Shown here: positions 1 through 64,000 of the stretch, piece after piece
Layout: each line of letters opens with the position of its first letter
Numbering within the stretch: position 1 is the first letter of the stretch
Assembly: GCF_014636865.1 (NCBI RefSeq)
Contig: NZ_BMER01000001.1
Coordinates: 186,001 to 250,000 of the forward strand
DNA from: Parapedobacter pyrenivorans
GTDB taxonomy: Bacteria > Bacteroidota > Bacteroidia > Sphingobacteriales > Sphingobacteriaceae
Direction: 5' to 3'
DNA length: 64,000 nucleotides
Position numbers and translations under genes: made by a program
Notes under the pieces: generated by a model
What the model saw: only the letters and a program-made list of their open reading frames with translations
Told to the model about the DNA's origin: nothing
Database searches by the model: none

Positions 1-861
1 GACCTGGCTACCATCACCAACGTGCAGGGCAACCGGACCAAAACCGGCATTATTCAAAGGCCGGCCGAACGGCAGATAATATACGCCCGACTCCGTAACG
101 GCCGTGCCGATGAGTTTCAAAGGAGTAAGGTAACCAGCTATATTTTCGTATGTAGGCCCCTCAGGCAATCGCAATACTTCTTCCCCCAATAAGTCTGTGC
201 GTGAGTTCAGTGCATCATTTACGGAATTTTCATAGGCCTTAGGCGTCTTCTTCCGTTCGTCCAACATTTCATTGGCCGGCGGATCGCCTTCCCATCGGTC
301 GAAGACTAATTCATGTGCTAAGTCATAGGCAAGCGGACCATACGTATTATAACCTTCTATTTGGTCTAGATTTTCTGCCGCCTTGGCTAATGATCCGGCA
401 ACAGTGGCCGGCTCGCCTTTAAATAACTTGAGGTAGTAAACTTGCCCCTTCTCCAAATAAACATCCGTTGCAAACTCAATTTGATGCTTACCCGGTGATT
501 TTCCCCCCAACGATCCCGTAGCAACCACTGTTCCGTATGGCGATTCACTGGATATCTGGGCTGCAATAAGTCCACTACTTTCTTCGTGTACCCATACATA
601 TGCCGCTTTCAGCCTAGAGCACCGGGCCTCGAAGCTCGTGATGGCAATGTCATTGTCTCCGTAGATATCCGCAAACTTAGTGGCAGGTGTCGCTGGGGGA
701 TGCGAAATGACCATGCTGTCGCCCTCGCAAATCGGAGTTTGATGACGGGGGGGCAAATGTGTTCCTCCTGATGCCCACGTTTCGGATACGCAAGCAAACA
801 GCAACAGTAGATACAATGAACCTATTGTCACTTTTCCTGCAGGGTAAAAGCAGCTGTACAT
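1..861 (-). CDS. Secreted protein of unknown function, N-terminal 287 residues (runs off the left edge)
   Basis: An uninterrupted minus-strand frame runs from ATG at 861 to base 1 without a stop, so the gene is cut by the window edge. A hydrophobic signal stretch (SLYLLLLFAC) follows the start; a GTG at 831 would give a shorter, cleaner signal peptide and is a possible alternative start. After it comes a beta-rich stretch (about residues 75-150) that could be a carbohydrate-binding fold, then an acidic, mostly helical part. I do not recognise the family. It lies 16 bp after the stop of the DUF1080 gene, so it is probably co-transcribed and may be a secreted enzyme of the same locus. Confidence 0.7.
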   Translation of the reverse strand, partial: MYSCFYPAGKVTIGSLYLLLLFACVSETWASGGTHLPPRHQTPICEGDSMVISHPPATPATKFADIYGDNDIAITSFEARCSRLKAAYVWVHEESSGLIAAQISSESPYGTVVATGSLGGKSPGKHQIEFATDVYLEKGQVYYLKLFKGEPATVAGSLAKAAENLDQIEGYNTYGPLAYDLAHELVFDRWEGDPPANEMLDERKKTPKAYENSVNDALNSRTDLLGEEVLRLPEGPTYENIAGYLTPLKLIGTAVTESGVYYLPFGRPLNNAGFGPVALHVGDGSQV

Positions 862-877
862 CAACGGTATGATCGAA

Positions 878-1618
878 TTACAACTCCCTGATACGTATAT
901 TCCTAAACCATGCGCGGTCGCCATGGTCTTGCAACGCAATCCTGCCGTTGTTCGTTATTTTATAATCTGGGTAGTCCTTCCATTTACCTTCATTCTTTTC
1001 TTTATTCCAATCAGGGGTTCCCTCTGAAAAAGCAACGATTAACGCTCCATTGAGCCAGTGTTCCACATTTCCATCCTTATATACGATCTTGCTCGTGTTC
1101 CACTCACCTACTGGATTCAGCTTCTTCTTCGAATTATCTGCAGGGTTCATCGCATAGTTTGCACCCGCCTCCTGCCACTTTTCTAATTTTGCCCCAAAGC
1201 CGATGTCATCGATCAGTTGATATTCAGGACCAGTTTCATAAGGCGCATTGTATTTGCTATCTTCTACAACGTGGTACATCAGCCCTGAATTCCCTTGTTC
1301 CGAAATTTTCCATTCCCATTCCAACTCAAAATTCCCAAACTCCTCGTCAGTTACAATATCACCACCGATATCGCCACCGCCTGTTTTGCCTAAGCAAGTG
1401 AGCACGCCTTGCTCTACCACCCAATTGTCTACCGTGCCGGGTTTATTAAACCCATGCCACCCGTTTAGCGAAGTCCCATCAAATAAGGAAATCCATTCTC
1501 CCGTCGACTCAGCACCAACATCATTCACGTGTTGGTCGGCGGTTCGGTTACCCGAACCGCAAGCGATCATAAAAACACCCATTAAACCTGCTGCCATAAA
1601 ATACATCATTCTGTCCAT
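878..1618 (-). CDS. DUF1080 (3-keto-disaccharide hydrolase family) lipoprotein
   Basis: About 246 residues from the preferred start MDRMMYF at 1618; an upstream ATG at 1654 would put an unlikely charged, Asn-rich extension in front of the signal peptide. The lipobox is MIACGSG. The DUF1080 jelly-roll begins at WISLFDGTSLNGWHGF and includes GNSGLMYHV and the closing RAWFRNIRIREL. Family members are now named 3-keto-disaccharide hydrolases, acting on glycosides oxidised at C3; activity here is inferred. Its partners in that route could be the oxidoreductases at 13443-14471 and 5969-8953. A second DUF1080 protein lies at 47089-48090. Confidence 0.85.
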   Translation of the reverse strand: MDRMMYFMAAGLMGVFMIACGSGNRTADQHVNDVGAESTGEWISLFDGTSLNGWHGFNKPGTVDNWVVEQGVLTCLGKTGGGDIGGDIVTDEEFGNFELEWEWKISEQGNSGLMYHVVEDSKYNAPYETGPEYQLIDDIGFGAKLEKWQEAGANYAMNPADNSKKKLNPVGEWNTSKIVYKDGNVEHWLNGALIVAFSEGTPDWNKEKNEGKWKDYPDYKITNNGRIALQDHGDRAWFRNIRIREL

Positions 1619-1680
1619 AATAAAATTGAAATTATTAATGATAAAAACAAACAACGATAAGCCGCTACGCGGTAAAACGC

Positions 1681-2529
1681 TTATAACTCACGGCTATGAT
1701 AACCTGCCAGTTCCTCGATAACCGAAGGCAGTATCCTCCCCATGGTCATACCATGATATGCGGCTTCCTCTTTCAGTATAGTTATAAATCGATGTGCAAT
1801 CGATCCGACACAATTAAAGGTATAGGTTTGGTAATCGGGGTATAAGGCGACCAAACGAGAAAAGAAAGCCCGAAAAGAACTCCCGACCACATCATGTCGA
1901 TAAACCTCATCCATATCCGGTATATCCAGAAACCTAGCAAACCCGGCACAAAATCGGTTCGGCTGTGAGGACTTATATAACAGATCCATGATGTCCTCAG
2001 CGTTTCCTCCGTATTCCCGAATAAAAGCGGAATGAAGCTCCGGAGACAGCCTGTTTCGGAGAAAATCGACTAAAATCCGCTTTCCGATCGCCGAACCACT
2101 GCCCTCATCACCCAGCAAGAATCCCAATGAGTCGATATGATAGCTGATATCATTTCCATCGTAAAGACAGGTGTTGGTTCCTGTACCAAGTATCGCAGCG
2201 AAGCCCGGGCTGTCACCAAGCAATGCCCTAGCTGCTGCCAGCAGGTCTACATGCACCTGTATGGATACCGCTGATGGGAAGATTTGTTTAAACACGCTCT
2301 CCATCACCGCAATTTTGCCTCCTTGGCATCCGGCACCGTAAAAAGACACGTTAGTTACCTGTGTCTCGTCAACATGAGGAGCAATAAGCGTACGGATAGT
2401 AGGCAATAAATGCGATTCTTCCATAAAAAATGGATTGATGCCTGCGGTACTGAAGCGCGTATGGGTGCCTGCTCGCGACAAAATACACCAGTCGGTTTTT
2501 GTCGATCCACTGTCTGCAACGATAATCAT
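1681..2529 (-). CDS. BadF/BadG-type amino-sugar kinase (MurNAc/GlcNAc kinase-like)
   Basis: 282 residues with the ASKHA nucleotide-binding fold: phosphate-1 motif DSGSTKTDW at residues 6-14, GTGTNTCLY for phosphate-2, and GDEGSG typical of the BadF/BadG/BcrA N-acetylglucosamine kinase group. It would phosphorylate an imported amino sugar at C6 in the cytoplasm. In Tannerella forsythia a kinase of this family (MurK) is specific for MurNAc and works with MurQ. MurQ is present here at 25556-26404 and NagA at 22446, so MurNAc and/or GlcNAc are the likely substrates. Its start overlaps the stop of the permease gene by 4 bp, implying translational coupling. Confidence 0.82.
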   Translation of the reverse strand: MIIVADSGSTKTDWCILSRAGTHTRFSTAGINPFFMEESHLLPTIRTLIAPHVDETQVTNVSFYGAGCQGGKIAVMESVFKQIFPSAVSIQVHVDLLAAARALLGDSPGFAAILGTGTNTCLYDGNDISYHIDSLGFLLGDEGSGSAIGKRILVDFLRNRLSPELHSAFIREYGGNAEDIMDLLYKSSQPNRFCAGFARFLDIPDMDEVYRHDVVGSSFRAFFSRLVALYPDYQTYTFNCVGSIAHRFITILKEEAAYHGMTMGRILPSVIEELAGYHSREL

Positions 2530-3839
2530 CTTGAAAGCTCTTTTTTTTCCGTTAATCCAATCTTAAAACCAAATAACGCGTACCAACCAATGATCAGGTA
2601 GCAAGGTACAACCACCCAATAGGCCTGCTGGGCGTTCATGTGGTCGGTAAGCCATCCGTATAGCAGTGGAATCAAAGCTGCCCCTGATATAGCCATCACC
2701 AAAAGTCCAGAACCGATTTTCGTAAACCTTCCCAACCCCCGCAATGCTAACGGCCATATCGCTGCGCCGATTAGTGAATTAGACAACCCCATCAACGCCA
2801 CGAATACTACGGACAGAACGCCTTCGGTGAAGATAGCGCTTAGTCCGAACAAAACACCCAACGTGGCGGAAATTTTCAGTCCTGTCCGCTGACTAATGTA
2901 TTTCGGTATACACACAATGCCAACCAGAAATCCCGTCAACATCCCGATCAAGGTAAATGAAGTAAAAAATTTGGCAGTAGCCATCGGGATGTCCAAGTAA
3001 GTACCGTAACCGATAATCGAATTGGCGGCCACCACTTCCACTCCTGTGTAGACAAACAAGGCAAGCACGCCGAAAACCAAATGTGGATAGTGAAGAATAC
3101 TCGTTCGTTCCCCAACAATAAATTCGCCAGATTGCGATTCCTCCTCCCCTGCCTCTTCATCGATCTCGGGTAAGGGTGATCGGTAAATCATGATAGCGAG
3201 GAGCACCAGTACACCAGTGATGATCAGGTATGGAACAATCACTTTCCTTGCTAAAGCATCCAAAACCGCCGCCTTTTCCGGATCGGCTAAGATCTTCACC
3301 TGCTCATCGATAGCGTCAACATTACTTAAAATAACAGCCCCTAGTATCGCCGGCGCTAAAATCCCGGCTACCCCGTTGCACACACCCATCATGCACATAC
3401 GCTTTGCGGCGCTTTCAATCGGCCCCAGAATGGTGATGTAGGGATTGGATGCAGTTTGTAGCAGTGTCAGACCAGCACCCTGAAAGAAAAGGCCGACAAG
3501 GAAAACAATATATTCCCGGTAAATCGCTGCCGGTATAAAAAGAAGTGACCCCCCAGAGACTAAGAGCAACCCCAAAGACATTCCCTTTTTGAAGCCTATG
3601 ATTTTCAGCAGCCAAGCAGATGGAATCGCCATCACGAAATAAGAAATATAGAACGCAAAAGCGACCAAATAAGATTGGAAAACAGTTAATTCACAAGCGA
3701 TCTGAAGGTAAGGCATCAGCACGGAGCTCAACCAGGTAACAAATCCGAAAATAAAGAATAAGGTCCCGATGATGATCAGTGGATAGGTATTGGACATTGG
3801 AATGGAAACCCCTTGGTTTCCGTTGGGATAATTCGACAT
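2526..3839 (-). CDS. Sugar MFS transporter, FucP/GluP family
   Basis: 437 residues with about 12 hydrophobic helices and the FucP-type signatures LLQTASNPYITILGP (residues about 127-141) and GFVTWLSSVLMPYLQ near the N-terminus. This family moves fucose, glucose/galactose or N-acetylglucosamine with protons across the inner membrane. The overlap with the amino-sugar kinase gene suggests GlcNAc or MurNAc as cargo. An internal ATG 42 nt downstream is an alternative start. The gene follows the SGNH gene by 9 bp. Confidence 0.88.
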   Translation of the reverse strand: MSNYPNGNQGVSIPMSNTYPLIIIGTLFFIFGFVTWLSSVLMPYLQIACELTVFQSYLVAFAFYISYFVMAIPSAWLLKIIGFKKGMSLGLLLVSGGSLLFIPAAIYREYIVFLVGLFFQGAGLTLLQTASNPYITILGPIESAAKRMCMMGVCNGVAGILAPAILGAVILSNVDAIDEQVKILADPEKAAVLDALARKVIVPYLIITGVLVLLAIMIYRSPLPEIDEEAGEEESQSGEFIVGERTSILHYPHLVFGVLALFVYTGVEVVAANSIIGYGTYLDIPMATAKFFTSFTLIGMLTGFLVGIVCIPKYISQRTGLKISATLGVLFGLSAIFTEGVLSVVFVALMGLSNSLIGAAIWPLALRGLGRFTKIGSGLLVMAISGAALIPLLYGWLTDHMNAQQAYWVVVPCYLIIGWYALFGFKIGLTEKKELSR

Positions 3840-3848
3840 GGATACAGC

Positions 3849-4574
3849 TTAATCTATGGTATTGATGTTTATGTGACGCAAGATTTCTTCGGCAACGCTT
3901 TTCGCAATCAGTGCGTGGCCTTCATCGTTAGGGTGTACACCGTCCGGAAACAGATTTGCATATGCATTGTGCTTGCTTGCATAGTCCTTGAATAATTTGT
4001 AGTTATCGGATAAACCGGTATTATACTGTTCTGACAATCCCCTCACCATTTTCACATAGTCGTATAACCTACGGTCTTGGTACATCCGCTCCTCAGGAAA
4101 TGCAAACGGACACGGTGTCCGTAATATGACCAGTATCCCCCTATCCTGTAAAGCTGTAATCATAAACTTTAAATTGGCTTCAAATTTTTCCAGAGCAATC
4201 CTTGATTGACCATTGGGATCATCGCCATCAATGTAAGCGTCGTTTGTACCGAACCCAATGACCACCACATCGGGATGCCGATTGAGCACATCTGTTTCAA
4301 AACGATCTCGGGCATGAGCGACCTTAGCAAAATCATTGTCCGCCAGTGTACCCGAATGACTGCCACCTACCCCCGCGATGATTGGTTCACAATTAATTCC
4401 CTGATTTGCTAATAATTCCGGCACACGCTGAGCAAAGACGCTATCCACAGTCGGCCATAGTGCTGTTATCGAATCACCAAAAAAAACGATCTTCAACCGG
4501 TCATCGTGACCTGCCTCACTGACCAGGGAAAAAAACAAGGATAAACAAATGAATAGCTGACGAAAAAACTTCAT
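3849..4574 (-). CDS. Secreted SGNH/GDSL hydrolase (first of a pair)
   Basis: 241 residues with a signal peptide (about residues 1-21). The SGNH blocks are visible: FFGDSITALW with the nucleophile Ser near residue 35, GVGGSHSG (block II Gly), GFGTNDAY (block III Asn) and DGVHPNDEGH with the catalytic Asp-His pair. Such enzymes remove O-acetyl or other acyl esters from sugars, polysaccharides or peptidoglycan. The stop lies 9 bp from the permease start. It is not a close copy of its SGNH neighbour, so the two may act on different esters. Confidence 0.85.
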   Translation of the reverse strand: MKFFRQLFICLSLFFSLVSEAGHDDRLKIVFFGDSITALWPTVDSVFAQRVPELLANQGINCEPIIAGVGGSHSGTLADNDFAKVAHARDRFETDVLNRHPDVVVIGFGTNDAYIDGDDPNGQSRIALEKFEANLKFMITALQDRGILVILRTPCPFAFPEERMYQDRRLYDYVKMVRGLSEQYNTGLSDNYKLFKDYASKHNAYANLFPDGVHPNDEGHALIAKSVAEEILRHININTID

Positions 4575-4581
4575 AATTTGA

Positions 4582-5250
4582 TTATAAGAATTGTCTGATT
4601 ACATGCTCCCAGATATCATAGCCTGTAGCATTCAAATGGAGGTTGTCCGAAATAAACAGTCCGGGCTTCAAATTGCCGTCTGGATCGAGCATGGCGTTAT
4701 AGATATCCACGTAGGATACTGTGCTTGATTGCGCCAGTGCAAAAGCCTGTATACGGCGATTCAATTCGGAAATTTCCGCCTGATAAGACTGTAGCTTAAT
4801 ACTTGGTTTGGCCGAAATAATGTACAGGTCGGTATACGGTAGCTCCTTTTTGACGACCTCATGGATTTTGGCCAAGGTCGTTATAATAGACCCTACGGCT
4901 TTCCCCTGCACTAAGTCATTTTCGCCAGCGTAGAGAAACAGTTTTGAGGGCCGGTAAGGCAACACAATTTCGTGCAGGTACCGTAATATATCCGAATAAG
5001 TACTTCCTCCGAAACCCCGACGGATTATTGCATAGTCCTGCAGGCGATCCTCCATATCCACCCAACCTCCAATCGATGAGCTCCCCACGAAGAGGATTCC
5101 CCCTTTCTTGGGGAAAGAAAGGCTGTCGCGTTTGGCAAAGGCCATTATTTCAGCAGAAAATGGTTGGCCCTGTGCTTGTAACCGTAAGAGCAATAGCAGC
5201 AGTACGACAACGAGCCCCGTACCCATTTTAGATTTGATGTCTTTAAACAT
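4582..5250 (-). CDS. Secreted SGNH/GDSL hydrolase (second of a pair)
   Basis: 222 residues with a signal peptide ending near LQAQG. Block I is FVGSSSIGGW (GxSS form of the GDS motif), block III is YAGENDL, and block V is DNLHLNATGYDIW with Asp and His. The GSSS variant resembles the PAF-acetylhydrolase-like, acetyl-xylan-esterase-like SGNH branch. It probably deacylates the polymer handled by the locus, in the periplasm or outside the cell; the substrate is inferred from context only. It starts 15 bp after the stop of the miniature deacetylase-like gene. Confidence 0.82.
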   Translation of the reverse strand: MFKDIKSKMGTGLVVVLLLLLLRLQAQGQPFSAEIMAFAKRDSLSFPKKGGILFVGSSSIGGWVDMEDRLQDYAIIRRGFGGSTYSDILRYLHEIVLPYRPSKLFLYAGENDLVQGKAVGSIITTLAKIHEVVKKELPYTDLYIISAKPSIKLQSYQAEISELNRRIQAFALAQSSTVSYVDIYNAMLDPDGNLKPGLFISDNLHLNATGYDIWEHVIRQFL

Positions 5251-5265
5251 GATGCAGGTATGTTA

Positions 5266-5931
5266 TTAGCGATCTAATTCAAATGTAACTGCTCTTAAAT
5301 CCAACAACGCTGTTCCCTCTTCAAATTCAGGTGACACAGGTCTGAAAACGACCCGTTGATACCCTTTATCGAGCTGAATATGGCCAATGACTGCTTTCTT
5401 AAACGTTTCCCACGAACCGGATTTGCCAACGACGCCTTTCAGCTGTTGCCGTCTTGTTTCCAGGATAAATTCTTTCCCGGCTTCTTCATCAGATACCGAC
5501 CATTCTAACGTTACTTCGTAGTTTCCGGCCTGATTCACCTCAATATCCCACGCTACACTGTCTTTCGCATGGAACCACCCGAAAGCTTTCCACTCTGGCA
5601 TGTACTGGATTTCGGGGCCAATCCCAACCCCGCGCCGGGCATCCAACACCAACGGCTCCGCTTCCTCCTGCCTGATCAGCTGTGGGAAATGGAGCGTATC
5701 CGCTAGCCCCACCCGCTTTTCCTTTACATATTGGGCAACGGTGCCGAGCGGCGGGTTGCCGGCCCGGGCATCGTCAACACTCAGGCTAACGGCCATTTTT
5801 TTACCTTCGGGCCAAGAAAATCCGGGCTCCTGCGCAAACGCCGCATTGACACATATAGCAATCAGCAACTTAAAAAACAGGAATTGTTTAGCAATAACGA
5901 TCTGTTTACATTTCATTGGGTTACATGTCAA
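5266..5931 (-). CDS. Miniature polysaccharide-deacetylase paralogue lacking the catalytic core
   Basis: 221 residues. After a signal peptide (residues about 12-33) it matches both ends of the deacetylase at 8978-10246. The start motif FSWPEGKKMAVSLSVDDAR parallels FMWPEGKQFAVSISFDDSR there. At residue about 59 it jumps straight to PPLGTVAQYVKEKR, the counterpart of APVGEVATYVEKVR near residue 265 of the larger protein. The C-terminal beta domain (GPEIQYMPEWKAFG, LEWSVSDEEAGKE) is complete. About 210 residues, including the metal-binding HEIGNHT motif, are missing in frame. It is probably a non-catalytic binding protein or an evolutionary remnant. ATG at 5916 is an alternative start. Confidence 0.8.
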   Translation of the reverse strand: MTCNPMKCKQIVIAKQFLFFKLLIAICVNAAFAQEPGFSWPEGKKMAVSLSVDDARAGNPPLGTVAQYVKEKRVGLADTLHFPQLIRQEEAEPLVLDARRGVGIGPEIQYMPEWKAFGWFHAKDSVAWDIEVNQAGNYEVTLEWSVSDEEAGKEFILETRRQQLKGVVGKSGSWETFKKAVIGHIQLDKGYQRVVFRPVSPEFEEGTALLDLRAVTFELDR

Positions 5932-5968
5932 TTAATATTTTCAAATCTATTTGTATCATATCCTGTGA

Positions 5969-8953
5969 CTATCCTCCACGCCGGATATAACTTAAGAGGT
6001 CAGCCATTTCCTGCTCGGTGATCTGCGCTTCCAGACCGGGTGGCATAGCCGAAACGCTCAGTGCTTCGGCTTTGTCCACGTCTGCGCGACCTATAACTTC
6101 CTCCATACCCCCCGGATAACGTAGCGTGAAACCCGATGTGTTTTCGGCTACCATGATCCCTTGCTTCACGTCTCCGCTCTTGAGGGTCAGCATCCACAGT
6201 TCGTATCCTTGAGCAATAGACCGGCCAGGATCCAGAATCTTCTCCAACAAGTTTGCTACCGGCCAATTCCTAACGGTTGACAGATCCGGGCCGTACACAA
6301 TCCCCTCCCCGTTTTCACCCAATTTATGGCAGGTAGCGCAAGATCGCTGAAACACGGCTTGTCCCTTTTTGGGGTCGCCCTCCAAGTTGAGGACTGCCTG
6401 GTACCGTTGGATTATTTCCCTGCGCTGGCCTTCGTTTTCGGCAAGTAGTGCCCGGGCCCGTTTTTTTACTTCATCAGGGGTATCACGCATGAGCCTAACG
6501 ATCTGGTACCATTCCAAGTTGGTACGCTGCACTTTCCCTGCTTCAATGGCATCAAGCAACAGGTTGATCCGGCTTTCATCGAAGGGATAAACCATGAATG
6601 TGGCGATCGCAGTTCCCCGCAAGCCGGGTGTCAGCGTTTCCCATTGGTCTAAGATGTACCGGCTCACGCCAGTGCCGGGTATACCGCCCAACAACTGTAA
6701 GGCGGCGCGCTGGACGGACAACGGTTCCGTGGAAACGACCAGGTTTTGTAATAATACTTCATAAGCGGCGAGATTTCCCAGCGCCAAAAACTGGATGGCC
6801 CCCACCCGACGTTCGTCTGCCAGACTTTTATCACCAGCCATGGATACAGCTTGATCCAGCGCCCTCACCGTTTGGGCATCCAACGGAATGCCGGTCTGCT
6901 GTAACACGCGCAAGGAAGCCAAACGGACGTTATCTGCGGGATGGGCTAAAAAAGCTCGGATCAATAGGTTCTGACCCGACCCCTGTATTGGAGGTTGGGA
7001 GGCATTTTGGAGCCCTGCTGCAAGCCCTTCCAGCACCGGAACCTGCCAATCTGCACCATCGCCAGTGGACAATGCGGTGGCTCTTTCAATCAGATGGAAT
7101 GTGGCTTCGGGATTCCCGTCTGCCGCGATCATCGTGCTCAACCGCTCCACCAACGAGGCATAGGCAGGCACGAAACGTGCTAGAAACGTCTGCAACAACA
7201 CATCTTTTGGGGCCGCTGGCGCTGAAAGTGCGGCGATTTGTATCCACTTGTCCTCAACATCACCAAGTAGGAGTTGCTGCCTGGCCTCCCCGGCTTGGGG
7301 TGTATCAAGAAAACCTAATGTGCAAAGGAGCTGGAACCTCACTTTGGGATCGGTATCATCCCGCAGTTCCAACAAAACCCGGACGAGCTCAGGATGCTGA
7401 TCTAAGTGAAGTTCCGCCAAGCGGATAGCATGTTCCCGAATCTGCGCAACGGGATCCTGTAGTGCTTTCACAATATGCTCGGTATCTAGTTGGCCCAACC
7501 CTTCGAGCGTCCATAACGCATGTAGCCGGCCCAAAGACGCCGTTTCACTTTGGGTTAGCGCTACCAGATTCCGAACAGCGACTTCACCAATCCCTTCCCT
7601 ATTTCTGTCCACCAGCAGACGCTGCGCATTCTGCCTCCACCAACCATTCGGGTGGGCCAGCATCTTCACCAGCTCCTCCGCCGAAGCGTCGCCTAGCTGG
7701 AGGTTCTTCGACCAATCTAATGGCTTGGTACCGCTAGCGGTGATCCGGTAAATACGGCCTTTATCTGAACCATTATACAAGTCTCCGGACTCGCGAACCT
7801 CCTCTGAAAGCCACTGGGGGCCTTCGATAATCTGCCGGTAGTAATCTACAACATAAAGTGCACCATCAGGTCCCACGTACATATTCACCGGCCTGAACCA
7901 GGGGTCTGTGGATGCCAAAAACTCCTTTTCTTCATGAACCCGACCCGCCTGGAAACTCGCACCGTTATCTACTAAGTGGTCAACATGGATCAGGCTATGG
8001 ACCGGTTCTGCCACAAATACCATCCCTTCGTTAAAGCCGGAAGGGAAGGCGCCCCCCACGTATGCAGTGATGCCGCAAGCCGAGGTAAATACTCCCACAT
8101 CGGTTAACAACTGATGATCGGGATTCTCAACAATGGGGAATACTTCAGCGGCATCACCGTGGTCGGAAAGGGATTCTATACCGCCCGAAACCGACATCTC
8201 CGGATTGCGTAGCAGGTAACGAGCCGCCAAGACCTCTTGGTAGATATGATTTGAATTATTGACCAGAAAATGGCGCCCCCACTCGTCGAAAGTCTGTCCA
8301 AACTGTGTGACGCCTGAACACATTTCCAATTCGCGCGCGTCTGGTTTAAAGCGCACGATATTCCTTGCAGCGTGCCCTTGCAGACGCGGGCCGTCCGGGT
8401 GGGCTGGAAAGTGGATATCCCCCAGCCGACTACCATACCCATTGCTCAGGTAAACCCAGTTATCCAGCCCGACGATAGGGGTATTTACGTTATATTCTAA
8501 ATTCGTGTCGTCGAACCCCGCGAGTACGGTGTCCCGGACATCCGCCCGTCCGTCGCCATCAGTATCCGCTAGGTAAAGTACATGCGGAGGATCGGTGACC
8601 AGCAAACCCTTCTTCCACCGGGTAATACCGCTGGGCATTCGCAGCGAATCCGCAAAAACCGTGTGTTTGTCCATGCGCCCGTCTCCGTTTGTATCGGCAA
8701 GTAGTTTCACATTCCCTACCCCGGATTCGTCATATGGGTTGCCTGGCATTTCCACCACATACAAGCGGCCGTATTCATCGATTACCATGGCAACCGGATC
8801 GACAATCAGTGGCTCGCTTGCCACCAATTCGATTTGGAAGCCCGGAGCCAGCTCAAACCCGGGTGGAGCTATTTTGGCCTTTCGGCAGCTTCCTGCCGCC
8901 ATCGGCAAGAACAGCAATAAAAAATAAAGGTTACGTAACATGCGGAATTTCAT
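5969..8953 (-). CDS. PVC-type membrane-bound dehydrogenase: beta-propeller, HEAT-like repeats and cytochrome c domain, lipoprotein
   Basis: 994 residues. The lipobox is MAAGSC, suggesting membrane anchoring. Residues about 30-400 form a sorbosone-dehydrogenase-like propeller (FELAPGFQIELVASEP, DTNGDGRMDKHTVFADSL, YVGPDGALYVVDYYRQI). Residues about 420-850 are helical HEAT-like repeats. A c-type haem site CATCHKL lies at about 872-878. This layout matches the 'PVC-type haem-binding CxxCH' proteins common in Planctomycetes and seen in soil Bacteroidota. It probably oxidises a sugar or sugar lactone and passes electrons to the respiratory chain; the substrate is unknown. ATG at 8941 is an alternative start. 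Confidence 0.85.
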   Translation of the reverse strand: MKFRMLRNLYFLLLFLPMAAGSCRKAKIAPPGFELAPGFQIELVASEPLIVDPVAMVIDEYGRLYVVEMPGNPYDESGVGNVKLLADTNGDGRMDKHTVFADSLRMPSGITRWKKGLLVTDPPHVLYLADTDGDGRADVRDTVLAGFDDTNLEYNVNTPIVGLDNWVYLSNGYGSRLGDIHFPAHPDGPRLQGHAARNIVRFKPDARELEMCSGVTQFGQTFDEWGRHFLVNNSNHIYQEVLAARYLLRNPEMSVSGGIESLSDHGDAAEVFPIVENPDHQLLTDVGVFTSACGITAYVGGAFPSGFNEGMVFVAEPVHSLIHVDHLVDNGASFQAGRVHEEKEFLASTDPWFRPVNMYVGPDGALYVVDYYRQIIEGPQWLSEEVRESGDLYNGSDKGRIYRITASGTKPLDWSKNLQLGDASAEELVKMLAHPNGWWRQNAQRLLVDRNREGIGEVAVRNLVALTQSETASLGRLHALWTLEGLGQLDTEHIVKALQDPVAQIREHAIRLAELHLDQHPELVRVLLELRDDTDPKVRFQLLCTLGFLDTPQAGEARQQLLLGDVEDKWIQIAALSAPAAPKDVLLQTFLARFVPAYASLVERLSTMIAADGNPEATFHLIERATALSTGDGADWQVPVLEGLAAGLQNASQPPIQGSGQNLLIRAFLAHPADNVRLASLRVLQQTGIPLDAQTVRALDQAVSMAGDKSLADERRVGAIQFLALGNLAAYEVLLQNLVVSTEPLSVQRAALQLLGGIPGTGVSRYILDQWETLTPGLRGTAIATFMVYPFDESRINLLLDAIEAGKVQRTNLEWYQIVRLMRDTPDEVKKRARALLAENEGQRREIIQRYQAVLNLEGDPKKGQAVFQRSCATCHKLGENGEGIVYGPDLSTVRNWPVANLLEKILDPGRSIAQGYELWMLTLKSGDVKQGIMVAENTSGFTLRYPGGMEEVIGRADVDKAEALSVSAMPPGLEAQITEQEMADLLSYIRRGG

Positions 8954-8977
8954 TTTGCTTCGATGCTCAACTGAATT

Positions 8978-10246
8978 TTAACCTTTTTGGGGTACTAGAC
9001 GAATAGCTCGTATAGTCAGTGAACGGTTATCTGCATTGGTAGGCATAATCATCAAATTATGTTCCCCGGCTCTAATCGTTATTGTCCCCACAACTGCATT
9101 ACGAAACTTACCGTTTCCATCGGATTTTCCAAGCAAGATCACTTGTTCCTCTCCATCCACAATCAATTTCATGTCCTTACCGACTTCATGATCAGCCACC
9201 GACCATTCCACTTCAATCTGATAGGTGGTCGGTGTCGGAACACGAACACTCCAAACAACGGTGTCCTTATCCGTCCAATTCCCAAAAGCTTTCCGATCCG
9301 TAATGTATTCAATTTGGGGTCCGTAGGCCCTACCCAATGCGGCTTTCAGGTTTATGCATCCTTGGGTATCTCCGATAACTGCCAATGGTTTATTGTGCAA
9401 CAGTCGACCATCGGTCCGAACCTTTTCCACATAGGTCGCAACCTCTCCAACGGGAGCCATCCATATTTCCCCATGCGCGCTGACATATTCGCATAAATCC
9501 TCCAAAAACTTCAATCGCGTGGTCTGCGACGTATGTTCCGGCTGTGTGTCATGGCCTGCTAACACAAGCCATAAGCCTCTTTGCCGGGCCTCGTTTATCA
9601 TGGGGAGTATCGCTTCAAAATCGATATCATCCATACTTATCCCAGTTATTTCCGCCAAATCACAATAAAGCGGATCTACGGGAGCTTCATCGAGCCAGCC
9701 CCGCCCTGTGGTAAAGAGCTTTGCCACTACCGAAGCATAACTTTTCTTCCCTTCACCCCTCCCAATTTGTGTTTGCCCACACGGATAAGCAAAACTTATC
9801 GGCGTTACGCCCAGCAACTGTTCGATCTGCCGATTAGTCGATAATAACTCGTCTTCCATGCTTTTGAGTGTGTATTCTTCCAGTGGTTTGTAGGGCTCCT
9901 GCCGTATCCACCAGAAGTTTTCAGTACAGGGATGCAGGGAAGTGTGATTTCCAATCTCGTGGCCGCTCGATAATGCTGCTTTCCATTCGTCCAAACTCGC
10001 TTCAATCATATGCGGATGCACGTAAAATGTCGCACCCACACCATAACGGTTAAGCAACGGGATGCCATATTTTAAAACTGTCGGACGGGAATCGTCAAAC
10101 GATATGCTTACCGCAAATTGTTTTCCTTCGGGCCACATGAATTCTTCCTGCCCCCTCAGCAAATAAGGTACGCAGAAGCCAACAAGTGTTAATATGAATA
10201 CCTGTTTTGACATCACCGATTGTAAATTAAATCGCTTCGTTTTCAT
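8978..10246 (-). CDS. Secreted polysaccharide deacetylase (CE4) with C-terminal beta domain
   Basis: 422 residues. After the signal peptide the NodB-like domain starts at FAVSISFDDSRP (catalytic/metal Asp pair at about 51-52), followed by GHEIGNHTSLHP (metal His at about 96 and 101), SFAYPCGQ and LVLAGHDTQ. This is a CE4 enzyme that removes N- or O-acetyl groups from a polysaccharide in the periplasm or outside the cell. Residues about 300-422 form a separate beta-rich module (GPQIEYITDRKAFG, VEWSVADHEVGKD), possibly carbohydrate-binding. The same module recurs in the miniature paralogue at 5266-5931. ATG at 10213 gives a shorter signal peptide. Confidence 0.88.
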   Translation of the reverse strand: MKTKRFNLQSVMSKQVFILTLVGFCVPYLLRGQEEFMWPEGKQFAVSISFDDSRPTVLKYGIPLLNRYGVGATFYVHPHMIEASLDEWKAALSSGHEIGNHTSLHPCTENFWWIRQEPYKPLEEYTLKSMEDELLSTNRQIEQLLGVTPISFAYPCGQTQIGRGEGKKSYASVVAKLFTTGRGWLDEAPVDPLYCDLAEITGISMDDIDFEAILPMINEARQRGLWLVLAGHDTQPEHTSQTTRLKFLEDLCEYVSAHGEIWMAPVGEVATYVEKVRTDGRLLHNKPLAVIGDTQGCINLKAALGRAYGPQIEYITDRKAFGNWTDKDTVVWSVRVPTPTTYQIEVEWSVADHEVGKDMKLIVDGEEQVILLGKSDGNGKFRNAVVGTITIRAGEHNLMIMPTNADNRSLTIRAIRLVPQKG

Positions 10247-10292
10247 TAAAATTAGTGGTTATTGATTTAATACTAGTTAATAATAGGTCTAC

Positions 10293-10436
10293 TCAACCAA
10301 ATAGTTCGTCACCGAGATGAACCACATCTTGTTCTGTTGCCACGTACATATGCTTCCCGTCGACAGTTAGAAATGCGACAAAACCCTCCCGCGTGATCTG
10401 TTGTTCCAAGTACGATTTCATATAGTTGCCGTCCAT
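10293..10436 (-). CDS. Possible small protein (47 residues), unrecognised
   Basis: A 47-codon minus-strand frame starts at ATG 10436 and stops with TGA at 10293-10295, inside a 252-bp gap. The product is soluble and slightly acidic, begins MDGNYMKSYLEQQ and ends DVVHLGDELFG. The last residues resemble the VFHLGSEL near the C-terminus of the nearby NagA, but the rest does not align, so the likeness is probably chance. It could be a real small gene or a decayed remnant. No family is recognised. Confidence 0.3.
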   Translation of the reverse strand: MDGNYMKSYLEQQITREGFVAFLTVDGKHMYVATEQDVVHLGDELFG

Positions 10437-10498
10437 ATGTTTACCTATTTAAGCATGAAAAGTGTAGCACCTTTTCAACCGCTTATTCTAATTTTTAA

Positions 10499-11857
10499 CT
10501 ATATCGCTTGCTTGATTTCCGATGCGTATTTGTGTATCCGTTTAATCGCCTCTGCAATCTGTTCCATGTCTCGCCGCATGCCAAGCAGCGTATTTTGCAT
10601 GAGCCAAACAGCCTGTTCACTGACCAGTATATCGTTTTGAGGACATTCGCTACTTTCTAACCATTGTTTCATCCGACGTTTGCCATAAATTTTCAGATAG
10701 TGTTTATTTGAAGCCAGCGCTTGTACATATTCACTTTTGTTCATTGGGCCGTATCCGCGTCCGCAGACTAGTCCTTCGGCGGCTAGGGCTCCAATGAATT
10801 GCTCACGATCCAATCCATCGAAATGTTCTTTGAGGTACCTAAACATAAAAATGTGGTAGGCACTCATCGTTGTTCCTTCGTAGAGCTTTGCCGGTACAAT
10901 GCCCGGAATATCTTTGAGCATACTATCCAAATACATAGCATTTTCATGTCTCCGTCGAGCTTGGTCTTCCAAGCGTGTCATCTGTGCCAACAACAAACTG
11001 CTTTGGAATTCCGTAATCCGCAAATTAGTCGACCGTGTGCCCACGCGATCGCGGTAAGATTTGTCTATGCCTTCCTGCACTTGATGATGGAATGATGTAC
11101 AAGCTCGAAAAAAATTGGGATCGTTCGTTACCACGGCCCCACCTTCACCACTATTGAGGTTCTTCGATGATTGAAAGCTGAATGCACCAGCCAGCCCATG
11201 ATTACCTACTTTACTCCCGCGCCATTCCGCCATATGCGCCTGGCATGCGTCTTCCACGATCGGTACCCCCGTTCGTTGGCTGATCTCCTTAAACTTATCC
11301 AAATCAACAGGTGTGCCGCCAAGATGTACAGGCATCATTGCTCGGGTATTTCTTGTTATAGCAGCATCTACTTTTGTGGCATCTATCTGCGACGACTCCA
11401 GATCGGTATCGACAAAAATCGGTAAGGCATGATTCAACACAACGACATTATAGGTAGCGATAAATGTATATACTGGAATAATCACTTCATCACCAGGCCC
11501 CACATCCAATGCGCCCATAATAGCTGTCAGCGCGGCCGTGCCACTTGAAACGCCTAACGCGTGATTCACACCCAACAAGTTAGCGTACTCCCGCTCGAAC
11601 TGTTGGGTGACACTTCCGGTCAACCTACCCCAACGGCTACTCTGCAGCACATCCAGCAACGCCTTCCCCTCTCGATTGTCGTAAATGGGCCAAGAGATTG
11701 CTGAGCCAGTATAGGCTTTCGTGCCCCCCAGTACTGCTGGTTTGCCATCGCCTAATGCACTGAATGACAACGTAGGCAGGCCGGCCAGTACCATACCGGA
11801 CCCAATCATTCCTGCATTCTTCAAAAATTCGCGTCGTTTCAATTTGTCATCCATCAT
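10499..11857 (-). CDS. Tat-exported DegT/DnrJ/EryC1/StrS-family PLP aminotransferase, copy 1
   Basis: 452 residues. A twin-arginine signal (KRREFLKNAGMIGSGMVLAG) opens the protein. The rest is a full DegT-fold enzyme: GVSSGTAALTA, PVYTFIATYN, VEDACQAHMAEW (PLP-nitrogen Asp near 203) and FSFQSSKNLNSGEGG with the Schiff-base Lys near 232. Family members transaminate keto sugars. Export of a folded PLP enzyme by Tat is consistent with pre-loading of cofactor, but a periplasmic sugar aminotransferase is unusual. By eye it is about nine-tenths identical to the copy at 26428-27789. It is paired with the ceramidase-like gene upstream. Confidence 0.87.
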   Translation of the reverse strand: MMDDKLKRREFLKNAGMIGSGMVLAGLPTLSFSALGDGKPAVLGGTKAYTGSAISWPIYDNREGKALLDVLQSSRWGRLTGSVTQQFEREYANLLGVNHALGVSSGTAALTAIMGALDVGPGDEVIIPVYTFIATYNVVVLNHALPIFVDTDLESSQIDATKVDAAITRNTRAMMPVHLGGTPVDLDKFKEISQRTGVPIVEDACQAHMAEWRGSKVGNHGLAGAFSFQSSKNLNSGEGGAVVTNDPNFFRACTSFHHQVQEGIDKSYRDRVGTRSTNLRITEFQSSLLLAQMTRLEDQARRRHENAMYLDSMLKDIPGIVPAKLYEGTTMSAYHIFMFRYLKEHFDGLDREQFIGALAAEGLVCGRGYGPMNKSEYVQALASNKHYLKIYGKRRMKQWLESSECPQNDILVSEQAVWLMQNTLLGMRRDMEQIAEAIKRIHKYASEIKQAI

Positions 11858-11991
11858 CTTGTTGTTAGTAATAATTCCAAAATTTTAAGCCTACCCATAT
11901 GTTCACAAACATCAAAAACACAGTCTGGAACCAGCAATATTGCATTAAACATGCATAAGAGTTTGTCCATGACGATAACCATCACGAAGTG

Positions 11992-13350
11992 CTATTTAAG
12001 CGATCGCTCCAGTTGGTCACACGCTTCATAAATCAGGGATTCGATAGCTGGATCCCATTTTGCAGGTAAGCCGTAAGCCCGTTGTGCCGAATCGCCCTCG
12101 TATCCTCCTTCATCGATGATTCGTGCAGTCGGTATATACCCCATTACATCATTATTATAGCCGAACACAAAAGCATCCCAACCATATTTCTCCTTCAGGC
12201 CCACAGCGTAGTCCACAACTACCTCTCCGGCCAAACCGAAAATCAGTTGTTCACCAAGCTTCCAAAGCTGCACGGGATAAGGATACGACGTATCCAAAGT
12301 CTCACCCCCTTGGATACGACCTATTAATCGGTTCGCCCACCGGGAGTAATAGCCGTGGTTTCCATCGCTCGTTACGACCGCCTGTAGGTCGGAAATAGAA
12401 GGCGAAGGTGAAAACGGCAGTGCGATTTCGCAGTACGTTGTCTGCAGAGTTGGCTGCAACAGTTTCATCTCATCAGTTTCAACAACGGCTTCCACAGCTG
12501 CCGCCAGCTCCTTGCCATACTGTCTGGCCAATGCCGTAGACCCCCGGGGCAAGGGGTTCTGGTCTCCTCCTGTGCCCTGGAAAAATAATGCTACCGCTCC
12601 TTCATAGACACGTTCGAGTTCCAGTTGGGCAAAACCCGGAAAATCACCGGACCATTCGTAGCCATCAAGCGTTGTCGGATGGCATGAATACGCGAAAAGT
12701 ACGGCTGCTATCCGGTCGTTTTTAACGACCTTCAAAACGGGGACCGCATGATCACTAGGCCCCTTGATTTCCGTCAACTTATGCAAATCCGCCGCACTAT
12801 TCTTGCGACGATTTACTTGGAAACGGGTTACTCCGATGCCTGAATAAAGGGTTGCCGCCTCCAAATCCATAAATGCATCAGCCACCACTTGGACAACACA
12901 CTCGCCCAACCATTGGGTATACCGATCGACTTTTGCTTGCTCGGCCGCGTCGAAGGAATACGCATCGATCAACGCACCGGTTAAGACCGGTCCCGAATGC
13001 GTATGAGAACTGTTTAACATGATATTGGCATCGGAAACACCAAAGCGTTCGCGAAGTTCCTGTTTGACGGACGACGAAAGTTCTTGAGTGAACCCAAGTA
13101 TATCCGCCGCAACCATAACTGCTTGGGCGCCCTGGGCGTCTTCAAGTACCACAGCCTTAGCCCACAATTCATGTTGCTTTCCTTCGGCAGGTTTCGTCCT
13201 TGCCGAAAACCCAGCCATCCACATGGTCTCTCCAGGTGTGATGACCGCTTTAGCAACCCCTACCTTCCAACCTGTTTCGGCAGATTTAGCAACTGTAAAC
13301 AAATCCGAAAGCATCAATGCCAACAAACAATAGAAAAAATAACGCAACAT
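11992..13350 (-). CDS. Secreted neutral/alkaline ceramidase-like hydrolase, copy 1
   Basis: 452 residues from ATG 13350; the longer frame from 13395 would add Asn-rich residues before the signal peptide. Ceramidase N-terminal-domain marks are VGVAKAVITPGETMWMAG, LNSSHTHSGPV, YSCHPTTLDGYEWSG and LAGEVVVDY, which supply plausible zinc-binding His/His/Glu positions. The family's nucleophile hexapeptide GDVSPN is replaced by GDQNPL, so the catalytic Ser is absent. It is therefore probably a metal-dependent hydrolase of another amide or ester rather than a true ceramidase. It lies between the Gfo-type oxidoreductase and DegT copy 1. Confidence 0.83.
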   Translation of the reverse strand: MLRYFFYCLLALMLSDLFTVAKSAETGWKVGVAKAVITPGETMWMAGFSARTKPAEGKQHELWAKAVVLEDAQGAQAVMVAADILGFTQELSSSVKQELRERFGVSDANIMLNSSHTHSGPVLTGALIDAYSFDAAEQAKVDRYTQWLGECVVQVVADAFMDLEAATLYSGIGVTRFQVNRRKNSAADLHKLTEIKGPSDHAVPVLKVVKNDRIAAVLFAYSCHPTTLDGYEWSGDFPGFAQLELERVYEGAVALFFQGTGGDQNPLPRGSTALARQYGKELAAAVEAVVETDEMKLLQPTLQTTYCEIALPFSPSPSISDLQAVVTSDGNHGYYSRWANRLIGRIQGGETLDTSYPYPVQLWKLGEQLIFGLAGEVVVDYAVGLKEKYGWDAFVFGYNNDVMGYIPTARIIDEGGYEGDSAQRAYGLPAKWDPAIESLIYEACDQLERSLK

Positions 13351-13442
13351 AATCTTACAATTATTTATCAGACAAGAATTATTGATGTTCAACAAATTGT
13401 GGCTTTGCCATCATCCATAAATATCTCATTTATCGATCTGCC

Positions 13443-14471
13443 TTAACCCTTTATGTCTGCCAGACTCACGGCATCACCACCCTTCGCACGACTTTGTTGT
13501 GCCGCCTCCATAAATGCCACTAATTCCAACGTTTCATCCGGATCTACGGGTGACACTCCGGTTGTAAAAAATTGGGCAACGTTTTCTAATAACTTCACGT
13601 AGCTGCCGCTTGTTCCCAATTCTGTGACACCATTTGCACCGAACGCTCGCCCGCCGAATACCGCTGGTCCACTCCGTAGTCCCCTGAATGATCCCAATCT
13701 CCCACCAGTCCACCTACCCACTACGATTTCGGCGTCTGGCAGGTATAGCCTTTGTACAGATTCACATCCTCTTCCCATTACTGCAAATAACATTTCGACA
13801 CCATGGATTGCATACCAGAATAAATCAGGATGGGAAGGCTCAATAAACGCCGGGCTATACGTTTCTGCACCAAGGACATCCCCAATTTCTCCATTTATCA
13901 CTTGTTCCACATTGAGTGCATATCGCAACGAGGAAGTAGAAAATACGGGGACGTCTAGCCGATCCGACTCCTCAAAAATCGCCCAAGCATCGGCATAAGA
14001 GGCAGCGATTGGTTTATCAATAAATAACGGCAGACGCGACTGAATCACTTCCTTAGCCTGTTGGAGGTGGAGTCGCCCATCATTAGTCTCTAATAAAATC
14101 ACATCCACTTTGCGCAGTAATTTGGCAATCGAGTCCACGATTTCGACTCCTATATTTTTCATCTGCTCGGTAATTGCCGGTATTCGTTCAACACTCGTTT
14201 TGACCGTTTGGCTCCCGTATGGATACGCCGCCACCACCCGATACCCCTGAAATGCTGGATTTGGGTCAGAAGCATTCAACAATTCCGTGAATGCAATGCT
14301 GTGAGAGGTATCCAAACCGATGATTCCAACTCGCTTACCACGCTCAACCCAACGACTATACGCCCGATGGCCGGTCGCGGGGATGCAAATCCTTGTCGCT
14401 GTCGAGATAACAGCCATCTTCCTAATGAATGCTCTTCTTCCCAACATGGTCAATATGTTTTGTTTATGCAA
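13443..14471 (-). CDS. Tat-exported Gfo/Idh/MocA-family oxidoreductase
   Basis: 342 residues. The N-terminus RRAFIRKMAVISTATRIC has a twin-arginine pattern. It is followed by a Rossmann start KRVGIIGLDTSHSIAFTELL, a deviant form of the usual GxGxxG dinucleotide motif. Further marks are PLFIDKPIAASYADAW (the EKP-like block, here DKP) and the C-terminal substrate domain. Such proteins oxidise or reduce sugar hydroxyls with tightly bound NAD(P), which suits folded export by Tat. It may supply the keto sugar used by the neighbouring DegT enzyme or DUF1080 hydrolase (inference). ATG at 14447 is an alternative start. Confidence 0.78.
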   Translation of the reverse strand: MHKQNILTMLGRRAFIRKMAVISTATRICIPATGHRAYSRWVERGKRVGIIGLDTSHSIAFTELLNASDPNPAFQGYRVVAAYPYGSQTVKTSVERIPAITEQMKNIGVEIVDSIAKLLRKVDVILLETNDGRLHLQQAKEVIQSRLPLFIDKPIAASYADAWAIFEESDRLDVPVFSTSSLRYALNVEQVINGEIGDVLGAETYSPAFIEPSHPDLFWYAIHGVEMLFAVMGRGCESVQRLYLPDAEIVVGRWTGGRLGSFRGLRSGPAVFGGRAFGANGVTELGTSGSYVKLLENVAQFFTTGVSPVDPDETLELVAFMEAAQQSRAKGGDAVSLADIKG

Positions 14472-14555
14472 AAAGGCCGATTTACTTGAATACGAGAAAT
14501 AAAAAATAGAGACACCAGCATATAATGGTAAAACATATGAATCATATTAATTAAT

Positions 14556-15953
14556 TTACAGGCGCGCTTCCCCGCTTGGAATCTTGATTTGTACCGGTTG
14601 GCCGAGTGTACCCGCCGGGTTGACCGGATGTTGCCATAACTCGCCCTGATCCGTTTTGGCTAATAAATCATCTCCCTGTACGGTAACCGCTACTACGTTG
14701 CTCCAATTCTCCGCCACAAGTTGCCTGGTCCCGGCCGTGTTGCCGGTAACCGGTATACGCCATAGTCTACCATCTGCTGTCTTTCCAAAAATATTCGAGC
14801 CGCTGGCCGCCAATAGGGTATACTGATCCCACGGATCATTGCCGACGATTTCGTTGACGACTCCGGAGAAGTTTTCAGCTGCATCCACACCGTATCGATA
14901 AAGTGTCGGCGAAGCCGCAAGCCTTGCCATCACATCTCCCTGAAATGGGAACAATACATCAAAGGCATCCCAACCCCCAACACCAATCTGCGCCTGGTCG
15001 GTAAAAGCCACGTTTACGTGATCAAAATTATACCTGAATACACCTGCAATACTCTTGTACCAACCGATCAGCGTGTTGCGGTTGGTAAATACCGTTTCGA
15101 AAATTGTCCATCCATTACCGATCTGGGTCGGGAGGTTGTAATTCATTTCGTCGCCCGACGTGTTGGCCGTTGAACGGTAAAGGTTACCGTTATTGTGCAC
15201 AAACATCAACGAGCCATGATTGCCGAACACGAAGCGGTAGTCGTTCCAATTCAGCCAAGTGTAACCATATGCAATCGTTTCGAAATCCGTGTAAAATGTA
15301 TCCAACGCCGTGGCTTCAGGAAGAAACACGGATCGGAGCTTAAAGTCGGCAGCTAATGGAATATTCTCCAGCAACGTTGTTTCTGCTGTCTTATCTATCC
15401 ATACCTCCACCAACGTTCCGTCTGCATCGGTGTATATTAACTCGTTGCGGACGAGGGATTCATCGGCGGGAATCCAGTTAAGTAATCGATCATTGCCAAA
15501 TCGGGTGCTTGCACGGAAGGCGCGAGATAGCAATTCGCTTTGATACTGCGATCCATACACCCTGCCTATGGCTTCGGCTTTTACCGATGTATTTCCATCC
15601 GCATCAAACGTGTAAATTTCAAAATGATAAGTTCCTTCCGCCATGTTGTCAAGCATCAATCGAACGGTGTCAACACCCGTAGCGCGCTGAAAGTCGCGAA
15701 TGATGGAGTCCCGTCGATTATTCCAATACACCTTGTATTTACTGATCTTGGGATCTGATGTAAAGAGCCAGCTTAATTCGAGCCGGTTTACACCGCCCCT
15801 GGTGCTGATGGAGTCTGCTTTGCCCGTGTATGTAATCTCTCCGGACCCCACAAATTGCTGATGTACATCGTCCCATTTTCCACATCCCGCGATAATCATC
15901 ATAGCAGCTGTCAGTGCTATAAAGACAAACCTATTAGTTGATTTACGTTTCAT
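14556..15953 (-). CDS. DUF4998 surface lipoprotein with C-terminal tachylectin-2-like propeller
   Basis: 465 residues with lipobox IIAGCGKWDD. Residues about 25-225 carry DUF4998 (GVNRLELSWLFTSDPKISKY) and fibronectin-like strands. Residues about 235-465 contain repeats such as IGNGWTIFETVFTNRN and IGVGGWDAFDVLFPFQGD, spaced about 45-50 residues. They closely follow the tachylectin-2 blade pattern (IGxGGWxxFxxLFF). Tachylectin-2 is a GlcNAc/GalNAc-binding lectin, so this protein may present bound amino-sugar polymer to SusC/SusD at the cell surface. Binding is inferred. It is the last of the four outer-membrane genes after SusC, SusD and the DUF5000 protein. Confidence 0.78.
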   Translation of the reverse strand: MKRKSTNRFVFIALTAAMMIIAGCGKWDDVHQQFVGSGEITYTGKADSISTRGGVNRLELSWLFTSDPKISKYKVYWNNRRDSIIRDFQRATGVDTVRLMLDNMAEGTYHFEIYTFDADGNTSVKAEAIGRVYGSQYQSELLSRAFRASTRFGNDRLLNWIPADESLVRNELIYTDADGTLVEVWIDKTAETTLLENIPLAADFKLRSVFLPEATALDTFYTDFETIAYGYTWLNWNDYRFVFGNHGSLMFVHNNGNLYRSTANTSGDEMNYNLPTQIGNGWTIFETVFTNRNTLIGWYKSIAGVFRYNFDHVNVAFTDQAQIGVGGWDAFDVLFPFQGDVMARLAASPTLYRYGVDAAENFSGVVNEIVGNDPWDQYTLLAASGSNIFGKTADGRLWRIPVTGNTAGTRQLVAENWSNVVAVTVQGDDLLAKTDQGELWQHPVNPAGTLGQPVQIKIPSGEARL

Positions 15954-15988
15954 TACCTTGAGCTTAATTAGTTACCATTTCATGATCA

Positions 15989-17170
15989 TCAACGATTGGG
16001 GTTCTGGCCCCAAAGGGTGATTTCATGTAACAATATATTCTCCGAGCCACCCCATGTTTTGATGGTTTTAAATCGGATGTACCGGTAGGTATCGGTTTCC
16101 AGTGGAAAATCATACTCTTCGCCGGCTACAGCATAAGCCGTATCTTCGTTGGTGAAGGCCGTTCCCGGAAGGCCGGATGGCTTGATGGATTCCGCTTGTA
16201 GTAGCAGCGTCCAATTGTCCCAGCCACCATCTGCCGGTGGATCATTGCTACCCCAGATCTCGAACGTTTTGGGGTTCCCCAATCCATACTGGTAACCAAA
16301 GGTATATTGATTGACCTTCATCCTGCTGATTTTTAGCGGCTTCCTTAAATCAACGGTGAAATGGTTAGGCAGTGGCGGAGTAGGGATGTTACCGATAAAG
16401 TAATCCACATTGGCTAAAGAGCCGTCCCACAATTTATCCAGCGTCAGTCCATATGCGCCTTCCCAGGCGTCACCAGGCAAATGCAAGGCTAGCCAATCTT
16501 TTTCGAACTGCTCTTCGTAATAGGGTGTAAGCATTAATTTCAATGTATCAGATAGGTTTTCCCACTTGTCAGCGAGCACAAATGCGAACTCCATCTCTTC
16601 CGGTTCCAATCCCCGTACGGAGTAATTACGGTATTTCGCTTTGGTATAAAGGCGATCGTAGACGGTCCATGCACCTTGATCATCCTTGAGAAGCGTGTAT
16701 AAGATGTACTCATTTTCCGGATCGTTAAAGACTTGAACGTTCACCCCGCCGAAATCCTCCCGTATCTGCAAGGAGTCAAAGACGGTACTGATTGGTGCTG
16801 TCAACGGCTTGATGGTCGCACTTACCGGATTTGATTTGACTTCCGACCGATTCACAGAATACAAATCGATCTGATATTCACCCTCGACGGCAAATCCCTC
16901 CAACTCCACGAAGTTTTTATATAACGAAGACTTTACCGTCCGTTTCTCCCCGGATTCATGCGACGCAAATACGGCTTCCACATACGAGAAATCCTTATCA
17001 GGAGGCAACGTATACGAAATCCTGGCTCCGCCCGGGAGATTTTCGACCTGAATATTCTGCACCGGATTTGGTTTACCATCAGTAGTAACCAGCGGTGTAT
17101 TTTCCAATTCATTACACCCTGATACTGTCAATAATATCACGATGGAAAAAGCAAGAAACTGTTTCATCAT
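15989..17170 (-). CDS. DUF4959/DUF5000-type surface lipoprotein with discoidin-like C-terminus
   Basis: 393 residues from MMKQFLAF at 17170; the longer frame from 17185 overlaps the SusD stop and has no signal-like start. The lipobox is LTVSGCNE. Fibronectin-like strands (VENLPGGARISYTLP) form the N-terminal DUF4959-like part. The C-terminal 150 residues (MKVNQYTFGYQYG, FEIWGSNDPPADGGWDNW, YRYIRFKTIKTWGG) form a galactose-binding/discoidin fold as in DUF5000. These are typical accessory glycan-binding lipoproteins encoded next to SusD. It begins 8 bp after the SusD stop. Confidence 0.82.
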   Translation of the reverse strand: MMKQFLAFSIVILLTVSGCNELENTPLVTTDGKPNPVQNIQVENLPGGARISYTLPPDKDFSYVEAVFASHESGEKRTVKSSLYKNFVELEGFAVEGEYQIDLYSVNRSEVKSNPVSATIKPLTAPISTVFDSLQIREDFGGVNVQVFNDPENEYILYTLLKDDQGAWTVYDRLYTKAKYRNYSVRGLEPEEMEFAFVLADKWENLSDTLKLMLTPYYEEQFEKDWLALHLPGDAWEGAYGLTLDKLWDGSLANVDYFIGNIPTPPLPNHFTVDLRKPLKISRMKVNQYTFGYQYGLGNPKTFEIWGSNDPPADGGWDNWTLLLQAESIKPSGLPGTAFTNEDTAYAVAGEEYDFPLETDTYRYIRFKTIKTWGGSENILLHEITLWGQNPNR

Positions 17171-17178
17171 TCTAAGAA

Positions 17179-19068
17179 TTACCAACCCAAGGTTTGCACC
17201 AGGTTTTTATTAACAATCAAATCATATTCACTAATCGGCCAAAAATAATTTTTCAGTGTAAACTCCTGCCTGAACAGAATTTTCTCCCGATAATATGACT
17301 GTTCGAGTTCCTGATCGACGTCCCACCCCGTAACTGGCGAATTATAAACCTCGACCGCAGACTTCCATCGCCTCAGGTCGAAAAACCGGCTCCCTTCAAG
17401 CGCTGTTTCCACCCCCCGCTCCTGCTGGATGATTTCCCTGAGGCCGGCTTGGGTTGCAAATTTTGTTGGAAGCCGCGAATGGTTGGACCATGATTCCACA
17501 ACGCCTTTCAGACCAGCTCTTTGCCGTATGTAATCCAGGTACTCGTATACTTCGTCGCTCGGACCGTAAGCTTCGTTCATCGCTTCGGCATGCAACAGGT
17601 AAAGATCTCCCAACCTGAGCATGATCCAAGGATAGGGTTGTACCGTATATACATTCCCGGTGACGGTCATGATATTTGAGTAATGGACATACTTTTTCGT
17701 AAAGTAGCCGGAGAGTGGATGCACCCAGGCTCCCCGTTTCCCCTGCGTCTGTCCTACTTTCTGCCGGATATACCATGAATCATTGTCATCGAATTTTCCG
17801 TTGCCGTACCATATTCCGCCGTCAAAACCAAACGTGGCATAAAAACGTGGCTCCCTATCAAAATTATACTCCGCTGTCGTATACCCTTCTTTGATGAAAT
17901 ACTTTTCGACCTCTTTACCAACCCGGAGGTTAAACCTGTTTGTATAGTTCCAATCCAAATCTTCATTGATGGGCACCCCATTTTTTGTGTAAAATAAGTT
18001 TGTCACCCTAAACGGAACACCCAGGGTACCCACCGGTATGGAGTTATTTAATGCATCGGGATCAAGCCCAGCGGGCGTCGACAAGTGTTGCAACGTAACG
18101 GACTGTGTATTCGTATTCGCCCATATGACTTCGCTATTCCACCGCTCGGTAAACATGTTGCGTATGTTCATTTTGAGCTTCGTCTCTTCGGAGAGGTTCC
18201 GTGCTTGATTGGTTTCCTGAAATTCGTACAGGCTGTAGCCTAGTCGATGGCATAATTCAATTGCGGCCTTGGTCGCCTCCGCTGCTTTTTCCCATTTTTC
18301 CAGGCTATACTCGGTATTGAACAGTGGTGTCCCATCTTTATTGGTATATCCCGCAAAATCCGAATTGCCGTTAAATAACGGACTAGCTGCATAAACCAGT
18401 ACTTTTGCTTTCAATCCCGCGGCGATAGGTAATGTAATCCGGCCCAGTTCGGAATTTTGGTTCTGTACCTGCTCGGGGAGTAACAGCAATGCCTCGTCCA
18501 GTAGCTCCACGATGTATTCGACGACTTCATCGACAGGTTGGCGCGTTACCCGCACTTCCTCAGGCGTGGCCGATATCGGAATATTCTCGCGAACAATGGG
18601 AACGGGCCCATACATCGTCAACAGAAAGAAATGATAATAGGCCTTCAGAAATTTAACTTCGCCGATCCAACTGTCGCGTTCGCGAGGCAGGAGATCAGGT
18701 ACATGGTCCACGTTGTCCAGAAAAATGTTACATTCCCTGAGTGCCCGGTACATGGTGGGCCAGAAATTCATCAACGGCGCATTCGTATTCTGTAACCCCC
18801 GGGCTACATGCCAGGAGGGGATGTTGTTTGGAAAACTGGGCCATAGCCATTCATCCCCCGCAGAGAGTACAGAGTTGTTGTAATCTGTATAGTTCGGAAC
18901 GAAAGAATAGCAGGTGAACAGATACCGCTCGGCGGTATTCCGCATTTGGAAGGCGTGTTCGATAGTCGCTACATTATCGGGTACCAAATCCAGGTACTTA
19001 TCGCAGGATAAGGTCGTCCCCGTAAGCAGCAATACCAAAGCAAATTTATAAGCTGATAACTTTTTCAT
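17179..19068 (-). CDS. SusD/RagB-family outer-membrane nutrient-binding lipoprotein
   Basis: 629 residues from MKKLSAYKF at 19068; ATG at 19092 would add eight residues before the signal peptide. The lipobox is TTLSCDKYLD. The SusD signature regions are FLKAYYHFFLLTMYGPVPIV (about 145-165), KAKVLVYAASPLFNG in the TPR helices, and the terminal RFFDLRRWKSAVEVYNSPV with ENYFWPISEYDL-like closure. It sits as a lid on the SusC channel encoded just upstream and captures oligosaccharide. The start is 10 bp after the SusC stop. Confidence 0.95.
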   Translation of the reverse strand: MKKLSAYKFALVLLLTGTTLSCDKYLDLVPDNVATIEHAFQMRNTAERYLFTCYSFVPNYTDYNNSVLSAGDEWLWPSFPNNIPSWHVARGLQNTNAPLMNFWPTMYRALRECNIFLDNVDHVPDLLPRERDSWIGEVKFLKAYYHFFLLTMYGPVPIVRENIPISATPEEVRVTRQPVDEVVEYIVELLDEALLLLPEQVQNQNSELGRITLPIAAGLKAKVLVYAASPLFNGNSDFAGYTNKDGTPLFNTEYSLEKWEKAAEATKAAIELCHRLGYSLYEFQETNQARNLSEETKLKMNIRNMFTERWNSEVIWANTNTQSVTLQHLSTPAGLDPDALNNSIPVGTLGVPFRVTNLFYTKNGVPINEDLDWNYTNRFNLRVGKEVEKYFIKEGYTTAEYNFDREPRFYATFGFDGGIWYGNGKFDDNDSWYIRQKVGQTQGKRGAWVHPLSGYFTKKYVHYSNIMTVTGNVYTVQPYPWIMLRLGDLYLLHAEAMNEAYGPSDEVYEYLDYIRQRAGLKGVVESWSNHSRLPTKFATQAGLREIIQQERGVETALEGSRFFDLRRWKSAVEVYNSPVTGWDVDQELEQSYYREKILFRQEFTLKNYFWPISEYDLIVNKNLVQTLGW

Positions 19069-19078
19069 GATTGTCTGA

Positions 19079-22000
19079 TTAAAAAGAGGCATTTATCCCA
19101 ATATTAAATACACGTTGAACAGGATAGCCCAGTCCGTTACCCCCCATTTCCACATCCCACAACTTAAAGTGGCTCATGGTCAGCAGATTCGTTCCGTTGG
19201 TATACAGGCGGAGTTTTTGCATCCCCACGCTATTTACCCATCGATCGGGTAGTGACCAACCGATCTCTGCCTGTTTCAGCCGGAGAAACGCGCCGTTTTG
19301 TAACCACCAAGAGCTTAATTGCATATTATTATCATGGTTTTCGGTACTCAGTCGTGGATACAACGCATATACATCCGGATTCTCCAACGAAAAATGGCTG
19401 TCGGAAAACGCTTTGATAATTTGCTTGTTTCCTACAAAAGGCTGCACGTTATACGGTCCGGTGATTGTTTGGCCCGTCTCCGGGTAATAAACACTTCCTC
19501 CCATCCAAAATGATTCATTCGCCAACCCCTGAAAGAATGCCGACACATCAAATCGCTTATAACCCAGCGAGAATCCGAAACCATACACGATTTCTGGTGT
19601 CGTAGGAAAACCCAGCGGAACCATGTCCAATGCTGTTATTTGCCCATCGCCGTTCACGTCTTTATACTTGATATCACCGGCCATCACCACCGACCCGAAA
19701 AGCTGCGGAGGCGTATTCGCCACCTCGCTATCGTCTACAAACAAGCGCTCTGCCAGATAACCGTAAGGTTGGCTGATGGCCGACCCGACCCTGGATTTCC
19801 ACCATTCCGTTTCATAAGCGGGTTCTTCATAGACGCTGAATTTGGCCGTCGCATAGGTAAAGTTACCCATTGCCTGCAACCAAACTCCATTGCTGAACGC
19901 GTGCGAATAGTTGATGGAAACATCCATACCTTCTGCCTTTGCCTCACCCACGTTTGCCCGTATCGGAGCGGAGAGCCCCATGGTCGTCGGTATATCGGCA
20001 CGGTCCATCAGTATGTTCTCTCGCCGCTCCCTGAACAAATCGGCCTGGATCTGCACCTTGTCGAATAATCCGATTTCCAGGGCGAGATTTGCCTTATAGG
20101 CGGTTTCCCAGGTGATATCCTCATTGGCGTAGCGATTGATGACGATTCCATTTCTGGAATATCCCCAATCCCGACCAAATGTAGATGAAAGACTGGTCGT
20201 GTTCATATCGACATTAGAGAGGTAGAAAAAGCGATCCGCTGCCGACCCGATGGCATCATTGCCCACCACGCCATACGTACCCCGTAATCGGAGATTGGAA
20301 ACAACGGGCTTCAACGGCTCCCAGAATTTTTCATTGGAAACACTCCAAGCTACTCCGGCTGACGGGAAAAAACCAAAACGTTTGCTTTTATGGAACCGCT
20401 CCGAGCCGTTGTACCCGAAGTTGAACTCCGCGAAATAGCGGCTGTCATACCCATACGTTGCACGTCCGGAAACCCCAAAATTGCGGGACGGCAATGACAA
20501 CTGCAGTTCGGTTTGTGTTCCGCTCAGATTCGAGCGGATGATGGACACCAACATCCCGCTGACTGAGTGCCGGTCATTAAAAACCCGGCTATAATTGAGG
20601 GCAGACTCCATGTAGAAATTTGAAACCTGTTCCCGAGCATCAGCTACGTTGGCAAAATCCAGGTATTCCGTCCCGGTGTTTTCATTGAATACATCAATCG
20701 AATAGGCCTCGGTCCTGGGATCAAAAGGCATGATCTGATAGTAGAAGGGATTATAACTTCTATGCACCTCAAAACGGGATATCCTATTGGTATTGAACAT
20801 GGTCCGGAATGCTAATCCCTCCGTTACCATCGAAAGATCCTGCTTGAGTTCCATCTGTGCAGAAAGCAGGGACCGATCGTAGTCCCGGTATCCGCTTACC
20901 ATCTGGGCATAAGGATTCACAAAGGCCCGGCGTTCTAGTCCCCCGAACATAATATGCTGCACGTGCTCATGTTCAGCATCAACGGGATAATATGCCGGAA
21001 AATCTACCGGACTGGCACGTACGACTTGACTGTAGACGTCTCCGCCCCCCTGTCTTGGTCCGGTATAATTATCGAAATTACCGCTCAATCTGATGATAAG
21101 TTGCGTTGATTTAGTGATATCGACATCCACGTTGCTCCGCAATGTGTACGACTTGAGATCTACATTGCTATTAAAATTGTTGCGCTTGTCCACACGCAAT
21201 ATGCCGTTATCCTGCGAAAAGGAGCCTGCTACATAATAACGGGCAACCTTGCCCCCGCCCCTCACACTCAGGTTGTGCCGATGATTCAGTGTTGATTCTT
21301 TGAACATGATCTCACGCCAATCATTTGCAGGATAGAGTACCGGATTACGTCCCTCGGCGGTCGCGTCAATTTTCTGTTTGGGATACATTACTTCTGCAAA
21401 CGGGTTACGCGCCGTAAATGCATCGTTATATTGCTCCATATAGGTAACCGGATCCGCGAATTGCACGTTCGTCGTAGGCATAGACAATGAACTTTCCGAA
21501 CGGAATTCGATTTGCGCTCTCCCTTCCACACCTTGCTTCGTGGTGACCAAGATCACGCCATTTGCCCCCCGGGCACCGTATACAGCTGTTGCCGTGGCAT
21601 CTTTCATCACCGAAAAACTCTCGATGTCGTCCGGTCGTAATCTAGCCAGCTCGGTCGTACTCAATTCTACACCGTCGATCAGGATTAACGGGTCCACTTT
21701 ACCGACCCCGAAAGACGTCACGCCGCGGATAAAAAAGTCAGCGTTGTCCATGCCGGGCTCCCCGGTCCGCTGATAGGCAATCATCCCTGATATCCTCCCC
21801 GCCAATGCCGTGGTAAGGTTGCTAGCCGGAACTCGTAAATCACTCGGCTTCACACTAACCACGGATCCCACCATGTCCGATCGCTTTTGGGTTGCAAATC
21901 CAACCACCACCGCTTCATCGATAAGCCGGGTAGACTCAGAGAGTGCAACGTTGATTTCCCGTTGCTCGCCCACGGGCATCTCCAGTGTCTCAAAGCCTAT

Positions 22001-22366
22001 CAGCGAAAAAACGATGGTAGACTGCGTATTCGGCACACGCAACACATACAACCCGTCGATATCGGTCGATACACCGACACCGGATTGCCCCTTGACACTT
22101 ACGGTGACACCCGACAGCGGCCTTCCCAAACTATCGGTAACCCGCCCGGATACCGTTGTCTCCTGGGCCAACTCCGCCCCTTCGATCTTGATCGCCGCCT
22201 TGCCGGTCATCGCAGACGGTGTGTTGTCGTTAGCGACGTTTCGCTCTACTGCAACCGAAGCTTGCGTGAGCGATGCAAAGCAGCTAACAACCAGCAGGCT
22301 TACCCCAAACAGAAAGCCCGTTCGCTTCCATGCTGGAAAAACTTCAATGGTATCTTTTCTTTTCAT
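19079..22366 (-). CDS. SusC/RagA-family TonB-dependent outer-membrane transporter
   Basis: 1095 residues with an N-terminal signal. A CarboxypepD_reg-like domain (VSGRVTDSLGRPLSGVTVSV) is followed by the plug domain (VVVGFATQKRSDMVGSV, LILIDGVEL) and the SusC hallmark ATAVYGARGANGVILVTTK. A long beta-barrel ends in an aromatic residue (FNIGINASF). It imports oligosaccharide across the outer membrane using TonB energy. With the SusD gene and the two lipoproteins it forms the surface complex of this locus. The 79-bp gap to NagA holds no promoter box I can see. Confidence 0.96.
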   Translation of the reverse strand: MKRKDTIEVFPAWKRTGFLFGVSLLVVSCFASLTQASVAVERNVANDNTPSAMTGKAAIKIEGAELAQETTVSGRVTDSLGRPLSGVTVSVKGQSGVGVSTDIDGLYVLRVPNTQSTIVFSLIGFETLEMPVGEQREINVALSESTRLIDEAVVVGFATQKRSDMVGSVVSVKPSDLRVPASNLTTALAGRISGMIAYQRTGEPGMDNADFFIRGVTSFGVGKVDPLILIDGVELSTTELARLRPDDIESFSVMKDATATAVYGARGANGVILVTTKQGVEGRAQIEFRSESSLSMPTTNVQFADPVTYMEQYNDAFTARNPFAEVMYPKQKIDATAEGRNPVLYPANDWREIMFKESTLNHRHNLSVRGGGKVARYYVAGSFSQDNGILRVDKRNNFNSNVDLKSYTLRSNVDVDITKSTQLIIRLSGNFDNYTGPRQGGGDVYSQVVRASPVDFPAYYPVDAEHEHVQHIMFGGLERRAFVNPYAQMVSGYRDYDRSLLSAQMELKQDLSMVTEGLAFRTMFNTNRISRFEVHRSYNPFYYQIMPFDPRTEAYSIDVFNENTGTEYLDFANVADAREQVSNFYMESALNYSRVFNDRHSVSGMLVSIIRSNLSGTQTELQLSLPSRNFGVSGRATYGYDSRYFAEFNFGYNGSERFHKSKRFGFFPSAGVAWSVSNEKFWEPLKPVVSNLRLRGTYGVVGNDAIGSAADRFFYLSNVDMNTTSLSSTFGRDWGYSRNGIVINRYANEDITWETAYKANLALEIGLFDKVQIQADLFRERRENILMDRADIPTTMGLSAPIRANVGEAKAEGMDVSINYSHAFSNGVWLQAMGNFTYATAKFSVYEEPAYETEWWKSRVGSAISQPYGYLAERLFVDDSEVANTPPQLFGSVVMAGDIKYKDVNGDGQITALDMVPLGFPTTPEIVYGFGFSLGYKRFDVSAFFQGLANESFWMGGSVYYPETGQTITGPYNVQPFVGNKQIIKAFSDSHFSLENPDVYALYPRLSTENHDNNMQLSSWWLQNGAFLRLKQAEIGWSLPDRWVNSVGMQKLRLYTNGTNLLTMSHFKLWDVEMGGNGLGYPVQRVFNIGINASF

Positions 22367-22445
22367 AATTATAATTGGTTATTGGTACGCATAGTTAAGT
22401 TCTGACGGTTTAAAGACGAACGATCATGCATTCGTTACGTGATGA

Positions 22446-23585
22446 TCAGCCCGAATCGACACGCCGTTCCCGAGATGGCAGTTCACTACCGAGATGAAAC
22501 ACGTGCCGAAGGTTAAAATCAGCATCAAAGACGATGATATTGGCTAGGAATCCTGCAGCAATTTTGCCTGCATTGTCGATGCCAGCCATGCGAGCCGGAT
22601 ACAACGAAGCCATCCTGAGCGCCTCATCTAATGGTATATTGGCAAACCTAACGCAGTTGGCTACCGATTCAAGCTGGCTGAGCGATGTACCTGATAGCGT
22701 GCCATCAGCGAGCGTAAAGCGATCGCCCTTAAATATATAGTCGTAAACCCCATTGGATGCCGCCGCGATGGCATCGGTAATCAAAAACAACCGGTCCCCG
22801 AGTATCCGCTTTGAAATCTCCAACACCTGGTAATCCACATGAATGCCATCAGCAATTATTCCGGCTTGTGCATGGTTGGAAAGAAAGGTGGCTCCGGGCA
22901 AACCGGGTTCCCTGTGATGCAACGGCGACATTCCGTTGAATAGGTGTGTAACTGCTTTCACCCCGCTGGTGAAACTTTGCATTGCTTGTTGCGCGGTTGC
23001 GTTGCTATGTCCAGCTGAAAGCAATACGCCGTGATCCAGCAGCAAGTTGATGCATTTCTCATCGAACAATTCCGGAGCAATGGTCATCATCTTCAACCAT
23101 CCTTCAGCAAATTGCAACGTCTGTTCGATCTCTTGGTAGTCGGGCTTACGGAGATAAGCTGGCGGGTGGGCACCGCGCTTTTCCGGATTGAGATACGGCC
23201 CCTCGAAATGCAAGCCCAGCAGTGCAGGATGCGCTTCCTGCTTCACACAGCTCAACGCGCTTTGGTAGACCGCTGGTGTATTGGTAGCCAGGGTAAGCAT
23301 AAAACCTGTTGTTCCGGAGGCCACGATGCTATCGCCGATGGTCCGCAACGTATCCGTACGGGTATCGGCAGCAAACAAATGCCCGCCTGCACCATAGATC
23401 TGTAGATCAATCAATCCCGGTGCGACGACACCACCTCCTGCATCCACAATCCTTACGTTTTCCGGAAGTTCGCTGGGGTGCAAAATCGCCTCGATCCGAT
23501 TACCTTCAATCAGTATCGCTTGATCAGCGAGAATCGCCTCACCCGTATAGATCCGTCCATTAACAATTGCTACTTGGTTGTCCAT
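22446..23585 (-). CDS. nagA: N-acetylglucosamine-6-phosphate deacetylase
   Basis: 379 residues from MDNQVAIV at 23585. Amidohydrolase signatures are APGLIDLQIYGAGG, LGLHFEGPYLNPEKRGAHPP (metal-site Glu), VTHLFNGMSPLHHREPG and LITDAIAAA (catalytic Asp). It deacetylates GlcNAc-6-phosphate to glucosamine-6-phosphate in the cytoplasm, the step after MurQ. No glucosamine-6-phosphate deaminase (NagB) gene is visible in the window, so that step must be encoded elsewhere. The upstream frame from 23603 (MIRKAA) is a less likely start. Confidence 0.93.
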   Translation of the reverse strand: MDNQVAIVNGRIYTGEAILADQAILIEGNRIEAILHPSELPENVRIVDAGGGVVAPGLIDLQIYGAGGHLFAADTRTDTLRTIGDSIVASGTTGFMLTLATNTPAVYQSALSCVKQEAHPALLGLHFEGPYLNPEKRGAHPPAYLRKPDYQEIEQTLQFAEGWLKMMTIAPELFDEKCINLLLDHGVLLSAGHSNATAQQAMQSFTSGVKAVTHLFNGMSPLHHREPGLPGATFLSNHAQAGIIADGIHVDYQVLEISKRILGDRLFLITDAIAAASNGVYDYIFKGDRFTLADGTLSGTSLSQLESVANCVRFANIPLDEALRMASLYPARMAGIDNAGKIAAGFLANIIVFDADFNLRHVFHLGSELPSRERRVDSG

Positions 23586-23612
23586 AGCTGCTTTGCGAAT
23601 CAATTCACGTTA

Positions 23613-25559
23613 TTACCTATTTTTCGATTTAATCGAATCGATGATTACCTCATGTACCTGCTCAGGAAAGCTACTTGGCTGGCTGTACCAGAAGAACGAA
23701 TCGTCGCCTTCGTAGATCTTCGCTTTTATGTGCCTACTGGTGGGAAGGTAACTGGATACATCATTGCAATATCCGGCTATGGTTACCAGTTGGTCGGGCC
23801 ACAGCTTTTTAATCGCCAGGCTATATTCGGTCGTCGTCTCCCGAGATACTCCAACCAGTTTCCAATTGCCAATATTGATAGTCTGGATAAACACCGGCAT
23901 CTCGCTTGGCATGTTCCCGTTGGCATAATACGACAACATGAGATTTGCCCAACGTACACGCTCCTCCGCATAGATATCCCCTACCAGCTTTTCCTTTTCC
24001 GCTTTCAACGCTAGGAGGTCTTGTTTAGCCCACGGTCGGGTCGGAAAACTCACGGTGTCCAAAAAACAAGTGATATCGCCATGGACCCTTGTCATGCGAT
24101 CCTTTTCCAACACTTCGATCACCGCGTCGGCAACCTTTTTTCCAGTCACGTTATGGTCTGCGTCGACTGGATTGATATCACCGCCACATCCTTGCAAGAA
24201 AAAAGGATTCCTGATTGCTGAATGATGAGCGAGAAGCTCTCTCGCAGTTCCTGGATAGTTCGCACTGATTTTATAGAATTCCTCTTCCTTGGCATTGAAC
24301 ACTGGATGGCACCCTGCAAGAAACAGCACATCCGAGGCCTGTTGGTTCTTATAGTCGATCCTAATCACATCCAAATCTTTATCATACGGCAGGTTATCAC
24401 CCGGCAGATTCCGGTTGCGGCCGATATCCGCAGTGCCTCGTCCGAAAAACAGGTTCGCGTCTTTCGCACCTTTTATAGCCAACCGCACCGAATTCAGAAT
24501 CCCCTCTTTTACCGTCGTATACAGGTATAGGCTATCCGGCCGTTGGCAATGTTCTCCCCATGTCGTCCATCGCTGCGTTACCGGTGCGTAATGCGTATGC
24601 GACGCGTTGATCAAGATCGCCGAAGCGGGTATATGATATTTTAGGAACAACTCACTTTTAACACCCGTTACAAAATCGGCATCAAAACCACAGACATCCA
24701 AGCCTATCAGAATTGCCCGTTCTTTACCTTTTTTGATAAAAACAGCCCCAGCCTTCAGGTTACCGTCTGAGTAATGCGTACCCCGGTAATACGAGCCGGA
24801 TGCGTCGAACCCGTGTAGTACGTCATTGCTAACGGCCACTTTATGGATGTCGTGCCGGTAGTTTTTATCGTTTTTAATTGCAATCCGCAACCAGTTACCA
24901 CTCGGCTCAAAATAAGCCAGCTCATTATTATCCGTAAGCCCGTATAACCGGCCCGAATGTACAACCAAATCAATAACACCGGCTAGGTTTCCGATCCGCG
25001 CCCAAGATGAGTTTCCACCAGCTTGCGCTGACCTCCATATTCCACCTTGATCATCCGCTGCAATGATATCTTTTCCAAAAATAACCAGGGCGACAGGGCG
25101 ATCGACGTCTGCCATTAAACCGATCTTCCTCCATTTTAGCTTCTTTCCCAGCGTCGCAGTCAGTATCTCGCCACGGTTATTTACAGTATACAGTCGCTTT
25201 CCTTCTGCAGCCAAAAGCGTAATATCGCTATCAAATGTAAGCTGCTTCAGCTTATTCCCTTCCGCGGGGTTATCTATTCTCCAAACGTCTCCACTCCTCA
25301 GTACGAACGGTTTTGAGTCAATAAATACGACATCATCAATACCCGTAGCTAGACGACCTGAATCTTCCCACTTGAGTGTAAATCGCCCATCTCTAGGTCC
25401 GCCGTACCCTGCCAGTGACAACGAAAGCACATTGCGTTGAGGTTCCAAACTTACCTGTCCGCTACCTACACTGAAATCGAAATGCTGGGCAGTCAAGGCC
25501 AACGGAAAAATCCCCAGGGCTAAAAGAACATAAATGGATATACTGGAAATCACTTTCAT
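23613..25559 (-). CDS. Secreted ceramidase-like hydrolase with an inserted beta-propeller, copy 2
   Basis: 648 residues with a signal peptide ending near ALTAQ. Ceramidase-like parts are split. Residues about 28-60 (FSVGSGQVSLEPQ, LSLAGYGGPRDGRF) match the opening of the domain. Residues about 270-648 continue it (ILIGLDVCGFD, INASHTHYAPV, LAGCHPVF, LQGCGGDINPVD). Between them lie about 210 residues of short propeller-like blades (DDQGGIWRSAQAGG, LYGLTDNNELAYFEPSGNW). The nucleophile hexapeptide GDVSPN reads GDINPV, so the Ser is missing. Its stop is 28 bp before the NagA start and its start overlaps the MurQ stop by 4 bp. Confidence 0.8.
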   Translation of the reverse strand: MKVISSISIYVLLALGIFPLALTAQHFDFSVGSGQVSLEPQRNVLSLSLAGYGGPRDGRFTLKWEDSGRLATGIDDVVFIDSKPFVLRSGDVWRIDNPAEGNKLKQLTFDSDITLLAAEGKRLYTVNNRGEILTATLGKKLKWRKIGLMADVDRPVALVIFGKDIIAADDQGGIWRSAQAGGNSSWARIGNLAGVIDLVVHSGRLYGLTDNNELAYFEPSGNWLRIAIKNDKNYRHDIHKVAVSNDVLHGFDASGSYYRGTHYSDGNLKAGAVFIKKGKERAILIGLDVCGFDADFVTGVKSELFLKYHIPASAILINASHTHYAPVTQRWTTWGEHCQRPDSLYLYTTVKEGILNSVRLAIKGAKDANLFFGRGTADIGRNRNLPGDNLPYDKDLDVIRIDYKNQQASDVLFLAGCHPVFNAKEEEFYKISANYPGTARELLAHHSAIRNPFFLQGCGGDINPVDADHNVTGKKVADAVIEVLEKDRMTRVHGDITCFLDTVSFPTRPWAKQDLLALKAEKEKLVGDIYAEERVRWANLMLSYYANGNMPSEMPVFIQTINIGNWKLVGVSRETTTEYSLAIKKLWPDQLVTIAGYCNDVSSYLPTSRHIKAKIYEGDDSFFWYSQPSSFPEQVHEVIIDSIKSKNR

Positions 25560-26404
25560 AATTCAGGAGTAAAATCGACCGACGATGTTTCACTTGAAGC
25601 TAGCGCATCCAACGCTTTTCTTACGCTTCCATTTTGCAGCAAAATCCGCTTTGCTTCCCCGTAATCGGCTATATTGGATTTATCGACAAGCATCCGAACC
25701 GCCCTGTCTACCGCCTTATCATTAATCAATGCCATATTCACCATGCTATTGTCTTCCACTCTCCCCAAGCAAATCATTGTGGTGGTACTGATCATGTCAA
25801 AAATCATTTTTTGCGCAGACCCACTTTTCATACGCGTGCTTCCGGTAATAAATTCGGGTCCTGTCACAACCTCTACGGGATAATCTGCCTGTTCGGCAAT
25901 CGGAGATTCCGGATTGCTTACGATACAGCCCGTCGTGATTCCGTGATTACGGCACGCTTTCAATGCTTCCAGAACAAATGGTGTCGTCCCGCTCGCTGCA
26001 ATTCCTACAACGACATCTGCAGGGCTTATTCCTGCTTCCCTCAAATTGGCCCAACCTTCCTTGGTATCATCTTCCCGTTCCTCCTTCGCTTCCACCAAGT
26101 GTTCCACGCCACCGGCTAATATGACATTTACCTTGCCCTTGGGTATGCCAAACGTATTGGGCAGCTCAATGACGTCCAATACCGATAAGCGTCCCCCGCT
26201 CCCTGCGCCCACGTAAAACAACCTTCCTCCGGTCTTGAGTTTTTCAACGATAACTCCAATAAGCTTACTAAGTTGCGGTAAGGCCTCCTTGATTTTCAAT
26301 GCGACCTTCTGATCCTCTTGGTTAATCCAACTGATCAATGTGTCAATATCCTGCTGCTCCAGGTTTCGGTAATGTGACGGACTTTCAGTGACTCTAATAT
26401 TCAT
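25556..26404 (-). CDS. murQ: N-acetylmuramic acid 6-phosphate etherase
   Basis: 282 residues of normal MurQ length and layout: TESPSHYRNLEQQDIDTLIS start, SIS-fold motif FYVGAGSGGRLSVLDVIELP, GIAASGTTPFVLEAL and ITGSTRMKSGSAQKMIFDM. It cleaves the D-lactyl ether of MurNAc-6-phosphate to give GlcNAc-6-phosphate, which NagA then deacetylates. Together with the BadF-type kinase and the sugar permease it mirrors the MurT-MurK-MurQ MurNAc salvage set of Tannerella. Its stop overlaps the start of the ceramidase-like gene by 4 bp. Confidence 0.95.
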   Translation of the reverse strand: MNIRVTESPSHYRNLEQQDIDTLISWINQEDQKVALKIKEALPQLSKLIGVIVEKLKTGGRLFYVGAGSGGRLSVLDVIELPNTFGIPKGKVNVILAGGVEHLVEAKEEREDDTKEGWANLREAGISPADVVVGIAASGTTPFVLEALKACRNHGITTGCIVSNPESPIAEQADYPVEVVTGPEFITGSTRMKSGSAQKMIFDMISTTTMICLGRVEDNSMVNMALINDKAVDRAVRMLVDKSNIADYGEAKRILLQNGSVRKALDALASSETSSVDFTPEL

Positions 26405-26427
26405 TGCTATCGCTTATCAATCTTAAA

Positions 26428-27789
26428 TTATATTGCCTTCTTAATTTCCGATGCGTATTGCTGTATCCGCTTAACGGCTTCCGCAATCTGTTCCATATCT
26501 CTACGTGTTCCCAGCAACATATTCTGCATAAACCACGCTGCTTGTTCACCGGTCAGGATATCATTCTGCGGGCATTCGTTACGTTCCAGCCATTGCTTCA
26601 TCCGGCGTTTACCGTAGATTTTCAAGTAATGCTTATTCGTGGCTAACGCCTGTACATATTCACTCTTGTTCATCGGGCCATATCCAGGTGAGCAGGCAAG
26701 GCCCTCGGCCGCCAATGCCTTGATAAACTGGTCGCGGCTCAGCCCGTCAAAATGCTCCTTAAGGTATCTGAACATGTAAATATGATAAGCACTCCGGGTA
26801 GTCCCCTCATATAGTTTCGCCGGCACGATACCGGGGATATCCTTCAACATGCTATCGAGGTACAGCGCATTCTCCTGCCTACGGCGCACCTGGTCTTCCA
26901 ATCGCGTCATCTGCGCGAGCAATAGACTGCTCTGGAATTCGGTAATTCTCAGGTTGGTAGACCGGGTGCCAACGCGATCGCGATATGACTTATCAATCCC
27001 TTCCTGTACCTGATGATGGAATGAAGTGCACGCCCTGAAAAAGTTGGCATCATTGGTTACCACCGCGCCCCCTTCACCGCAGTTGAGGTTTTTGGACGAT
27101 TGAAAACTGAACGCGCCAGCCAAGCCATGGTTCCCCACCTTCTTCCCCCGAAACTCCGCCATGTGGGCCTGGCATGCATCCTCCACAATCGGGATGCCCG
27201 TACGCTGGCTGATTTCCGCAAACTTATCGAGATCAACAGGTGTACCGCCGAGATGAACCGGCATCATTGCCCGCGTATTCCCCGTAATCGCTGCATCTAC
27301 CTTGGTTGCATCAATCTGAGAGGATTCCAAATCCGTATCTACAAAAATCGGCAAGGCGTGATTAAGCACCACAACATTGTAAGTAGCGATAAACGTATAC
27401 ACCGGGATAATCACTTCATCACCTGGCCCCACATCTAGCGCACCCATGATGGCAGTAAGTGCCGATGTGCCGCTGGATACGCCCAATGCGTGGCCGACCC
27501 CCAACAATTCAGCATATTCCCGCTCGAACTGGGCAGTCACGCTTCCTGTCAGTCTTCCCCATTGGCTACTATTAAGTACGCTTTGCAAAGCTTGTCCTTC
27601 CCGGTTGTCATAAATAGGCCAAGAGATGACACTCCCGGTATAAGCTTTCTGTCCGCCTAACACGGCCGGCTTACCGTCGTGCCAGGAACCGAGTGAAAAC
27701 TTGGGAATACCGCTTAACGCAATACCAGACCCTACCATACCTACACGATGTAGAAAATCACGCCTTTTCAATTTACTGTCCATAATCAT
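26428..27789 (-). CDS. Tat-exported DegT/DnrJ/EryC1/StrS-family PLP aminotransferase, copy 2
   Basis: 453 residues with the twin-arginine signal KRRDFLHRVGMVGSGIALSG. All catalytic elements of the family are kept: IVEDACQAHMAEF (Asp near 204) and FSFQSSKNLNCGEGG with the PLP Lys near 233. It is almost identical to copy 1 through the central domain and differs mostly in the signal region. It is the first gene of the long leftward transcription unit, 23 bp before MurQ, with a -7 box at 27999-28006. ATG at 27783 is an alternative start matching copy 1. Confidence 0.87.
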   Translation of the reverse strand: MIMDSKLKRRDFLHRVGMVGSGIALSGIPKFSLGSWHDGKPAVLGGQKAYTGSVISWPIYDNREGQALQSVLNSSQWGRLTGSVTAQFEREYAELLGVGHALGVSSGTSALTAIMGALDVGPGDEVIIPVYTFIATYNVVVLNHALPIFVDTDLESSQIDATKVDAAITGNTRAMMPVHLGGTPVDLDKFAEISQRTGIPIVEDACQAHMAEFRGKKVGNHGLAGAFSFQSSKNLNCGEGGAVVTNDANFFRACTSFHHQVQEGIDKSYRDRVGTRSTNLRITEFQSSLLLAQMTRLEDQVRRRQENALYLDSMLKDIPGIVPAKLYEGTTRSAYHIYMFRYLKEHFDGLSRDQFIKALAAEGLACSPGYGPMNKSEYVQALATNKHYLKIYGKRRMKQWLERNECPQNDILTGEQAAWFMQNMLLGTRRDMEQIAEAVKRIQQYASEIKKAI

Positions 27790-27957
27790 TTAGCTAAAGT
27801 TCTCTTGTTAAAAACTTCTGGGTTTACAATTATTAAAATCCGAATTAAATACGCAAACAAAATGGCAAATCAGCATATTTACAGCAAATAACAAAAAACA
27901 AATTCATATATGCAAGAAAAACATGCATATTTTGCAATATTTTATTCATAACTGACG

Positions 27958-27989
27958 TATTAAACGCAAATAATATTTTATTAAACGCA
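27958..27989. promoter_or_regulatory. Direct repeat TATTAAACGCA x2, candidate operator
   Basis: Two exact copies of TATTAAACGCA start 21 bp apart (two helical turns), just downstream of the minus-strand -7 box of the DegT copy 2 unit. A related AAACGCAATAATA occurs at 31925-31937 in the intergenic region before the DeoR-family gene; the first copy here continues as AAACGCAAATAATA. The placement suits a repressor site, and the DeoR-family protein is the obvious candidate. Confidence 0.4.
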
Positions 27990-27998
27990 TTTAAACAG

Positions 27999-28006
27999 CA
28001 AAAATA
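27999..28006 (-). promoter_or_regulatory. Putative -7 promoter box for the leftward amino-sugar locus
   Basis: The minus strand reads TATTTTTG, matching the Bacteroidota -7 consensus TAnnTTTG. It lies about 210 bp before DegT copy 2 and would leave a long leader containing the repeated TATTAAACGCA motif. No clear -33 TTTG is seen. Confidence 0.45.
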
Positions 28007-28094
28007 GAGTTTACATACGGTTAACTTCCCGCCGTTAAAACACGCATATCACAACGAAAAGCATAATAATAAACCTAAAATTAATATTTTGCAT

Positions 28095-28102
28095 TATATT
28101 TG
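28095..28102 (+). promoter_or_regulatory. Putative -7 promoter box for the 3-hydroxyacyl-CoA dehydrogenase-like gene
   Basis: TATATTTG fits TAnnTTTG. It lies 74 bp before the start codon, giving a leader of roughly 65 nt that includes the 28124-28150 hairpin. Confidence 0.5.
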
Positions 28103-28123
28103 CACAAACCATACAGCCGTAAC

Positions 28124-28150
28124 GCGCAACCTTGTTATTGGCCGTTGCGC
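28124..28150 (+). other. GC-rich hairpin in the leader of the dehydrogenase gene
   Basis: GCGCAAC at 28124-28130 pairs with GTTGCGC at 28144-28150 across a 13-nt loop. It falls between the predicted transcription start and the ATG at 28176, so it could affect translation or message stability. There is no T-run after it, so it is not a terminator. Confidence 0.4.
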
Positions 28151-28175
28151 AGTGTTATAAACTAATTTAGAAGAG

Positions 28176-29060
28176 ATGGATACCGTTTTTAAAATAAAAA
28201 GAATCACCGTTTTAGGTGCAGGAACGATGGGACAAACCATTGCCTATTTATTTTCAGAAAATGGAATACCGACCACACTTTACGATGCCGACAATCGCGT
28301 CATAGACGATATGATCAGTAAACGAGGGCTCCACGAAAATTTAAAGTTAACGAAGCGCTTGGAAACGGCGGTTTCGGAATCTGATTTAATTGTTGAATCG
28401 GTGCCGGAAATCTTCAATATAAAACGGGAAGTTTTTTTAACTATCGCACCGCATGTAAAGCAACATGCCATTATCGCATCCAATACATCGTCTTTCCCTT
28501 TGCATGTTTTATCGGAGGGTCTTCCGTTTTCTCAGCGCATGATGTTGATCCATTTCTTTAATCCGGCAGACCTTATTCCTCTTGTCGAACTGGTAAAACC
28601 AGCAGCGATGGCCGATGCTATCGTAAACGACCTGATTAGCCTACTGAAGACTTGTGGAAAGGTTCCTGTTTTGCTGAAACGCGACATCAACGGATTCATC
28701 GCCAACAGGCTCCAAGCCGCATTGCTGAGAGAGGCCTGCAACTTGCTGCAACAGGGAGTTGCGGAAGTGAGCGATATCGACACCGTTGTAAAACAGAGCA
28801 TCGGACTGCGGTGGGCACTGAATGGACCATTCGAGATTACTGACTTAGGCGGCCTGGATGTATGGGAGAAAGTGCTGACGAATATTTTGCCGGATCTGGA
28901 CAATACAACCAGTGTTCCGCTTTCCATAAATCAACTTGTCAATAACAATAACCTGGGATTGAAAACAAACAAAGGCTTTTACGACTACCCCCAATCCGCG
29001 TCAAATCAAGCGGTTTTACAGCGCGAAAAATTGGCCCGGTTACTGAAGGACATCAAATGA
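28176..29060 (+). CDS. 3-hydroxyacyl-CoA dehydrogenase-family protein
   Basis: 294 residues. The NAD site is ITVLGAGTMGQTIAYLFSE; the substrate and catalytic blocks are ASNTSSFPLHVL (Ser), MLIHFFNPADLIPLVELV (His) and DINGFIANRLQ (Asn). The C-terminal helical domain (GPFEITDLGGLDVWEKVL) is complete. Homologues oxidise 3-hydroxybutyryl-CoA or, in the lambda-crystallin branch, L-gulonate and related hydroxy acids. The sequence alone does not decide between them. It is an isolated rightward gene between leftward sugar genes, with its own promoter, and ends 7 bp from the convergent ceramidase-like gene. Confidence 0.82.
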   Translation: MDTVFKIKRITVLGAGTMGQTIAYLFSENGIPTTLYDADNRVIDDMISKRGLHENLKLTKRLETAVSESDLIVESVPEIFNIKREVFLTIAPHVKQHAIIASNTSSFPLHVLSEGLPFSQRMMLIHFFNPADLIPLVELVKPAAMADAIVNDLISLLKTCGKVPVLLKRDINGFIANRLQAALLREACNLLQQGVAEVSDIDTVVKQSIGLRWALNGPFEITDLGGLDVWEKVLTNILPDLDNTTSVPLSINQLVNNNNLGLKTNKGFYDYPQSASNQAVLQREKLARLLKDIK

Positions 29061-29067
29061 CTACACC

Positions 29068-30435
29068 CTACTCAAGTGATCGTACCAATTGGTCGCATGC
29101 GTCATAAATCAATGACTCAATCGCCGGATCCCATTTGGCGGGTAGACCATAAGCTCTTTGCGAGGTATCTCCTTCGTATCCGCCTTCCCCTATGATCCGT
29201 GCCGATGGGATATACCCCATCACGTCATTATTGTACCCAAAAACAAACGTGTCCCAACCGTACTTATTCTTGATACCCACTGCGTAGTCCACAACGACTT
29301 CGCCGGCAAGACTCACAACCAACTGTTCACCTAACCTCCAAACCTGTACGGGATAGGAATAGGATGTTTTCAATGGTTTCCCTTGTTGAATTTGAGCGAT
29401 CAAGCAGTGTGCCCATCTGGAATAGTAACTCTTGTTCCCATCGTTCCGGATCACGCCCTGTAAGTCGTCAACCGACGGCGGGGGCGAAAAAGGAAGATCT
29501 ATTTCACGATAAGCTGTCCGCAATACCGGTTGAAGGACGTTCATCTGGTTATCTGCTACCACACTTTCAACCGCCGCGGCCAATTCCTTCCCGTATTGCT
29601 TCGCCAGGGCGGTGGTGTGCCTCGGCAATGGATTCTGGTCACCACCCGCCCCCTGAAAAAATAACGCAACAGCCCCTTTATAGCTTTTCTCGATCTCCAA
29701 TTGCGCATAACCGGGGAAATCTCCGGACCATTCGTATCCGTCAAGCGTTGTCGGATGACAGGAATACCCAAAAAGTAACGCCACTATCCTTCCTCTTTTG
29801 TTTACCACCTTGATGATTGGCACTGCATGATCGCTTGGCCCCCGGAGTTCGGAAAGCCGATGCAATTCGGCAGCACTATTATTGCGCCGGTTTACCTGAA
29901 ACCGGGTAACCCCGATACCGGAATAAAGGTGGGCTTCTTTTAGATCCTTGAACGCATCGGCGACAACCTGTATAATGCGCCCGGCCAACCATTGCGTATA
30001 GCGATCAACTTTCGCGTGCTCCGTTTCACTAAAAGAATAGCCATCCACTAATGCATCGCTCAATACCGGGCCGGAATGGGTGTGTGAACTATTTAATAAG
30101 ATATCCAAATCCGAAAGGCCGTAACGTGTGCGGAGCACCTGTTTTACAGCCGATGCCAAGTCCTTGGTAAAACCCAATACGTCCGTTGCAACCATCACGA
30201 CTTGCTTTCCTTTGATATCTTCCAGCACAAGGGCTTTGGCCCACAATTCATGTTCCTTTCCTTCGGCCGGCTTCGTACGCGCGGAATAACCTGCCATCCA
30301 CATGGGCTCCCGTGGGGTGATGGTCAATTTGGCCACGCCGGCCTTCCAGCCTTTCTGCGCCGACGGTCCTGCTGCAAAGAGATGCTGCAGCATCAATCCT
30401 AGAAAACAAATCAGCAAACAAAAGAGACGCCGCAT
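29068..30435 (-). CDS. Secreted neutral/alkaline ceramidase-like hydrolase, copy 3
   Basis: 455 residues, closely related to copy 1 throughout (VAKLTITPREPMWMAGYSAR, LNSSHTHSGPVL, GYSCHPTTLDGYEWSG, LAGEVVVDYAVG). The signal peptide spans about residues 1-22. As in copies 1 and 2 the nucleophile motif is altered: GGDQNPLPRH instead of GDVSPN. The probable zinc ligands are kept, so it should still be an active metal hydrolase. It lies 11 bp after DegT copy 3, and the two form a two-gene unit. Confidence 0.83.
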   Translation of the reverse strand: MRRLFCLLICFLGLMLQHLFAAGPSAQKGWKAGVAKLTITPREPMWMAGYSARTKPAEGKEHELWAKALVLEDIKGKQVVMVATDVLGFTKDLASAVKQVLRTRYGLSDLDILLNSSHTHSGPVLSDALVDGYSFSETEHAKVDRYTQWLAGRIIQVVADAFKDLKEAHLYSGIGVTRFQVNRRNNSAAELHRLSELRGPSDHAVPIIKVVNKRGRIVALLFGYSCHPTTLDGYEWSGDFPGYAQLEIEKSYKGAVALFFQGAGGDQNPLPRHTTALAKQYGKELAAAVESVVADNQMNVLQPVLRTAYREIDLPFSPPPSVDDLQGVIRNDGNKSYYSRWAHCLIAQIQQGKPLKTSYSYPVQVWRLGEQLVVSLAGEVVVDYAVGIKNKYGWDTFVFGYNNDVMGYIPSARIIGEGGYEGDTSQRAYGLPAKWDPAIESLIYDACDQLVRSLE

Positions 30436-30446
30436 GGGTTGAAAAT

Positions 30447-31817
30447 CTAATTAGTAGGTAGTGATTTGACAATATCGGCGGCATTGTGGTGTATCCGACC
30501 GATAGCCATTGCTATTTCGTCCATGTCCGTTCGAGGGCCGAGCAGCATATTCTGCGTTAACCAAACCGCCTCCTCACACAGTTTATCATTCAACGGACAT
30601 TGATTTTTTTCCGTGAAAGACTGAAAATCAACATCCTTACCAGGATATAGCTGCTGAAACAAGGGTGAATTGAACGATGCTTGGATAAACGGTTGCGTGT
30701 TCAGCGGCACATACCCCCCCGAGCAGGGCACCCCCTCAGCACGGAGCGCCGTCAGAAAGCTATCCCTTGACAGCCCTGAAAAGCCACTCGGGTCGTAGCG
30801 GAATGGGAAAAGGTGAAACGCACCTTTATCTACCTTCGGATATAACTGATACGGGGTAATACCGGGAATTTCGCTTATCATCGCAGCAAGGTACGTCGCA
30901 TTACTATGCCGGACATCCGTTTCCTCCTGCAGCCGCTCCAGCATCACTAAACCGATGGCAGCCTGGTATTCCGTAAACCGAAGCTTGCTTCCTAACATCC
31001 CGGTATCCAACGGATTAAAGCTTCCTGCCGGTAATCCGTAACTGTGATACGAACTACACCGGTCCATGAATAATTGATCGTTGCTTGTAATCGCTCCGCC
31101 TTCGCCTATCGGGAGGTTCTTGGAATTCTGGAAACTGAAACATCCAGCATGGCCGATACTCCCCACTTTGCGACCACCGTATTCCGCCAAATGGGCTTGA
31201 CAAGCATCTTCAATCACCAGAAGCTTATGCTGCTTCGCAATGGCCATGATGGCATCCATATCTGCCGGTAATCCCAGGATGTGCACGGGCAGGATGGCCT
31301 TGGTCTTGCTGGTAATCTTGGCAGCCATTTTCCGGGGATCTATCTGGAATGTGGCCGGGTCTACATCCACAAAAACGGGCATGGCCCCATTAAATAGGAT
31401 AGCAGATACGGTGGCGATAAAGGTATATGGAGGCACCAAAACTTCATCGCCGGGACCGATTCCGAAACTATTGATCGCCGTTGCGAGCGCATTTGTTCCG
31501 TTCACAACCGCCAGCGACCGGTCCGTACCGACCATAGCGGCCCATTTCTGCTCGAACTCTGCAGTTGTCCGTCCACGCGACCACACTCCGCTGCGCACTA
31601 CTTCGAGCAATCGGCGCTCATCCGTTTCAGGATTCCAACGTGGCCATTGAGGCCATTGCTTATCGGACCAAATCGACCGACCGCCTAAAATAGCAGGCTT
31701 ACTGCTGCTGGAGGAATTACTACTAAACGTTGATAACGGAGACGCCATCACGGTCGCACCAAGCAATGCACCTGTTCTGAGAAAGTCCCGCCGTCCATTA
31801 TTCTTCTGCGTGTCCAT
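30447..31817 (-). CDS. Tat-exported DegT/DnrJ/EryC1/StrS-family PLP aminotransferase, copy 3
   Basis: 456 residues from MDTQKNNGRRDFLRTG at 31817; the frame from 31829 only adds MIVY. The twin-arginine signal is followed by a Ser-rich linker and a complete DegT fold: LAVVNGTNALATAINSFG, PPYTFIATVSAI, IEDACQAHLAEY and FSFQNSKNLPIGEGG with the PLP Lys. It is more divergent than copies 1 and 2, sharing roughly half its residues by eye. It heads a two-gene unit with ceramidase-like copy 3. Confidence 0.86.
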   Translation of the reverse strand: MDTQKNNGRRDFLRTGALLGATVMASPLSTFSSNSSSSSKPAILGGRSIWSDKQWPQWPRWNPETDERRLLEVVRSGVWSRGRTTAEFEQKWAAMVGTDRSLAVVNGTNALATAINSFGIGPGDEVLVPPYTFIATVSAILFNGAMPVFVDVDPATFQIDPRKMAAKITSKTKAILPVHILGLPADMDAIMAIAKQHKLLVIEDACQAHLAEYGGRKVGSIGHAGCFSFQNSKNLPIGEGGAITSNDQLFMDRCSSYHSYGLPAGSFNPLDTGMLGSKLRFTEYQAAIGLVMLERLQEETDVRHSNATYLAAMISEIPGITPYQLYPKVDKGAFHLFPFRYDPSGFSGLSRDSFLTALRAEGVPCSGGYVPLNTQPFIQASFNSPLFQQLYPGKDVDFQSFTEKNQCPLNDKLCEEAVWLTQNMLLGPRTDMDEIAMAIGRIHHNAADIVKSLPTN

Positions 31818-31924
31818 ATATACTATCATTTTATTTCATCAACTGAAATCAATTCCGATGTCAGGGCGTGAGTGTTTCTCCCGTATGCGAAACCGAAGCG
31901 CTTATTGCCCAAATACCGACATAA

Positions 31925-31947
31925 AAACGCAATAATAACGCTATTAT
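31925..31947. promoter_or_regulatory. Candidate regulator site shared with the 28-kb promoter region
   Basis: AAACGCAATAATA at 31925-31937 closely matches AAACGCAAATAATA at 27962-27975, and its end forms a six-base inverted repeat (ATAATA...TATTAT). Both sites lie in promoter regions flanking the Tat-DegT modules, next to a DeoR-family gene. Confidence 0.35.
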
Positions 31948-32273
31948 CTCATAAAAAGAAAAAAATAAGTGATTAATGCGAATAAAATACAGAAAACACG
32001 CAAAAATCAGAAACCGAAGCATATCGCTCTTCCGGCCGCCGCCCTTGAAACGAGGCAACCTGAATTTTCCACCAGGCCTTATCAACAACCGGCGTAACCA
32101 AACCCATTTGCGGACTATCAGCCAATAACCGCATACTTCTATATAAACCGAAGGCACGAGCTATTTTTGTTATCTTTTAGTAAAACCCAATAAAACGCGC
32201 TGTTCGGGCAAAAGACTACCTTTTCAGCTAACATACCCCGTACCCAACACCGCATAATCTAACAAATAATATA

Positions 32274-32281
32274 TACCTTTG
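32274..32281 (+). promoter_or_regulatory. Putative -7 promoter box for the DeoR-family gene
   Basis: TACCTTTG fits TAnnTTTG and lies 68 bp before ATG 32350. This supports the downstream start over the frame opening at 32296. Confidence 0.5.
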
Positions 32282-32349
32282 CAGGAAACCATGAATTGGC
32301 GCAAGCGGCATTTCTGCGGTTTCATGTACTATTACTTAACCAAGCAAGC

Positions 32350-33099
32350 ATGAGAAAAAGTAAACGACAAGAGGCTATTCTTAGAGAAATCGACCTACAT
32401 AATAAGGTTTTCTCGGTGGAGCTCAGTGAACAACTAAACGTTTCAGATGACACCATCCGCAGGGATCTGCATGAACTTGCGCAAGAAGGAAAAATCATCA
32501 AAGTACATGGCGGAGCCATCAGTAAATCTTTTGTAGCCCCTTTCAATAACGAGCATGTAACTTACGCCGTTGAGTCAAAAAGGAAAATAGCGTCCAAAGC
32601 CATTACATTACTCAAAAACAACATGGTGATCATTACCGAGGGGGGCACTACGATGCTTGAGCTCGCCAAAATGATACCTTCTTCACTAAAACTTACGATC
32701 ATTACCATTAGCCCACAAGTTGCCATTACGCTTGCTCAGCATGAAAATCTAAATGTTATCGGTATCGGGGGAAAGCTGATAAAAAACGCAAATCTTTATA
32801 TCGGCGCAAGTGTGGTTAATCAACTAGCTGGCCTGAAAGCTGACCTCTGCATCCTGGGTGCCAATGCCTTTTCTTCTGAAGAAGGATTGACTGACGCGGA
32901 TTGGGAGGTTGTACAGGTCAAAAAGGGACTGATCAGTTCAGCAAAAAAAGTTGCGGTGATTAGCATCTCCGAAAAGCTGAATACCGTCAAATGGCTAAAT
33001 ATCTGCGCTGCCAGCCAGGTCAATTACCTGATTACCGAGCGGGACCCAACAGATCCGTTGTTTACCCATTTTATCCAAAAAAATATTACTGTGATATAA
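32350..33099 (+). CDS. DeoR/GlpR-family transcriptional regulator
   Basis: 249 residues from MRKSKRQEAILREI at 32350; the frame opening at 32296 adds a non-homologous, hydrophobic stretch. The N-terminal winged helix is classic: FSVELSEQLNVSDDTIRRDL followed by GKIIKVHGGAIS. The C-terminal DeoRC sugar-phosphate sensor has ITEGGTTMLELAKMI and LCILGANAFSSEEGLTDAD. Such regulators respond to a phosphorylated sugar; with MurQ, NagA and an amino-sugar kinase nearby, an amino-sugar phosphate is the likely effector. It is divergent from DegT copy 3. Confidence 0.9.
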   Translation: MRKSKRQEAILREIDLHNKVFSVELSEQLNVSDDTIRRDLHELAQEGKIIKVHGGAISKSFVAPFNNEHVTYAVESKRKIASKAITLLKNNMVIITEGGTTMLELAKMIPSSLKLTIITISPQVAITLAQHENLNVIGIGGKLIKNANLYIGASVVNQLAGLKADLCILGANAFSSEEGLTDADWEVVQVKKGLISSAKKVAVISISEKLNTVKWLNICAASQVNYLITERDPTDPLFTHFIQKNITVI

Positions 33100-33289
33100 C
33101 GCGGAGCGCTTCACACATTCAGGCCAGGCAACTAGATTGCCTTGTCGCATATCCCCCCCTAGATTGTCATACCTGCCCATTTTCAAACACGCACTTACTG
33201 CCGATGTTTGTATTGTTCTCCGTCGTCTATACTCGGGCGTATCACCGTGAACACGGATGAACAGCATATCATCGATAAAAAGGTAATTC

Positions 33290-33700
33290 ATGGAAAGCGC
33301 CAAGAAAACCAGCTTCAACAACGTGGACGAATACCTGGCTTCCGTCGCAGACGCCAAACAAAGGTCGATTTTGGAACGCGTACGCACCACCATCAAGCGC
33401 ACGGTTCCCGATGCCGAAGAGACGATCAGTTACCAGATGCCTGCCTATCGCTATCACGGTATATTACTGTACTTTGCGGCATGGAAAAATCATTGGGGTT
33501 TATATCCGGCCAGTAATTCGATCAAAGAAACATTCAGGGATGAGCTCGCCCATTATAAACAGACCAAGGGCGCCATCCAGTTTCCGTGGGACGACCCTTT
33601 TCCCGACGCGCTGCTTATCAAACTCATTAAAAAACGCGTGGAAGAAAACCGCACAGCAACTCAGGTCAACGGAGCCGCAAACTTCAAGACAAAAAAATAA
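33290..33700 (+). CDS. DUF1801-family protein
   Basis: 136 residues. DUF1801 marks are NVDEYLASVADAKQRSILER, VPDAEETISYQMPAYRYHG, LLYFAAWKNHWGLYP and the terminal IQFPWDDPFPDALLIKLI. Related small proteins include the Bacillus frataxin-like iron chaperone; a function here is not established. It is cytosolic, with no signal peptide. It precedes the PhnB-like gene by 26 bp, and the two may be co-transcribed. Confidence 0.85.
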   Translation: MESAKKTSFNNVDEYLASVADAKQRSILERVRTTIKRTVPDAEETISYQMPAYRYHGILLYFAAWKNHWGLYPASNSIKETFRDELAHYKQTKGAIQFPWDDPFPDALLIKLIKKRVEENRTATQVNGAANFKTKK

Positions 33701-33726
33701 CTCCATTACTGTAAAAAACAACCATC

Positions 33727-34236
33727 ATGGAAAAACGCATTTCAACATCGAAAATCACCCCAACCCTGTGGTTCGATAATGAGGCCGAGGCCGCAGTGAA
33801 GCTTTACACCTCGATCTTCAACAATTCCAAAATCGGCCGGACTACCCGTTACACCCGAGATGGATATGAATTTCACCAGAAGGCGGAAGGGTCTGTGATG
33901 ACGATCGAATTCGTCATCGAAGGGCAGGAATTCGTCGCCTTGAACGGTGGACCAATGTTCCAATTCAATGAAGCAATTTCTTTTGCGGTGAATTGCGACA
34001 CCCAAGACGAAGTAGACTACTATTGGGAAAAACTCGGCGACGGCGGCGACGAAAAGGCCCAGGTATGTGGCTGGCTCAAGGACAAATTCGGGGTATCATG
34101 GCAGGTTGTACCCACCGTGCTGAACGATATGGTGCTCGATCCGGATCCCGCTAAAGTAAGCCGGGTGTTACAAGTGATGTATCATATGAAAAAACTGGAC
34201 ATCGCCCCATTAATCGAAGCCTACGAAAAAGGATGA
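33727..34236 (+). CDS. VOC-family PhnB-like protein
   Basis: 169 residues of the PhnB/3-demethylubiquinone methyltransferase-like branch of the vicinal-oxygen-chelate fold: ITPTLWFDNEAEAAVKLYTS, VMTIEFVIEGQEFVALNGGP, NEAISFAVNCDTQDEVDYYW and FGVSWQVVPTVLNDM. Despite the name the family is not a methyltransferase, and its role is mostly unknown. It is often found beside stress or metabolite-repair genes. Confidence 0.88.
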   Translation: MEKRISTSKITPTLWFDNEAEAAVKLYTSIFNNSKIGRTTRYTRDGYEFHQKAEGSVMTIEFVIEGQEFVALNGGPMFQFNEAISFAVNCDTQDEVDYYWEKLGDGGDEKAQVCGWLKDKFGVSWQVVPTVLNDMVLDPDPAKVSRVLQVMYHMKKLDIAPLIEAYEKG

Positions 34237-34245
34237 ACGCTCCAC

Positions 34246-34812
34246 ATGATCAATCATACTTCATTGTTATTCAGCAGCGGCCGAATAAGGCGTTTGCACA
34301 CCGCGGCAGCCGACCATACTGATGATACACCTACACTATCAAACGATCAGGTCGTATTGAAGGTATTGACACAGGCAGATGCAGACCCGTTCTTTCGGCT
34401 ATATCGCTCTTGCGAATCGCATGACCACGGAAGCCAGTACCCCGTCCTGCCTGAGGACACTGCCGAAAGTTTCGCTTTGCGCATCGTAGCAGCCTGTGAG
34501 TTGATATGGACAATCCGGCTGGTCCGCAACCCCACCGTTATTATCGGCGATTGCGCCTTGCACCATTGGGAAAAAGAACATGGCGTCATCGAATTCGGCG
34601 GCACGTTACTGCCAGCGTGCTGGGGGCAGGGCATCATGCAGGCAGCGCTCCAATTAGTTGTCCAACACTCCATCGAACACTATGAAACCAGGTCGTTGGC
34701 ATGCACCACGGCCACCCAAAATAACAGGGCCAACCGTTTTGCGGAAAAAATGGGATTCTCACCGATTAACATTCAAAACGATACCATACGGTGGGAAAAG
34801 CCAACATGTTAA
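34246..34812 (+). CDS. GNAT-family N-acetyltransferase
   Basis: 188 residues. The RimJ/RimL-type GNAT fold is visible in QVVLKVLTQADADPFFRLYR, VIIGDCALHHW, GVIEFGGTLLPACWGQGIMQ (acetyl-CoA loop region) and ATQNNRANRFAEKMGFSPI. The acceptor is unknown. The first 30 residues are not conserved-looking, so translation could begin later, but no better ATG is present. Its stop codon TAA is embedded in the left arm of the inverted repeat at 34810-34883. Confidence 0.8.
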   Translation: MINHTSLLFSSGRIRRLHTAAADHTDDTPTLSNDQVVLKVLTQADADPFFRLYRSCESHDHGSQYPVLPEDTAESFALRIVAACELIWTIRLVRNPTVIIGDCALHHWEKEHGVIEFGGTLLPACWGQGIMQAALQLVVQHSIEHYETRSLACTTATQNNRANRFAEKMGFSPINIQNDTIRWEKPTC

Positions 34813-34883
34813 TATTTTTAGTAAAAAAGAGGATGATTTATTTGAAAAACCGATAAATCATTGTATTTTTACTAAAAATATTA
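34810..34883. repeat. Nested AT-rich inverted repeat (stem-loop) between GNAT and 2H genes
   Basis: An 18-bp perfect inverted repeat: 34810-34827 (TAATATTTTTAGTAAAAA) pairs with 34866-34883. Inside it a second, 9-bp perfect pair is found: ATGATTTAT at 34833-34841 and ATAAATCAT at 34853-34861. The whole 74-bp element fills the gap between the two genes. It could be a bidirectional transcription signal, an operator or a small non-autonomous palindromic element. Confidence 0.7.
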
Positions 34884-34889
34884 GAAATC

Positions 34890-35501
34890 ATGGATGTATT
34901 CGTTCCACAACGCTTTGGCCTCCATTTATGTGAGTACCTGCTAATTATCGAACCAATTGATCAAGTACAAAAGCACTTGCAAGGCTTTAAGCAGTATTTT
35001 TTGAAAAACCACCGTTATCCGAATGCGATTGTTTCCAAAAGCCACATGACCTTAATGCGATTTATTCAGTATGACAGCTATGAAAAACATATCATCAAGG
35101 AACTCCAGCTATTGGCATCGACCGTAGCGCCTTTCGACGTCGAATTACAAGGATTTGGCAGTTTCGGCCATACGCTCTTCGTCGATGTAAAATCAACTGC
35201 CCCCATCCTTGGCTTGGTTTCAAAGCGCCGGCGAGAACTCCGGCCTTTGGTGAACGGAATAAAGGGACATCCACCGTATTTTGTAACCAAACCACATATC
35301 ACCATTGCAAGAAAGCTCACGCCGCCCCAAAACGAGGCGATATGGCCGATTTGGAGACGCACCAAATACAACGGTGTATTCCGCGCCAAAAATATGACGT
35401 TGCTAAAGCGAATGATGGGCACACATACCTACGCCGTGGTCGCTAAATTCAATTTCCTGGACATGTCACCCCGGTTCTCCCAAGGGAAACTTTTTGCCTG
35501 A
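34890..35501 (+). CDS. 2H phosphoesterase-family protein (2'-5' RNA ligase-like)
   Basis: 203 residues with the two diagnostic HxTx motifs: SHMTLMRF near residue 51 and PHITIARKL near residue 145. Each contributes a His and Thr to the 2H active site that opens 2',3'-cyclic or 2',5'-phosphodiesters. The spacing and the core strands between them (VELQGFGSFGHTLFVDV) fit the LigT-like fold. The natural substrate is unknown. It converges with the sigma factor gene, with 4 bp between stops. Confidence 0.8.
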   Translation: MDVFVPQRFGLHLCEYLLIIEPIDQVQKHLQGFKQYFLKNHRYPNAIVSKSHMTLMRFIQYDSYEKHIIKELQLLASTVAPFDVELQGFGSFGHTLFVDVKSTAPILGLVSKRRRELRPLVNGIKGHPPYFVTKPHITIARKLTPPQNEAIWPIWRRTKYNGVFRAKNMTLLKRMMGTHTYAVVAKFNFLDMSPRFSQGKLFA

Positions 35502-35505
35502 TTCC

Positions 35506-36093
35506 CTATCCCATTTTCAGGGCCTCTTCATTGCCGTACATCATCTTGCGGAGGTTATTGAGTGCATAACGCATCCTGCCGAGCGCGGTGTTGATACTTA
35601 CCTCGGTGACATCAGCGATTTCCTTAAAGCTCATTTCGCCATAATGACGCATGATGAGTACCTCCTTTTGGTCATCAGGAAGCCGTTGTATCATTTTCCG
35701 AAGGTCTTTATGGGTTTGCTCGCGGATCATCCGGGTCTCCGCGCTTTCGTCGGCAAAATGCAAGACATCAAAAATATCGAAGCCCTCACTGTTTACAACC
35801 ACCGGTGTGCGGCGTTCCTTGCGGTAATAGTCAATCACCAGATTATGCGCAATCCGCATCACCCAAGGCAAAAATTTACCTTCCTCGTTATAGCGTCCGC
35901 TTCTAAGCGTGTTGATTACCTTAATAAAAGTGTCTTGGAATATATCTTCCGCGAGGCACTCGTTTTTCACCAATAAATAGATGGATGTATATAGTTTAGA
36001 CTTATACCGATCTATCAAAATTTCCAAACCCGCCTCATCACCAGACACATAAAGACGGATAAGCTCCTGGTCCGTTCGTTGTTCAAGCTTCAT
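35506..36093 (-). CDS. ECF RNA polymerase sigma factor
   Basis: 195 residues. Region 2 is DEAGLEILIDRYKSKLYTSI with the DIFQDTFIKVI -10-binding helix; region 4 is LPDDQKEVLIMRHYGEMSFK with the helix-turn-helix SFKEIADVTEVSINTALGRM. No anti-sigma or FecR gene is adjacent, so it is unlike the SusCD-linked ECF/FecR pairs. It resembles the widely conserved housekeeping-type ECF factor of Bacteroidota, but its regulon cannot be read from sequence. Confidence 0.92.
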   Translation of the reverse strand: MKLEQRTDQELIRLYVSGDEAGLEILIDRYKSKLYTSIYLLVKNECLAEDIFQDTFIKVINTLRSGRYNEEGKFLPWVMRIAHNLVIDYYRKERRTPVVVNSEGFDIFDVLHFADESAETRMIREQTHKDLRKMIQRLPDDQKEVLIMRHYGEMSFKEIADVTEVSINTALGRMRYALNNLRKMMYGNEEALKMG

Positions 36094-36287
36094 AATACGC
36101 TACTTTCGCCTTTTACTATTTTCAACAAATAAGTAATTTTTCTCTTGTAGTCGTATCTCCTATAGCAGCTCTCCTATCAATGGTTCTGTTAACTAAGGTC
36201 AAAAAAAGACAAAATTTTCAGCATTTCAAAGCTTTTGTTTGAATTTCGTCTTTTCGCACTAAAGGCAGGCATATATTGTAACAAAAC

Positions 36288-36318
36288 AGGCCTTATCCCG
36301 GGTTACGGAATAAGGCCT
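36288..36318 (-). terminator. Probable rho-independent terminator of glyA
   Basis: A 13-bp stem with one mismatch: 36288-36300 (AGGCCTTATCCCG) and 36306-36318, with a 5-nt loop. On the minus strand it is followed by a T-rich stretch (TGTTTTGTT). It lies 22 bp beyond the glyA stop. Confidence 0.75.
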
Positions 36319-36340
36319 ACACTTCATTTTAATTCCGGAT

Positions 36341-37612
36341 CTATCTATACAATGGATATTCCGCCATCAACGCTTTCACTTTATTGTGTATTTTATCCAA
36401 CGCGATATCGTCGTCATGCTTCAGCAGCGCTACATCAATCATTTCTGCGATCTCCAGCATATTATCCTCCTTAAGTCCGCGCGTAGTGATGGCAGCCGTA
36501 CCCAAGCGAATGCCCGATGTCACGAAGGGTGATTTATCGTCGAATGGAACCATATTCTTGTTGATGGTAATGCCTGCTTTGCCTAAGGCCGCTTCGGCCG
36601 CCTTACCGCTAATGCCCTTGTTACGGAGATCGATCAGCATCAAGTGATTGTCAGTCCCCCCGGATATGATATTATAATCTTTATTTACAAACGCTTGGGC
36701 CATCGTTGCTGCATTTTTCTTGACCTGGATGATGTACTCCATATAGTCACCACTCAGCGCCTCTCCAAATGCGATGGCTTTGGCGGCGATGATGTGCTCC
36801 AAAGGTCCACCCTGCGTGCCAGGGAAAACAGCTAAGTCCAATAACGACGTGATACTGCGCACCTCTCCTTTTGGAGTTTTGATGCCCCATGGGTTTTCAA
36901 AGTCCTTACCCACCATAATGAGCCCGCCCCGAGGGCCACGCAGTGTTTTGTGCGTAGTGGTCGTCACTACATGGCAATGCGGCAGTGGGTCGCTAAGTAA
37001 TCCACGTGCAATAAGTCCTGCAGGATGCGAAATATCCGCAACTACCAGTGCACCGATTTCATCAGCCACTTTACGGATAAAGGCATAATCCCAGTCGCGG
37101 GAATAAGCAGACGCACCACAAATAATCACCTTTGGCTTTTCTTGCAGCGCAACCTCCTCCAGCTGCTTGTAGTTAATCAGACCTGTCTCCTTATCCACGC
37201 CGTAAAACAGCGGTTGATAAAGCTTTCCCGAAAAATTGACAGGAGAACCGTGGGTAAGGTGCCCACCGTGGGAGAGATCGAAACCCAAAATCTTGTCGCC
37301 CGGTTGCAGCAGTGCTAAAAACACAGCCGCATTGGCCTGTGCGCCGGAATGCGGTTGCACATTCACCCATTCGGCATTAAAGAGCTGTTTAGCTCGCTCG
37401 ATAGCGATCGTTTCGACCTCATCAACTACTTCGCAACCACCATAATAGCGCTTGCCGGGCAAGCCTTCGGCATATTTATTGGTAAGCACTGACCCTGCGG
37501 CCTCCATTACTTGCTTACTTACAAAGTTTTCCGATGCGATGAGTTCGATGCCCTCTTCCTGGCGCTGGAGCTCTTGATTGATTAAATTAAATATGGTTTC
37601 GTCTCTTCTCAT
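36341..37612 (-). CDS. glyA: Serine hydroxymethyltransferase
   Basis: 423 residues, normal length. Signatures are [56 protein letters not shown] and [16 protein letters not shown] with the PLP-binding Lys. It interconverts serine and glycine with tetrahydrofolate, supplying one-carbon units. It has its own -7 box (37647-37654) and terminator (36288-36318), so it is probably monocistronic. Confidence 0.97.
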
Positions 37613-37646
37613 TATGATACAAAGAATTGAATGTTAAAAAGTTGCG

Positions 37647-37654
37647 CAAAGATA
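37647..37654 (-). promoter_or_regulatory. Putative -7 promoter box for glyA
   Basis: The minus strand reads TATCTTTG (TAnnTTTG), 35 bp before the ATG at 37612, leaving a leader of about 28 nt. Confidence 0.6.
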
Positions 37655-37672
37655 TAAACTTGCTTTCAATAT

Positions 37673-38200
37673 TCAACCACCTAACTCATTTTTGACGGAT
37701 TTTAGCGCAAGACTGTAGGGATTTTCATCCAACTCGGCAATATGCGCAAAGATAACCGCGCTAAGCTCTTTTGCACTCGCGGTAGCAGGCAGACCTTCTC
37801 CTGCATTACGGATGAGTGCGACCGTGTTGTCCTTTATCCGCTCGGTAATAGACCAAGCGACATCGCTCACATACAATTGTTGCGTAATATTATGCTGGTA
37901 TTCGGCGCGAATCTCATCGATAAGCACTTGCTGGAAATCCTTGGCACTTAAACCGGGTTCAAGCAGACGCAACAACATGTTGGCTGGGTTGACACGTTCA
38001 ATCAACAGTATCACACGTTCGTAAGCCTGCAGACGCAGCGGCAACACTTCCTTTTTTGCAGCCTGCCTCGCTTCAAGCGTTTTTAGCCGAAAAACGTGGC
38101 TGTTGTATCTCGTCCAGAACATCCAATTCGCTGCACCCACAATCACACATCCCGCCAAAATGTATTTAAGAATATCTACTAAGAACGAGGCAATGTCCAT
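37673..38200 (-). CDS. Membrane-anchored protein of unknown function (DUF7935-like)
   Basis: 175 residues. One N-terminal membrane helix (residues about 5-27, FLVDILKYILAGCVIVGAAN) is followed by a basic, helical cytoplasmic part (ARQAAKKEVLPLRLQAYERV) that probably forms a coiled coil. It resembles short Bacteroidota-restricted anchored proteins with a conserved LQAYERVILLIERVNPANML block. No enzymatic motif is visible. It is divergent from the Fe-S protein gene. Confidence 0.75.
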   Translation of the reverse strand: MDIASFLVDILKYILAGCVIVGAANWMFWTRYNSHVFRLKTLEARQAAKKEVLPLRLQAYERVILLIERVNPANMLLRLLEPGLSAKDFQQVLIDEIRAEYQHNITQQLYVSDVAWSITERIKDNTVALIRNAGEGLPATASAKELSAVIFAHIAELDENPYSLALKSVKNELGG

Positions 38201-38263
38201 CTATATCATTTGTTTATGGAACGTAAAAATCCGAATTCCCAGCAAAAATGGGGAATATTTATG

Positions 38264-38271
38264 TATTTTTG
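38264..38271 (+). promoter_or_regulatory. Putative -7 promoter box for the IscA-type gene
   Basis: TATTTTTG matches TAnnTTTG, 37 bp before ATG 38301. It rules out the longer reading frame opening at 38103, which would start well upstream of the transcript. Confidence 0.55.
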
Positions 38272-38300
38272 TACGGTTTGAACGATTTAATCAGAATAAG

Positions 38301-38654
38301 ATGAGTACAGCAACACTTTCAGCCGCGGCGCCATTAACATTAACACCCGGGGCGATTCAGGAGCTCAAAAAATTGCGGGCCCAACAGGAAATAACGGCTG
38401 ATTTCGGATTGCGTGTAGGTGTCGAAGGCGGTGGATGTGCTGGGATGAACTACATTCTGGGGTTCGACCAGAAAAAAGAAGGTGACACCGAATATGACAT
38501 CGAAGGGATCCGGATATTCATGAATAAAGCCCATGGGTTATACCTCGCCGGTATGGAGATCGATTTCAAGGACGGATTGGATGCGCGTGGATTTGTTTTC
38601 AATAACCCCAACGCCAGCAGTACCTGCGGATGCGGGACGTCATTTTCAGCATAA
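38301..38654 (+). CDS. HesB/IscA/SufA-type iron-sulfur cluster assembly protein
   Basis: 117 residues from MSTATLSAAAP at 38301. The conserved A-type cysteines are present: one in VEGGGCAGMNY and two in the C-terminal CGCGTSF. The core GLRVGVEGGGCAG, YLAGMEIDFKDGLDARGFVF and NNPNASSTCGCG strongly match the family. It receives or delivers Fe-S clusters or iron in the cytoplasm. The 84 residues in front of it in the open frame are read-through of the divergent gene's promoter region. Confidence 0.92.
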   Translation: MSTATLSAAAPLTLTPGAIQELKKLRAQQEITADFGLRVGVEGGGCAGMNYILGFDQKKEGDTEYDIEGIRIFMNKAHGLYLAGMEIDFKDGLDARGFVFNNPNASSTCGCGTSFSA

Positions 38655-38700
38655 CCCTCAGCCTAACGAACTATCCCTCGGCTGTCTCCGGTCGAGCTGG

Positions 38701-38913
38701 TTACCCTACGGATACCAGTTGTCTACCATTTCCATAGACCTGACTTACCCTTAGATTACCTTTCCCTTACCTATTACTTACCATTTGCTTACCTATTGTT
38801 TACCATTTCCTTACCTATTGTTTACCATTTCCTTACCTATTGTTTACCATTTGCTTACCTATCGCTTACCAACGAGGTAAACAACCGGTAAGGATGTCCT
38901 ATACAAAGAGTAA
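38701..38913. repeat. 11-bp-phased TTACC array that inverts to GGTAA
   Basis: TTACC or a one-base variant begins at 38701, 38712, 38723, 38745, 38756, 38767, 38778, 38789, 38800, 38811, 38822, 38833, 38844, 38855 and 38866, every step being 11 bp; one position (38734) is degenerate. The centre is built of 22-bp units TTACCTATTGTTTACCATTTCC (38789-38854). The orientation then flips: GGTAA at 38876 and 38887 and AGTAA at 38909, again in 11-bp register. The period is close to one DNA helical turn, so all copies face nearly the same side. Confidence 0.85.
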
Positions 38914-38957
38914 GGATGGAACACAGCTCACCTAAGTCACCATACCCTACACCCCAA

Positions 38958-39004
38958 TGATTCAGGTGGTTGAAGACCAGTGGAGGAGCAAGCCACCTGA
39001 ATCA
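38958..39004. terminator. Long-stem hairpin between iscA and ileS
   Basis: TGATTCAGGTGG (38958-38969) pairs perfectly with 38993-39004 over a 23-nt loop. The loop's GGAGGAG could also pair with CTCCT at 39011-39015. No T-run follows immediately, so terminator function is uncertain. It lies upstream of the predicted ileS promoter and so is probably not part of the ileS leader. Confidence 0.5.
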
Positions 39005-39037
39005 AATCCCCTCCTTTCTCATTTCGTTCTAATTCCC

Positions 39038-39045
39038 TATCTTTG
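39038..39045 (+). promoter_or_regulatory. Putative -7 promoter box for ileS
   Basis: TATCTTTG matches TAnnTTTG, 36 bp before ATG 39074, leaving a leader of about 22 nt. That is too short for a structured tRNA-sensing leader. Confidence 0.6.
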
Positions 39046-39073
39046 CATCCTCATTTTTGAACACAAATAATTG

Positions 39074-42000
39074 ATGTACAAGGAATACAAGCAGCTCAAT
39101 TTATCCCAGATCGGCAAGGAAGTATTGGCTCATTGGCAGGCGAAAAACATCTTTGACAAAAGTATCACTCATCGCCCGGCAAATAAGCCCTATACCTTTT
39201 ACGAAGGTCCGCCTTCGGCGAATGGTATGCCCGGCATCCATCACGTGATGGCCCGCGCCATCAAAGATATTTTCTGCCGTTATAAAACCCTAAAGGGCTA
39301 TCAGGTAAAACGTAAGGGCGGATGGGACACACATGGCCTACCGATTGAACTCGCTGTAGAAAAAACGCTCGGCATCACAAAGGAGGATATCGGAAAGACC
39401 ATTTCAGTGGCCGACTACAACGCGGCATGCCGCAGGGAGGTCATGAAGTATACCGATGTGTGGAACGACCTCACCGAGAAAATGGGGTATTGGGTGGATC
39501 TGGAAAACCCGTACATCACCTACGAGAATGAATATATCGAGACGTTGTGGTGGATTTTGAAGGAATTATACAAGAAAGGCCTGCTGTACAAGGGATATAC
39601 GATCCAACCGTACTCCCCGGCTGCTGGAACGGGGCTCAGCTCGCACGAGCTCAACCAACCTGGCACGTACAAACCCATCAAGGATACAACGATCGTCGCC
39701 GAGTTCCGCATTAAAAAGGATCAAGTCCACCCTGCCCTCCCCGCATTGTTTGAAGACGAAAACGAGGACACCGCCTTCCTTGCCTGGACAACCACCCCTT
39801 GGACATTGCCCGCCAATAGTGCATTGGTCGTCGGCAAAGATATCCGCTATATAAAGATCCGTACGTTCAACCAATATACATTCGAGCCCGTAAGTGTCGT
39901 GCTGGCAAAAGAGTTGTTGAATCGCTTTTTTAAACCTGAGGGTCAGCAAATACCCTTGAAAAACTATCGTCAAGGCGACAAAATCATTCCTTGGGAAATC
40001 AGTGCTGAGTTTACCGGGGCCGAACTGCTGAATCTGAAGTATCATCAACTGCTCCCCTATGTCAGCAACGAGCTATTGGAACAGCGGGCTTTCCGGGTAA
40101 TTGCCGGAGATTTCGTGACCACAGAAGATGGCACGGGCATCGTCCATTCATCAGCTACGTTCGGGGCGGACGACTTCCGTGTGAGTAAGGAAAACGATGT
40201 ACCAGGTGTTTTCGTGAAAGACGAAAACGGCAAGGATGTTCCAATCGTCGATAAGCGAGGGCGGTTTGTAAAAGAAATCGGCGAATTTGGTGGTCGCTTC
40301 GTTAAGGAAGAATATTACAGCGACGAAGAACGTACCGCCGAAGGATTCAAGCCCACCGACGTCTTGATTGCCATCAGGTTGAAAGAAGATAACAAGGCTT
40401 TTGAGGTGAAGAAGTATGAGCATAGCTACCCGCATTGCTGGCGCACGGATAAACCCGTACTTTACTACCCACTGGACAGTTGGTTTATCCGCACGACTGC
40501 GGTAAAGGATGAATTGGTAGCCCTCAATAAAACCATCAATTGGAAGCCTGAATCCACCGGTACCGGCCGTTTTGGGAACTGGCTGGAAAATCTCGTGGAC
40601 TGGAACCTCTCCCGTTCGCGCTACTGGGGCACCCCCCTGCCCATTTGGCGCAGTGAGGACGAAAACGAAGAAATCTGCATCGGATCCATCGATGAGCTGA
40701 AGAATAGAATCGAAAGCAGCCTGGCCTCTGATGTACTTGACGACACCGAAAAAGCCAGGCTTCAGGAATACCTGAGCAAATTCGGGACGGACCAGTTGGA
40801 TCTGCACCGCCCCTACGTCGACGATGTCGTACTGGTGTCTGACGCCGGGCAACGGCTTTATCGTGAGCCCGACCTCATCGATGTGTGGTTCGACAGCGGA
40901 GCCATGCCTTTTGCGCAATGGGGATTGGACTATGAAAAATTGACCGCAGGTGATGAATCGCCCTTCAAGGCAGGCTTCGAAGGGGCCTATCCTGCAGATT
41001 TTATCGCCGAGGGCGTAGACCAGACAAGGGGATGGTTTTTCACCCTGCATGCGATTTCTACCATGCTCAGGGGATCGGTCGCCTTCAAAAACGTAATATC
41101 CAACGGGCTGGTGTTGGATAAAAACGGCAATAAGATGTCAAAAAGGCTCGGCAATGCCGTGGATCCGTTTGCTACCATCGAAACCTACAGTGCGGACGCC
41201 ACCCGCTGGTACCTAATCAGCAATGCCGCGCCTTGGGACAACCTGAAATTCAACGAGGAAGGATTGGATGAGGTACGGCGGAAATTTTTCGGCACCTTGT
41301 ACAACACCTATGCGTTTTTCGCATTGTATGCCAATATCGATAAATTCGCTTATCAAGAGCCCGATTTACCCATCGGAGGTCGCCCCGAAATAGACCGCTG
41401 GATTATCTCACTGCTCAACAGCCTTACTCAGGAAGTAGACAGCTATTATGCTGACTTTGAACCCACCAAGGCTGCCCGTGCCATCCAACTGTTTGTAGAC
41501 GAGCACCTGAGTAATTGGTATGTGCGGCTCTGCCGCAGACGCTTCTGGAAAGGCGAGTACACGGAAGACAAGATATCGGCGTATCAAACACTTTACACCT
41601 GCCTCAATACCATCAGCAAACTCATGTCGCCGATTGCTCCGTTTTTCAGCGACCGGCTATATTTGGATCTGAATGGCGTCACGCATAAGGAGCAGGCTGA
41701 ATCGGTGCACTTGGCGGATTTCCCCGTTTATCATGAAGATTTGATGGACAAGGAACTGGAAGAACGGATGGCCTTAGCACAAGACATCTCCTCCCTCACA
41801 TTGTCGCTTCGTAAGAAAACAGGCATTAACGTGCGGCAGCCGCTCAACAAAATTCTTTTGCCCGTATTAAACGCCGATTTCCGTCATAAGGTGGAAAAGG
41901 TAAGGGAGCTTATCCTTTCAGAAACGAATATCAAAGAAATCGAGTTCATCACCGATACCGCCGGCTTCGTGACCAAGAAAATAAAGCCCAACTTCAAAAC

Positions 42001-42487
42001 CTTGGGGCCTAAGGTAGGTAAGGATATGAAAGCTGTGGCCACGGCCATCCAAGCATTTACTCCGCAAGACATCGCGACCCTCGAAGGCGAGGGAACGATT
42101 ACCATACCGAATATGCAATACATAGTGTCACTAACTGATGTGGAAATCGTCGCCGAGGATGTAGCCGGTTGGCAGGTGGCCAATCTGGGTAAACTTACCG
42201 TGGCACTTGATATTAATATCACCCCGGCTTTGAAAAAGGAAGGAATCTCCCGAGAGTTGGTAAATCGCATCCAGAATATCCGCAAAGAGCGTGGATTTGA
42301 GGTGACAGACCGCATAAAGGTTAGTTTGAGTGATATCCCGGATATTACCGAAGCGGCCAAGGGTAATTTATCTTATATTCGCACAGAGATATTGGCAGAC
42401 TCTTTGATATTTGAAGGCAACCTTACGATGGGTGACACCATAGAGATAGCGGAAAGGGAATTGAATGTTTTAATTGAAAAAGTGTAA
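39074..42487 (+). CDS. ileS: Isoleucine-tRNA ligase
   Basis: 1137 residues from ATG 39074 (a TTG three bases earlier is less likely). The class I motifs are PPSANGMPGIHHVMARAIKD (HIGH-type) and GNKMSKRLGNA (KMSKS-type). The editing domain contains TTPWTLPANSALVVG. The large size and C-terminal extension fit the long IleS2-type enzymes that are often mupirocin-tolerant; the resistance is inference. It charges tRNA-Ile. The DksA-like gene follows 4 bp after its stop, and lspA is probably in the same unit. Confidence 0.97.
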   Translation: MYKEYKQLNLSQIGKEVLAHWQAKNIFDKSITHRPANKPYTFYEGPPSANGMPGIHHVMARAIKDIFCRYKTLKGYQVKRKGGWDTHGLPIELAVEKTLGITKEDIGKTISVADYNAACRREVMKYTDVWNDLTEKMGYWVDLENPYITYENEYIETLWWILKELYKKGLLYKGYTIQPYSPAAGTGLSSHELNQPGTYKPIKDTTIVAEFRIKKDQVHPALPALFEDENEDTAFLAWTTTPWTLPANSALVVGKDIRYIKIRTFNQYTFEPVSVVLAKELLNRFFKPEGQQIPLKNYRQGDKIIPWEISAEFTGAELLNLKYHQLLPYVSNELLEQRAFRVIAGDFVTTEDGTGIVHSSATFGADDFRVSKENDVPGVFVKDENGKDVPIVDKRGRFVKEIGEFGGRFVKEEYYSDEERTAEGFKPTDVLIAIRLKEDNKAFEVKKYEHSYPHCWRTDKPVLYYPLDSWFIRTTAVKDELVALNKTINWKPESTGTGRFGNWLENLVDWNLSRSRYWGTPLPIWRSEDENEEICIGSIDELKNRIESSLASDVLDDTEKARLQEYLSKFGTDQLDLHRPYVDDVVLVSDAGQRLYREPDLIDVWFDSGAMPFAQWGLDYEKLTAGDESPFKAGFEGAYPADFIAEGVDQTRGWFFTLHAISTMLRGSVAFKNVISNGLVLDKNGNKMSKRLGNAVDPFATIETYSADATRWYLISNAAPWDNLKFNEEGLDEVRRKFFGTLYNTYAFFALYANIDKFAYQEPDLPIGGRPEIDRWIISLLNSLTQEVDSYYADFEPTKAARAIQLFVDEHLSNWYVRLCRRRFWKGEYTEDKISAYQTLYTCLNTISKLMSPIAPFFSDRLYLDLNGVTHKEQAESVHLADFPVYHEDLMDKELEERMALAQDISSLTLSLRKKTGINVRQPLNKILLPVLNADFRHKVEKVRELILSETNIKEIEFITDTAGFVTKKIKPNFKTLGPKVGKDMKAVATAIQAFTPQDIATLEGEGTITIPNMQYIVSLTDVEIVAEDVAGWQVANLGKLTVALDINITPALKKEGISRELVNRIQNIRKERGFEVTDRIKVSLSDIPDITEAAKGNLSYIRTEILADSLIFEGNLTMGDTIEIAERELNVLIEKV

Positions 42488-42491
42488 AATT

Positions 42492-42878
42492 ATGGCAAAT
42501 AACAGCGAAAAAACACGTTATAGCGACGCGGAACTGCAAGAGTTCAAGGAAATCATCCTGGAAAAGCTACGCGTAGCTAAAGAAGAATTATCGGCCTTGA
42601 CCAAGACGTTGAACAGTAGCAACGGCAATGGCACTGACGATACGGCAGGCACTTTCAAGACGCTGGAGGATGGATCCGCTACGTTGGAAAAAGAACAGAC
42701 CAATCAATTAGCCGCACGCCAAAAGAAATTTATTGACAATTTGGAAGCGGCCTTGGTGCGTATCGAGAACAAGACTTACGGCATTTGCCGCGAAACTGGC
42801 AAACTCATCCAAAAGGAGCGTCTCCGTGCCGTACCGCATACGACGTTGAGCATGGAAGCCAAATTGAAACAATATTAG
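42492..42878 (+). CDS. TraR/DksA-type protein with a degenerate zinc finger
   Basis: 128 residues from MANNSEKTRYSD at 42492. The coiled-coil half (LQEFKEIILEKLRVAKEELS) and the zinc-finger-like tail are DksA-like. Only the first of the four zinc cysteines remains, in YGICRETGKLI; the others are replaced (Thr, Ser, Ala/Lys in TTLSMEAK). It may still bind RNA polymerase's secondary channel, but zinc binding is doubtful. The start 4 bp after ileS suggests co-transcription. Confidence 0.85.
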   Translation: MANNSEKTRYSDAELQEFKEIILEKLRVAKEELSALTKTLNSSNGNGTDDTAGTFKTLEDGSATLEKEQTNQLAARQKKFIDNLEAALVRIENKTYGICRETGKLIQKERLRAVPHTTLSMEAKLKQY

Positions 42879-42962
42879 ACCAGCTGTCAGCTATTAAGTA
42901 TCGGGAATCAGCTGTTAGTGCAGTTGGGTGCCGATGGCTGATAGCCGATAGGCGATAGCTCA
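42879..42962. repeat. Degenerate short-repeat tract before lspA
   Basis: The 84-bp gap is filled with variants of AGCTGTCAGCT, GGCTGATAGCC and GGCGATAGCT, giving CTATCGG/AGCTATC-like words on both strands. Tracts like this occur between genes in Bacteroidota. No promoter box or gene is seen. Confidence 0.5.
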
Positions 42963-42966
42963 AACC

Positions 42967-43617
42967 ATGAAAGGTTATACCAAACCTCTTATTCTGATTG
43001 CATCGGTCCTCCTGATAGACCAACTCGTTAAGCTATGGATCAAGCTTAATATGACACTGGGGCAAGAGTACAACATCCTCGGTGATTGGTTCATCATCCA
43101 TTTTACCGAAAATAACGGCATGGCCTTTGGCTTGGAATTCGGCGGCGAAGCTGGTAAGCTGGCGCTCTCTTTATTCCGTATCGCGGCCGTAATCGGTATA
43201 GCATATGGATTGCATTACATGATCAAGCACAAATACCATCGGGGCTTTATCCTCAACGTGGCGCTGATCTTTGCGGGGGCAATGGGCAATATCATCGACT
43301 CCACTTTTTACGGGCTAATTTTCAGTGAAAGTACCTGGTTTGAAAAAGCCAGACTTTTTCCGGTGGAAGGGGGTTACTCCAGCCTGCTCCACGGCAAGGT
43401 GGTGGATATGTTGTATTTCCCCATTATCAAAGGTAACTTCCCTGCCTGGTTTCCGATTTGGGGTGGTGAGGACTTCTTGTTTTTCAGACCGGTATTTAAC
43501 ATTGCAGACTCCGCCATTACAGTTGGCGTAGCACTTATCCTGATTTATCAAAAACGCTATTTCAAGGAAGAAATTGTAGAACCCGAGAGCTACAATAGCG
43601 AAATAGTTGAAGATTAA
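42967..43617 (+). CDS. lspA: Lipoprotein signal peptidase (signal peptidase II)
   Basis: 216 residues with four membrane helices. The catalytic aspartates lie in the two family motifs GNIIDSTFYG (near residue 116) and FNIADSAITVGVALI (near 182). It removes the signal peptide of prolipoproteins after lipidation in the inner membrane, serving the many lipoproteins encoded here. The longer loop between helices is usual for Bacteroidota LspA. The stop is followed at once by a bidirectional terminator. Confidence 0.95.
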   Translation: MKGYTKPLILIASVLLIDQLVKLWIKLNMTLGQEYNILGDWFIIHFTENNGMAFGLEFGGEAGKLALSLFRIAAVIGIAYGLHYMIKHKYHRGFILNVALIFAGAMGNIIDSTFYGLIFSESTWFEKARLFPVEGGYSSLLHGKVVDMLYFPIIKGNFPAWFPIWGGEDFLFFRPVFNIADSAITVGVALILIYQKRYFKEEIVEPESYNSEIVED

Positions 43618-43643
43618 AAAAAGCGGCTAAAGCCGCTTTTTTT
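43616..43643. terminator. Bidirectional rho-independent terminator between lspA and gnd
   Basis: A perfect 13-bp stem (43616-43628 with 43631-43643, core AAGCGGCT/AGCCGCTT) with a 2-nt AA loop, flanked by an A-run on one side and a T-run on the other. It can serve both convergent genes and overlaps the lspA and gnd stop codons. Confidence 0.9.
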
Positions 43644-45096
43644 ATACATCGTAGGTCGTGGAAGACGTTTCTCCACCTCTACCCGTCCAATTCGTATGGA
43701 AAAATTCCCCACGCGGCTTATCTAGCCTTTCGTAGGTATGGGCACCGAAATAGTCGCGCTGCGCCTGCAATAGATTTGCCGGCAACCGTTCGCAGCGATA
43801 GCCATCGTAATAAATCAATCCGGCACTCAGGCAAGGTATGGGTATACCATTGCTAATAGCCGATGCCACGACCTTCCGCCAACCGTTTTGCGCAACTTGG
43901 ATTTTCTCCCTGAAGAAGTCATCCAAAATCAAGTTTTGCAGATCAGCGTTTTTGTCAAATGCTTCCTTGATCTTTCCGAGGAATGCCGATCGGATAATAC
44001 AACCCTCGCGCCACATCAGCGCGATACTGCCATAATTCAGCTTCCACCCATATTCCTTCGCCGCAACCGCCATCATTTGGTAGCCTTGGGCATAAGAAAT
44101 GACTTTTGCGGCATACAGTGCATCGCGTAGGTCGTTGATAAAGGCCTGCCGATCACCCTCAAACGCAGGGGTAGGTCCGTGCAATACTTTCGATGCAGCT
44201 ACGCGCTCCTCTTTCAAAGCCGAAAGGCAGCGAGCGAACACGGACTCCGCAATCAATGTTAGCGGCACGCCCAAATCGAGCGCTACCGTCCCGGTCCACT
44301 TACCCGTTCCCTTCTGACCTGCGGTATCCAATATTTTATCTACCAGGGGCAGTCCATCTTCATCTTTAAACGCCAGAATATCTCGCGTGATCTCAATCAG
44401 ATAGCTATCCAACTCCCCTTCGTTCCATTCTTTGAACACCTCGTGCATTTCATCGGGGGTCATACCCAGCACTTCCTTCATGATGTGGTAGGTTTCATTG
44501 ATCAGCTGCATGTCGCCGTATTCTATTCCGTTGTGCACCATCTTCACGAAATGACCGGCTCCGCCATCTCCCACCCAGTCGCAACACGGTGTCCCGTCGG
44601 CCACTTTAGCGGCTATCGACTGGAAAATCGGTTTCACAGCAGGCCACGCGGCTTTCGAACCACCCGGCATAATCGACGGCCCCAATAAGGCTCCTTCTTC
44701 ACCGCCCGATACGCCGGTACCAACATACAGCAAGCCTTTGCTCTCCATGTACTTCACCCGGCGTTCCGTGTCTGGGAAATGGGAATTACCCCCATCGATA
44801 ATGATGTCGCCTGGCTCCAGATGCGGAATAAGCAGTTCGATGAAGTCATCTACCGGTTGCCCGGCCTTGACCATCAACATGACTTTCCGCGGCCGCTTCA
44901 GCGAACGGATTAAGTCTTCAATGGACGTGGCTCCATAGATATTTTTACCTTTTGCTCGTCCATTGATGAAACGTTCCACCTTATCCACCGTGCGGTTGTA
45001 AGCGGTTACGTGGAAACCCTTACTTTCCATATTCAGGATGAGGTTTTCACCCATTACGGCGATACCAATCACGCCGATATCAGATTTCTCTTGCAT
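43642..45096 (-). CDS. gnd: 6-phosphogluconate dehydrogenase (decarboxylating)
   Basis: 484 residues from MQEKSDIGVIG at 45096, the family's usual length. A GGAG lies 8 bp before this ATG and the -7 box at 45117 would leave little room for the starts at 45108 or 45150. Motifs are GVIGIAVMGENLILNMESKG (NADP), IIDGGNSHFPDTERR, YVGTGVSGGEEGALLGPSIM and the catalytic Lys block HFVKMVHNGIEYGDMQLI. It makes ribulose-5-phosphate and NADPH in the pentose phosphate pathway. Confidence 0.96.
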   Translation of the reverse strand: MQEKSDIGVIGIAVMGENLILNMESKGFHVTAYNRTVDKVERFINGRAKGKNIYGATSIEDLIRSLKRPRKVMLMVKAGQPVDDFIELLIPHLEPGDIIIDGGNSHFPDTERRVKYMESKGLLYVGTGVSGGEEGALLGPSIMPGGSKAAWPAVKPIFQSIAAKVADGTPCCDWVGDGGAGHFVKMVHNGIEYGDMQLINETYHIMKEVLGMTPDEMHEVFKEWNEGELDSYLIEITRDILAFKDEDGLPLVDKILDTAGQKGTGKWTGTVALDLGVPLTLIAESVFARCLSALKEERVAASKVLHGPTPAFEGDRQAFINDLRDALYAAKVISYAQGYQMMAVAAKEYGWKLNYGSIALMWREGCIIRSAFLGKIKEAFDKNADLQNLILDDFFREKIQVAQNGWRKVVASAISNGIPIPCLSAGLIYYDGYRCERLPANLLQAQRDYFGAHTYERLDKPRGEFFHTNWTGRGGETSSTTYDV

Positions 45097-45116
45097 ATAT
45101 AACTCCATTTTGTTCC

Positions 45117-45124
45117 CAAAGTTA
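45117..45124 (-). promoter_or_regulatory. Putative -7 promoter box for gnd
   Basis: The minus strand reads TAACTTTG (TAnnTTTG), 21 bp before the chosen ATG at 45096. It supports that start over the upstream ones. Confidence 0.5.
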
Positions 45125-45246
45125 TACTTTACGCTACAGTAAAAAAACAAAAATGTAATTATTGTGCAGCTGCCGGAATGTCAACACCCACCCAAGAGCC
45201 TATTCCGCTTGCCAAGGGCCGTTCGATACAATCCCAAAAGTATCCT

Positions 45247-45254
45247 TATCTTTG
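45247..45254 (+). promoter_or_regulatory. Putative -7 promoter box for the RmlD-like gene
   Basis: TATCTTTG matches TAnnTTTG, 54 bp before ATG 45308. Confidence 0.5.
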
Positions 45255-45307
45255 GCCCAGCTTACATAGAAATGTTACCCGCTCTAATTATATAAAATAC
45301 TGGTCTG

Positions 45308-46261
45308 ATGGCTGAATTCCACAATTTTGAAACAAAAAAAATCCTCGTTACGGGCAGCAATGGGCTTCTGGGCCAAAAAATCACCGATCTGTCCCTCGCC
45401 GAAAACAACATTGTGCTCATTGCGACCTCCCGCGGTGAAAACCGGCACCCAATCAAAAATGGTTACCACTATGTCGACCTGGATATCCTTGATAGCGAAC
45501 GCCTTCGGGCTCTCATTGCCGAATATCGGCCCGATGCCGTCATCAACACGGCAGCAATGACCAACGTGGATGCCTGCGAACATGACCCCATAGGTTGCCA
45601 ACAGCTGAATGTCGATGCCGTAGCACAACTGGTGGCCTGTTCCGAGGAATTCGGATTCCATCTTATTCACCTATCCACCGATTTCATTTTCGACGGTGAA
45701 GCGGGGCCTTATGCCGAAGATGCATCGCCCAATCCATTAAGCCTGTACGGCCGTAGTAAGCTGGATGCCGAAAAGCTCATTCAACGATCCACAGCCACCT
45801 GGGCTATCCTACGCACCATTTTGGTTTACGGTGTAGTGGCCGATATGAGCCGCAGCAACATCGTACTCTGGGCCAAAGGAGCGCTCGAAAAGGGACAGCC
45901 GCTCAACGTCGTAAACGATCAATGGCGTATGCCTACTTTAGCGGAAGATTTGGCAAAAGCTTGCCTCCTAACAGCAGTAAAAGGAGCCGAAGGCGTTTTC
46001 AACATCTCAGGTAAAGATCTTTTTGCTATCCATGAGTTGGTAGCCGCGGTGGCCGATTTCTGGAAGCTAGACAAATCACTCATCCGGGAGGTGAGCTCCT
46101 CCACATTAAGCCAAGCGGCACCCCGGCCCAAACGAACGGGCTTTGTATTAACCAAAGCACAGGACGTATTGGGTTATGATCCGCATAGTTTTGAAGAAGG
46201 ACTGGCCATCGTTGACCAACAGCTACAAAACCCAAAAAATAACTCCATCTTTGCAACATGA
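45308..46261 (+). CDS. RmlD-like SDR reductase (dTDP-4-dehydrorhamnose reductase family)
   Basis: 317 residues. The extended-SDR signatures are ILVTGSNGLLGQKITDLSL, VINTAAMTNVDACEHDPIGC, LIHLSTDFIFDGEAGPY and YGRSKLDAEKLI (Tyr-Lys pair). RmlD reduces dTDP-4-keto-rhamnose, but no other rml genes are near, so the substrate is unsure. Its last four bases overlap the start of the thioesterase gene (ATGA). Confidence 0.85.
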   Translation: MAEFHNFETKKILVTGSNGLLGQKITDLSLAENNIVLIATSRGENRHPIKNGYHYVDLDILDSERLRALIAEYRPDAVINTAAMTNVDACEHDPIGCQQLNVDAVAQLVACSEEFGFHLIHLSTDFIFDGEAGPYAEDASPNPLSLYGRSKLDAEKLIQRSTATWAILRTILVYGVVADMSRSNIVLWAKGALEKGQPLNVVNDQWRMPTLAEDLAKACLLTAVKGAEGVFNISGKDLFAIHELVAAVADFWKLDKSLIREVSSSTLSQAAPRPKRTGFVLTKAQDVLGYDPHSFEEGLAIVDQQLQNPKNNSIFAT

Positions 46262-46782
46262 CTCAAAAGTTCGCCCGCGAATCACACACCATCATGAACG
46301 AGCTGGTGCTCCCCAATGACACCAATACGCTAAACAACCTCATGGGTGGGCGGCTACTTCATTGGATGGATATTGCAGCAGCGATCTCTGCTCAAAAACA
46401 CTGCAACCGCATCGTTGTCACCGCATCGGTAGATAATGTATCGTTCAGGCACCCGATTAAACTGGGCGATGTCATCAGCATCGAAGCTCAGGTATCACGG
46501 GCCTTCACCACTTCTGTGGAGGTGCGCTTGGTGGTATGGGCACAAAATATACCCTCCGGCACGCGGGTCAAGTCAAACGAAGCCTTCTATACGTTTGTTG
46601 CCATCGATAAACAGGGCGAAAAAGTCGCCGTACCCCAGCTCGTACCGGAGACCGAGGAAGAGCAGAAACTATACAACGAAGCACTCCAGCGCCGCGAGCT
46701 TCGGCTCGTACTCGCCGGGAAATTGAAACCCAAGGATGCTAAAGAGCTCCAAAACCTGTTCAAGGAAGTGGTAAAAAAATGA
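46258..46782 (+). CDS. Acyl-CoA thioesterase (hotdog fold)
   Basis: 174 residues: MNELVLPNDTNTLNNLMGGR followed by LLHWMDIAAAISAQKHCNR is the standard YciA/BFIT-type opening with the catalytic Asn/Asp region. RIVVTASVDNVSFRHPIKLG and VRLVVWAQNIPSGTR complete the hotdog. It hydrolyses fatty-acyl-CoA in the cytoplasm. It is translationally coupled to the RmlD-like gene by a 4-bp overlap. It converges with a small membrane-protein gene, and a 6-bp stem CGGTAA/TTACCG sits between the stops. Confidence 0.92.
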   Translation: MTQKFARESHTIMNELVLPNDTNTLNNLMGGRLLHWMDIAAAISAQKHCNRIVVTASVDNVSFRHPIKLGDVISIEAQVSRAFTTSVEVRLVVWAQNIPSGTRVKSNEAFYTFVAIDKQGEKVAVPQLVPETEEEQKLYNEALQRRELRLVLAGKLKPKDAKELQNLFKEVVKK

Positions 46783-46802
46783 GGTTTAACATGCCGGTAA
46801 TC

Positions 46803-47015
46803 TTACCGTCGCCGCGGGATAATCAGTAATACGATCCCAGCCACCAAAATCACACCGCCCACATAGGGCGGCCAGTTGACCTGTTCTTTCTTGTCCGCGC
46901 TGATTTCGACCGGCCCGATATCGACTACTTTTTCCTTACGTGTAAATGAAAAACCAGTCCATACCAACATCACCGCTCCCACGATAATTAAGATTATTCC
47001 CATTGTCTTTGCCAT
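46803..47015 (-). CDS. Small two-helix membrane protein
   Basis: 70 residues with two membrane segments (about 5-22 and 51-67) around a short charged loop (RKEKVVDIGPVEISADKKEQ). The tail is RRR. Similar small proteins with a KVVDxGPxxI loop are common in Bacteroidota, but no function is known. The basic ends suggest that both termini face the cytoplasm. Confidence 0.75.
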   Translation of the reverse strand: MAKTMGIILIIVGAVMLVWTGFSFTRKEKVVDIGPVEISADKKEQVNWPPYVGGVILVAGIVLLIIPRRR

Positions 47016-47088
47016 ACGATTTGCTTTTAGTAATCAATTAACAAAGCCAATCGGAAAATGTTTGAATGGGTAAGTTATCTTATCTAGG

Positions 47089-48090
47089 CTACTTCGCCGG
47101 TGTCAGTGTAATTTTCCGGAACGCTACACCGGTATGGTCTCCCTGCAGGTAAATCGGACCTGCGCTCCCCTCGTGACTATCCAATGCACCGCCCGTAATC
47201 CCGGGAATCTCCTGGTTATTGATAATGGTTTTGCCGTTTGCTACAATAGTAACCATACGCCCGCGCAGAGTAATTTCGTAAGTATTCCACTCATTCGGCC
47301 CAAGTGTCGCCATTTCACTCGGTGATAAGAAGCCATATATGCCGCCGAAATACAAAGAACCGGGATGCCTGTCTTTCGGTGAATCCTCTATCTGTACCTC
47401 ATAACGCCCTCTTAAATAAATGCCCGAGTTTGCCCCTTCTGTATAACGGAATTCGGCCACCAGTTTAAAATCTTCAAATTGCTGTTCGCTGATCAGATTT
47501 GCACCCGTTTCTTTATTAATCAGTATACCGTCTTCCACTACCCATTGACTGTTATCACCGGAGGTCTTCCATCCTGTTAAATCTTTACCATTGAACAGTT
47601 CTATGGGCTTGCCCCATTCCGCTTCGCCCGTCCTGACCAAATAGGGGGCTTTAACCCCTGTAAAATGGAATACATTCCCTTTATTGGTTGTAATCGTGCC
47701 CTTGATGCCCTCGCCAGCCAGCTCTCCCTCCACCGTGAACAGTCCACCTCCACCCTCCCATTGCGGCGGGATTTGGAATGAAAACACTCCGTTCTGCAGC
47801 GTGATATGCGAAACTGGGCGACTGCTTCCCGCATCGGCCACAAAGGCGCCCACCAGTATATCAAAACCCGATAATTTGACTTCCAACCATGAGGGCACGT
47901 CCTTGCCATCTTTGTCTACAGTGAGATCCCATCGCCCAATCAATCCCTCAGCTTCTTCGGGTACGATCTGCGTAGCCGCATTATGTATCTCTTCGGCTTG
48001 GTTCTGCGTAGTGGTTCCGTTGTTGCACGACAACACACCTGCTGTCAACAAGCACATTAAAGGGCTATATATTGCATATTGTTTCAACAT
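47089..48090 (-). CDS. DUF1080 lipoprotein with an extra N-terminal beta domain
   Basis: 333 residues with lipobox AGVLSCNN. Residues about 45-150 form a lipocalin-like domain (GLIGRWDLTVDKDGKDVPSW, GTITTNKGNVFHFTGVK). Residues about 160-333 are DUF1080 (IELFNGKDLTGWKTSG, GANSGIYLRGRYEVQI, GPNEWNTYEITLRGR). This two-domain form differs from the single-domain protein at 878-1618. The 3-keto-glycoside hydrolase role is inferred from the family. It is not near other sugar genes. Confidence 0.85.
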   Translation of the reverse strand: MLKQYAIYSPLMCLLTAGVLSCNNGTTTQNQAEEIHNAATQIVPEEAEGLIGRWDLTVDKDGKDVPSWLEVKLSGFDILVGAFVADAGSSRPVSHITLQNGVFSFQIPPQWEGGGGLFTVEGELAGEGIKGTITTNKGNVFHFTGVKAPYLVRTGEAEWGKPIELFNGKDLTGWKTSGDNSQWVVEDGILINKETGANLISEQQFEDFKLVAEFRYTEGANSGIYLRGRYEVQIEDSPKDRHPGSLYFGGIYGFLSPSEMATLGPNEWNTYEITLRGRMVTIVANGKTIINNQEIPGITGGALDSHEGSAGPIYLQGDHTGVAFRKITLTPAK

Positions 48091-48118
48091 AGCTATAGGG
48101 TTAAATTCTCTGTCGGTG

Positions 48119-48538
48119 CTAATCTACAAAAATTCCTGAGCCCAACGCGACGATATGATCAAATTCTTCCCGAGTAAGCGGGATCACTGATAATCGTCCT
48201 TGGCGCACCAGTGCGATATTTTGCAATACCGGGTCTTTTTTGATGGTTTCGAGCGTGACGGGCTTTTTTAATGTTTCTACAGGTGCCAAGTCTACCACCA
48301 CCCAACGTTCGTCGGCAGTTGTCGGGTCTTGGTAATGTTCTTTTACCACCTTGGCAATCCCTACCACTTCTTTCCCTTCATTACTGTGGTAGAACAACAC
48401 CAAATCGCCTTTTCTCATTGCCTGCAGGTTGTTACGGGCCTGATAATTACGCACACCGTCCCAAAAGGTCTGCTTATCGCTAAGGAATTGCTCCCAACTG
48501 TATTTGAAAGGCTCTGATTTTACGAGGAAATGGTTCAT
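48119..48538 (-). CDS. EVE-domain protein
   Basis: 139 residues, the whole length being an EVE domain: FLVKSEPFKYSWEQF, DGVRNYQARNNLQAMRKGDL, VLFYHSNEGKEVVGIAKVV. EVE is a PUA-like fold that binds modified bases in DNA or RNA. Stand-alone forms are widespread and their exact role is unknown. It lies 67 bp after the gldC stop, on the same strand. Confidence 0.92.
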   Translation of the reverse strand: MNHFLVKSEPFKYSWEQFLSDKQTFWDGVRNYQARNNLQAMRKGDLVLFYHSNEGKEVVGIAKVVKEHYQDPTTADERWVVVDLAPVETLKKPVTLETIKKDPVLQNIALVRQGRLSVIPLTREEFDHIVALGSGIFVD

Positions 48539-48605
48539 TTTTGACGTTTTTTATCTATTGAATTGCTTATCGACACCAAACAGGTTTTGCGAAAGGCGAA
48601 TCGGC

Positions 48606-48956
48606 TTAGTTCTGCTTCTGTGTAACTTCCATCTTTTCCGCAAAATGATCACAGTAGTCTCTCAGATCACCGATTACGGCTTTGGCCACCGGATCGTCTC
48701 CCGAAGCGCGAACAAAGGTATCGCCCATCGTCTGTAAGGTTTCATAGAAAAAACGTTTCATTTCGTCCAGCGGCATGTCTTTCGTCCAAAGGTCTATGCG
48801 CAAAGAATTCTTGTAGTGGTGATCCCACAACGCCAGAAACAAGGCTTTGGCGGGCAACGCTTCTTTGTTTTCCCCGTCTGAAGACTCCCATGTGATGGAA
48901 TCCGGCACATTATTGTCGTCCAGCTCAATCGTTAGTTTTATTTCTGCTTTTTTCAT
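48606..48956 (-). CDS. gldC: Gliding motility protein GldC
   Basis: 116 residues. The GldC pattern is clear: MKKAEIKLTIELDDNNVPDS, ITWESSDGENKEALPAKALF, LRIDLWTKDMPLDEMKRFFY and the final DYCDHFAEKMEV. GldC accompanies the gliding/type IX secretion machinery of Bacteroidota, but the protein is present in many non-gliding species. No other gld gene is in the window. It is followed closely upstream by a small membrane-protein gene. Confidence 0.9.
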   Translation of the reverse strand: MKKAEIKLTIELDDNNVPDSITWESSDGENKEALPAKALFLALWDHHYKNSLRIDLWTKDMPLDEMKRFFYETLQTMGDTFVRASGDDPVAKAVIGDLRDYCDHFAEKMEVTQKQN

Positions 48957-48976
48957 ATATTTTTTTCAAAAATTGA

Positions 48977-49225
48977 TTACCACAACTTCAACATCCAAAT
49001 TACGAGCATTACAAAAACCAAGAACACTCCCTCTGCTAGCCATACACGTTTGAGATTGCGAAGCATCAACCGGAAAAACTGGTCCGCTGCGACCATTATC
49101 AACAAAAGTAAGAAAAACCAACCAATGATACCGGTTCCAACCTTATCCGTTACGAATTGCCATAGCAGCCAAGTCATTAACAGCGCTGATGCAATATTCA
49201 ACGGGGTAATCCTCAGCTGCCTCAT
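48977..49225 (-). CDS. Small membrane protein of unknown function
   Basis: 82 residues with two or three membrane segments (ASALLMTWLLWQFV, IIGWFFLLLLIMVAA, GVFLVFVMLVIWML) separated by basic turns. It overlaps the end of the helicase gene by 4 bp, so it is probably translated from the same message. No family is recognised. Confidence 0.7.
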   Translation of the reverse strand: MRQLRITPLNIASALLMTWLLWQFVTDKVGTGIIGWFFLLLLIMVAADQFFRLMLRNLKRVWLAEGVFLVFVMLVIWMLKLW

Positions 49226-50559
49226 CGCTTCTTTCTTCCCGGTTTTGATTTGCTACCGCCCCCCCCGGGCCTTTTGTGATTTCGCTGGGGCCTGTTTACC
49301 CGTTGGTTGGCTGCTTTCTTCTCGTGAAAAGCACCTTGGAATTCCGGATTATCTTTTCGTTTCTGTGCGTCAATCTCCCGGGCGATGGCCTGTCTTTCGT
49401 CGAAGCCCGTCTTTTCGACAAATACCCCTTCTGGAATTTCCGATACGGGTAGCTGCTGGCGGATCAGCTTTTCGATCTTGTGTATATAGTATTCTTCTGC
49501 CGGATTGCAGAACGTGATGGCATCGCCTGTTTGGAATGCCCGCCCCGTCCGGCCGATACGATGTACGTAATCTTCAATGACGATGGGTACATCGAAATTG
49601 ATGACATGGCTAACGTTGCTGACATCCAAACCCCGTGCAGCTACATCCGTGGCCACCAATATCCGAACATCACCGTCCTTGAAAGCGTTGATGGAATTTA
49701 TCCGTGTATTCTGCCCCTTGTTGGCATGGATAACCCGAATATGCTCGGCACCGTATTTACGTTCAAGAAAGCTGAATATATTGTCGGCAACAGCTTTGGT
49801 CTTGCAGAAGACAATAAGGCGGTGCAACGTTGCGTCGTCTTTGAGCAGGTGCTGTAGCAGGTTGATTTTGGTTTTGAGATTGGGTACATAATATAGGGCT
49901 TGCGTAATCGTCTGCGCCGGTGTAGCCTGTTCGCTCACCTCCACAACCGTAGGAAATGCTAGGAAGTCGCCCGCAATCTTATGTACCAGATCGCTCATGG
50001 TAGCCGAAAAAAGCATATTCTGCCGTTTACGGGGCACTACTTCCAATATCCTATGCAGCTTGCTGATAAACCCCATGTCCATCATCTTATCGGCCTCATC
50101 CAAGACAAGCGTTTTAAGCGATTTGGTGATGAGGTGCCCGGCGAGATACAGGTCGAGAAACCGCCCCGGCGTGGCGACGATGATATCCACTCCTTTTTCC
50201 AATTGGGCAATCTGGGTTTTCGGGCCGAGCCCTCCATAGAGTACCACGGCTCGTAAATCCGTATATTTCGAAAACAACCGGATATGCTCCTCAATTTGCA
50301 TAGCCAGTTCCCGTGTTGGTGAAAGGATGAGCGCGCGCGCATCATTGCCCTGCGCATAGTTAAGTTTCATGAGGATGGGCAACACAAATGCTGCAGTCTT
50401 ACCCGTGCCCGTTTGGGCTACACCCATCACGTCCTGCCCGGCTAATATCGGCGGGATAGCTTTTTGCTGAATGGGGGTGGGCGTGGTATAACCTGCTTCA
50501 TCAATGGCATTCAGGATTTGCTTGTTGAACCTGAAATCAGCAAAGGTATTCCGCTCCAT
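49222..50559 (-). CDS. DEAD-box RNA helicase (RhlE-like)
   Basis: 445 residues from MERNTFADFRFNKQ at 50559; the frame continues upstream into repeat DNA, which is not coding. Motifs are TPIQQKAIPPILAGQD (Q motif), AQTGTGKT (I), PTRELAMQ (Ia), LDEADKM (II), FSATM (III), RILVATDVAARGLD (V) and HRIGRTGRA (VI). The Gly/Lys/Arg-rich tail (GGGGSKSKPGRKKR) fits RNA binding. It is likely involved in ribosome assembly or cold adaptation. Confidence 0.92.
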   Translation of the reverse strand: MERNTFADFRFNKQILNAIDEAGYTTPTPIQQKAIPPILAGQDVMGVAQTGTGKTAAFVLPILMKLNYAQGNDARALILSPTRELAMQIEEHIRLFSKYTDLRAVVLYGGLGPKTQIAQLEKGVDIIVATPGRFLDLYLAGHLITKSLKTLVLDEADKMMDMGFISKLHRILEVVPRKRQNMLFSATMSDLVHKIAGDFLAFPTVVEVSEQATPAQTITQALYYVPNLKTKINLLQHLLKDDATLHRLIVFCKTKAVADNIFSFLERKYGAEHIRVIHANKGQNTRINSINAFKDGDVRILVATDVAARGLDVSNVSHVINFDVPIVIEDYVHRIGRTGRAFQTGDAITFCNPAEEYYIHKIEKLIRQQLPVSEIPEGVFVEKTGFDERQAIAREIDAQKRKDNPEFQGAFHEKKAANQRVNRPQRNHKRPGGGGSKSKPGRKKR

Positions 50560-50563
50560 GCGG

Positions 50564-50571
50564 CAAAGATA
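50564..50571 (-). promoter_or_regulatory. -7-like box just upstream of the helicase ATG
   Basis: The minus strand reads TATCTTTG five bases from the ATG at 50559. If used, transcription would start at or inside the start codon, giving a leaderless message; otherwise the match is fortuitous. Confidence 0.3.
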
Positions 50572-50588
50572 AGAAAAGGAGGGGGATA

Positions 50589-50766
50589 ATTTATGCAGTT
50601 GCTCCTCAACTGGAATTGATTCGCTCCGCTTCCGATTCCTAGGTTTCGTCTGCAACTGCATAAATCAAATGGTAGGGCGTTTAGTGAACTGGAATCGATT
50701 CGCCTCCAATTCCTAGGTTTCGTCCGCAACTGCATGAATTAAATTAAGAGGGCTGGGCGTGAACTG
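50589..50766. repeat. Tandem ~79-bp intergenic repeat with internal palindrome
   Basis: Two copies start at 50608 and 50687 with AACTGGAAT(T/C)GATTCGC and share ATTCCTAGGTTTCGTC(T/C)GCAACTGCAT. A third, truncated copy begins near 50756 (GGCGTGAACTG). The second copy lacks about five bases. A 14-bp perfect inverted repeat (50589-50602 with 50652-50665, GCAACTGCATAAAT) encloses the first copy. It lies between the helicase and the phosphodiesterase genes and looks like a dispersed intergenic element. Confidence 0.7.
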
Positions 50767-50769
50767 CAC

Positions 50770-51648
50770 CTAATGAATAGCTCTTGCTACTTCAATCGGC
50801 AAATCGGACTCTAGGATGGAAGCACCATCGGCAAAGATGGCGCGATATGCATTGGCACGCGCCTCTTCTGTTTCGAGTTTGTCATACGTAGGAGCCGCAG
50901 AAATCATGCACATCACCCCCTCGGCATTCAATAACCGGTACAATTCTTGGTTCTCCGGTTTGATTTTCGGGCCAATATAGACGATCATACGGTTAAAAGG
51001 AATTCCCGCTGCTTTGTATTCCTGAAATTTTTCTATGGTCAGCATGTGAGCGGACAGCATTTGGTTACTGTTCTGATCGAGGTAGTAGCGCGCTTCCTCT
51101 GGCGAATGGACGGTAACCATGACAAACGCATAGGCGTTATGCTTGCGGATGATCTCCGCGGTCTGCTCCAGCGGCAGATCTTTATGATCGAGATTCAGCA
51201 CCGTTTTACCCCTTGCCCATTCGATCGCCGCAGCCAACGTCGGAATACAGTGGTCGGTCTCATTGCCATTGCGGTCTTTCAGTCGCAGTTGCTTCACGTG
51301 CTCCCACGTATAATCGGCCAGCTTACCCGTGCCGGTAGTCGTCCGATCGAGCGTCGCATCGTGCATGAGCACGACCACACCATCTTTGGCAAGGCGTGGG
51401 TCGATCTCAAAGAAGGCCGGTGTATGTCGCAACACAGCTTCCATGCCTTCGATGGAATTTTCGGTCAGCCCTTGCTCAATGGTTCCCCGGTGTCCGCTGA
51501 TGACCTTTTTTCCTTTCTTATATTTAAAAAAACGGTGCAATTGCTTCGGCGACTTAAAATCCAGGCGGTGAAGGGACTGCTCCTGTGCAGAAGACTGCGA
51601 CCCGACCGTCAAAAACAATAAAATCCCGACTAAAAAGCGTGTATTCAT
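50770..51648 (-). CDS. Secreted glycerophosphodiester phosphodiesterase (first)
   Basis: 292 residues from MNTRFLVGILLFLTV at 51648, which starts at a clear signal peptide; the frame upstream overlaps the phosphatase gene. The GDPD active site is complete: ISGHRGTIEQGLTENS (His-Arg, Glu), FEIDPRLAKDGVVVLMHDAT (Glu, Asp, His). It hydrolyses glycerophosphodiesters to glycerol-3-phosphate and an alcohol, outside the inner membrane. It is the last gene of the second SusC/SusD-led locus, and its start is 11 bp after the phosphatase stop. Confidence 0.9.
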   Translation of the reverse strand: MNTRFLVGILLFLTVGSQSSAQEQSLHRLDFKSPKQLHRFFKYKKGKKVISGHRGTIEQGLTENSIEGMEAVLRHTPAFFEIDPRLAKDGVVVLMHDATLDRTTTGTGKLADYTWEHVKQLRLKDRNGNETDHCIPTLAAAIEWARGKTVLNLDHKDLPLEQTAEIIRKHNAYAFVMVTVHSPEEARYYLDQNSNQMLSAHMLTIEKFQEYKAAGIPFNRMIVYIGPKIKPENQELYRLLNAEGVMCMISAAPTYDKLETEEARANAYRAIFADGASILESDLPIEVARAIH

Positions 51649-51659
51649 GGTTTTATTTT

Positions 51660-52262
51660 TTATGCATTCAATTTCAATAGCGAAAAACCTTCCTGATCGC
51701 CAAATCGGATGATTGTAATCGCCGAATTCTCCTGTACGATCCGTCGGTAGTATTTCAGGGGCATTCCCAGTTTCCATGCGAGGTACAGCCGGTTTACCCC
51801 GTTGTGGGCCACCACCAATACATGTTGTCCATCGTGTTTTTGCATCATCTCTGTAAAGAAATCATCGAATCGGTGCACCACGTCAAATGCGGTATCACCA
51901 GAACCACCAGCCTGCGTGCGGTCTGGCGATTTGCTCCACGAATTCCAAAGCGATGGATCTTCCGCCACAAATTCCTGCCGGGTCTTACCTTCCCACGCAC
52001 CAAAGTCAAGCTCGATCAGCCGAGGGTCCTTGACTACGGGCAACTGACTGCCGCTGGCAATTTCGGCAGTGCGGTACGCGCGTTTCAAAGGAGACGCATA
52101 AACGGCATCAATCGGATGCCCATGCAATGCTTCCGCTACACGCTGTGCCTGCAAAATCCCCTTTTCTGTTAACTCGGCATCTGTCCTTCCACAGTAGCGG
52201 TTCCCATCGGCGTTGTAGGTTGTTTCTCCATGTCGGAGCAAGTAGACAGTCAACATATTCAA
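51660..52262 (-). CDS. Histidine phosphatase-family protein
   Basis: 200 residues. The phosphohistidine motif YLLRHGETTYNADGNRYCG opens the protein (His near residue 11), followed by ASPLKRAYRTAEIA, ELDFGAWEGKT (Glu) and VVAHNGVNRLYLAW (second His). It is a cytoplasmic phosphatase of the cobC/phosphoglycerate-mutase-like branch. In this operon a sugar or polyol phosphate is a plausible substrate. Its start overlaps the FGGY kinase stop by 4 bp. Confidence 0.88.
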   Translation of the reverse strand: MNMLTVYLLRHGETTYNADGNRYCGRTDAELTEKGILQAQRVAEALHGHPIDAVYASPLKRAYRTAEIASGSQLPVVKDPRLIELDFGAWEGKTRQEFVAEDPSLWNSWSKSPDRTQAGGSGDTAFDVVHRFDDFFTEMMQKHDGQHVLVVAHNGVNRLYLAWKLGMPLKYYRRIVQENSAITIIRFGDQEGFSLLKLNA

Positions 52263-53692
52263 ATATATTTTCGTTTCTTCAATTCGTCAACAAACCGATG
52301 GTAATTGAGTTCGTAAACTTTTGCCAACTCCGGATCGGGCTCAATGCTCCGTTCAATGGCAGTCATCCGGTCAGCGGCTTCGGCAATGGACGTGAAGTGC
52401 GCCTTCGATGCCGCCGCGATGGCCGCTCCGACCGCTCCGCTGGCTTCCTTGCATTTGTAAATGGGCAGATGAAGCACATTGCTACGGATGGTCAGCCACA
52501 CATCGCTGTTGCTGCCGCCCCCGGCTGTGTACACGGCCGCAGGGCGTTCGCCCGATAGTTGCTCAATCAATTCATACGCAAGCCGCTCGATGTAGGCAAC
52601 ACCCTCCATGCATGCGGCAAAACGTTGGGCCGGTGAAGCGCTTTCAGGCATAAACCCTTTCGCTTGGGGCGCAATAAACGGGAACCGCTCACCGGCTTGC
52701 TTAAGCGGCCAAGCCAACAATCCTGTAGGAATAAGATTCGCCGCAATTTCATTCAACTGCTGTAAATCCGTACCGAAGTCGGTCATTACCCAATCCGCCC
52801 CCGTATTACTAGCGCCTCCGGGCATCCAGTACCCATCGGGATGCCGATGGCTATATAATCTCCCATCCGGGTCGTGCACAGCTTTTTCGGTCACGCCTTT
52901 TATCACCAGTGTCGTTCCAATCGTCGTGTTCCAATAGCCAGGTTTCACAGCGCCTGATGCCACTTGCGATGCGCAGCCATCGGTCATGCCCGCAACGACC
53001 TGCACATGGGGCATCCGCCACCGCGCCGCCCACTCCTCGCACAGCTTCCCAATGGGCGTACCCGAGGGAACCACTTCTTGGAACCATCCGCGCTGCAGCG
53101 GGAGCTCGGCCGTGAGATAATCCGGCCACTTGAACCGGGCCACGTCGTATCCTGACTTCAACGCATTGGTATAATCGGTCACGTCGAATCGTCCGGACAG
53201 CATCCCCGTGATATAGTCGGCAGCGTGGATCCATTTGTGGATTTTCGCGGCCTTTTCCGGATAGTTTTCGATAAACCAAACCATCTTAGACAGTCCGCTC
53301 GACGCGTTGAATCCAGTATAGCCATCGGACACATGGCGCTCGGCCAATGCCTTGACCTTACGACCAACATCCATTGACCGTAGGTCACTATACATGATGG
53401 CCGGATGTAGCGGGCGGTTCGCGTGGTCAACCGGTATAACCGTACCCGAGGTCGAGTCTACACCAATGGCGACAACCTGGTAAGCATCGTGTCGTGCCTG
53501 CCAGATAGCACCTAGTTCGTCCATCACTTCCAGCGTGTTATTCCACCAATCGTTTGGCGATTGCTCCATTCGGGAACCTGCGGTAAGGATAAACTGGCGT
53601 GACGCCTCCCCCAGCACTTCACCGGTTTCCGTCACCAAAGACGCGCGTACTCCTTGTGTGCCTACGTCAATTCCAATAAAACATTGCTGCAT
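52259..53692 (-). CDS. FGGY-family carbohydrate kinase (first)
   Basis: 477 residues with the phosphate loop FIGIDVGTQGVRASLVTETG, VGVDSTSGTVIPVDHANRPL-like middle, GMTDGCASQVASGAVKPG, IGTTLVIKG and AVYTAGGGSNSDVWLTIRSN near the C-terminus. FGGY kinases phosphorylate pentuloses, glycerol, erythritol and similar polyols. It is closest in style to xylulokinase/ribulokinase-like enzymes, but the exact sugar cannot be fixed. The neighbouring second FGGY gene lies only 2 bp away. Confidence 0.88.
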   Translation of the reverse strand: MQQCFIGIDVGTQGVRASLVTETGEVLGEASRQFILTAGSRMEQSPNDWWNNTLEVMDELGAIWQARHDAYQVVAIGVDSTSGTVIPVDHANRPLHPAIMYSDLRSMDVGRKVKALAERHVSDGYTGFNASSGLSKMVWFIENYPEKAAKIHKWIHAADYITGMLSGRFDVTDYTNALKSGYDVARFKWPDYLTAELPLQRGWFQEVVPSGTPIGKLCEEWAARWRMPHVQVVAGMTDGCASQVASGAVKPGYWNTTIGTTLVIKGVTEKAVHDPDGRLYSHRHPDGYWMPGGASNTGADWVMTDFGTDLQQLNEIAANLIPTGLLAWPLKQAGERFPFIAPQAKGFMPESASPAQRFAACMEGVAYIERLAYELIEQLSGERPAAVYTAGGGSNSDVWLTIRSNVLHLPIYKCKEASGAVGAAIAAASKAHFTSIAEAADRMTAIERSIEPDPELAKVYELNYHRFVDELKKRKYI

Positions 53693-53694
53693 CC

Positions 53695-55137
53695 CTAGCT
53701 AATTTGGCTGAATGTGTGCCGAGCGCGCTTCCACTCGGCATACAATTCCAGAAACTGCTCGCGGTTTTGCGGCGTTACCTCATCCAGCAACTCGAGTGCG
53801 GCGCCTTGTTGGCCAGTCGCCTCTGCACAGATGAATGCACCACCTAATACCGATGATTGTCTATATGTATTACAAATCCGGACGTTCTTGTTCGTGAGGT
53901 TAGCGATGAACTGGCGGAGCTTGCGGCTTTGCACGCCACCACCGCATGCCCATATGTAATCGCGGTTATGTGGGGCCACCTTGTCCAGCACCTTATAATT
54001 CTCATAAATGCTACATGCGATGTCCCACAGGATCGCAAACACGAATCCACCGCGAGTGAGTTGGTGCGAAACGGGCGCATTAAAGATAAAGCCGCCCTTG
54101 GTAAGGGGCGTATCCTCGTCGGCCACCAATGAACCCAAGGAAGCCATACATTGCGAGTACGATGTCTCATCCAGCTCTTGCTCGATGATTTCATAGTCTT
54201 CATTGGGATAGAATATTTCCCTGAGACGTTGGTAATTCAGTCCGGTAACGCCGGCATTGGCCTCCAACATAAAACTATCCGCATCGATATGCCGCCCGGT
54301 CCACGTACGTTGCTGTTCGTCGGTAATATAGGCATCAACCACTTTGATGATCGGCGTTGTCGTACCGGATACGATGACCACATCGTCCCGCTCCGGCTTG
54401 GTGCTGTGCACCGCCAATTGAGTATCCGCACCGCCCACAACCACCAATGCATCGACGGCAATACCCCACTCCTGCGCGATATCGGCTCGGATATTGCCCA
54501 ACACCTGTCCCGAAGACTTCAAAGGGGGCAGTAACGACATCGGCAAGTCAAATACGCTGCAAAGGTTTGCTGACCACGCTCCGGCATTCACATCATACAA
54601 TAGCGTTTCTGACGCTTGGGAATGTTCGTAGCCGAGAACACCGGAAAATTGGAACTGCACCCAGTCGCTGATACTGGTAAACGAAGCAATGCGATTCCAG
54701 AGATCGGGCTTCCGCTCGCGCAATCCCACTAGTTTTAGCGCCGAGAACAAGGCCGTAGGGTAACGACCTGTTAAGGCATACATCCGATTTTTGTCGTTAA
54801 TCATTGATTCCCATTCCCTGCCGCGGTTGTCGTGGTTGGACATACCGATAATCGGGTTGCCTTCCCTGTCCAGTGCCACCAACCCTTCGCGCTGGCTGGT
54901 TGCGGTCAGTGCCGCAATATGTACATTACTTGCTACAGCGAGTACTTTTTCCGTCAACAGCTTAATTTGTTGCCATAACTGCGTCGGGTTGAAAGCGATT
55001 GAATCTGGGTAGTCATCGTCTTTTTGGTAACGTAGATTCTCGCGCTGGAGGGCCAATAACTCCCCTTTTGTTGAGACAATGGCCGCCCGCACGTTGCCCG
55101 TGCCGATATCGACAATTAAATAGGCCTGTTGTGTCAT
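53695..55137 (-). CDS. FGGY-family carbohydrate kinase (second)
   Basis: 480 residues from MTQQAYLIVDIGTGNVRAAI at 55137; the three residues MNN upstream are optional. Further marks are TATSQREGLVALDREGNPI, VVGGADTQLAVHSTKP, IVSGTTTPIIKVVD and IWACGGGVQSRKLRQFIANL. It differs strongly from the first kinase, so two different polyols or ketoses, or a two-subunit arrangement, are possible. It follows the second phosphodiesterase gene by 18 bp. Confidence 0.87.
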   Translation of the reverse strand: MTQQAYLIVDIGTGNVRAAIVSTKGELLALQRENLRYQKDDDYPDSIAFNPTQLWQQIKLLTEKVLAVASNVHIAALTATSQREGLVALDREGNPIIGMSNHDNRGREWESMINDKNRMYALTGRYPTALFSALKLVGLRERKPDLWNRIASFTSISDWVQFQFSGVLGYEHSQASETLLYDVNAGAWSANLCSVFDLPMSLLPPLKSSGQVLGNIRADIAQEWGIAVDALVVVGGADTQLAVHSTKPERDDVVIVSGTTTPIIKVVDAYITDEQQRTWTGRHIDADSFMLEANAGVTGLNYQRLREIFYPNEDYEIIEQELDETSYSQCMASLGSLVADEDTPLTKGGFIFNAPVSHQLTRGGFVFAILWDIACSIYENYKVLDKVAPHNRDYIWACGGGVQSRKLRQFIANLTNKNVRICNTYRQSSVLGGAFICAEATGQQGAALELLDEVTPQNREQFLELYAEWKRARHTFSQIS

Positions 55138-55155
55138 GTTATTCATGTTCCGTTA

Positions 55156-56067
55156 TTATGGCGTTTGTTCTTTAATAGCTGCTAGGGATGTCATCGGGAA
55201 ATCCGAAATAACCCGGTGTACGCCAAGTGCTGAAATTCTTTTGATCTCGTTATAGTCGTTGCAGTTACCGATGATGAGTTCGGTCCCGATCTCCTTGCAT
55301 GCCGCTACCAATTCAGTGTCGATGTAAGCCGCATTGATAGAGTAGAAATCGGGAACAAAGCCAAGCCATTCCAAATTATCTTCCAGTGACGTTTTGGCCT
55401 TGGCCAGAAACGCCAGCTTAACGCTTGGGAATTGCCTGTGGAGTATTTGAAGTGTCCGTGGATCAAAAGACTGTACGATTATCCGGTTGCTGATACCTTT
55501 TTCCTCCACAACCTGCATCATCAGGCGCACAAATTCGGCGGGACCGGGATGATTAACCCCATCCGTTTTCGGGTTCAGCTTGGTTTCTATAAAGTAGCGC
55601 GGGGCCTCCAAGCCTTGCGCTGCGGCATGCCGCTCGACCGAGTCGACCAATTCGCTCAACAACGGAATATATGCGGTATACCGTTCCTGTTTGGGAAAGT
55701 CAGGATTCGGTCTCTTGCCCACGTCATACGACCGGATGTCAGCATAGTCCATTCGGTAGAGCACATGCTTCTCTTCTTTCACCATCGAACTTCCGTCTGC
55801 TTTCTCAGTGATTTTTGTATTGATCACCGCATCATGACTCACGATTACATTTTTATCCCTACTAATGGCCAGGTCAAGCTCCAATACAGCTCCGTAATGA
55901 AGCGTTTTCTTCATTGCTTGGATCGTATTTTCCGGATGTAGGCCCCGAAACCCGCGGTGTGCATAGACTTCCATCGGTGACTGGCCGATTACCGTTTGGC
56001 CGCATGCCAGGCACAACACCATCGCAAACATTAGGCTCCGTAACAAAGTAATAGCTATTGGTTTCAC
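55156..56067 (-). CDS. Secreted glycerophosphodiester phosphodiesterase (second)
   Basis: 303 residues with a signal peptide or lipoprotein-like start (MVLCLACGQTVIGQ). The GDPD motifs are YAHRGFRGLHPENTIQAMKK and ELDLAISRDKNVIVSHDAV, with all metal and acid-base residues. The rest (KVRPNPDFPKQE-like loop, FIETKLNPKTDGVNHPG) follows the GlpQ/UgpQ group. It would release glycerol-3-phosphate or a polyol from diesters in the periplasm. Its start is 1 bp from the stop of the 2-hydroxyacid dehydrogenase gene. Confidence 0.9.
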   Translation of the reverse strand: MKPIAITLLRSLMFAMVLCLACGQTVIGQSPMEVYAHRGFRGLHPENTIQAMKKTLHYGAVLELDLAISRDKNVIVSHDAVINTKITEKADGSSMVKEEKHVLYRMDYADIRSYDVGKRPNPDFPKQERYTAYIPLLSELVDSVERHAAAQGLEAPRYFIETKLNPKTDGVNHPGPAEFVRLMMQVVEEKGISNRIIVQSFDPRTLQILHRQFPSVKLAFLAKAKTSLEDNLEWLGFVPDFYSINAAYIDTELVAACKEIGTELIIGNCNDYNEIKRISALGVHRVISDFPMTSLAAIKEQTP

Positions 56068-56068
56068 A

Positions 56069-57082
56069 CTAAGATCCTTCCTTCAAAGTAACTGTTAAGT
56101 CATCTCGGTTAACGAGTTGTTTAATATCTTTTTTATCTCGCTTAAAATAATCCCCCAACACTCGGTTCATGATAGCTACGTGATGATCCTCTACCTCATG
56201 CGTGGCTCCAGCGATATGGGGAGTGGCGAGCACGTTCGGATGCCTGATCAGGCGGTAGTCCTTTTCATCAGGCGGCTCATGATTAAACACGTCCAATATA
56301 GCCCCTCGGATTTTACCGCTTTCCAGTACATCCAGTAAAGCATCTCGATCGACGACAATCGCCCGTGCCGTATTGACAAATATCGCATCCGGTTTCATCA
56401 ATGACAAGAGGTCGGCACCAATCATGCCTTTCGTCCCGTCCGTTACCGGCAAATGTATCGCTACGATATCGCTTGAGCCGAAAAGTTCTTCCAACGATTG
56501 TTTCTTGTATAATGGATCGTTCGCCGTATAGAACGGGTCGAAATACGTGATTTCGCAGGGGAAGGTTTTCAATATCTGTGCAATGGTTTGGGCCACCGCG
56601 CCGAAACCGACCATGCCCACTTGCTTTCCTGCCAGTTCGTTACCCTTGAATTGCAGGTATGCCGTATGGGCCCCGTTGCCCCATTTACCCGCTTCCAGCC
56701 ATTCGACCCCCTGCCTTGCTTTCCGCAAAAAGGAAATGATATTGGCGATAAACAACTCGGCCACAGCTTGGGCATTCCGCGCCGGCGTGTTGAAAACAGG
56801 TATGCCCTTCTGGGTCGCCACATCTACCGCCACATTGGAAGGCGTACCGCGGCATACACCGATGAATTTTAAGTCTGAATGGGCGTGAATCACCGCTGCT
56901 GTCACCTCATCATGCTCTGTAATCAATGCCTCGGCTTGTGATTCATGTAGTAAATCAATGAGCTCGTCGGGCCGATACCCCCTTCCATGTGTTTTCCAAG
57001 GTTTATAAACAACCTCGCCAAATAGTTGCGCCAACTCTTCCCTGCCTTTCTCGTGATAAGGCGCCGTAACCAATATCCTCAT
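56069..57082 (-). CDS. D-isomer-specific 2-hydroxyacid dehydrogenase
   Basis: 337 residues. The NAD fold is VGMVGFGAVAQTIAQILKTF; the conserved blocks are GVCRGTPSNVAVDVATQKGI, VNTARAIVVDRDALLDVLES, FNHEPPDEKDYRLIRHPNVL and TPHIAGATHEVEDH with the catalytic His. It resembles the SerA/phosphoglycerate-dehydrogenase-like branch. In this operon it may oxidise or reduce an acid derived from the polyol; the substrate is unknown. Confidence 0.87.
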   Translation of the reverse strand: MRILVTAPYHEKGREELAQLFGEVVYKPWKTHGRGYRPDELIDLLHESQAEALITEHDEVTAAVIHAHSDLKFIGVCRGTPSNVAVDVATQKGIPVFNTPARNAQAVAELFIANIISFLRKARQGVEWLEAGKWGNGAHTAYLQFKGNELAGKQVGMVGFGAVAQTIAQILKTFPCEITYFDPFYTANDPLYKKQSLEELFGSSDIVAIHLPVTDGTKGMIGADLLSLMKPDAIFVNTARAIVVDRDALLDVLESGKIRGAILDVFNHEPPDEKDYRLIRHPNVLATPHIAGATHEVEDHHVAIMNRVLGDYFKRDKKDIKQLVNRDDLTVTLKEGS

Positions 57083-57121
57083 AAAAATGTCATGTTAATT
57101 ATAAATTCTCCTTTGTTCGCG

Positions 57122-58390
57122 TCAAATACGCGCAATGCCCCTTTGCGTCTCTCCTGTGTTTTCGGACTTGGGTAACGTGATAAACTTCGTAAGCAATGCG
57201 CTCAGGAAGTACAAGCCTGCCAACACCCAAATCACCCCTTCATCACCAATAACTCCGATTAATACGCCCACGATGGCGGGACCCACAAAAACCGGAAGGC
57301 CAGCGCCGAGGTTTAGGATCGCCATGGCCGCCCCCTTATCTTTTTTAACGAGGGACGGCACTAATGCTGATAGCGGTACATAACCGGCAAGCAGTCCGCC
57401 CCAAAGTACACCGCAAAACAGGACGGCCCAATAATCGCCGCCAAACCAGACTGGGGAATAGAAAAACAGCAGGGTGGTCAGGCCACACCCCACACCACCG
57501 AACCACATAATGGTGTTCTGCCAGCCCATCCGATCACCCACAAACCCGAAGATGAGGTTAAATGCAATGTTACTGGTGAAAATGGTGCCCCATATCTGCA
57601 GCCATTCGATGGTACTGAACCCGTGGGTGGCCATGTAAATGGGCAAGAACACCGGAAAGGCAAATTGCGCGGTGGTATTGATTACCCGCACAATCCCCCC
57701 GATAAGTACTTTGGGCTCTTCTTTGACGATGGTCAAGCCTTTAAGCAACTCTTTGGTTTTCGAACCCGCATTGCCGGATGGAACGAACTTATCTTTATTC
57801 ATCACAAGGGCGAAAAACGCACCTATCAATACCCAGAATATGGAACTCCATAACGTATTGTGATAGCCAAGCGCTTCGATCGCCCAACTGGAATAGTAAG
57901 CCCCGAACACATTGAGCCCACCGGTGAACACGAACCAGAACCACCCCACAGCCCTCCCCAATTTGCTTTGAGGCGTACGGTAGGTGATCCAAACTAAAAA
58001 CGAATAAGCAAACAGCGGGTAGGCAAACCCGCGAATAGCATAGGTAATTAACATCACGGGGTAATCTAGGTTCTGCATACCAAGGCCCACGAAACCGACC
58101 GTCCCAATAATGTACAGCAATAAGCCAAGGAGCATGGCTTTCCGTGGCCCATACCCCTCGGCGAGTACACCGGAAAACCACGATGAAATGGCGATGGTAA
58201 TTCCATATACAGTAAACAATAAGGCAGATTGCTGCATGGAAAGCCCATGTTCAATTAAATAAGGACTTAGCCAGCCTTGCTCCACGCCATCGCCCATCAT
58301 AAAGATGATGATGCCGAGGTAACCCCAAGCGAGGGGTTTGGGGAGGCCTGATCCAGAAAAAAAATCCGGTTTCGCTTGTCGTGTATTCAT
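57122..58390 (-). CDS. MFS transporter, polyol-permease-like
   Basis: 422 residues from MNTRQAKPDFFSGSGLPKPL; MF upstream is optional. About 12 membrane helices, with FMMGDGVEQGWLSPYLIEHG and WITYRTPQSKLGRAVGWFWF, as in the ribitol/arabinitol permease (RbtT/DalT) group. It would import a polyol or its derivative through the inner membrane. It heads the enzyme unit of the locus, just after a -7 box and a perfect palindrome (58435-58472). Confidence 0.8.
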   Translation of the reverse strand: MNTRQAKPDFFSGSGLPKPLAWGYLGIIIFMMGDGVEQGWLSPYLIEHGLSMQQSALLFTVYGITIAISSWFSGVLAEGYGPRKAMLLGLLLYIIGTVGFVGLGMQNLDYPVMLITYAIRGFAYPLFAYSFLVWITYRTPQSKLGRAVGWFWFVFTGGLNVFGAYYSSWAIEALGYHNTLWSSIFWVLIGAFFALVMNKDKFVPSGNAGSKTKELLKGLTIVKEEPKVLIGGIVRVINTTAQFAFPVFLPIYMATHGFSTIEWLQIWGTIFTSNIAFNLIFGFVGDRMGWQNTIMWFGGVGCGLTTLLFFYSPVWFGGDYWAVLFCGVLWGGLLAGYVPLSALVPSLVKKDKGAAMAILNLGAGLPVFVGPAIVGVLIGVIGDEGVIWVLAGLYFLSALLTKFITLPKSENTGETQRGIARI

Positions 58391-58434
58391 AAACATCTTA
58401 ATTGGTTATTGCCACTAATAAAAGTAAATATAAG

Positions 58435-58442
58435 CAAATATA
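58435..58442 (-). promoter_or_regulatory. Putative -7 promoter box for the permease-kinase unit
   Basis: The minus strand reads TATATTTG (TAnnTTTG), 45 bp before the permease ATG. It overlaps the left arm of the palindrome 58436-58472 and lies downstream of the SusD terminator, so the enzymes can be expressed separately from the SusC/SusD pair. Confidence 0.6.
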
Positions 58443-58472
58443 ATATTATTAAACATTAATAATATTATATTT
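58436..58472. promoter_or_regulatory. 16-bp perfect palindrome overlapping the permease promoter
   Basis: AAATATAATATTATTA (58436-58451) is the exact reverse complement of 58457-58472 around a 5-bp spacer (AACAT). It covers the -7 box on the minus strand, so it is a natural operator for a dimeric regulator. No regulator gene is adjacent. Confidence 0.6.
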
Positions 58473-58570
58473 AATTTTATTTAACTAAATACTGCTTAAC
58501 CAACATATTCACCCAACAACGAAATCATATTGACTGGGCCTCTTCATGCGAGAGTTCGCGTTAAAAAATC

Positions 58571-58605
58571 GTTAGCGCCCGTCCCTTTCTGGGCCAGACG
58601 CTAAC
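58571..58605 (-). terminator. Rho-independent terminator after the second SusC/SusD pair
   Basis: GTTAGCGCCC at 58571-58580 pairs with GGGC...CGCTAAC (58591-58605, 4-nt bulge). On the minus strand the stem is followed by GATTTTTT. It lies 18 bp beyond the SusD stop and separates SusC/SusD from the downstream enzymes. Confidence 0.8.
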
Positions 58606-58622
58606 AATCGCTTTGGTTTCAC

Positions 58623-60410
58623 TTAAAAACTGAGGCCGTCGTTCCAGCCTGGGTTTTGGTTGAGATTGGGGTTCAGCGAACGTTCGTTGATGGGGATCGG
58701 ATAGAGGTAATCCCTTTGCTCGTTGAACCCGGCCAACTCAATGTTGCTGTGGAAAAACACATTGCCCTTGGTGCCTTCGGTGAGAATGATGCCACCGTTA
58801 TTGACCGGCATACCGATCTCATACATTTCGACACCCACTTGGTCAGTTGGTTTGTTACCTTGGGTGTAGAGAATGAGGTCGGTTGTTCCGTCGCCCGTCA
58901 GGTCGTACTCGCCAGCGCCGGGAAAGTAAATACCCACCAGCGGCTGATCGATGCAGTACCCTGCTTTCCATCGTACCAGGTCGTCAAATCGGAAACCTTC
59001 CTGGACGAGTTCGATGGCCCGTTCGCGGCGTACTTCGAGGAGGGCGCCGATGTTGGCGGCGGTTACGTTGGTGTATCCGGCTTCGGTCGACAGGAGGTAC
59101 GGGTCGGGGTTCGTGTTGGCTGCGGCCACATCCAGGTTGGGCATGCCCACCCGGTCGCGTAGCAGTTTAATCGAAATGTCGACGTCGGCCTGGGTTAACG
59201 TACCCAACTCGGCCTTGGCTTCGGCGTAATTGAGCAGCACTTCGGCATAACGGAAAATCGGAAGGTCGTTGTACGAGTAGCCCACACGGACATCATACCC
59301 TTTGGTTACGTCTTGAAGGAACTTGATGGGATGGTAACCGTCGACCGATACCGCGAATTTATTGGGGAACGGCCGATTGTCCGACAAGGTGAATTTAGGG
59401 TTGCGGATGCTTTGCGTCAAGCGCGGGTCGCGGTCCTGAACTTCATCGATAAAGGTCATGGTTTGCCAGCCGTCTTGCTCGGTGAAGCGACTACCATCCT
59501 TCATCAGGTAGGTATTGACAAACTTTTTGGTGTAAGAGGGGCGCCCCTGCGCTGCCGACATGGTAAACGACGACGCGTCGTGGTTAACACGCGGGCTGTT
59601 GCTGTAATCGAACGCCAGGATAAACTCACCTGCATCGGCATCGTCTTGGCTGAAGAGGGTAAAATAAGCGTTGTCCACGCCACCGGCCGTGTAAAGCCGG
59701 TATTGGTTTCCGTCGATCAAGGTTCTGGCGGCCTCAGCGGCCAATTCCAGGAACTTGCTAGCCTCTTCGCCGCCGTGGTATTTCCTGAACGTGCCTTCAT
59801 AGAGGCAGAACCGCGATTTGAGTGCCATAGCTGTCCATTTGTTGACCCGGAACACGCTGGTCTCTGCGGGCAGATTGGCGATGGCATAGTCGATATCTTC
59901 AATCATCTTGGTCATCACAAGTTCACGCGGATCGCGCGGCTTATAGAGGGCCTCATCCGACGGGCCCAGCTCGGTGTCGTACCACGGCACGTCGCCAAAC
60001 CGTTTGACTTTCTCGAAATAGAACATCGCGCGGAAGAAGCGCGCCACACCCGAGTATTTGAGTACGGCAGCCTCGTCTTCGCACTGGTCAACACGGGCGA
60101 GCAACGTGTTGATGCGCCGCAAGTGGCCCCAGTCCCATCCACCGCCCGAGTTCGGAACGGTACGGCGATTCCCGCCGATGATGATTTCGGAGAGGGTCAT
60201 CTGGACGAGGTGGTCGCTCTGCTCGCGGTCGAGGTTAGCCACGTTCAGCATGTTATACAGTGGGTTGGTGAAAAACTCCAGGTCTTGTGCGGTTTTAAAG
60301 TAGCCGCTCTCCGGAATCTGGCTCAACGGCTGCCTGTCGAGGTTGTCTTCGCAACCCGAAAAGACGGCGATGAGAACGACGAGCGACAGTATTTTGACTA
60401 TTTTTTCCAT
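58623..60410 (-). CDS. SusD/RagB-family outer-membrane lipoprotein (second pair)
   Basis: 595 residues from MEKIVKILSLVVL at 60410; the frame upstream lies inside SusC and is not coding for SusD. The lipobox is AVFSGCEDNLDRQPLSQ. SusD features are VARFFRAMFYFEKVKRFGDV (TPR-like helix), WTAMALKSRFCLYEGTFRKY, and the tail RRERAIELVQEGFRFDDLVR with YLYPIPINERSLNPNLNQNP. It should bind the polymer or oligomer imported by its SusC. It starts 19 bp after the SusC stop. Confidence 0.95.
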   Translation of the reverse strand: MEKIVKILSLVVLIAVFSGCEDNLDRQPLSQIPESGYFKTAQDLEFFTNPLYNMLNVANLDREQSDHLVQMTLSEIIIGGNRRTVPNSGGGWDWGHLRRINTLLARVDQCEDEAAVLKYSGVARFFRAMFYFEKVKRFGDVPWYDTELGPSDEALYKPRDPRELVMTKMIEDIDYAIANLPAETSVFRVNKWTAMALKSRFCLYEGTFRKYHGGEEASKFLELAAEAARTLIDGNQYRLYTAGGVDNAYFTLFSQDDADAGEFILAFDYSNSPRVNHDASSFTMSAAQGRPSYTKKFVNTYLMKDGSRFTEQDGWQTMTFIDEVQDRDPRLTQSIRNPKFTLSDNRPFPNKFAVSVDGYHPIKFLQDVTKGYDVRVGYSYNDLPIFRYAEVLLNYAEAKAELGTLTQADVDISIKLLRDRVGMPNLDVAAANTNPDPYLLSTEAGYTNVTAANIGALLEVRRERAIELVQEGFRFDDLVRWKAGYCIDQPLVGIYFPGAGEYDLTGDGTTDLILYTQGNKPTDQVGVEMYEIGMPVNNGGIILTEGTKGNVFFHSNIELAGFNEQRDYLYPIPINERSLNPNLNQNPGWNDGLSF

Positions 60411-60429
60411 TTTTTCGTGTTTTCTGAGG

Positions 60430-63400
60430 TTAAAAAGTGAGATCCAAGCCGAACATAAACGTTTTTGCCCAAGGGTAATAGCCCTGATCGGTTTCCCCTT
60501 GATCAGACAGCTGTTTGTTGCGGTACACATAAGCCGTTTCGGGGTCGACATACTTCGTATTCTTTTTGAGGGGCGACCAGTACGCGAGATTCTCGCCCGA
60601 GAAGTAAAGCCTAACCTGATCGATGCCAACCTTTTTGAAGAACGTAACCGGTAGCGAATAGCCCACCGTTAGGTTCTTAAAACGCAAATACGCGATATTC
60701 TGGAGGTAGCGGTCGTTGGTTTTGGCGAGGTATCCGCCGGTTGCCAAGTAGGCTCTCGCCCGGGGGAAGTAAGCGTCGGGGTTATCTTCCGACCACACCT
60801 TGTCGATAAAGTTGTAGGGCATGAACGACCCGTAAGAGGCAGAGTAATGGCCCCAGAAGTCGCGCGTATTACCATGCAGGTAAACGTGGTGCGTACCGGT
60901 ACCCTGGAACATGGCCGACACGTCGAAGCCCATCCAGCGTGCGCTCATATTGATGCCGTAGGAGAGCGAAGGGAGTGAATTGCCCAGTTTTACAAGGTCG
61001 CCCGAATCGTCGACCGTGTTGGCACCTACACCCCAGATGCCGTCGCCGTTTGTATCGAGGAACTTGAGATCTCCCGCCATCCAGCCACCGGTGAGCCGCG
61101 ACGACTGCAGGCTCAGGTTCACCTCTTTGGCATATTGTTTCGCCTCTTCGTCGGTTTTGAAGAAGCCGTCCGTGCGGTAGCCCCAGATTTCGCCCCACTC
61201 TTCGCCGACGTAATGGGCCTTGGCGAACGACCGTTCGGGGTTGTCGTATTTGGTGACCATCGTTTTGTAATCGCTGAGGTTAGCACCAAGGCTGTAGGCA
61301 AAAGGTTTACCTGCTAAATTAAACTGATCACGCCAGTTGAAGGCGATCTCGTAGCCTTTGGTCCGCAGGTCGGCGGCGTTCATCTCGGGAGGATTTGCAC
61401 CGTAAACGGCGGGCAGGGCCACACCGGCCGTGAGCATATCCCTGGTGTCGCGGATATAGACGTCGGCCGTCATGTTCAAACGGTTTTGGAGCATGTCGAG
61501 GTCGAGCCCCACGTCCCATTGCTCGGACGTTTCCCAAGAAAGGTCGTCGGCCAGGGGATCGCCCAGCGAGGCTTGTTTAGAGGGCGTGGATCCGCCGAAG
61601 AGGTTGTTCAAGTTGCTGATCGTTACCAGTCGGATATAGGCATAGTAGCTCGATACGTTCTGGTTGCCCAAGCTGCCGAAAGAGCCCCGCAGCTTGAGGT
61701 TGTCGATCAGGCGACCTGCACCGCCGTCTTTGAAGAACGGCTCTTCGGAGATTCTCCAGCCCGCGGATGCCGACGGGAAGAACCCCCAACGACTCTCCGA
61801 TGCAAAACGCGAGGTGCCGTCGTAGCGACCGCTGACCTCAACGAGGTAACGCCCCTTGTAGTCGTAGTTGGCGCGGCCGAAGATACCCATCAGCGCATAT
61901 TCGCTCTGACCACCACCCACACTGGTGATGACGGCGCCGTTGTCATCGGTACCGACCAAGTTGAGGTCGTTTATATCGGGAACGACCAAGTTTTCGCCAA
62001 CTGCCCGGAGGCCTTTGGTGTGCCGTGTTTCGTAGTTGAAACCACCCACGGCAGCCACGTGGTGAGTATCACCGAAAGTGTCGTCGTAGTTGGCAAACGC
62101 GTTGAACGACTTGTATTTGTTGGTGCTTGCGCTCTCCGTCAGCCGGTTGATACCCGCTCCTGTGGTATATGACTCCATCGGGCCATCTGGAAAGACGCGG
62201 TAGTGGAGGGGATTACCACGGGCCGTGGTTCGGTCTTGGTAGAACCGGTAGGTGAAGTCGCCTGTGACGGTGAGTGTTCTGTGCGGCTTCAATACCAAAC
62301 GCGTGGTGGTCGAGAAGTCGTTGTCGGAGTCGATCGTGGGGTGCTCCCCATTGATCAGCATGATTTGCCGGCCGTTCCCTACCTTGTAGGTGTTGATCAA
62401 ACCGTCGGTATCGTAGATGCCCGACCCATCTGGATTGAAGAAAGGGAAATTCGCGAGGGCATGGTTGGCGGCATTGTGGATGACGTTATCGATACCGTTC
62501 TGGTTGTTGTATTTGGAGTCGAACAGCGAGATGTTACTCGACAGGGTTGCCCATTTGTTGATGTTGAAGTCGACTTTCGAGCGCATGTTGTAGCGGTTGA
62601 GTACGTCGGGGTGATGCCGCTGCATACCTTGTTCGCGGAGATAGGCCCCCGAGACAAAGTATTTGACATCGTCCGTGCCTCCGCTCAGCGAGACGCTGTG
62701 CTGCTGGTTGGGGCGTCTTTCGCGGAACAGCCCGTCCCACCAGTCTTGGTTGGCGTAGTAAATCCACCGTCTTTTGCCATCGCGCACATCTTCAATGACC
62801 CACGGCCGATCGGGGTGTTCGGTTTTGTCGTTTACGCGAGCCAACAGCTCTTCCATATCCTTTTCGGTATACTGGATGTATTTGTTGCCCGAGTCGGCCT
62901 GCCAGAATTTGTTGACCAGGAATACCGACCAGTAGCCGCGGTTTTCATAGTCGGTCGACGCGGTGGGTGCTTCCCAGCCCATGCGCGAACTGTAACGGAC
63001 AACGGCTTTGCCGTCGGAGGCCCCCCCGCTCTTGGTGGTTACCAAGATGACACCGAATGCGGCGCGAGCGCCATAGATGGCTGCGGCCGAAGCATCCTTG
63101 ATGATGGAAATCGACTCGACGTCTCTTGGGTTGACACGGTTCAGGTCGCCTTCGGCACCATCAATCAGCACCAACGGCTCGGTTTCGTTGATCGACGTAA
63201 TACCCCGGATATTGATGTCGGGCGTCGAACCGGGCTTACCCGCACTGGTGGTGACATTGAGGCCCGGTGCGGCTCCCTGTAGCATGCCGGTAACGGTGGG
63301 AGTGACGCGGTCTTCGAGTTCCGCACCGGTTACGACCGAGACCGCACCGGTCAGGTTGACGCGCTTTTGGGTGCCGTAGCCCACCACGACGGCGGTTTCG

Positions 63401-63801
63401 AGCCCGATAACATCTTGTTGTAGGTAAATGGTCAGATCGGTCTGATCGGAGGTGATGGGCTCTGTTTTGGTGATGTAGCCCATGAACCGGACGTTCAACG
63501 CCTTGGTTCCCTCCGGAATGGAGAGGGTGAACCGCCCGTCGTCATCCGTAGTAGCGCCTTTGGACGAACCTTCTGCGACGACGGAAGCGCCCGCGATGGG
63601 CTGCTCTTGGATGTCGAGCACCCTGCCCGACACCACTCTTTCTTGGACAGCCGTCGGTTTTTGCGAGTTGTCGCTATGACGGGCCTGGGTAGTCCAGCCA
63701 TTCAATACGAACACGAGTAGGGTAGCCATTGCCATCAGGAGCCGCTTGCCCGAACACGCCTTACATACGTATGTAAGATTTAAATGTAGTTTGTTCTTCA
63801 T
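60430..63801 (-). CDS. SusC/RagA-family TonB-dependent outer-membrane transporter (second pair)
   Basis: 1123 residues. After the signal region come the CarboxypepD_reg-like domain (VSGRVLDIQEQPIAGASVVA), the plug (VVVGYGTQKRVNLTGAVSV, PLVLIDGAEGDLNRVNPRDV) and the SusC hallmark ASAAAIYGARAAFGVILVTT, then the barrel ending AKTFMFGLDLTF. It is the first gene of the second locus, with a -7 box at 63863-63870. The downstream phosphodiesterases suggest a phosphodiester-containing cargo; this is inference. Confidence 0.96.
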   Translation of the reverse strand: MKNKLHLNLTYVCKACSGKRLLMAMATLLVFVLNGWTTQARHSDNSQKPTAVQERVVSGRVLDIQEQPIAGASVVAEGSSKGATTDDDGRFTLSIPEGTKALNVRFMGYITKTEPITSDQTDLTIYLQQDVIGLETAVVVGYGTQKRVNLTGAVSVVTGAELEDRVTPTVTGMLQGAAPGLNVTTSAGKPGSTPDINIRGITSINETEPLVLIDGAEGDLNRVNPRDVESISIIKDASAAAIYGARAAFGVILVTTKSGGASDGKAVVRYSSRMGWEAPTASTDYENRGYWSVFLVNKFWQADSGNKYIQYTEKDMEELLARVNDKTEHPDRPWVIEDVRDGKRRWIYYANQDWWDGLFRERRPNQQHSVSLSGGTDDVKYFVSGAYLREQGMQRHHPDVLNRYNMRSKVDFNINKWATLSSNISLFDSKYNNQNGIDNVIHNAANHALANFPFFNPDGSGIYDTDGLINTYKVGNGRQIMLINGEHPTIDSDNDFSTTTRLVLKPHRTLTVTGDFTYRFYQDRTTARGNPLHYRVFPDGPMESYTTGAGINRLTESASTNKYKSFNAFANYDDTFGDTHHVAAVGGFNYETRHTKGLRAVGENLVVPDINDLNLVGTDDNGAVITSVGGGQSEYALMGIFGRANYDYKGRYLVEVSGRYDGTSRFASESRWGFFPSASAGWRISEEPFFKDGGAGRLIDNLKLRGSFGSLGNQNVSSYYAYIRLVTISNLNNLFGGSTPSKQASLGDPLADDLSWETSEQWDVGLDLDMLQNRLNMTADVYIRDTRDMLTAGVALPAVYGANPPEMNAADLRTKGYEIAFNWRDQFNLAGKPFAYSLGANLSDYKTMVTKYDNPERSFAKAHYVGEEWGEIWGYRTDGFFKTDEEAKQYAKEVNLSLQSSRLTGGWMAGDLKFLDTNGDGIWGVGANTVDDSGDLVKLGNSLPSLSYGINMSARWMGFDVSAMFQGTGTHHVYLHGNTRDFWGHYSASYGSFMPYNFIDKVWSEDNPDAYFPRARAYLATGGYLAKTNDRYLQNIAYLRFKNLTVGYSLPVTFFKKVGIDQVRLYFSGENLAYWSPLKKNTKYVDPETAYVYRNKQLSDQGETDQGYYPWAKTFMFGLDLTF

Positions 63802-63862
63802 TAGCTTAAAATGATTTGATTGTTCTTACAGTTTATTCATTATGCACTTATTTTTTGCCCGG

Positions 63863-63870
63863 CAAAATTA
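63863..63870 (-). promoter_or_regulatory. Putative -7 promoter box for the second SusC/SusD pair
   Basis: The minus strand reads TAATTTTG (TAnnTTTG), 62 bp before ATG 63801, leaving a leader of about 55 nt. The remaining 130 bp to the window end show no gene. Confidence 0.55.
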
Positions 63871-64000
63871 GCCTATTGGCAGGTCGTATACCTTCCGTTA
63901 AGGTTACGCTTATATTATGTTCTGATTAAGACAAGCCTTAGCATATCTTTCTATCCAAATACAAATCCGCGTTTCTTCCCCAATGGACTTATTTTCACTT

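Follow-up and report, generated by a model that had tools for sequence, protein, structure and literature searches.

Tat-type DegT enzymes beside ceramidase-fold hydrolases in Parapedobacter pyrenivorans: a possible extracytoplasmic amino-sugar module

Three PLP enzymes of the DegT family with twin-arginine signals, each accompanied by a ceramidase-like hydrolase, raise the question of what such pairs could do outside the cytoplasm. We analyzed them in a stretch of 64,000 nucleotides of P. pyrenivorans (contig NZ_BMER01000001.1, positions 186,001 to 250,000), here called the window. Our reading, to which we assign a probability of roughly 0.4, is that the three pairs form a conserved extracytoplasmic amino-sugar module within polysaccharide utilization loci. 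A preliminary description of this DNA had not recognized the pathway as a known one, and the matches listed for the open-access literature contained no description of exported DegT enzymes or of DegT-ceramidase pairing.

Gene order in the locus

The six open reading frames (three DegT enzymes, three hydrolases) were found where the preliminary description had placed them, all on the minus strand. Differences in the start are trivial: the frame of DegT3 opens at 31829 instead of the internal Met at 31817, and that of CER1 has a TTG at 13395 instead of the Met at 13350.

878..1654, minus: 3-keto-disaccharide hydrolase family (PF06439/DUF1080)
1681..2529, minus: BadF/BadG-like protein, possible amino-sugar kinase (23.1 bits, below the cut-off of 31.5)
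2526..3839, minus: MFS transporter
5969..8953, minus: DUF7133, HEAT and cytochrome c protein, lipoprotein-like N-terminus by eye
8978..10246, minus: polysaccharide deacetylase (PF01522), probably accessory
10499..11857, minus: DegT1, Tat-type DegT/DnrJ/EryC1/StrS PLP enzyme, 452 aa, recent duplicate of DegT2
11992..13395, minus: CER1, ceramidase-fold (PF04734) hydrolase, 467 aa from the TTG, Sec-type N-terminus by eye
13443..14471, minus: Gfo/Idh/MocA enzyme, Tat-type, "GIIGLDTSHS" subfamily, 342 aa
14556..15953, minus: probable surface glycan-binding protein (DUF4998, Tachylectin)
15989..17185, minus: probable surface glycan-binding protein (DUF4959-DUF5126-DUF5000)
17179..19092, minus: SusD-like protein
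19079..22366, minus: SusC-like TonB-dependent transporter, plug and CarboxypepD_reg-like domains matched
22446..23603, minus: NagA, N-acetylglucosamine-6-phosphate deacetylase (TIGR00221, 319.5 bits, cut-off 225.65)
23613..25559, minus: CER2, 648 aa, N-terminal half weakly propeller-like, C-terminal half ceramidase fold (both Pfam matches below cut-off), Sec-type N-terminus by eye
25556..26404, minus: MurQ2, divergent MurNAc-6-phosphate-etherase-like SIS protein, overlapping CER2
26428..27789, minus: DegT2, Tat-type DegT PLP enzyme, 453 aa
29068..30435, minus: CER3, ceramidase-fold hydrolase, 455 aa, Sec-type N-terminus by eye (AlphaFold2 pLDDT 92.4)
30447..31829, minus: DegT3, Tat-type DegT PLP enzyme, 460 aa, second subclade
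32296..33099, plus: DeoR-type regulator, divergent from DegT3

Each DegT gene adjoins, or is one gene away from, a ceramidase-fold hydrolase (CER), as had been claimed. The gap is 134 bp between DegT1 and CER1 and 11 bp between CER3 and DegT3; DegT2 is followed after 23 bp by MurQ2, which overlaps CER2 by 4 bp. The SusC- and SusD-like genes are adjacent (19079-22366 and 17179-19092), which marks a polysaccharide utilization locus. The genes may be co-transcribed; a promoter and terminator scan of 9500-29400 gave close values (26 versus 30.5 and 22 versus 18.8 in shuffles) and was not used.

Signals, catalytic residues and folds of the two partners

The three DegT enzymes match PF01041 with 289.6, 298.6 and 324.9 bits (cut-off 19.8). 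Inspected by eye, their N-termini contain the motifs KRREFLK, KRRDFLH and GRRDFLR, in all three cases with a hydrophobic stretch behind the motif, and the genome has one match for TatC. Judged by motif, hydropathy and TatC, DegT1 to DegT3 are predicted to be Tat-exported proteins, in agreement with the Tat-type signals previously read in all three. The PLP Lys and the Asp are retained as well: an alignment of the six exported-type DegT paralogues of the genome shows no variation at the positions of Lys233 and Asp204 in DegT2, whose aligned counterparts in the AHBA synthase 1b9h are likewise Lys and Asp. The earlier notion of three copies calls for a qualification, since three DegT enzymes are present but only DegT1 and DegT2 (87% identical) are recent duplicates; DegT3 is 41% identical to both and is assigned to another subclade.

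Among the matches listed for the DegT enzymes (the best 25 for two of the three), none passed the NCBIfam cut-off of a nucleotide-sugar aminotransferase (ArnB, PseC, WecE etc.), the top score being at most 203.9 bits compared to a cut-off of 423.5 (PseC). Of the solved structures, 2-deoxy-scyllo-inosose aminotransferases match the exported DegT profile best, with 8gyh and AHBA synthase next and nucleotide-sugar enzymes behind them; NtdA and WbpE also match. The L-glutamine:2-deoxy-scyllo-inosose/scyllo-inosose aminotransferases and AHBA synthase among these relatives (5w71, 2c7t, 7b0d, 1b9h) are cytosolic and biosynthetic, whereas the exported DegT enzymes form a clade of their own in a tree of 98 rows and lie in sugar-catabolic loci. 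This clade is spread over four phyla. A twin-arginine motif with a hydrophobic stretch occurs in 57 out of its 58 rows compared to 5 out of 40 other rows, and the sole clade row without the motif is cut by a contig end.

Export of a PLP enzyme by this route has a parallel in PvdN and PtaA of pseudomonads, which act on a glutamate residue of pyoverdine and are not DegT sugar aminotransferases. According to excerpts of PMC6206403, both are exported by Tat carrying their cofactor, and PtaA is a periplasmic transaminase. The likeness to DegT1 to DegT3 lies in a PLP enzyme with Tat export, here predicted.

Regarding the hydrolases, CER1 (67.8 bits) and CER3 (60.2 bits) exceed the PF04734 cut-off of 32.1 bits. 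CER2 remains below it (28.0 bits), yet keeps the 14 positions that are invariant in an alignment of 20 relatives. The AlphaFold2 model of CER3 has four structure matches with E < 0.001, all of them neutral ceramidases. In its alignment to 2zws, His118, His120 and His227 pair with chain positions 97, 99 and 204, and a second, weak segment pairs Glu379 with position 411 (all hand-counted); we take these 2zws residues to be Zn ligands. The four CER3 residues, together with Tyr408 and Tyr420, are invariant in 20 sequences. While CER3 is alike to neutral ceramidase (2zws, 4wgk) in fold (Foldseek E 7.5e-30) and Zn-site residues, CER1 and CER3 have 455-467 aa compared to about 630-690, the NCBIfam neutral-ceramidase equivalog (cut-off 1200) gave 29.1 bits for CER1 and no match for CER2 and CER3, and the neighbors are sugar-catabolic. 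Because of these neighbors and the missed cut-off, long-chain ceramide breakdown is not favored as the role of CER.

Recurrence of the partnership and its further members

The preliminary description had made its proposal depend on whether other genomes keep the pairing, and such conservation was observed. In a sample of the best 80 of 585 DegT relatives (six-frame ORFs) a CER gene lies within 5 kb in 21 out of 39 high-scoring DegT loci compared to 4 out of 41 others; counted by row, this applies to 32 out of 58 exported-clade rows and to 3 out of 40 other rows. The label "exported" follows a 480-bit line on the DegT profile set in this analysis: L060, L073 and the truncated L085 fall below it yet have Tat-like N-termini, L112 and L089 bear the twin arginine outside the exported clade, and the twin-arginine matches at L091 and L100 in the 80-locus count look false by eye. 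As the profile (A1) contains signal columns, its score and the Tat label are partly dependent. In 10 out of the 80 loci the greedy ORF caller lost the DegT frame (L055, L060, L069, L073, L085, L091, L097, L100, L105, L113), and the tree and the counts of partner families, rows and pairs rest on the remaining loci; loci L005-L034 and L115-L121 are also missing from the tree, as duplicates or for their short flanks, and L005 for its cytosolic DegT.

The 32 pairs comprise 31 distinct CER genes. Both genes are on the same strand in 29 pairs, within 300 bp in 22, and CER is downstream in 26. The divergence of DegT and CER is correlated (Mantel r 0.52, none of 5000 permutations as high, rows including close relatives). 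Among 296 genomes of the phylum, exported DegT is found in at least 5 (E <= 1e-100) and PF04734 in all of these compared to 17 overall, both being lower bounds as scoring covered a few top candidates in each genome. A propeller-like family of approximately 450 aa occurs in the same five genomes and in no other at the thresholds used, again as lower bounds.

In the samples used the DegT-CER association is above chance. A chance neighborhood was ruled out by the locus and row counts, the spacing and correlated divergence of the pairs, and the concordance with the propeller. One might argue that these are ordinary DegT enzymes with misleading N-termini, and that PF04734 genes are their neighbors since both are common in polysaccharide loci; the genome is in fact rich in PF04734-like genes (10 aligned), some of them far from any exported DegT. 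Against the Tat motif throughout one clade, the close spacing and joint divergence of the pairs, and the propeller concordance, this explanation is hardly credible. One must keep in mind that CER was not found within 5 kb in 18 out of 39 high-scoring loci, some on short contigs, and DegT is therefore apparently able to work without it.

The propeller family has no Pfam name. Its model is of moderate quality (pLDDT 76.5) with generic beta-propeller matches only, YncE first, and we therefore make no catalytic claim. The propeller gene is absent from the window; the preliminary description mentioned neither this partner, nor the two DegT subclades, nor MurQ2 as a divergent paralogue.

Further partners were counted in 53 exported-DegT loci and 34 control loci. 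The latter are mostly from other phyla, so that absence of SusC/D and similar genes there is uninformative. NagA, NagB or MurQ genes occur in no control locus and in 15 exported-DegT loci, a minority, which counts against the amino-sugar reading; DUF7133 genes were found in 13 out of the 53 loci, DeoR genes in 6 and PF01370 (SDR/epimerase-type) in 4. Judging from the NagA, NagB and SusC/D genes, the putative target is an amino-sugar polysaccharide.

MurQ2 is present in 8 copies in 61 genomes of the family, scoring 301-319 bits compared to 358-394 for canonical MurQ, which is present in 59 of the 61. A PF04734 match lies within 5 kb of 5 out of 8 MurQ2 copies and, even within 20 kb, of none of 68 canonical copies (17 in genomes with any PF04734 match, 51 in genomes with none). 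With the more sensitive CER profile, CER is near 7 out of 8 MurQ2 copies but near none of the four canonical copies also read in this way, the other canonical copies resting on PF04734 positions only. Two MurQ2 loci have CER without DegT (L139, L140) and one has neither (L141). The MurQ2 of the window reaches 314.0 bits for the subfamily NF003915 (cut-off 168) and 256.6 bits for the equivalog TIGR00274 (cut-off 302; score taken for the window copy), and reads VIELPNT where four out of four canonical copies have ASECPPT. By these features MurQ2 is a divergent MurQ paralogue of a separate class tied to CER, which together with the changed motif makes a substrate other than that of canonical MurQ likelier.

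This bears on peptidoglycan scavenging as an alternative, in which CER would act as an amidase on muropeptides (lactyl-alanine), MurQ2 would serve as the etherase, and the keto or amino compound released would pass to DegT. The MurQ-like, NagA, kinase-like and MFS genes share one same-strand stretch, and the CER2/MurQ2 overlap fits as well. We nevertheless think this quite unlikely: MurQ2 with its lower scores and altered motif stands apart, which weakens canonical peptidoglycan recycling, and no lysozyme or peptidase is among the partner families of the named ORFs.

Proposed direction and its alternatives

The preliminary description had included a Tat-type Gfo/Idh/MocA enzyme as partner. Its recurrence was confirmed, as the exported subfamily occurs in 15 out of 53 exported-DegT loci and in none of the 34 control loci; the Tat assignment holds in part, a twin-arginine motif being found in 11 out of 16 members, while the other five look Sec-type and would thus be exported unfolded, without bound cofactor. 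The dinucleotide motif is altered (GIIGLD) and no close solved relative was found (best E 0.05). For these three reasons a redox role is only assumed.

Pairs of Gfo/Idh/MocA and DegT enzymes serve in the biosynthesis of 3-amino sugars. NtdC/NtdA (kanosamine), GnnA/GnnB and WbpB/WbpE belong to the same two families as the module and act one after the other at a keto/amino carbon of the ring; these systems are cytosolic and biosynthetic, with phosphate- or nucleotide-activated substrates. By analogy the exported Gfo/Idh/MocA enzyme could oxidize a sugar, DegT could aminate the keto sugar at the expense of an amino acid, and CER would cut another bond. This is the direction of the order put forward in the preliminary description (oxidize, transaminate, deacylate), which we regard as doubtful. 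The matches of NtdA and WbpE to the DegT profile are in line with this, as are PF01370 at four loci and the 3-keto-glycoside hydrolase family gene in the window. For such hydrolases a periplasmic action has been proposed, and sugar oxidation outside the cytoplasm is part of the periplasmic 3-keto-glycoside pathway (LacABC and DUF1080; BT2157), in which the excerpts of PMC9007349 name no aminotransferase or ceramidase-fold enzyme. The window likewise has a DUF1080/PF06439 gene (878-1654), and a Tat-type Gfo gene is also present in it. The named recurrent partners, however, are mostly catabolic (SusC/D, NagA, NagB, MurQ2, transporters; many locus ORFs unnamed), and we consider this forward direction unlikely.

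A further alternative is a PLP-dependent eliminase: DegT would form an aldimine with a free C2 amine, the C2 proton would be lost and the C3 substituent expelled, and an exported triple-RidA protein would hydrolyze the enamine or imine. In L047, L052 and L126 the gene immediately upstream of DegT encodes a protein with three RidA matches (PF01042) and a Sec-like N-terminus, another lies approximately 6 kb from DegT in L046, and MurQ2 is related to an enzyme that removes the C3 lactyl ether by elimination. RidA thus occurs in just four out of 53 loci; a single DegT subclade accounts for three of the four, and none has CER within 5 kb of DegT. DegT moreover retains the catalytic Lys, unlike ColD-type dehydratases with His in its place, which leaves the eliminase very doubtful.

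We instead favor the opposite of the forward direction, in the order deacylate, deaminate and reduce, because the operon has MurQ-like and NagA genes (with NagB elsewhere), which are families of amino-sugar breakdown. The DegT enzymes would fold in the cytosol with PLP bound and exit via Tat, while the CER partners would leave by Sec-type signals and work as Zn-dependent amidases. SusC/D would import an amino-sugar-containing oligosaccharide, CER would strip the N-acyl group, and DegT could turn the amine thus freed on the ring into a ketone by transamination, or run in reverse on a keto sugar. The exported Gfo/Idh/MocA enzyme may return the carbonyl to the hydroxyl state; uptake of the product would fall to the MFS transporter, and kinase, MurQ2, NagA and NagB would channel it into glucosamine-6-phosphate. 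That an exported PLP sugar aminotransferase works with CER in amino-sugar catabolism seems to us rather probable; deacylation before deamination is proposed tentatively, and naming any particular ring position would be a long shot. The sequences themselves show the families, the signal motifs, the catalytic residues, the order of the genes and the recurrence of the partnership; export, co-transcription, substrate, ring position and the direction of the reaction are what we infer.

The partnership in distant bacteria hints at a so far undescribed dismantling of amino sugars outside the cytoplasm. A wider version, which we put forward with considerable reserve, is a breakdown of N-acylated amino sugars in at least four phyla that reverses the biosynthetic Gfo/Idh/MocA and DegT logic, with CER as sugar N-deacylases, the propeller as near-constant partner and a neofunctionalized MurQ paralogue receiving the product. 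In this version, a genome with several DegT-CER pairs would use them for different acyl groups or different positions of the amine. If true, sugar transamination, usually thought to be cytosolic and nucleotide-linked, would also take place extracytoplasmically on free glycans. The "ceramidase" genes of environmental bacteria, which are probably not ceramidases, would be given a function, and so would a MurQ paralogue annotated as peptidoglycan-recycling enzyme and the unnamed propeller family. This could also show how bacteria use unusual N-acylated amino sugars from the envelopes or polysaccharides of other microbes.

Gene order in the window

All six open reading frames named in the preliminary description, three for DegT-family PLP enzymes (DegT1 to DegT3) and three for ceramidase-fold hydrolases (CER1 to CER3), are present and lie on the minus strand. 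The DegTs match PF01041 with 289.6-324.9 bits, and two of the hydrolases match PF04734 above the cut-off and one below it. The stretch between DegT2 and DegT1, both included (27789 to 10499), comprises eleven genes that share one orientation; three overlaps occur among them, and no gap exceeds 134 bp. DegT3 and CER3, 11 bp apart, form a second unit with a divergent DeoR regulator at its head.

Order of the genes, from high to low coordinates
30447-31829, minus: DegT3
29068-30435, minus: CER3
28176-29060, plus: 3-hydroxyacyl-CoA dehydrogenase-type gene (PF02737/PF00725), separating the two DegT units
26428-27789, minus: DegT2
25556-26404, minus: MurQ2, a divergent MurNAc-6-phosphate-etherase-like gene
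23613-25559, minus: CER2
then, minus: NagA, SusC, SusD, two probable surface glycan-binding proteins, Tat-type Gfo/Idh/MocA enzyme
11992-13395, minus: CER1
10499-11857, minus: DegT1
beyond DegT1: polysaccharide deacetylase, DUF7133-cytochrome c protein, 221-aa protein without clear match, two GDSL esterases, MFS transporter, BadF-like protein, 3-keto-disaccharide hydrolase family gene

We see no role for the dehydrogenase-type gene between the units. DegT1 and DegT2 are 87% identical, yet they adjoin different CER types, and DegT1 therefore looks like a recent copy placed beside another hydrolase. The closest relative of DegT2 among the best 80 of 585 DegT loci is from Parapedobacter defluvii (64% identity).

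Export signals, active sites and conservation of the pairing

As had been proposed, all three DegTs appear to carry a Tat signal, a twin-arginine motif near S/T-R-R-X-F-L-K followed by a hydrophobic stretch; the consensus is that given in PMC3383694. TatC is encoded in the genome. The PLP lysine and aspartate, also noted before, are kept: both are invariant among all six paralogues of exported type that this genome encodes, and align with those of AHBA synthase. The N-termini of the CER proteins were judged by eye to be Sec-type. Among 20 CER relatives 14 positions are invariant, including His118, His120, His227, Glu379, Tyr408 and Tyr420 of CER3. By hand count these histidines correspond to residues 97, 99 and 204 of the Pseudomonas neutral ceramidase, and Glu379 to residue 411 in a weak second segment only; 97, 204 and 411 are zinc ligands of that enzyme. 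An AlphaFold2 model of CER3 (pLDDT 92.4) has four structural matches with E better than 0.001, all of them neutral ceramidases (E 7.5e-30 and 2.9e-27 among these).

The pairing of exported DegT and CER is real and conserved. When 84,980 species genomes were scanned and the best 80 of 585 DegT loci kept, CER was found no more than 5 kb from DegT in 21 of 39 high-scoring loci compared to 4 of 41 others (p 2.6e-5). For loci whose sequence spans 20 kb or more, the figures are 14 of 23 high-scoring loci versus 1 of 21 others. A quick maximum-likelihood tree was built from 98 DegT sequences. It places the 58 high-scoring DegTs together in a single clade (SH-aLRT 99) that includes no other sequence; its members come from Bacteroidota, Verrucomicrobiota, Planctomycetota and Acidobacteriota, together with one contig labelled Arcobacter. 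The twin-arginine motif with hydrophobic stretch occurs in 57 of these 58 (the last is cut by a contig end) compared to 5 of 40 others, and a CER gene within 5 kb in 32 of 58 versus 3 of 40 (Fisher p 5.6e-7). These 32 pairs, with 31 distinct CER genes, are on the same strand in 29 cases, at most 300 bp apart in 22, and have CER downstream in 26. Distances among the DegTs correlate with those among their CER partners (Mantel r 0.52, a value that none of 5000 permutations reached); the set contains close relatives.

Within the family (61 genomes), 16 exported-type DegTs with 563-800 bits occur in 7 genomes, the next match having 240 bits. PF04734 is found in 12 genomes, including 6 of these 7, and lies within 12 kb of 13 and within 5 kb of 11 of the 16 DegTs. 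In a sample of 296 genomes of the phylum, where few candidates were scored per genome, at least 5 have exported-type DegT and at least 17 PF04734; all five DegT genomes have both. Petrimonas sp. IBARAKI holds three exported-type DegTs, two CERs and a propeller-family gene (see below) in about 11 kb.

Two RR-bearing DegTs, L112:1409-3376 and L089:1235-2581, stand outside the main clade. As the former overlaps a CER gene, export combined with CER pairing may have had more than one origin. The DegT frame L038:4971-6473 opens with an apparent in-frame CER C-terminal end before a Tat-type start, which may be an overlap, a frameshift or a fusion.

Shorter CER-like proteins without obvious signal are encoded at L139:4783-6030, L140:6146-7384 and L007:7866-9092, by eye beside sodium-symporter-like genes, and in L140 and L007 also N-acylglucosamine-2-epimerase-like genes. 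At L006:7471-14195 two CER-like genes of the same genome lie by D-amino-acid-enzyme-like and dipeptidase-like genes (by eye), which suggests further amide substrates for the CER fold.

MurQ2 and further partners

MurQ2 is distinct in sequence from the canonical enzyme. The 61 family genomes hold 68 canonical copies, with scores of 358-394 bits, and eight MurQ2 copies (the window's and those in L001, L035, L122, L124, L139, L140 and L141), with 301-319. The SIS motif reads GAGSGGRL[SA]VLDxIELPxT in all eight, compared to GAGTSGRLG[VI]LDASECPPT in four canonical copies. Two catalytic glutamates of MurQ appear to be kept. The substrate of MurQ2 is probably not ordinary MurNAc-6-phosphate but another amino-sugar phosphate. 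A PF04734 match lies within 5 kb of five of the eight, and none within 20 kb of the 68 canonical copies (nearest 26 kb). With a more sensitive profile CER is near seven of eight, including L139 and L140 without DegT, and exported-type DegT adjoins five; MurQ2 is thus tied to CER at least as well as to DegT. In the stretch around the eighth (L141) neither CER, by this profile, nor DegT was found.

A highly conserved partner family of about 450 aa has no convincing Pfam match and is, with moderate confidence, a predicted beta-propeller. It occurs in 15 of 53 exported-DegT loci versus 0 of 34 control loci. In the family it is found in 5 of 61 genomes, all among the seven with exported DegT (G039 and G057 are without), and in the phylum sample in at least 5 of 296, the same five as exported DegT. 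In the window's genome it lies at L004:8177-9532, adjoining the sixth exported-type DegT; loci elsewhere that have it include L040, L041, L047, L049, L051, L052, L054, L058 and L062.

A Gfo/Idh/MocA subfamily shows the same counts (15 of 53 versus 0 of 34). A looser Gfo family is no commoner with exported DegT (11 of 53) than in the controls (11 of 34). Eleven of 16 subfamily members have a twin-arginine motif; five (L040, L041, L057, L058, L066) look Sec-type. DUF7133 genes occur in 13, NagB in 7, NagA in 6 and MurQ in 7 of the 53 loci, each in none of the 34 controls. The lack of SusC/D in the controls carries little weight, since these are mostly from other phyla.

A proposed route and its alternative

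In the cytosol, pairs of Gfo/Idh/MocA and DegT enzymes interconvert ring hydroxyl, ketone and amine. The best solved relatives of the exported DegTs are 2-deoxy-scyllo-inosose aminotransferases, 8gyh and AHBA synthase, with nucleotide-sugar enzymes behind, as would suit a compartment that lacks nucleotide sugars. PvdN must bind PLP while still in the cytosol if Tat is to export it, and PtaA leaves by the same mode (PMC6206403); such a need would explain the Tat route of the DegTs.

DegT may alternatively catalyse an elimination that passes through an enamine, as an exported-looking three-domain RidA of about 400 aa with Sec-like N-terminus lies directly upstream of DegT in three loci and about 6 kb off in L046; against this, CER is absent from the 5 kb around DegT in all four. 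Both proteins scanned have three PF01042 matches.

Triple-RidA proteins
L047:8524-9726
L052:8619-9821
L126:7410-8606
L046:17737-18891

For the transamination route, amine removal is the likeliest direction because the locus is catabolic. CER would strip the acyl group to leave a free amine, DegT would convert this amine to a ketone, Gfo would reduce the ketone, and the product would enter glucosamine metabolism via MurQ2, NagA and NagB. Several observations count against this route: 18 of 39 high-scoring loci are without CER within 5 kb, NagA, NagB or MurQ (at least one) occurs in only 15 of 53, MurQ2 and CER occur without DegT in L139 and L140, and in the Gfo partner the dinucleotide motif is altered, a good solved relative is lacking, and some members start with a Sec-type signal.

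No description of an exported DegT-CER pairing was found in the open-access literature among the matches listed. The enzyme families and Tat-exported PLP enzymes are known already; what appears to be new is the combination of an exported DegT with CER, and its setting.
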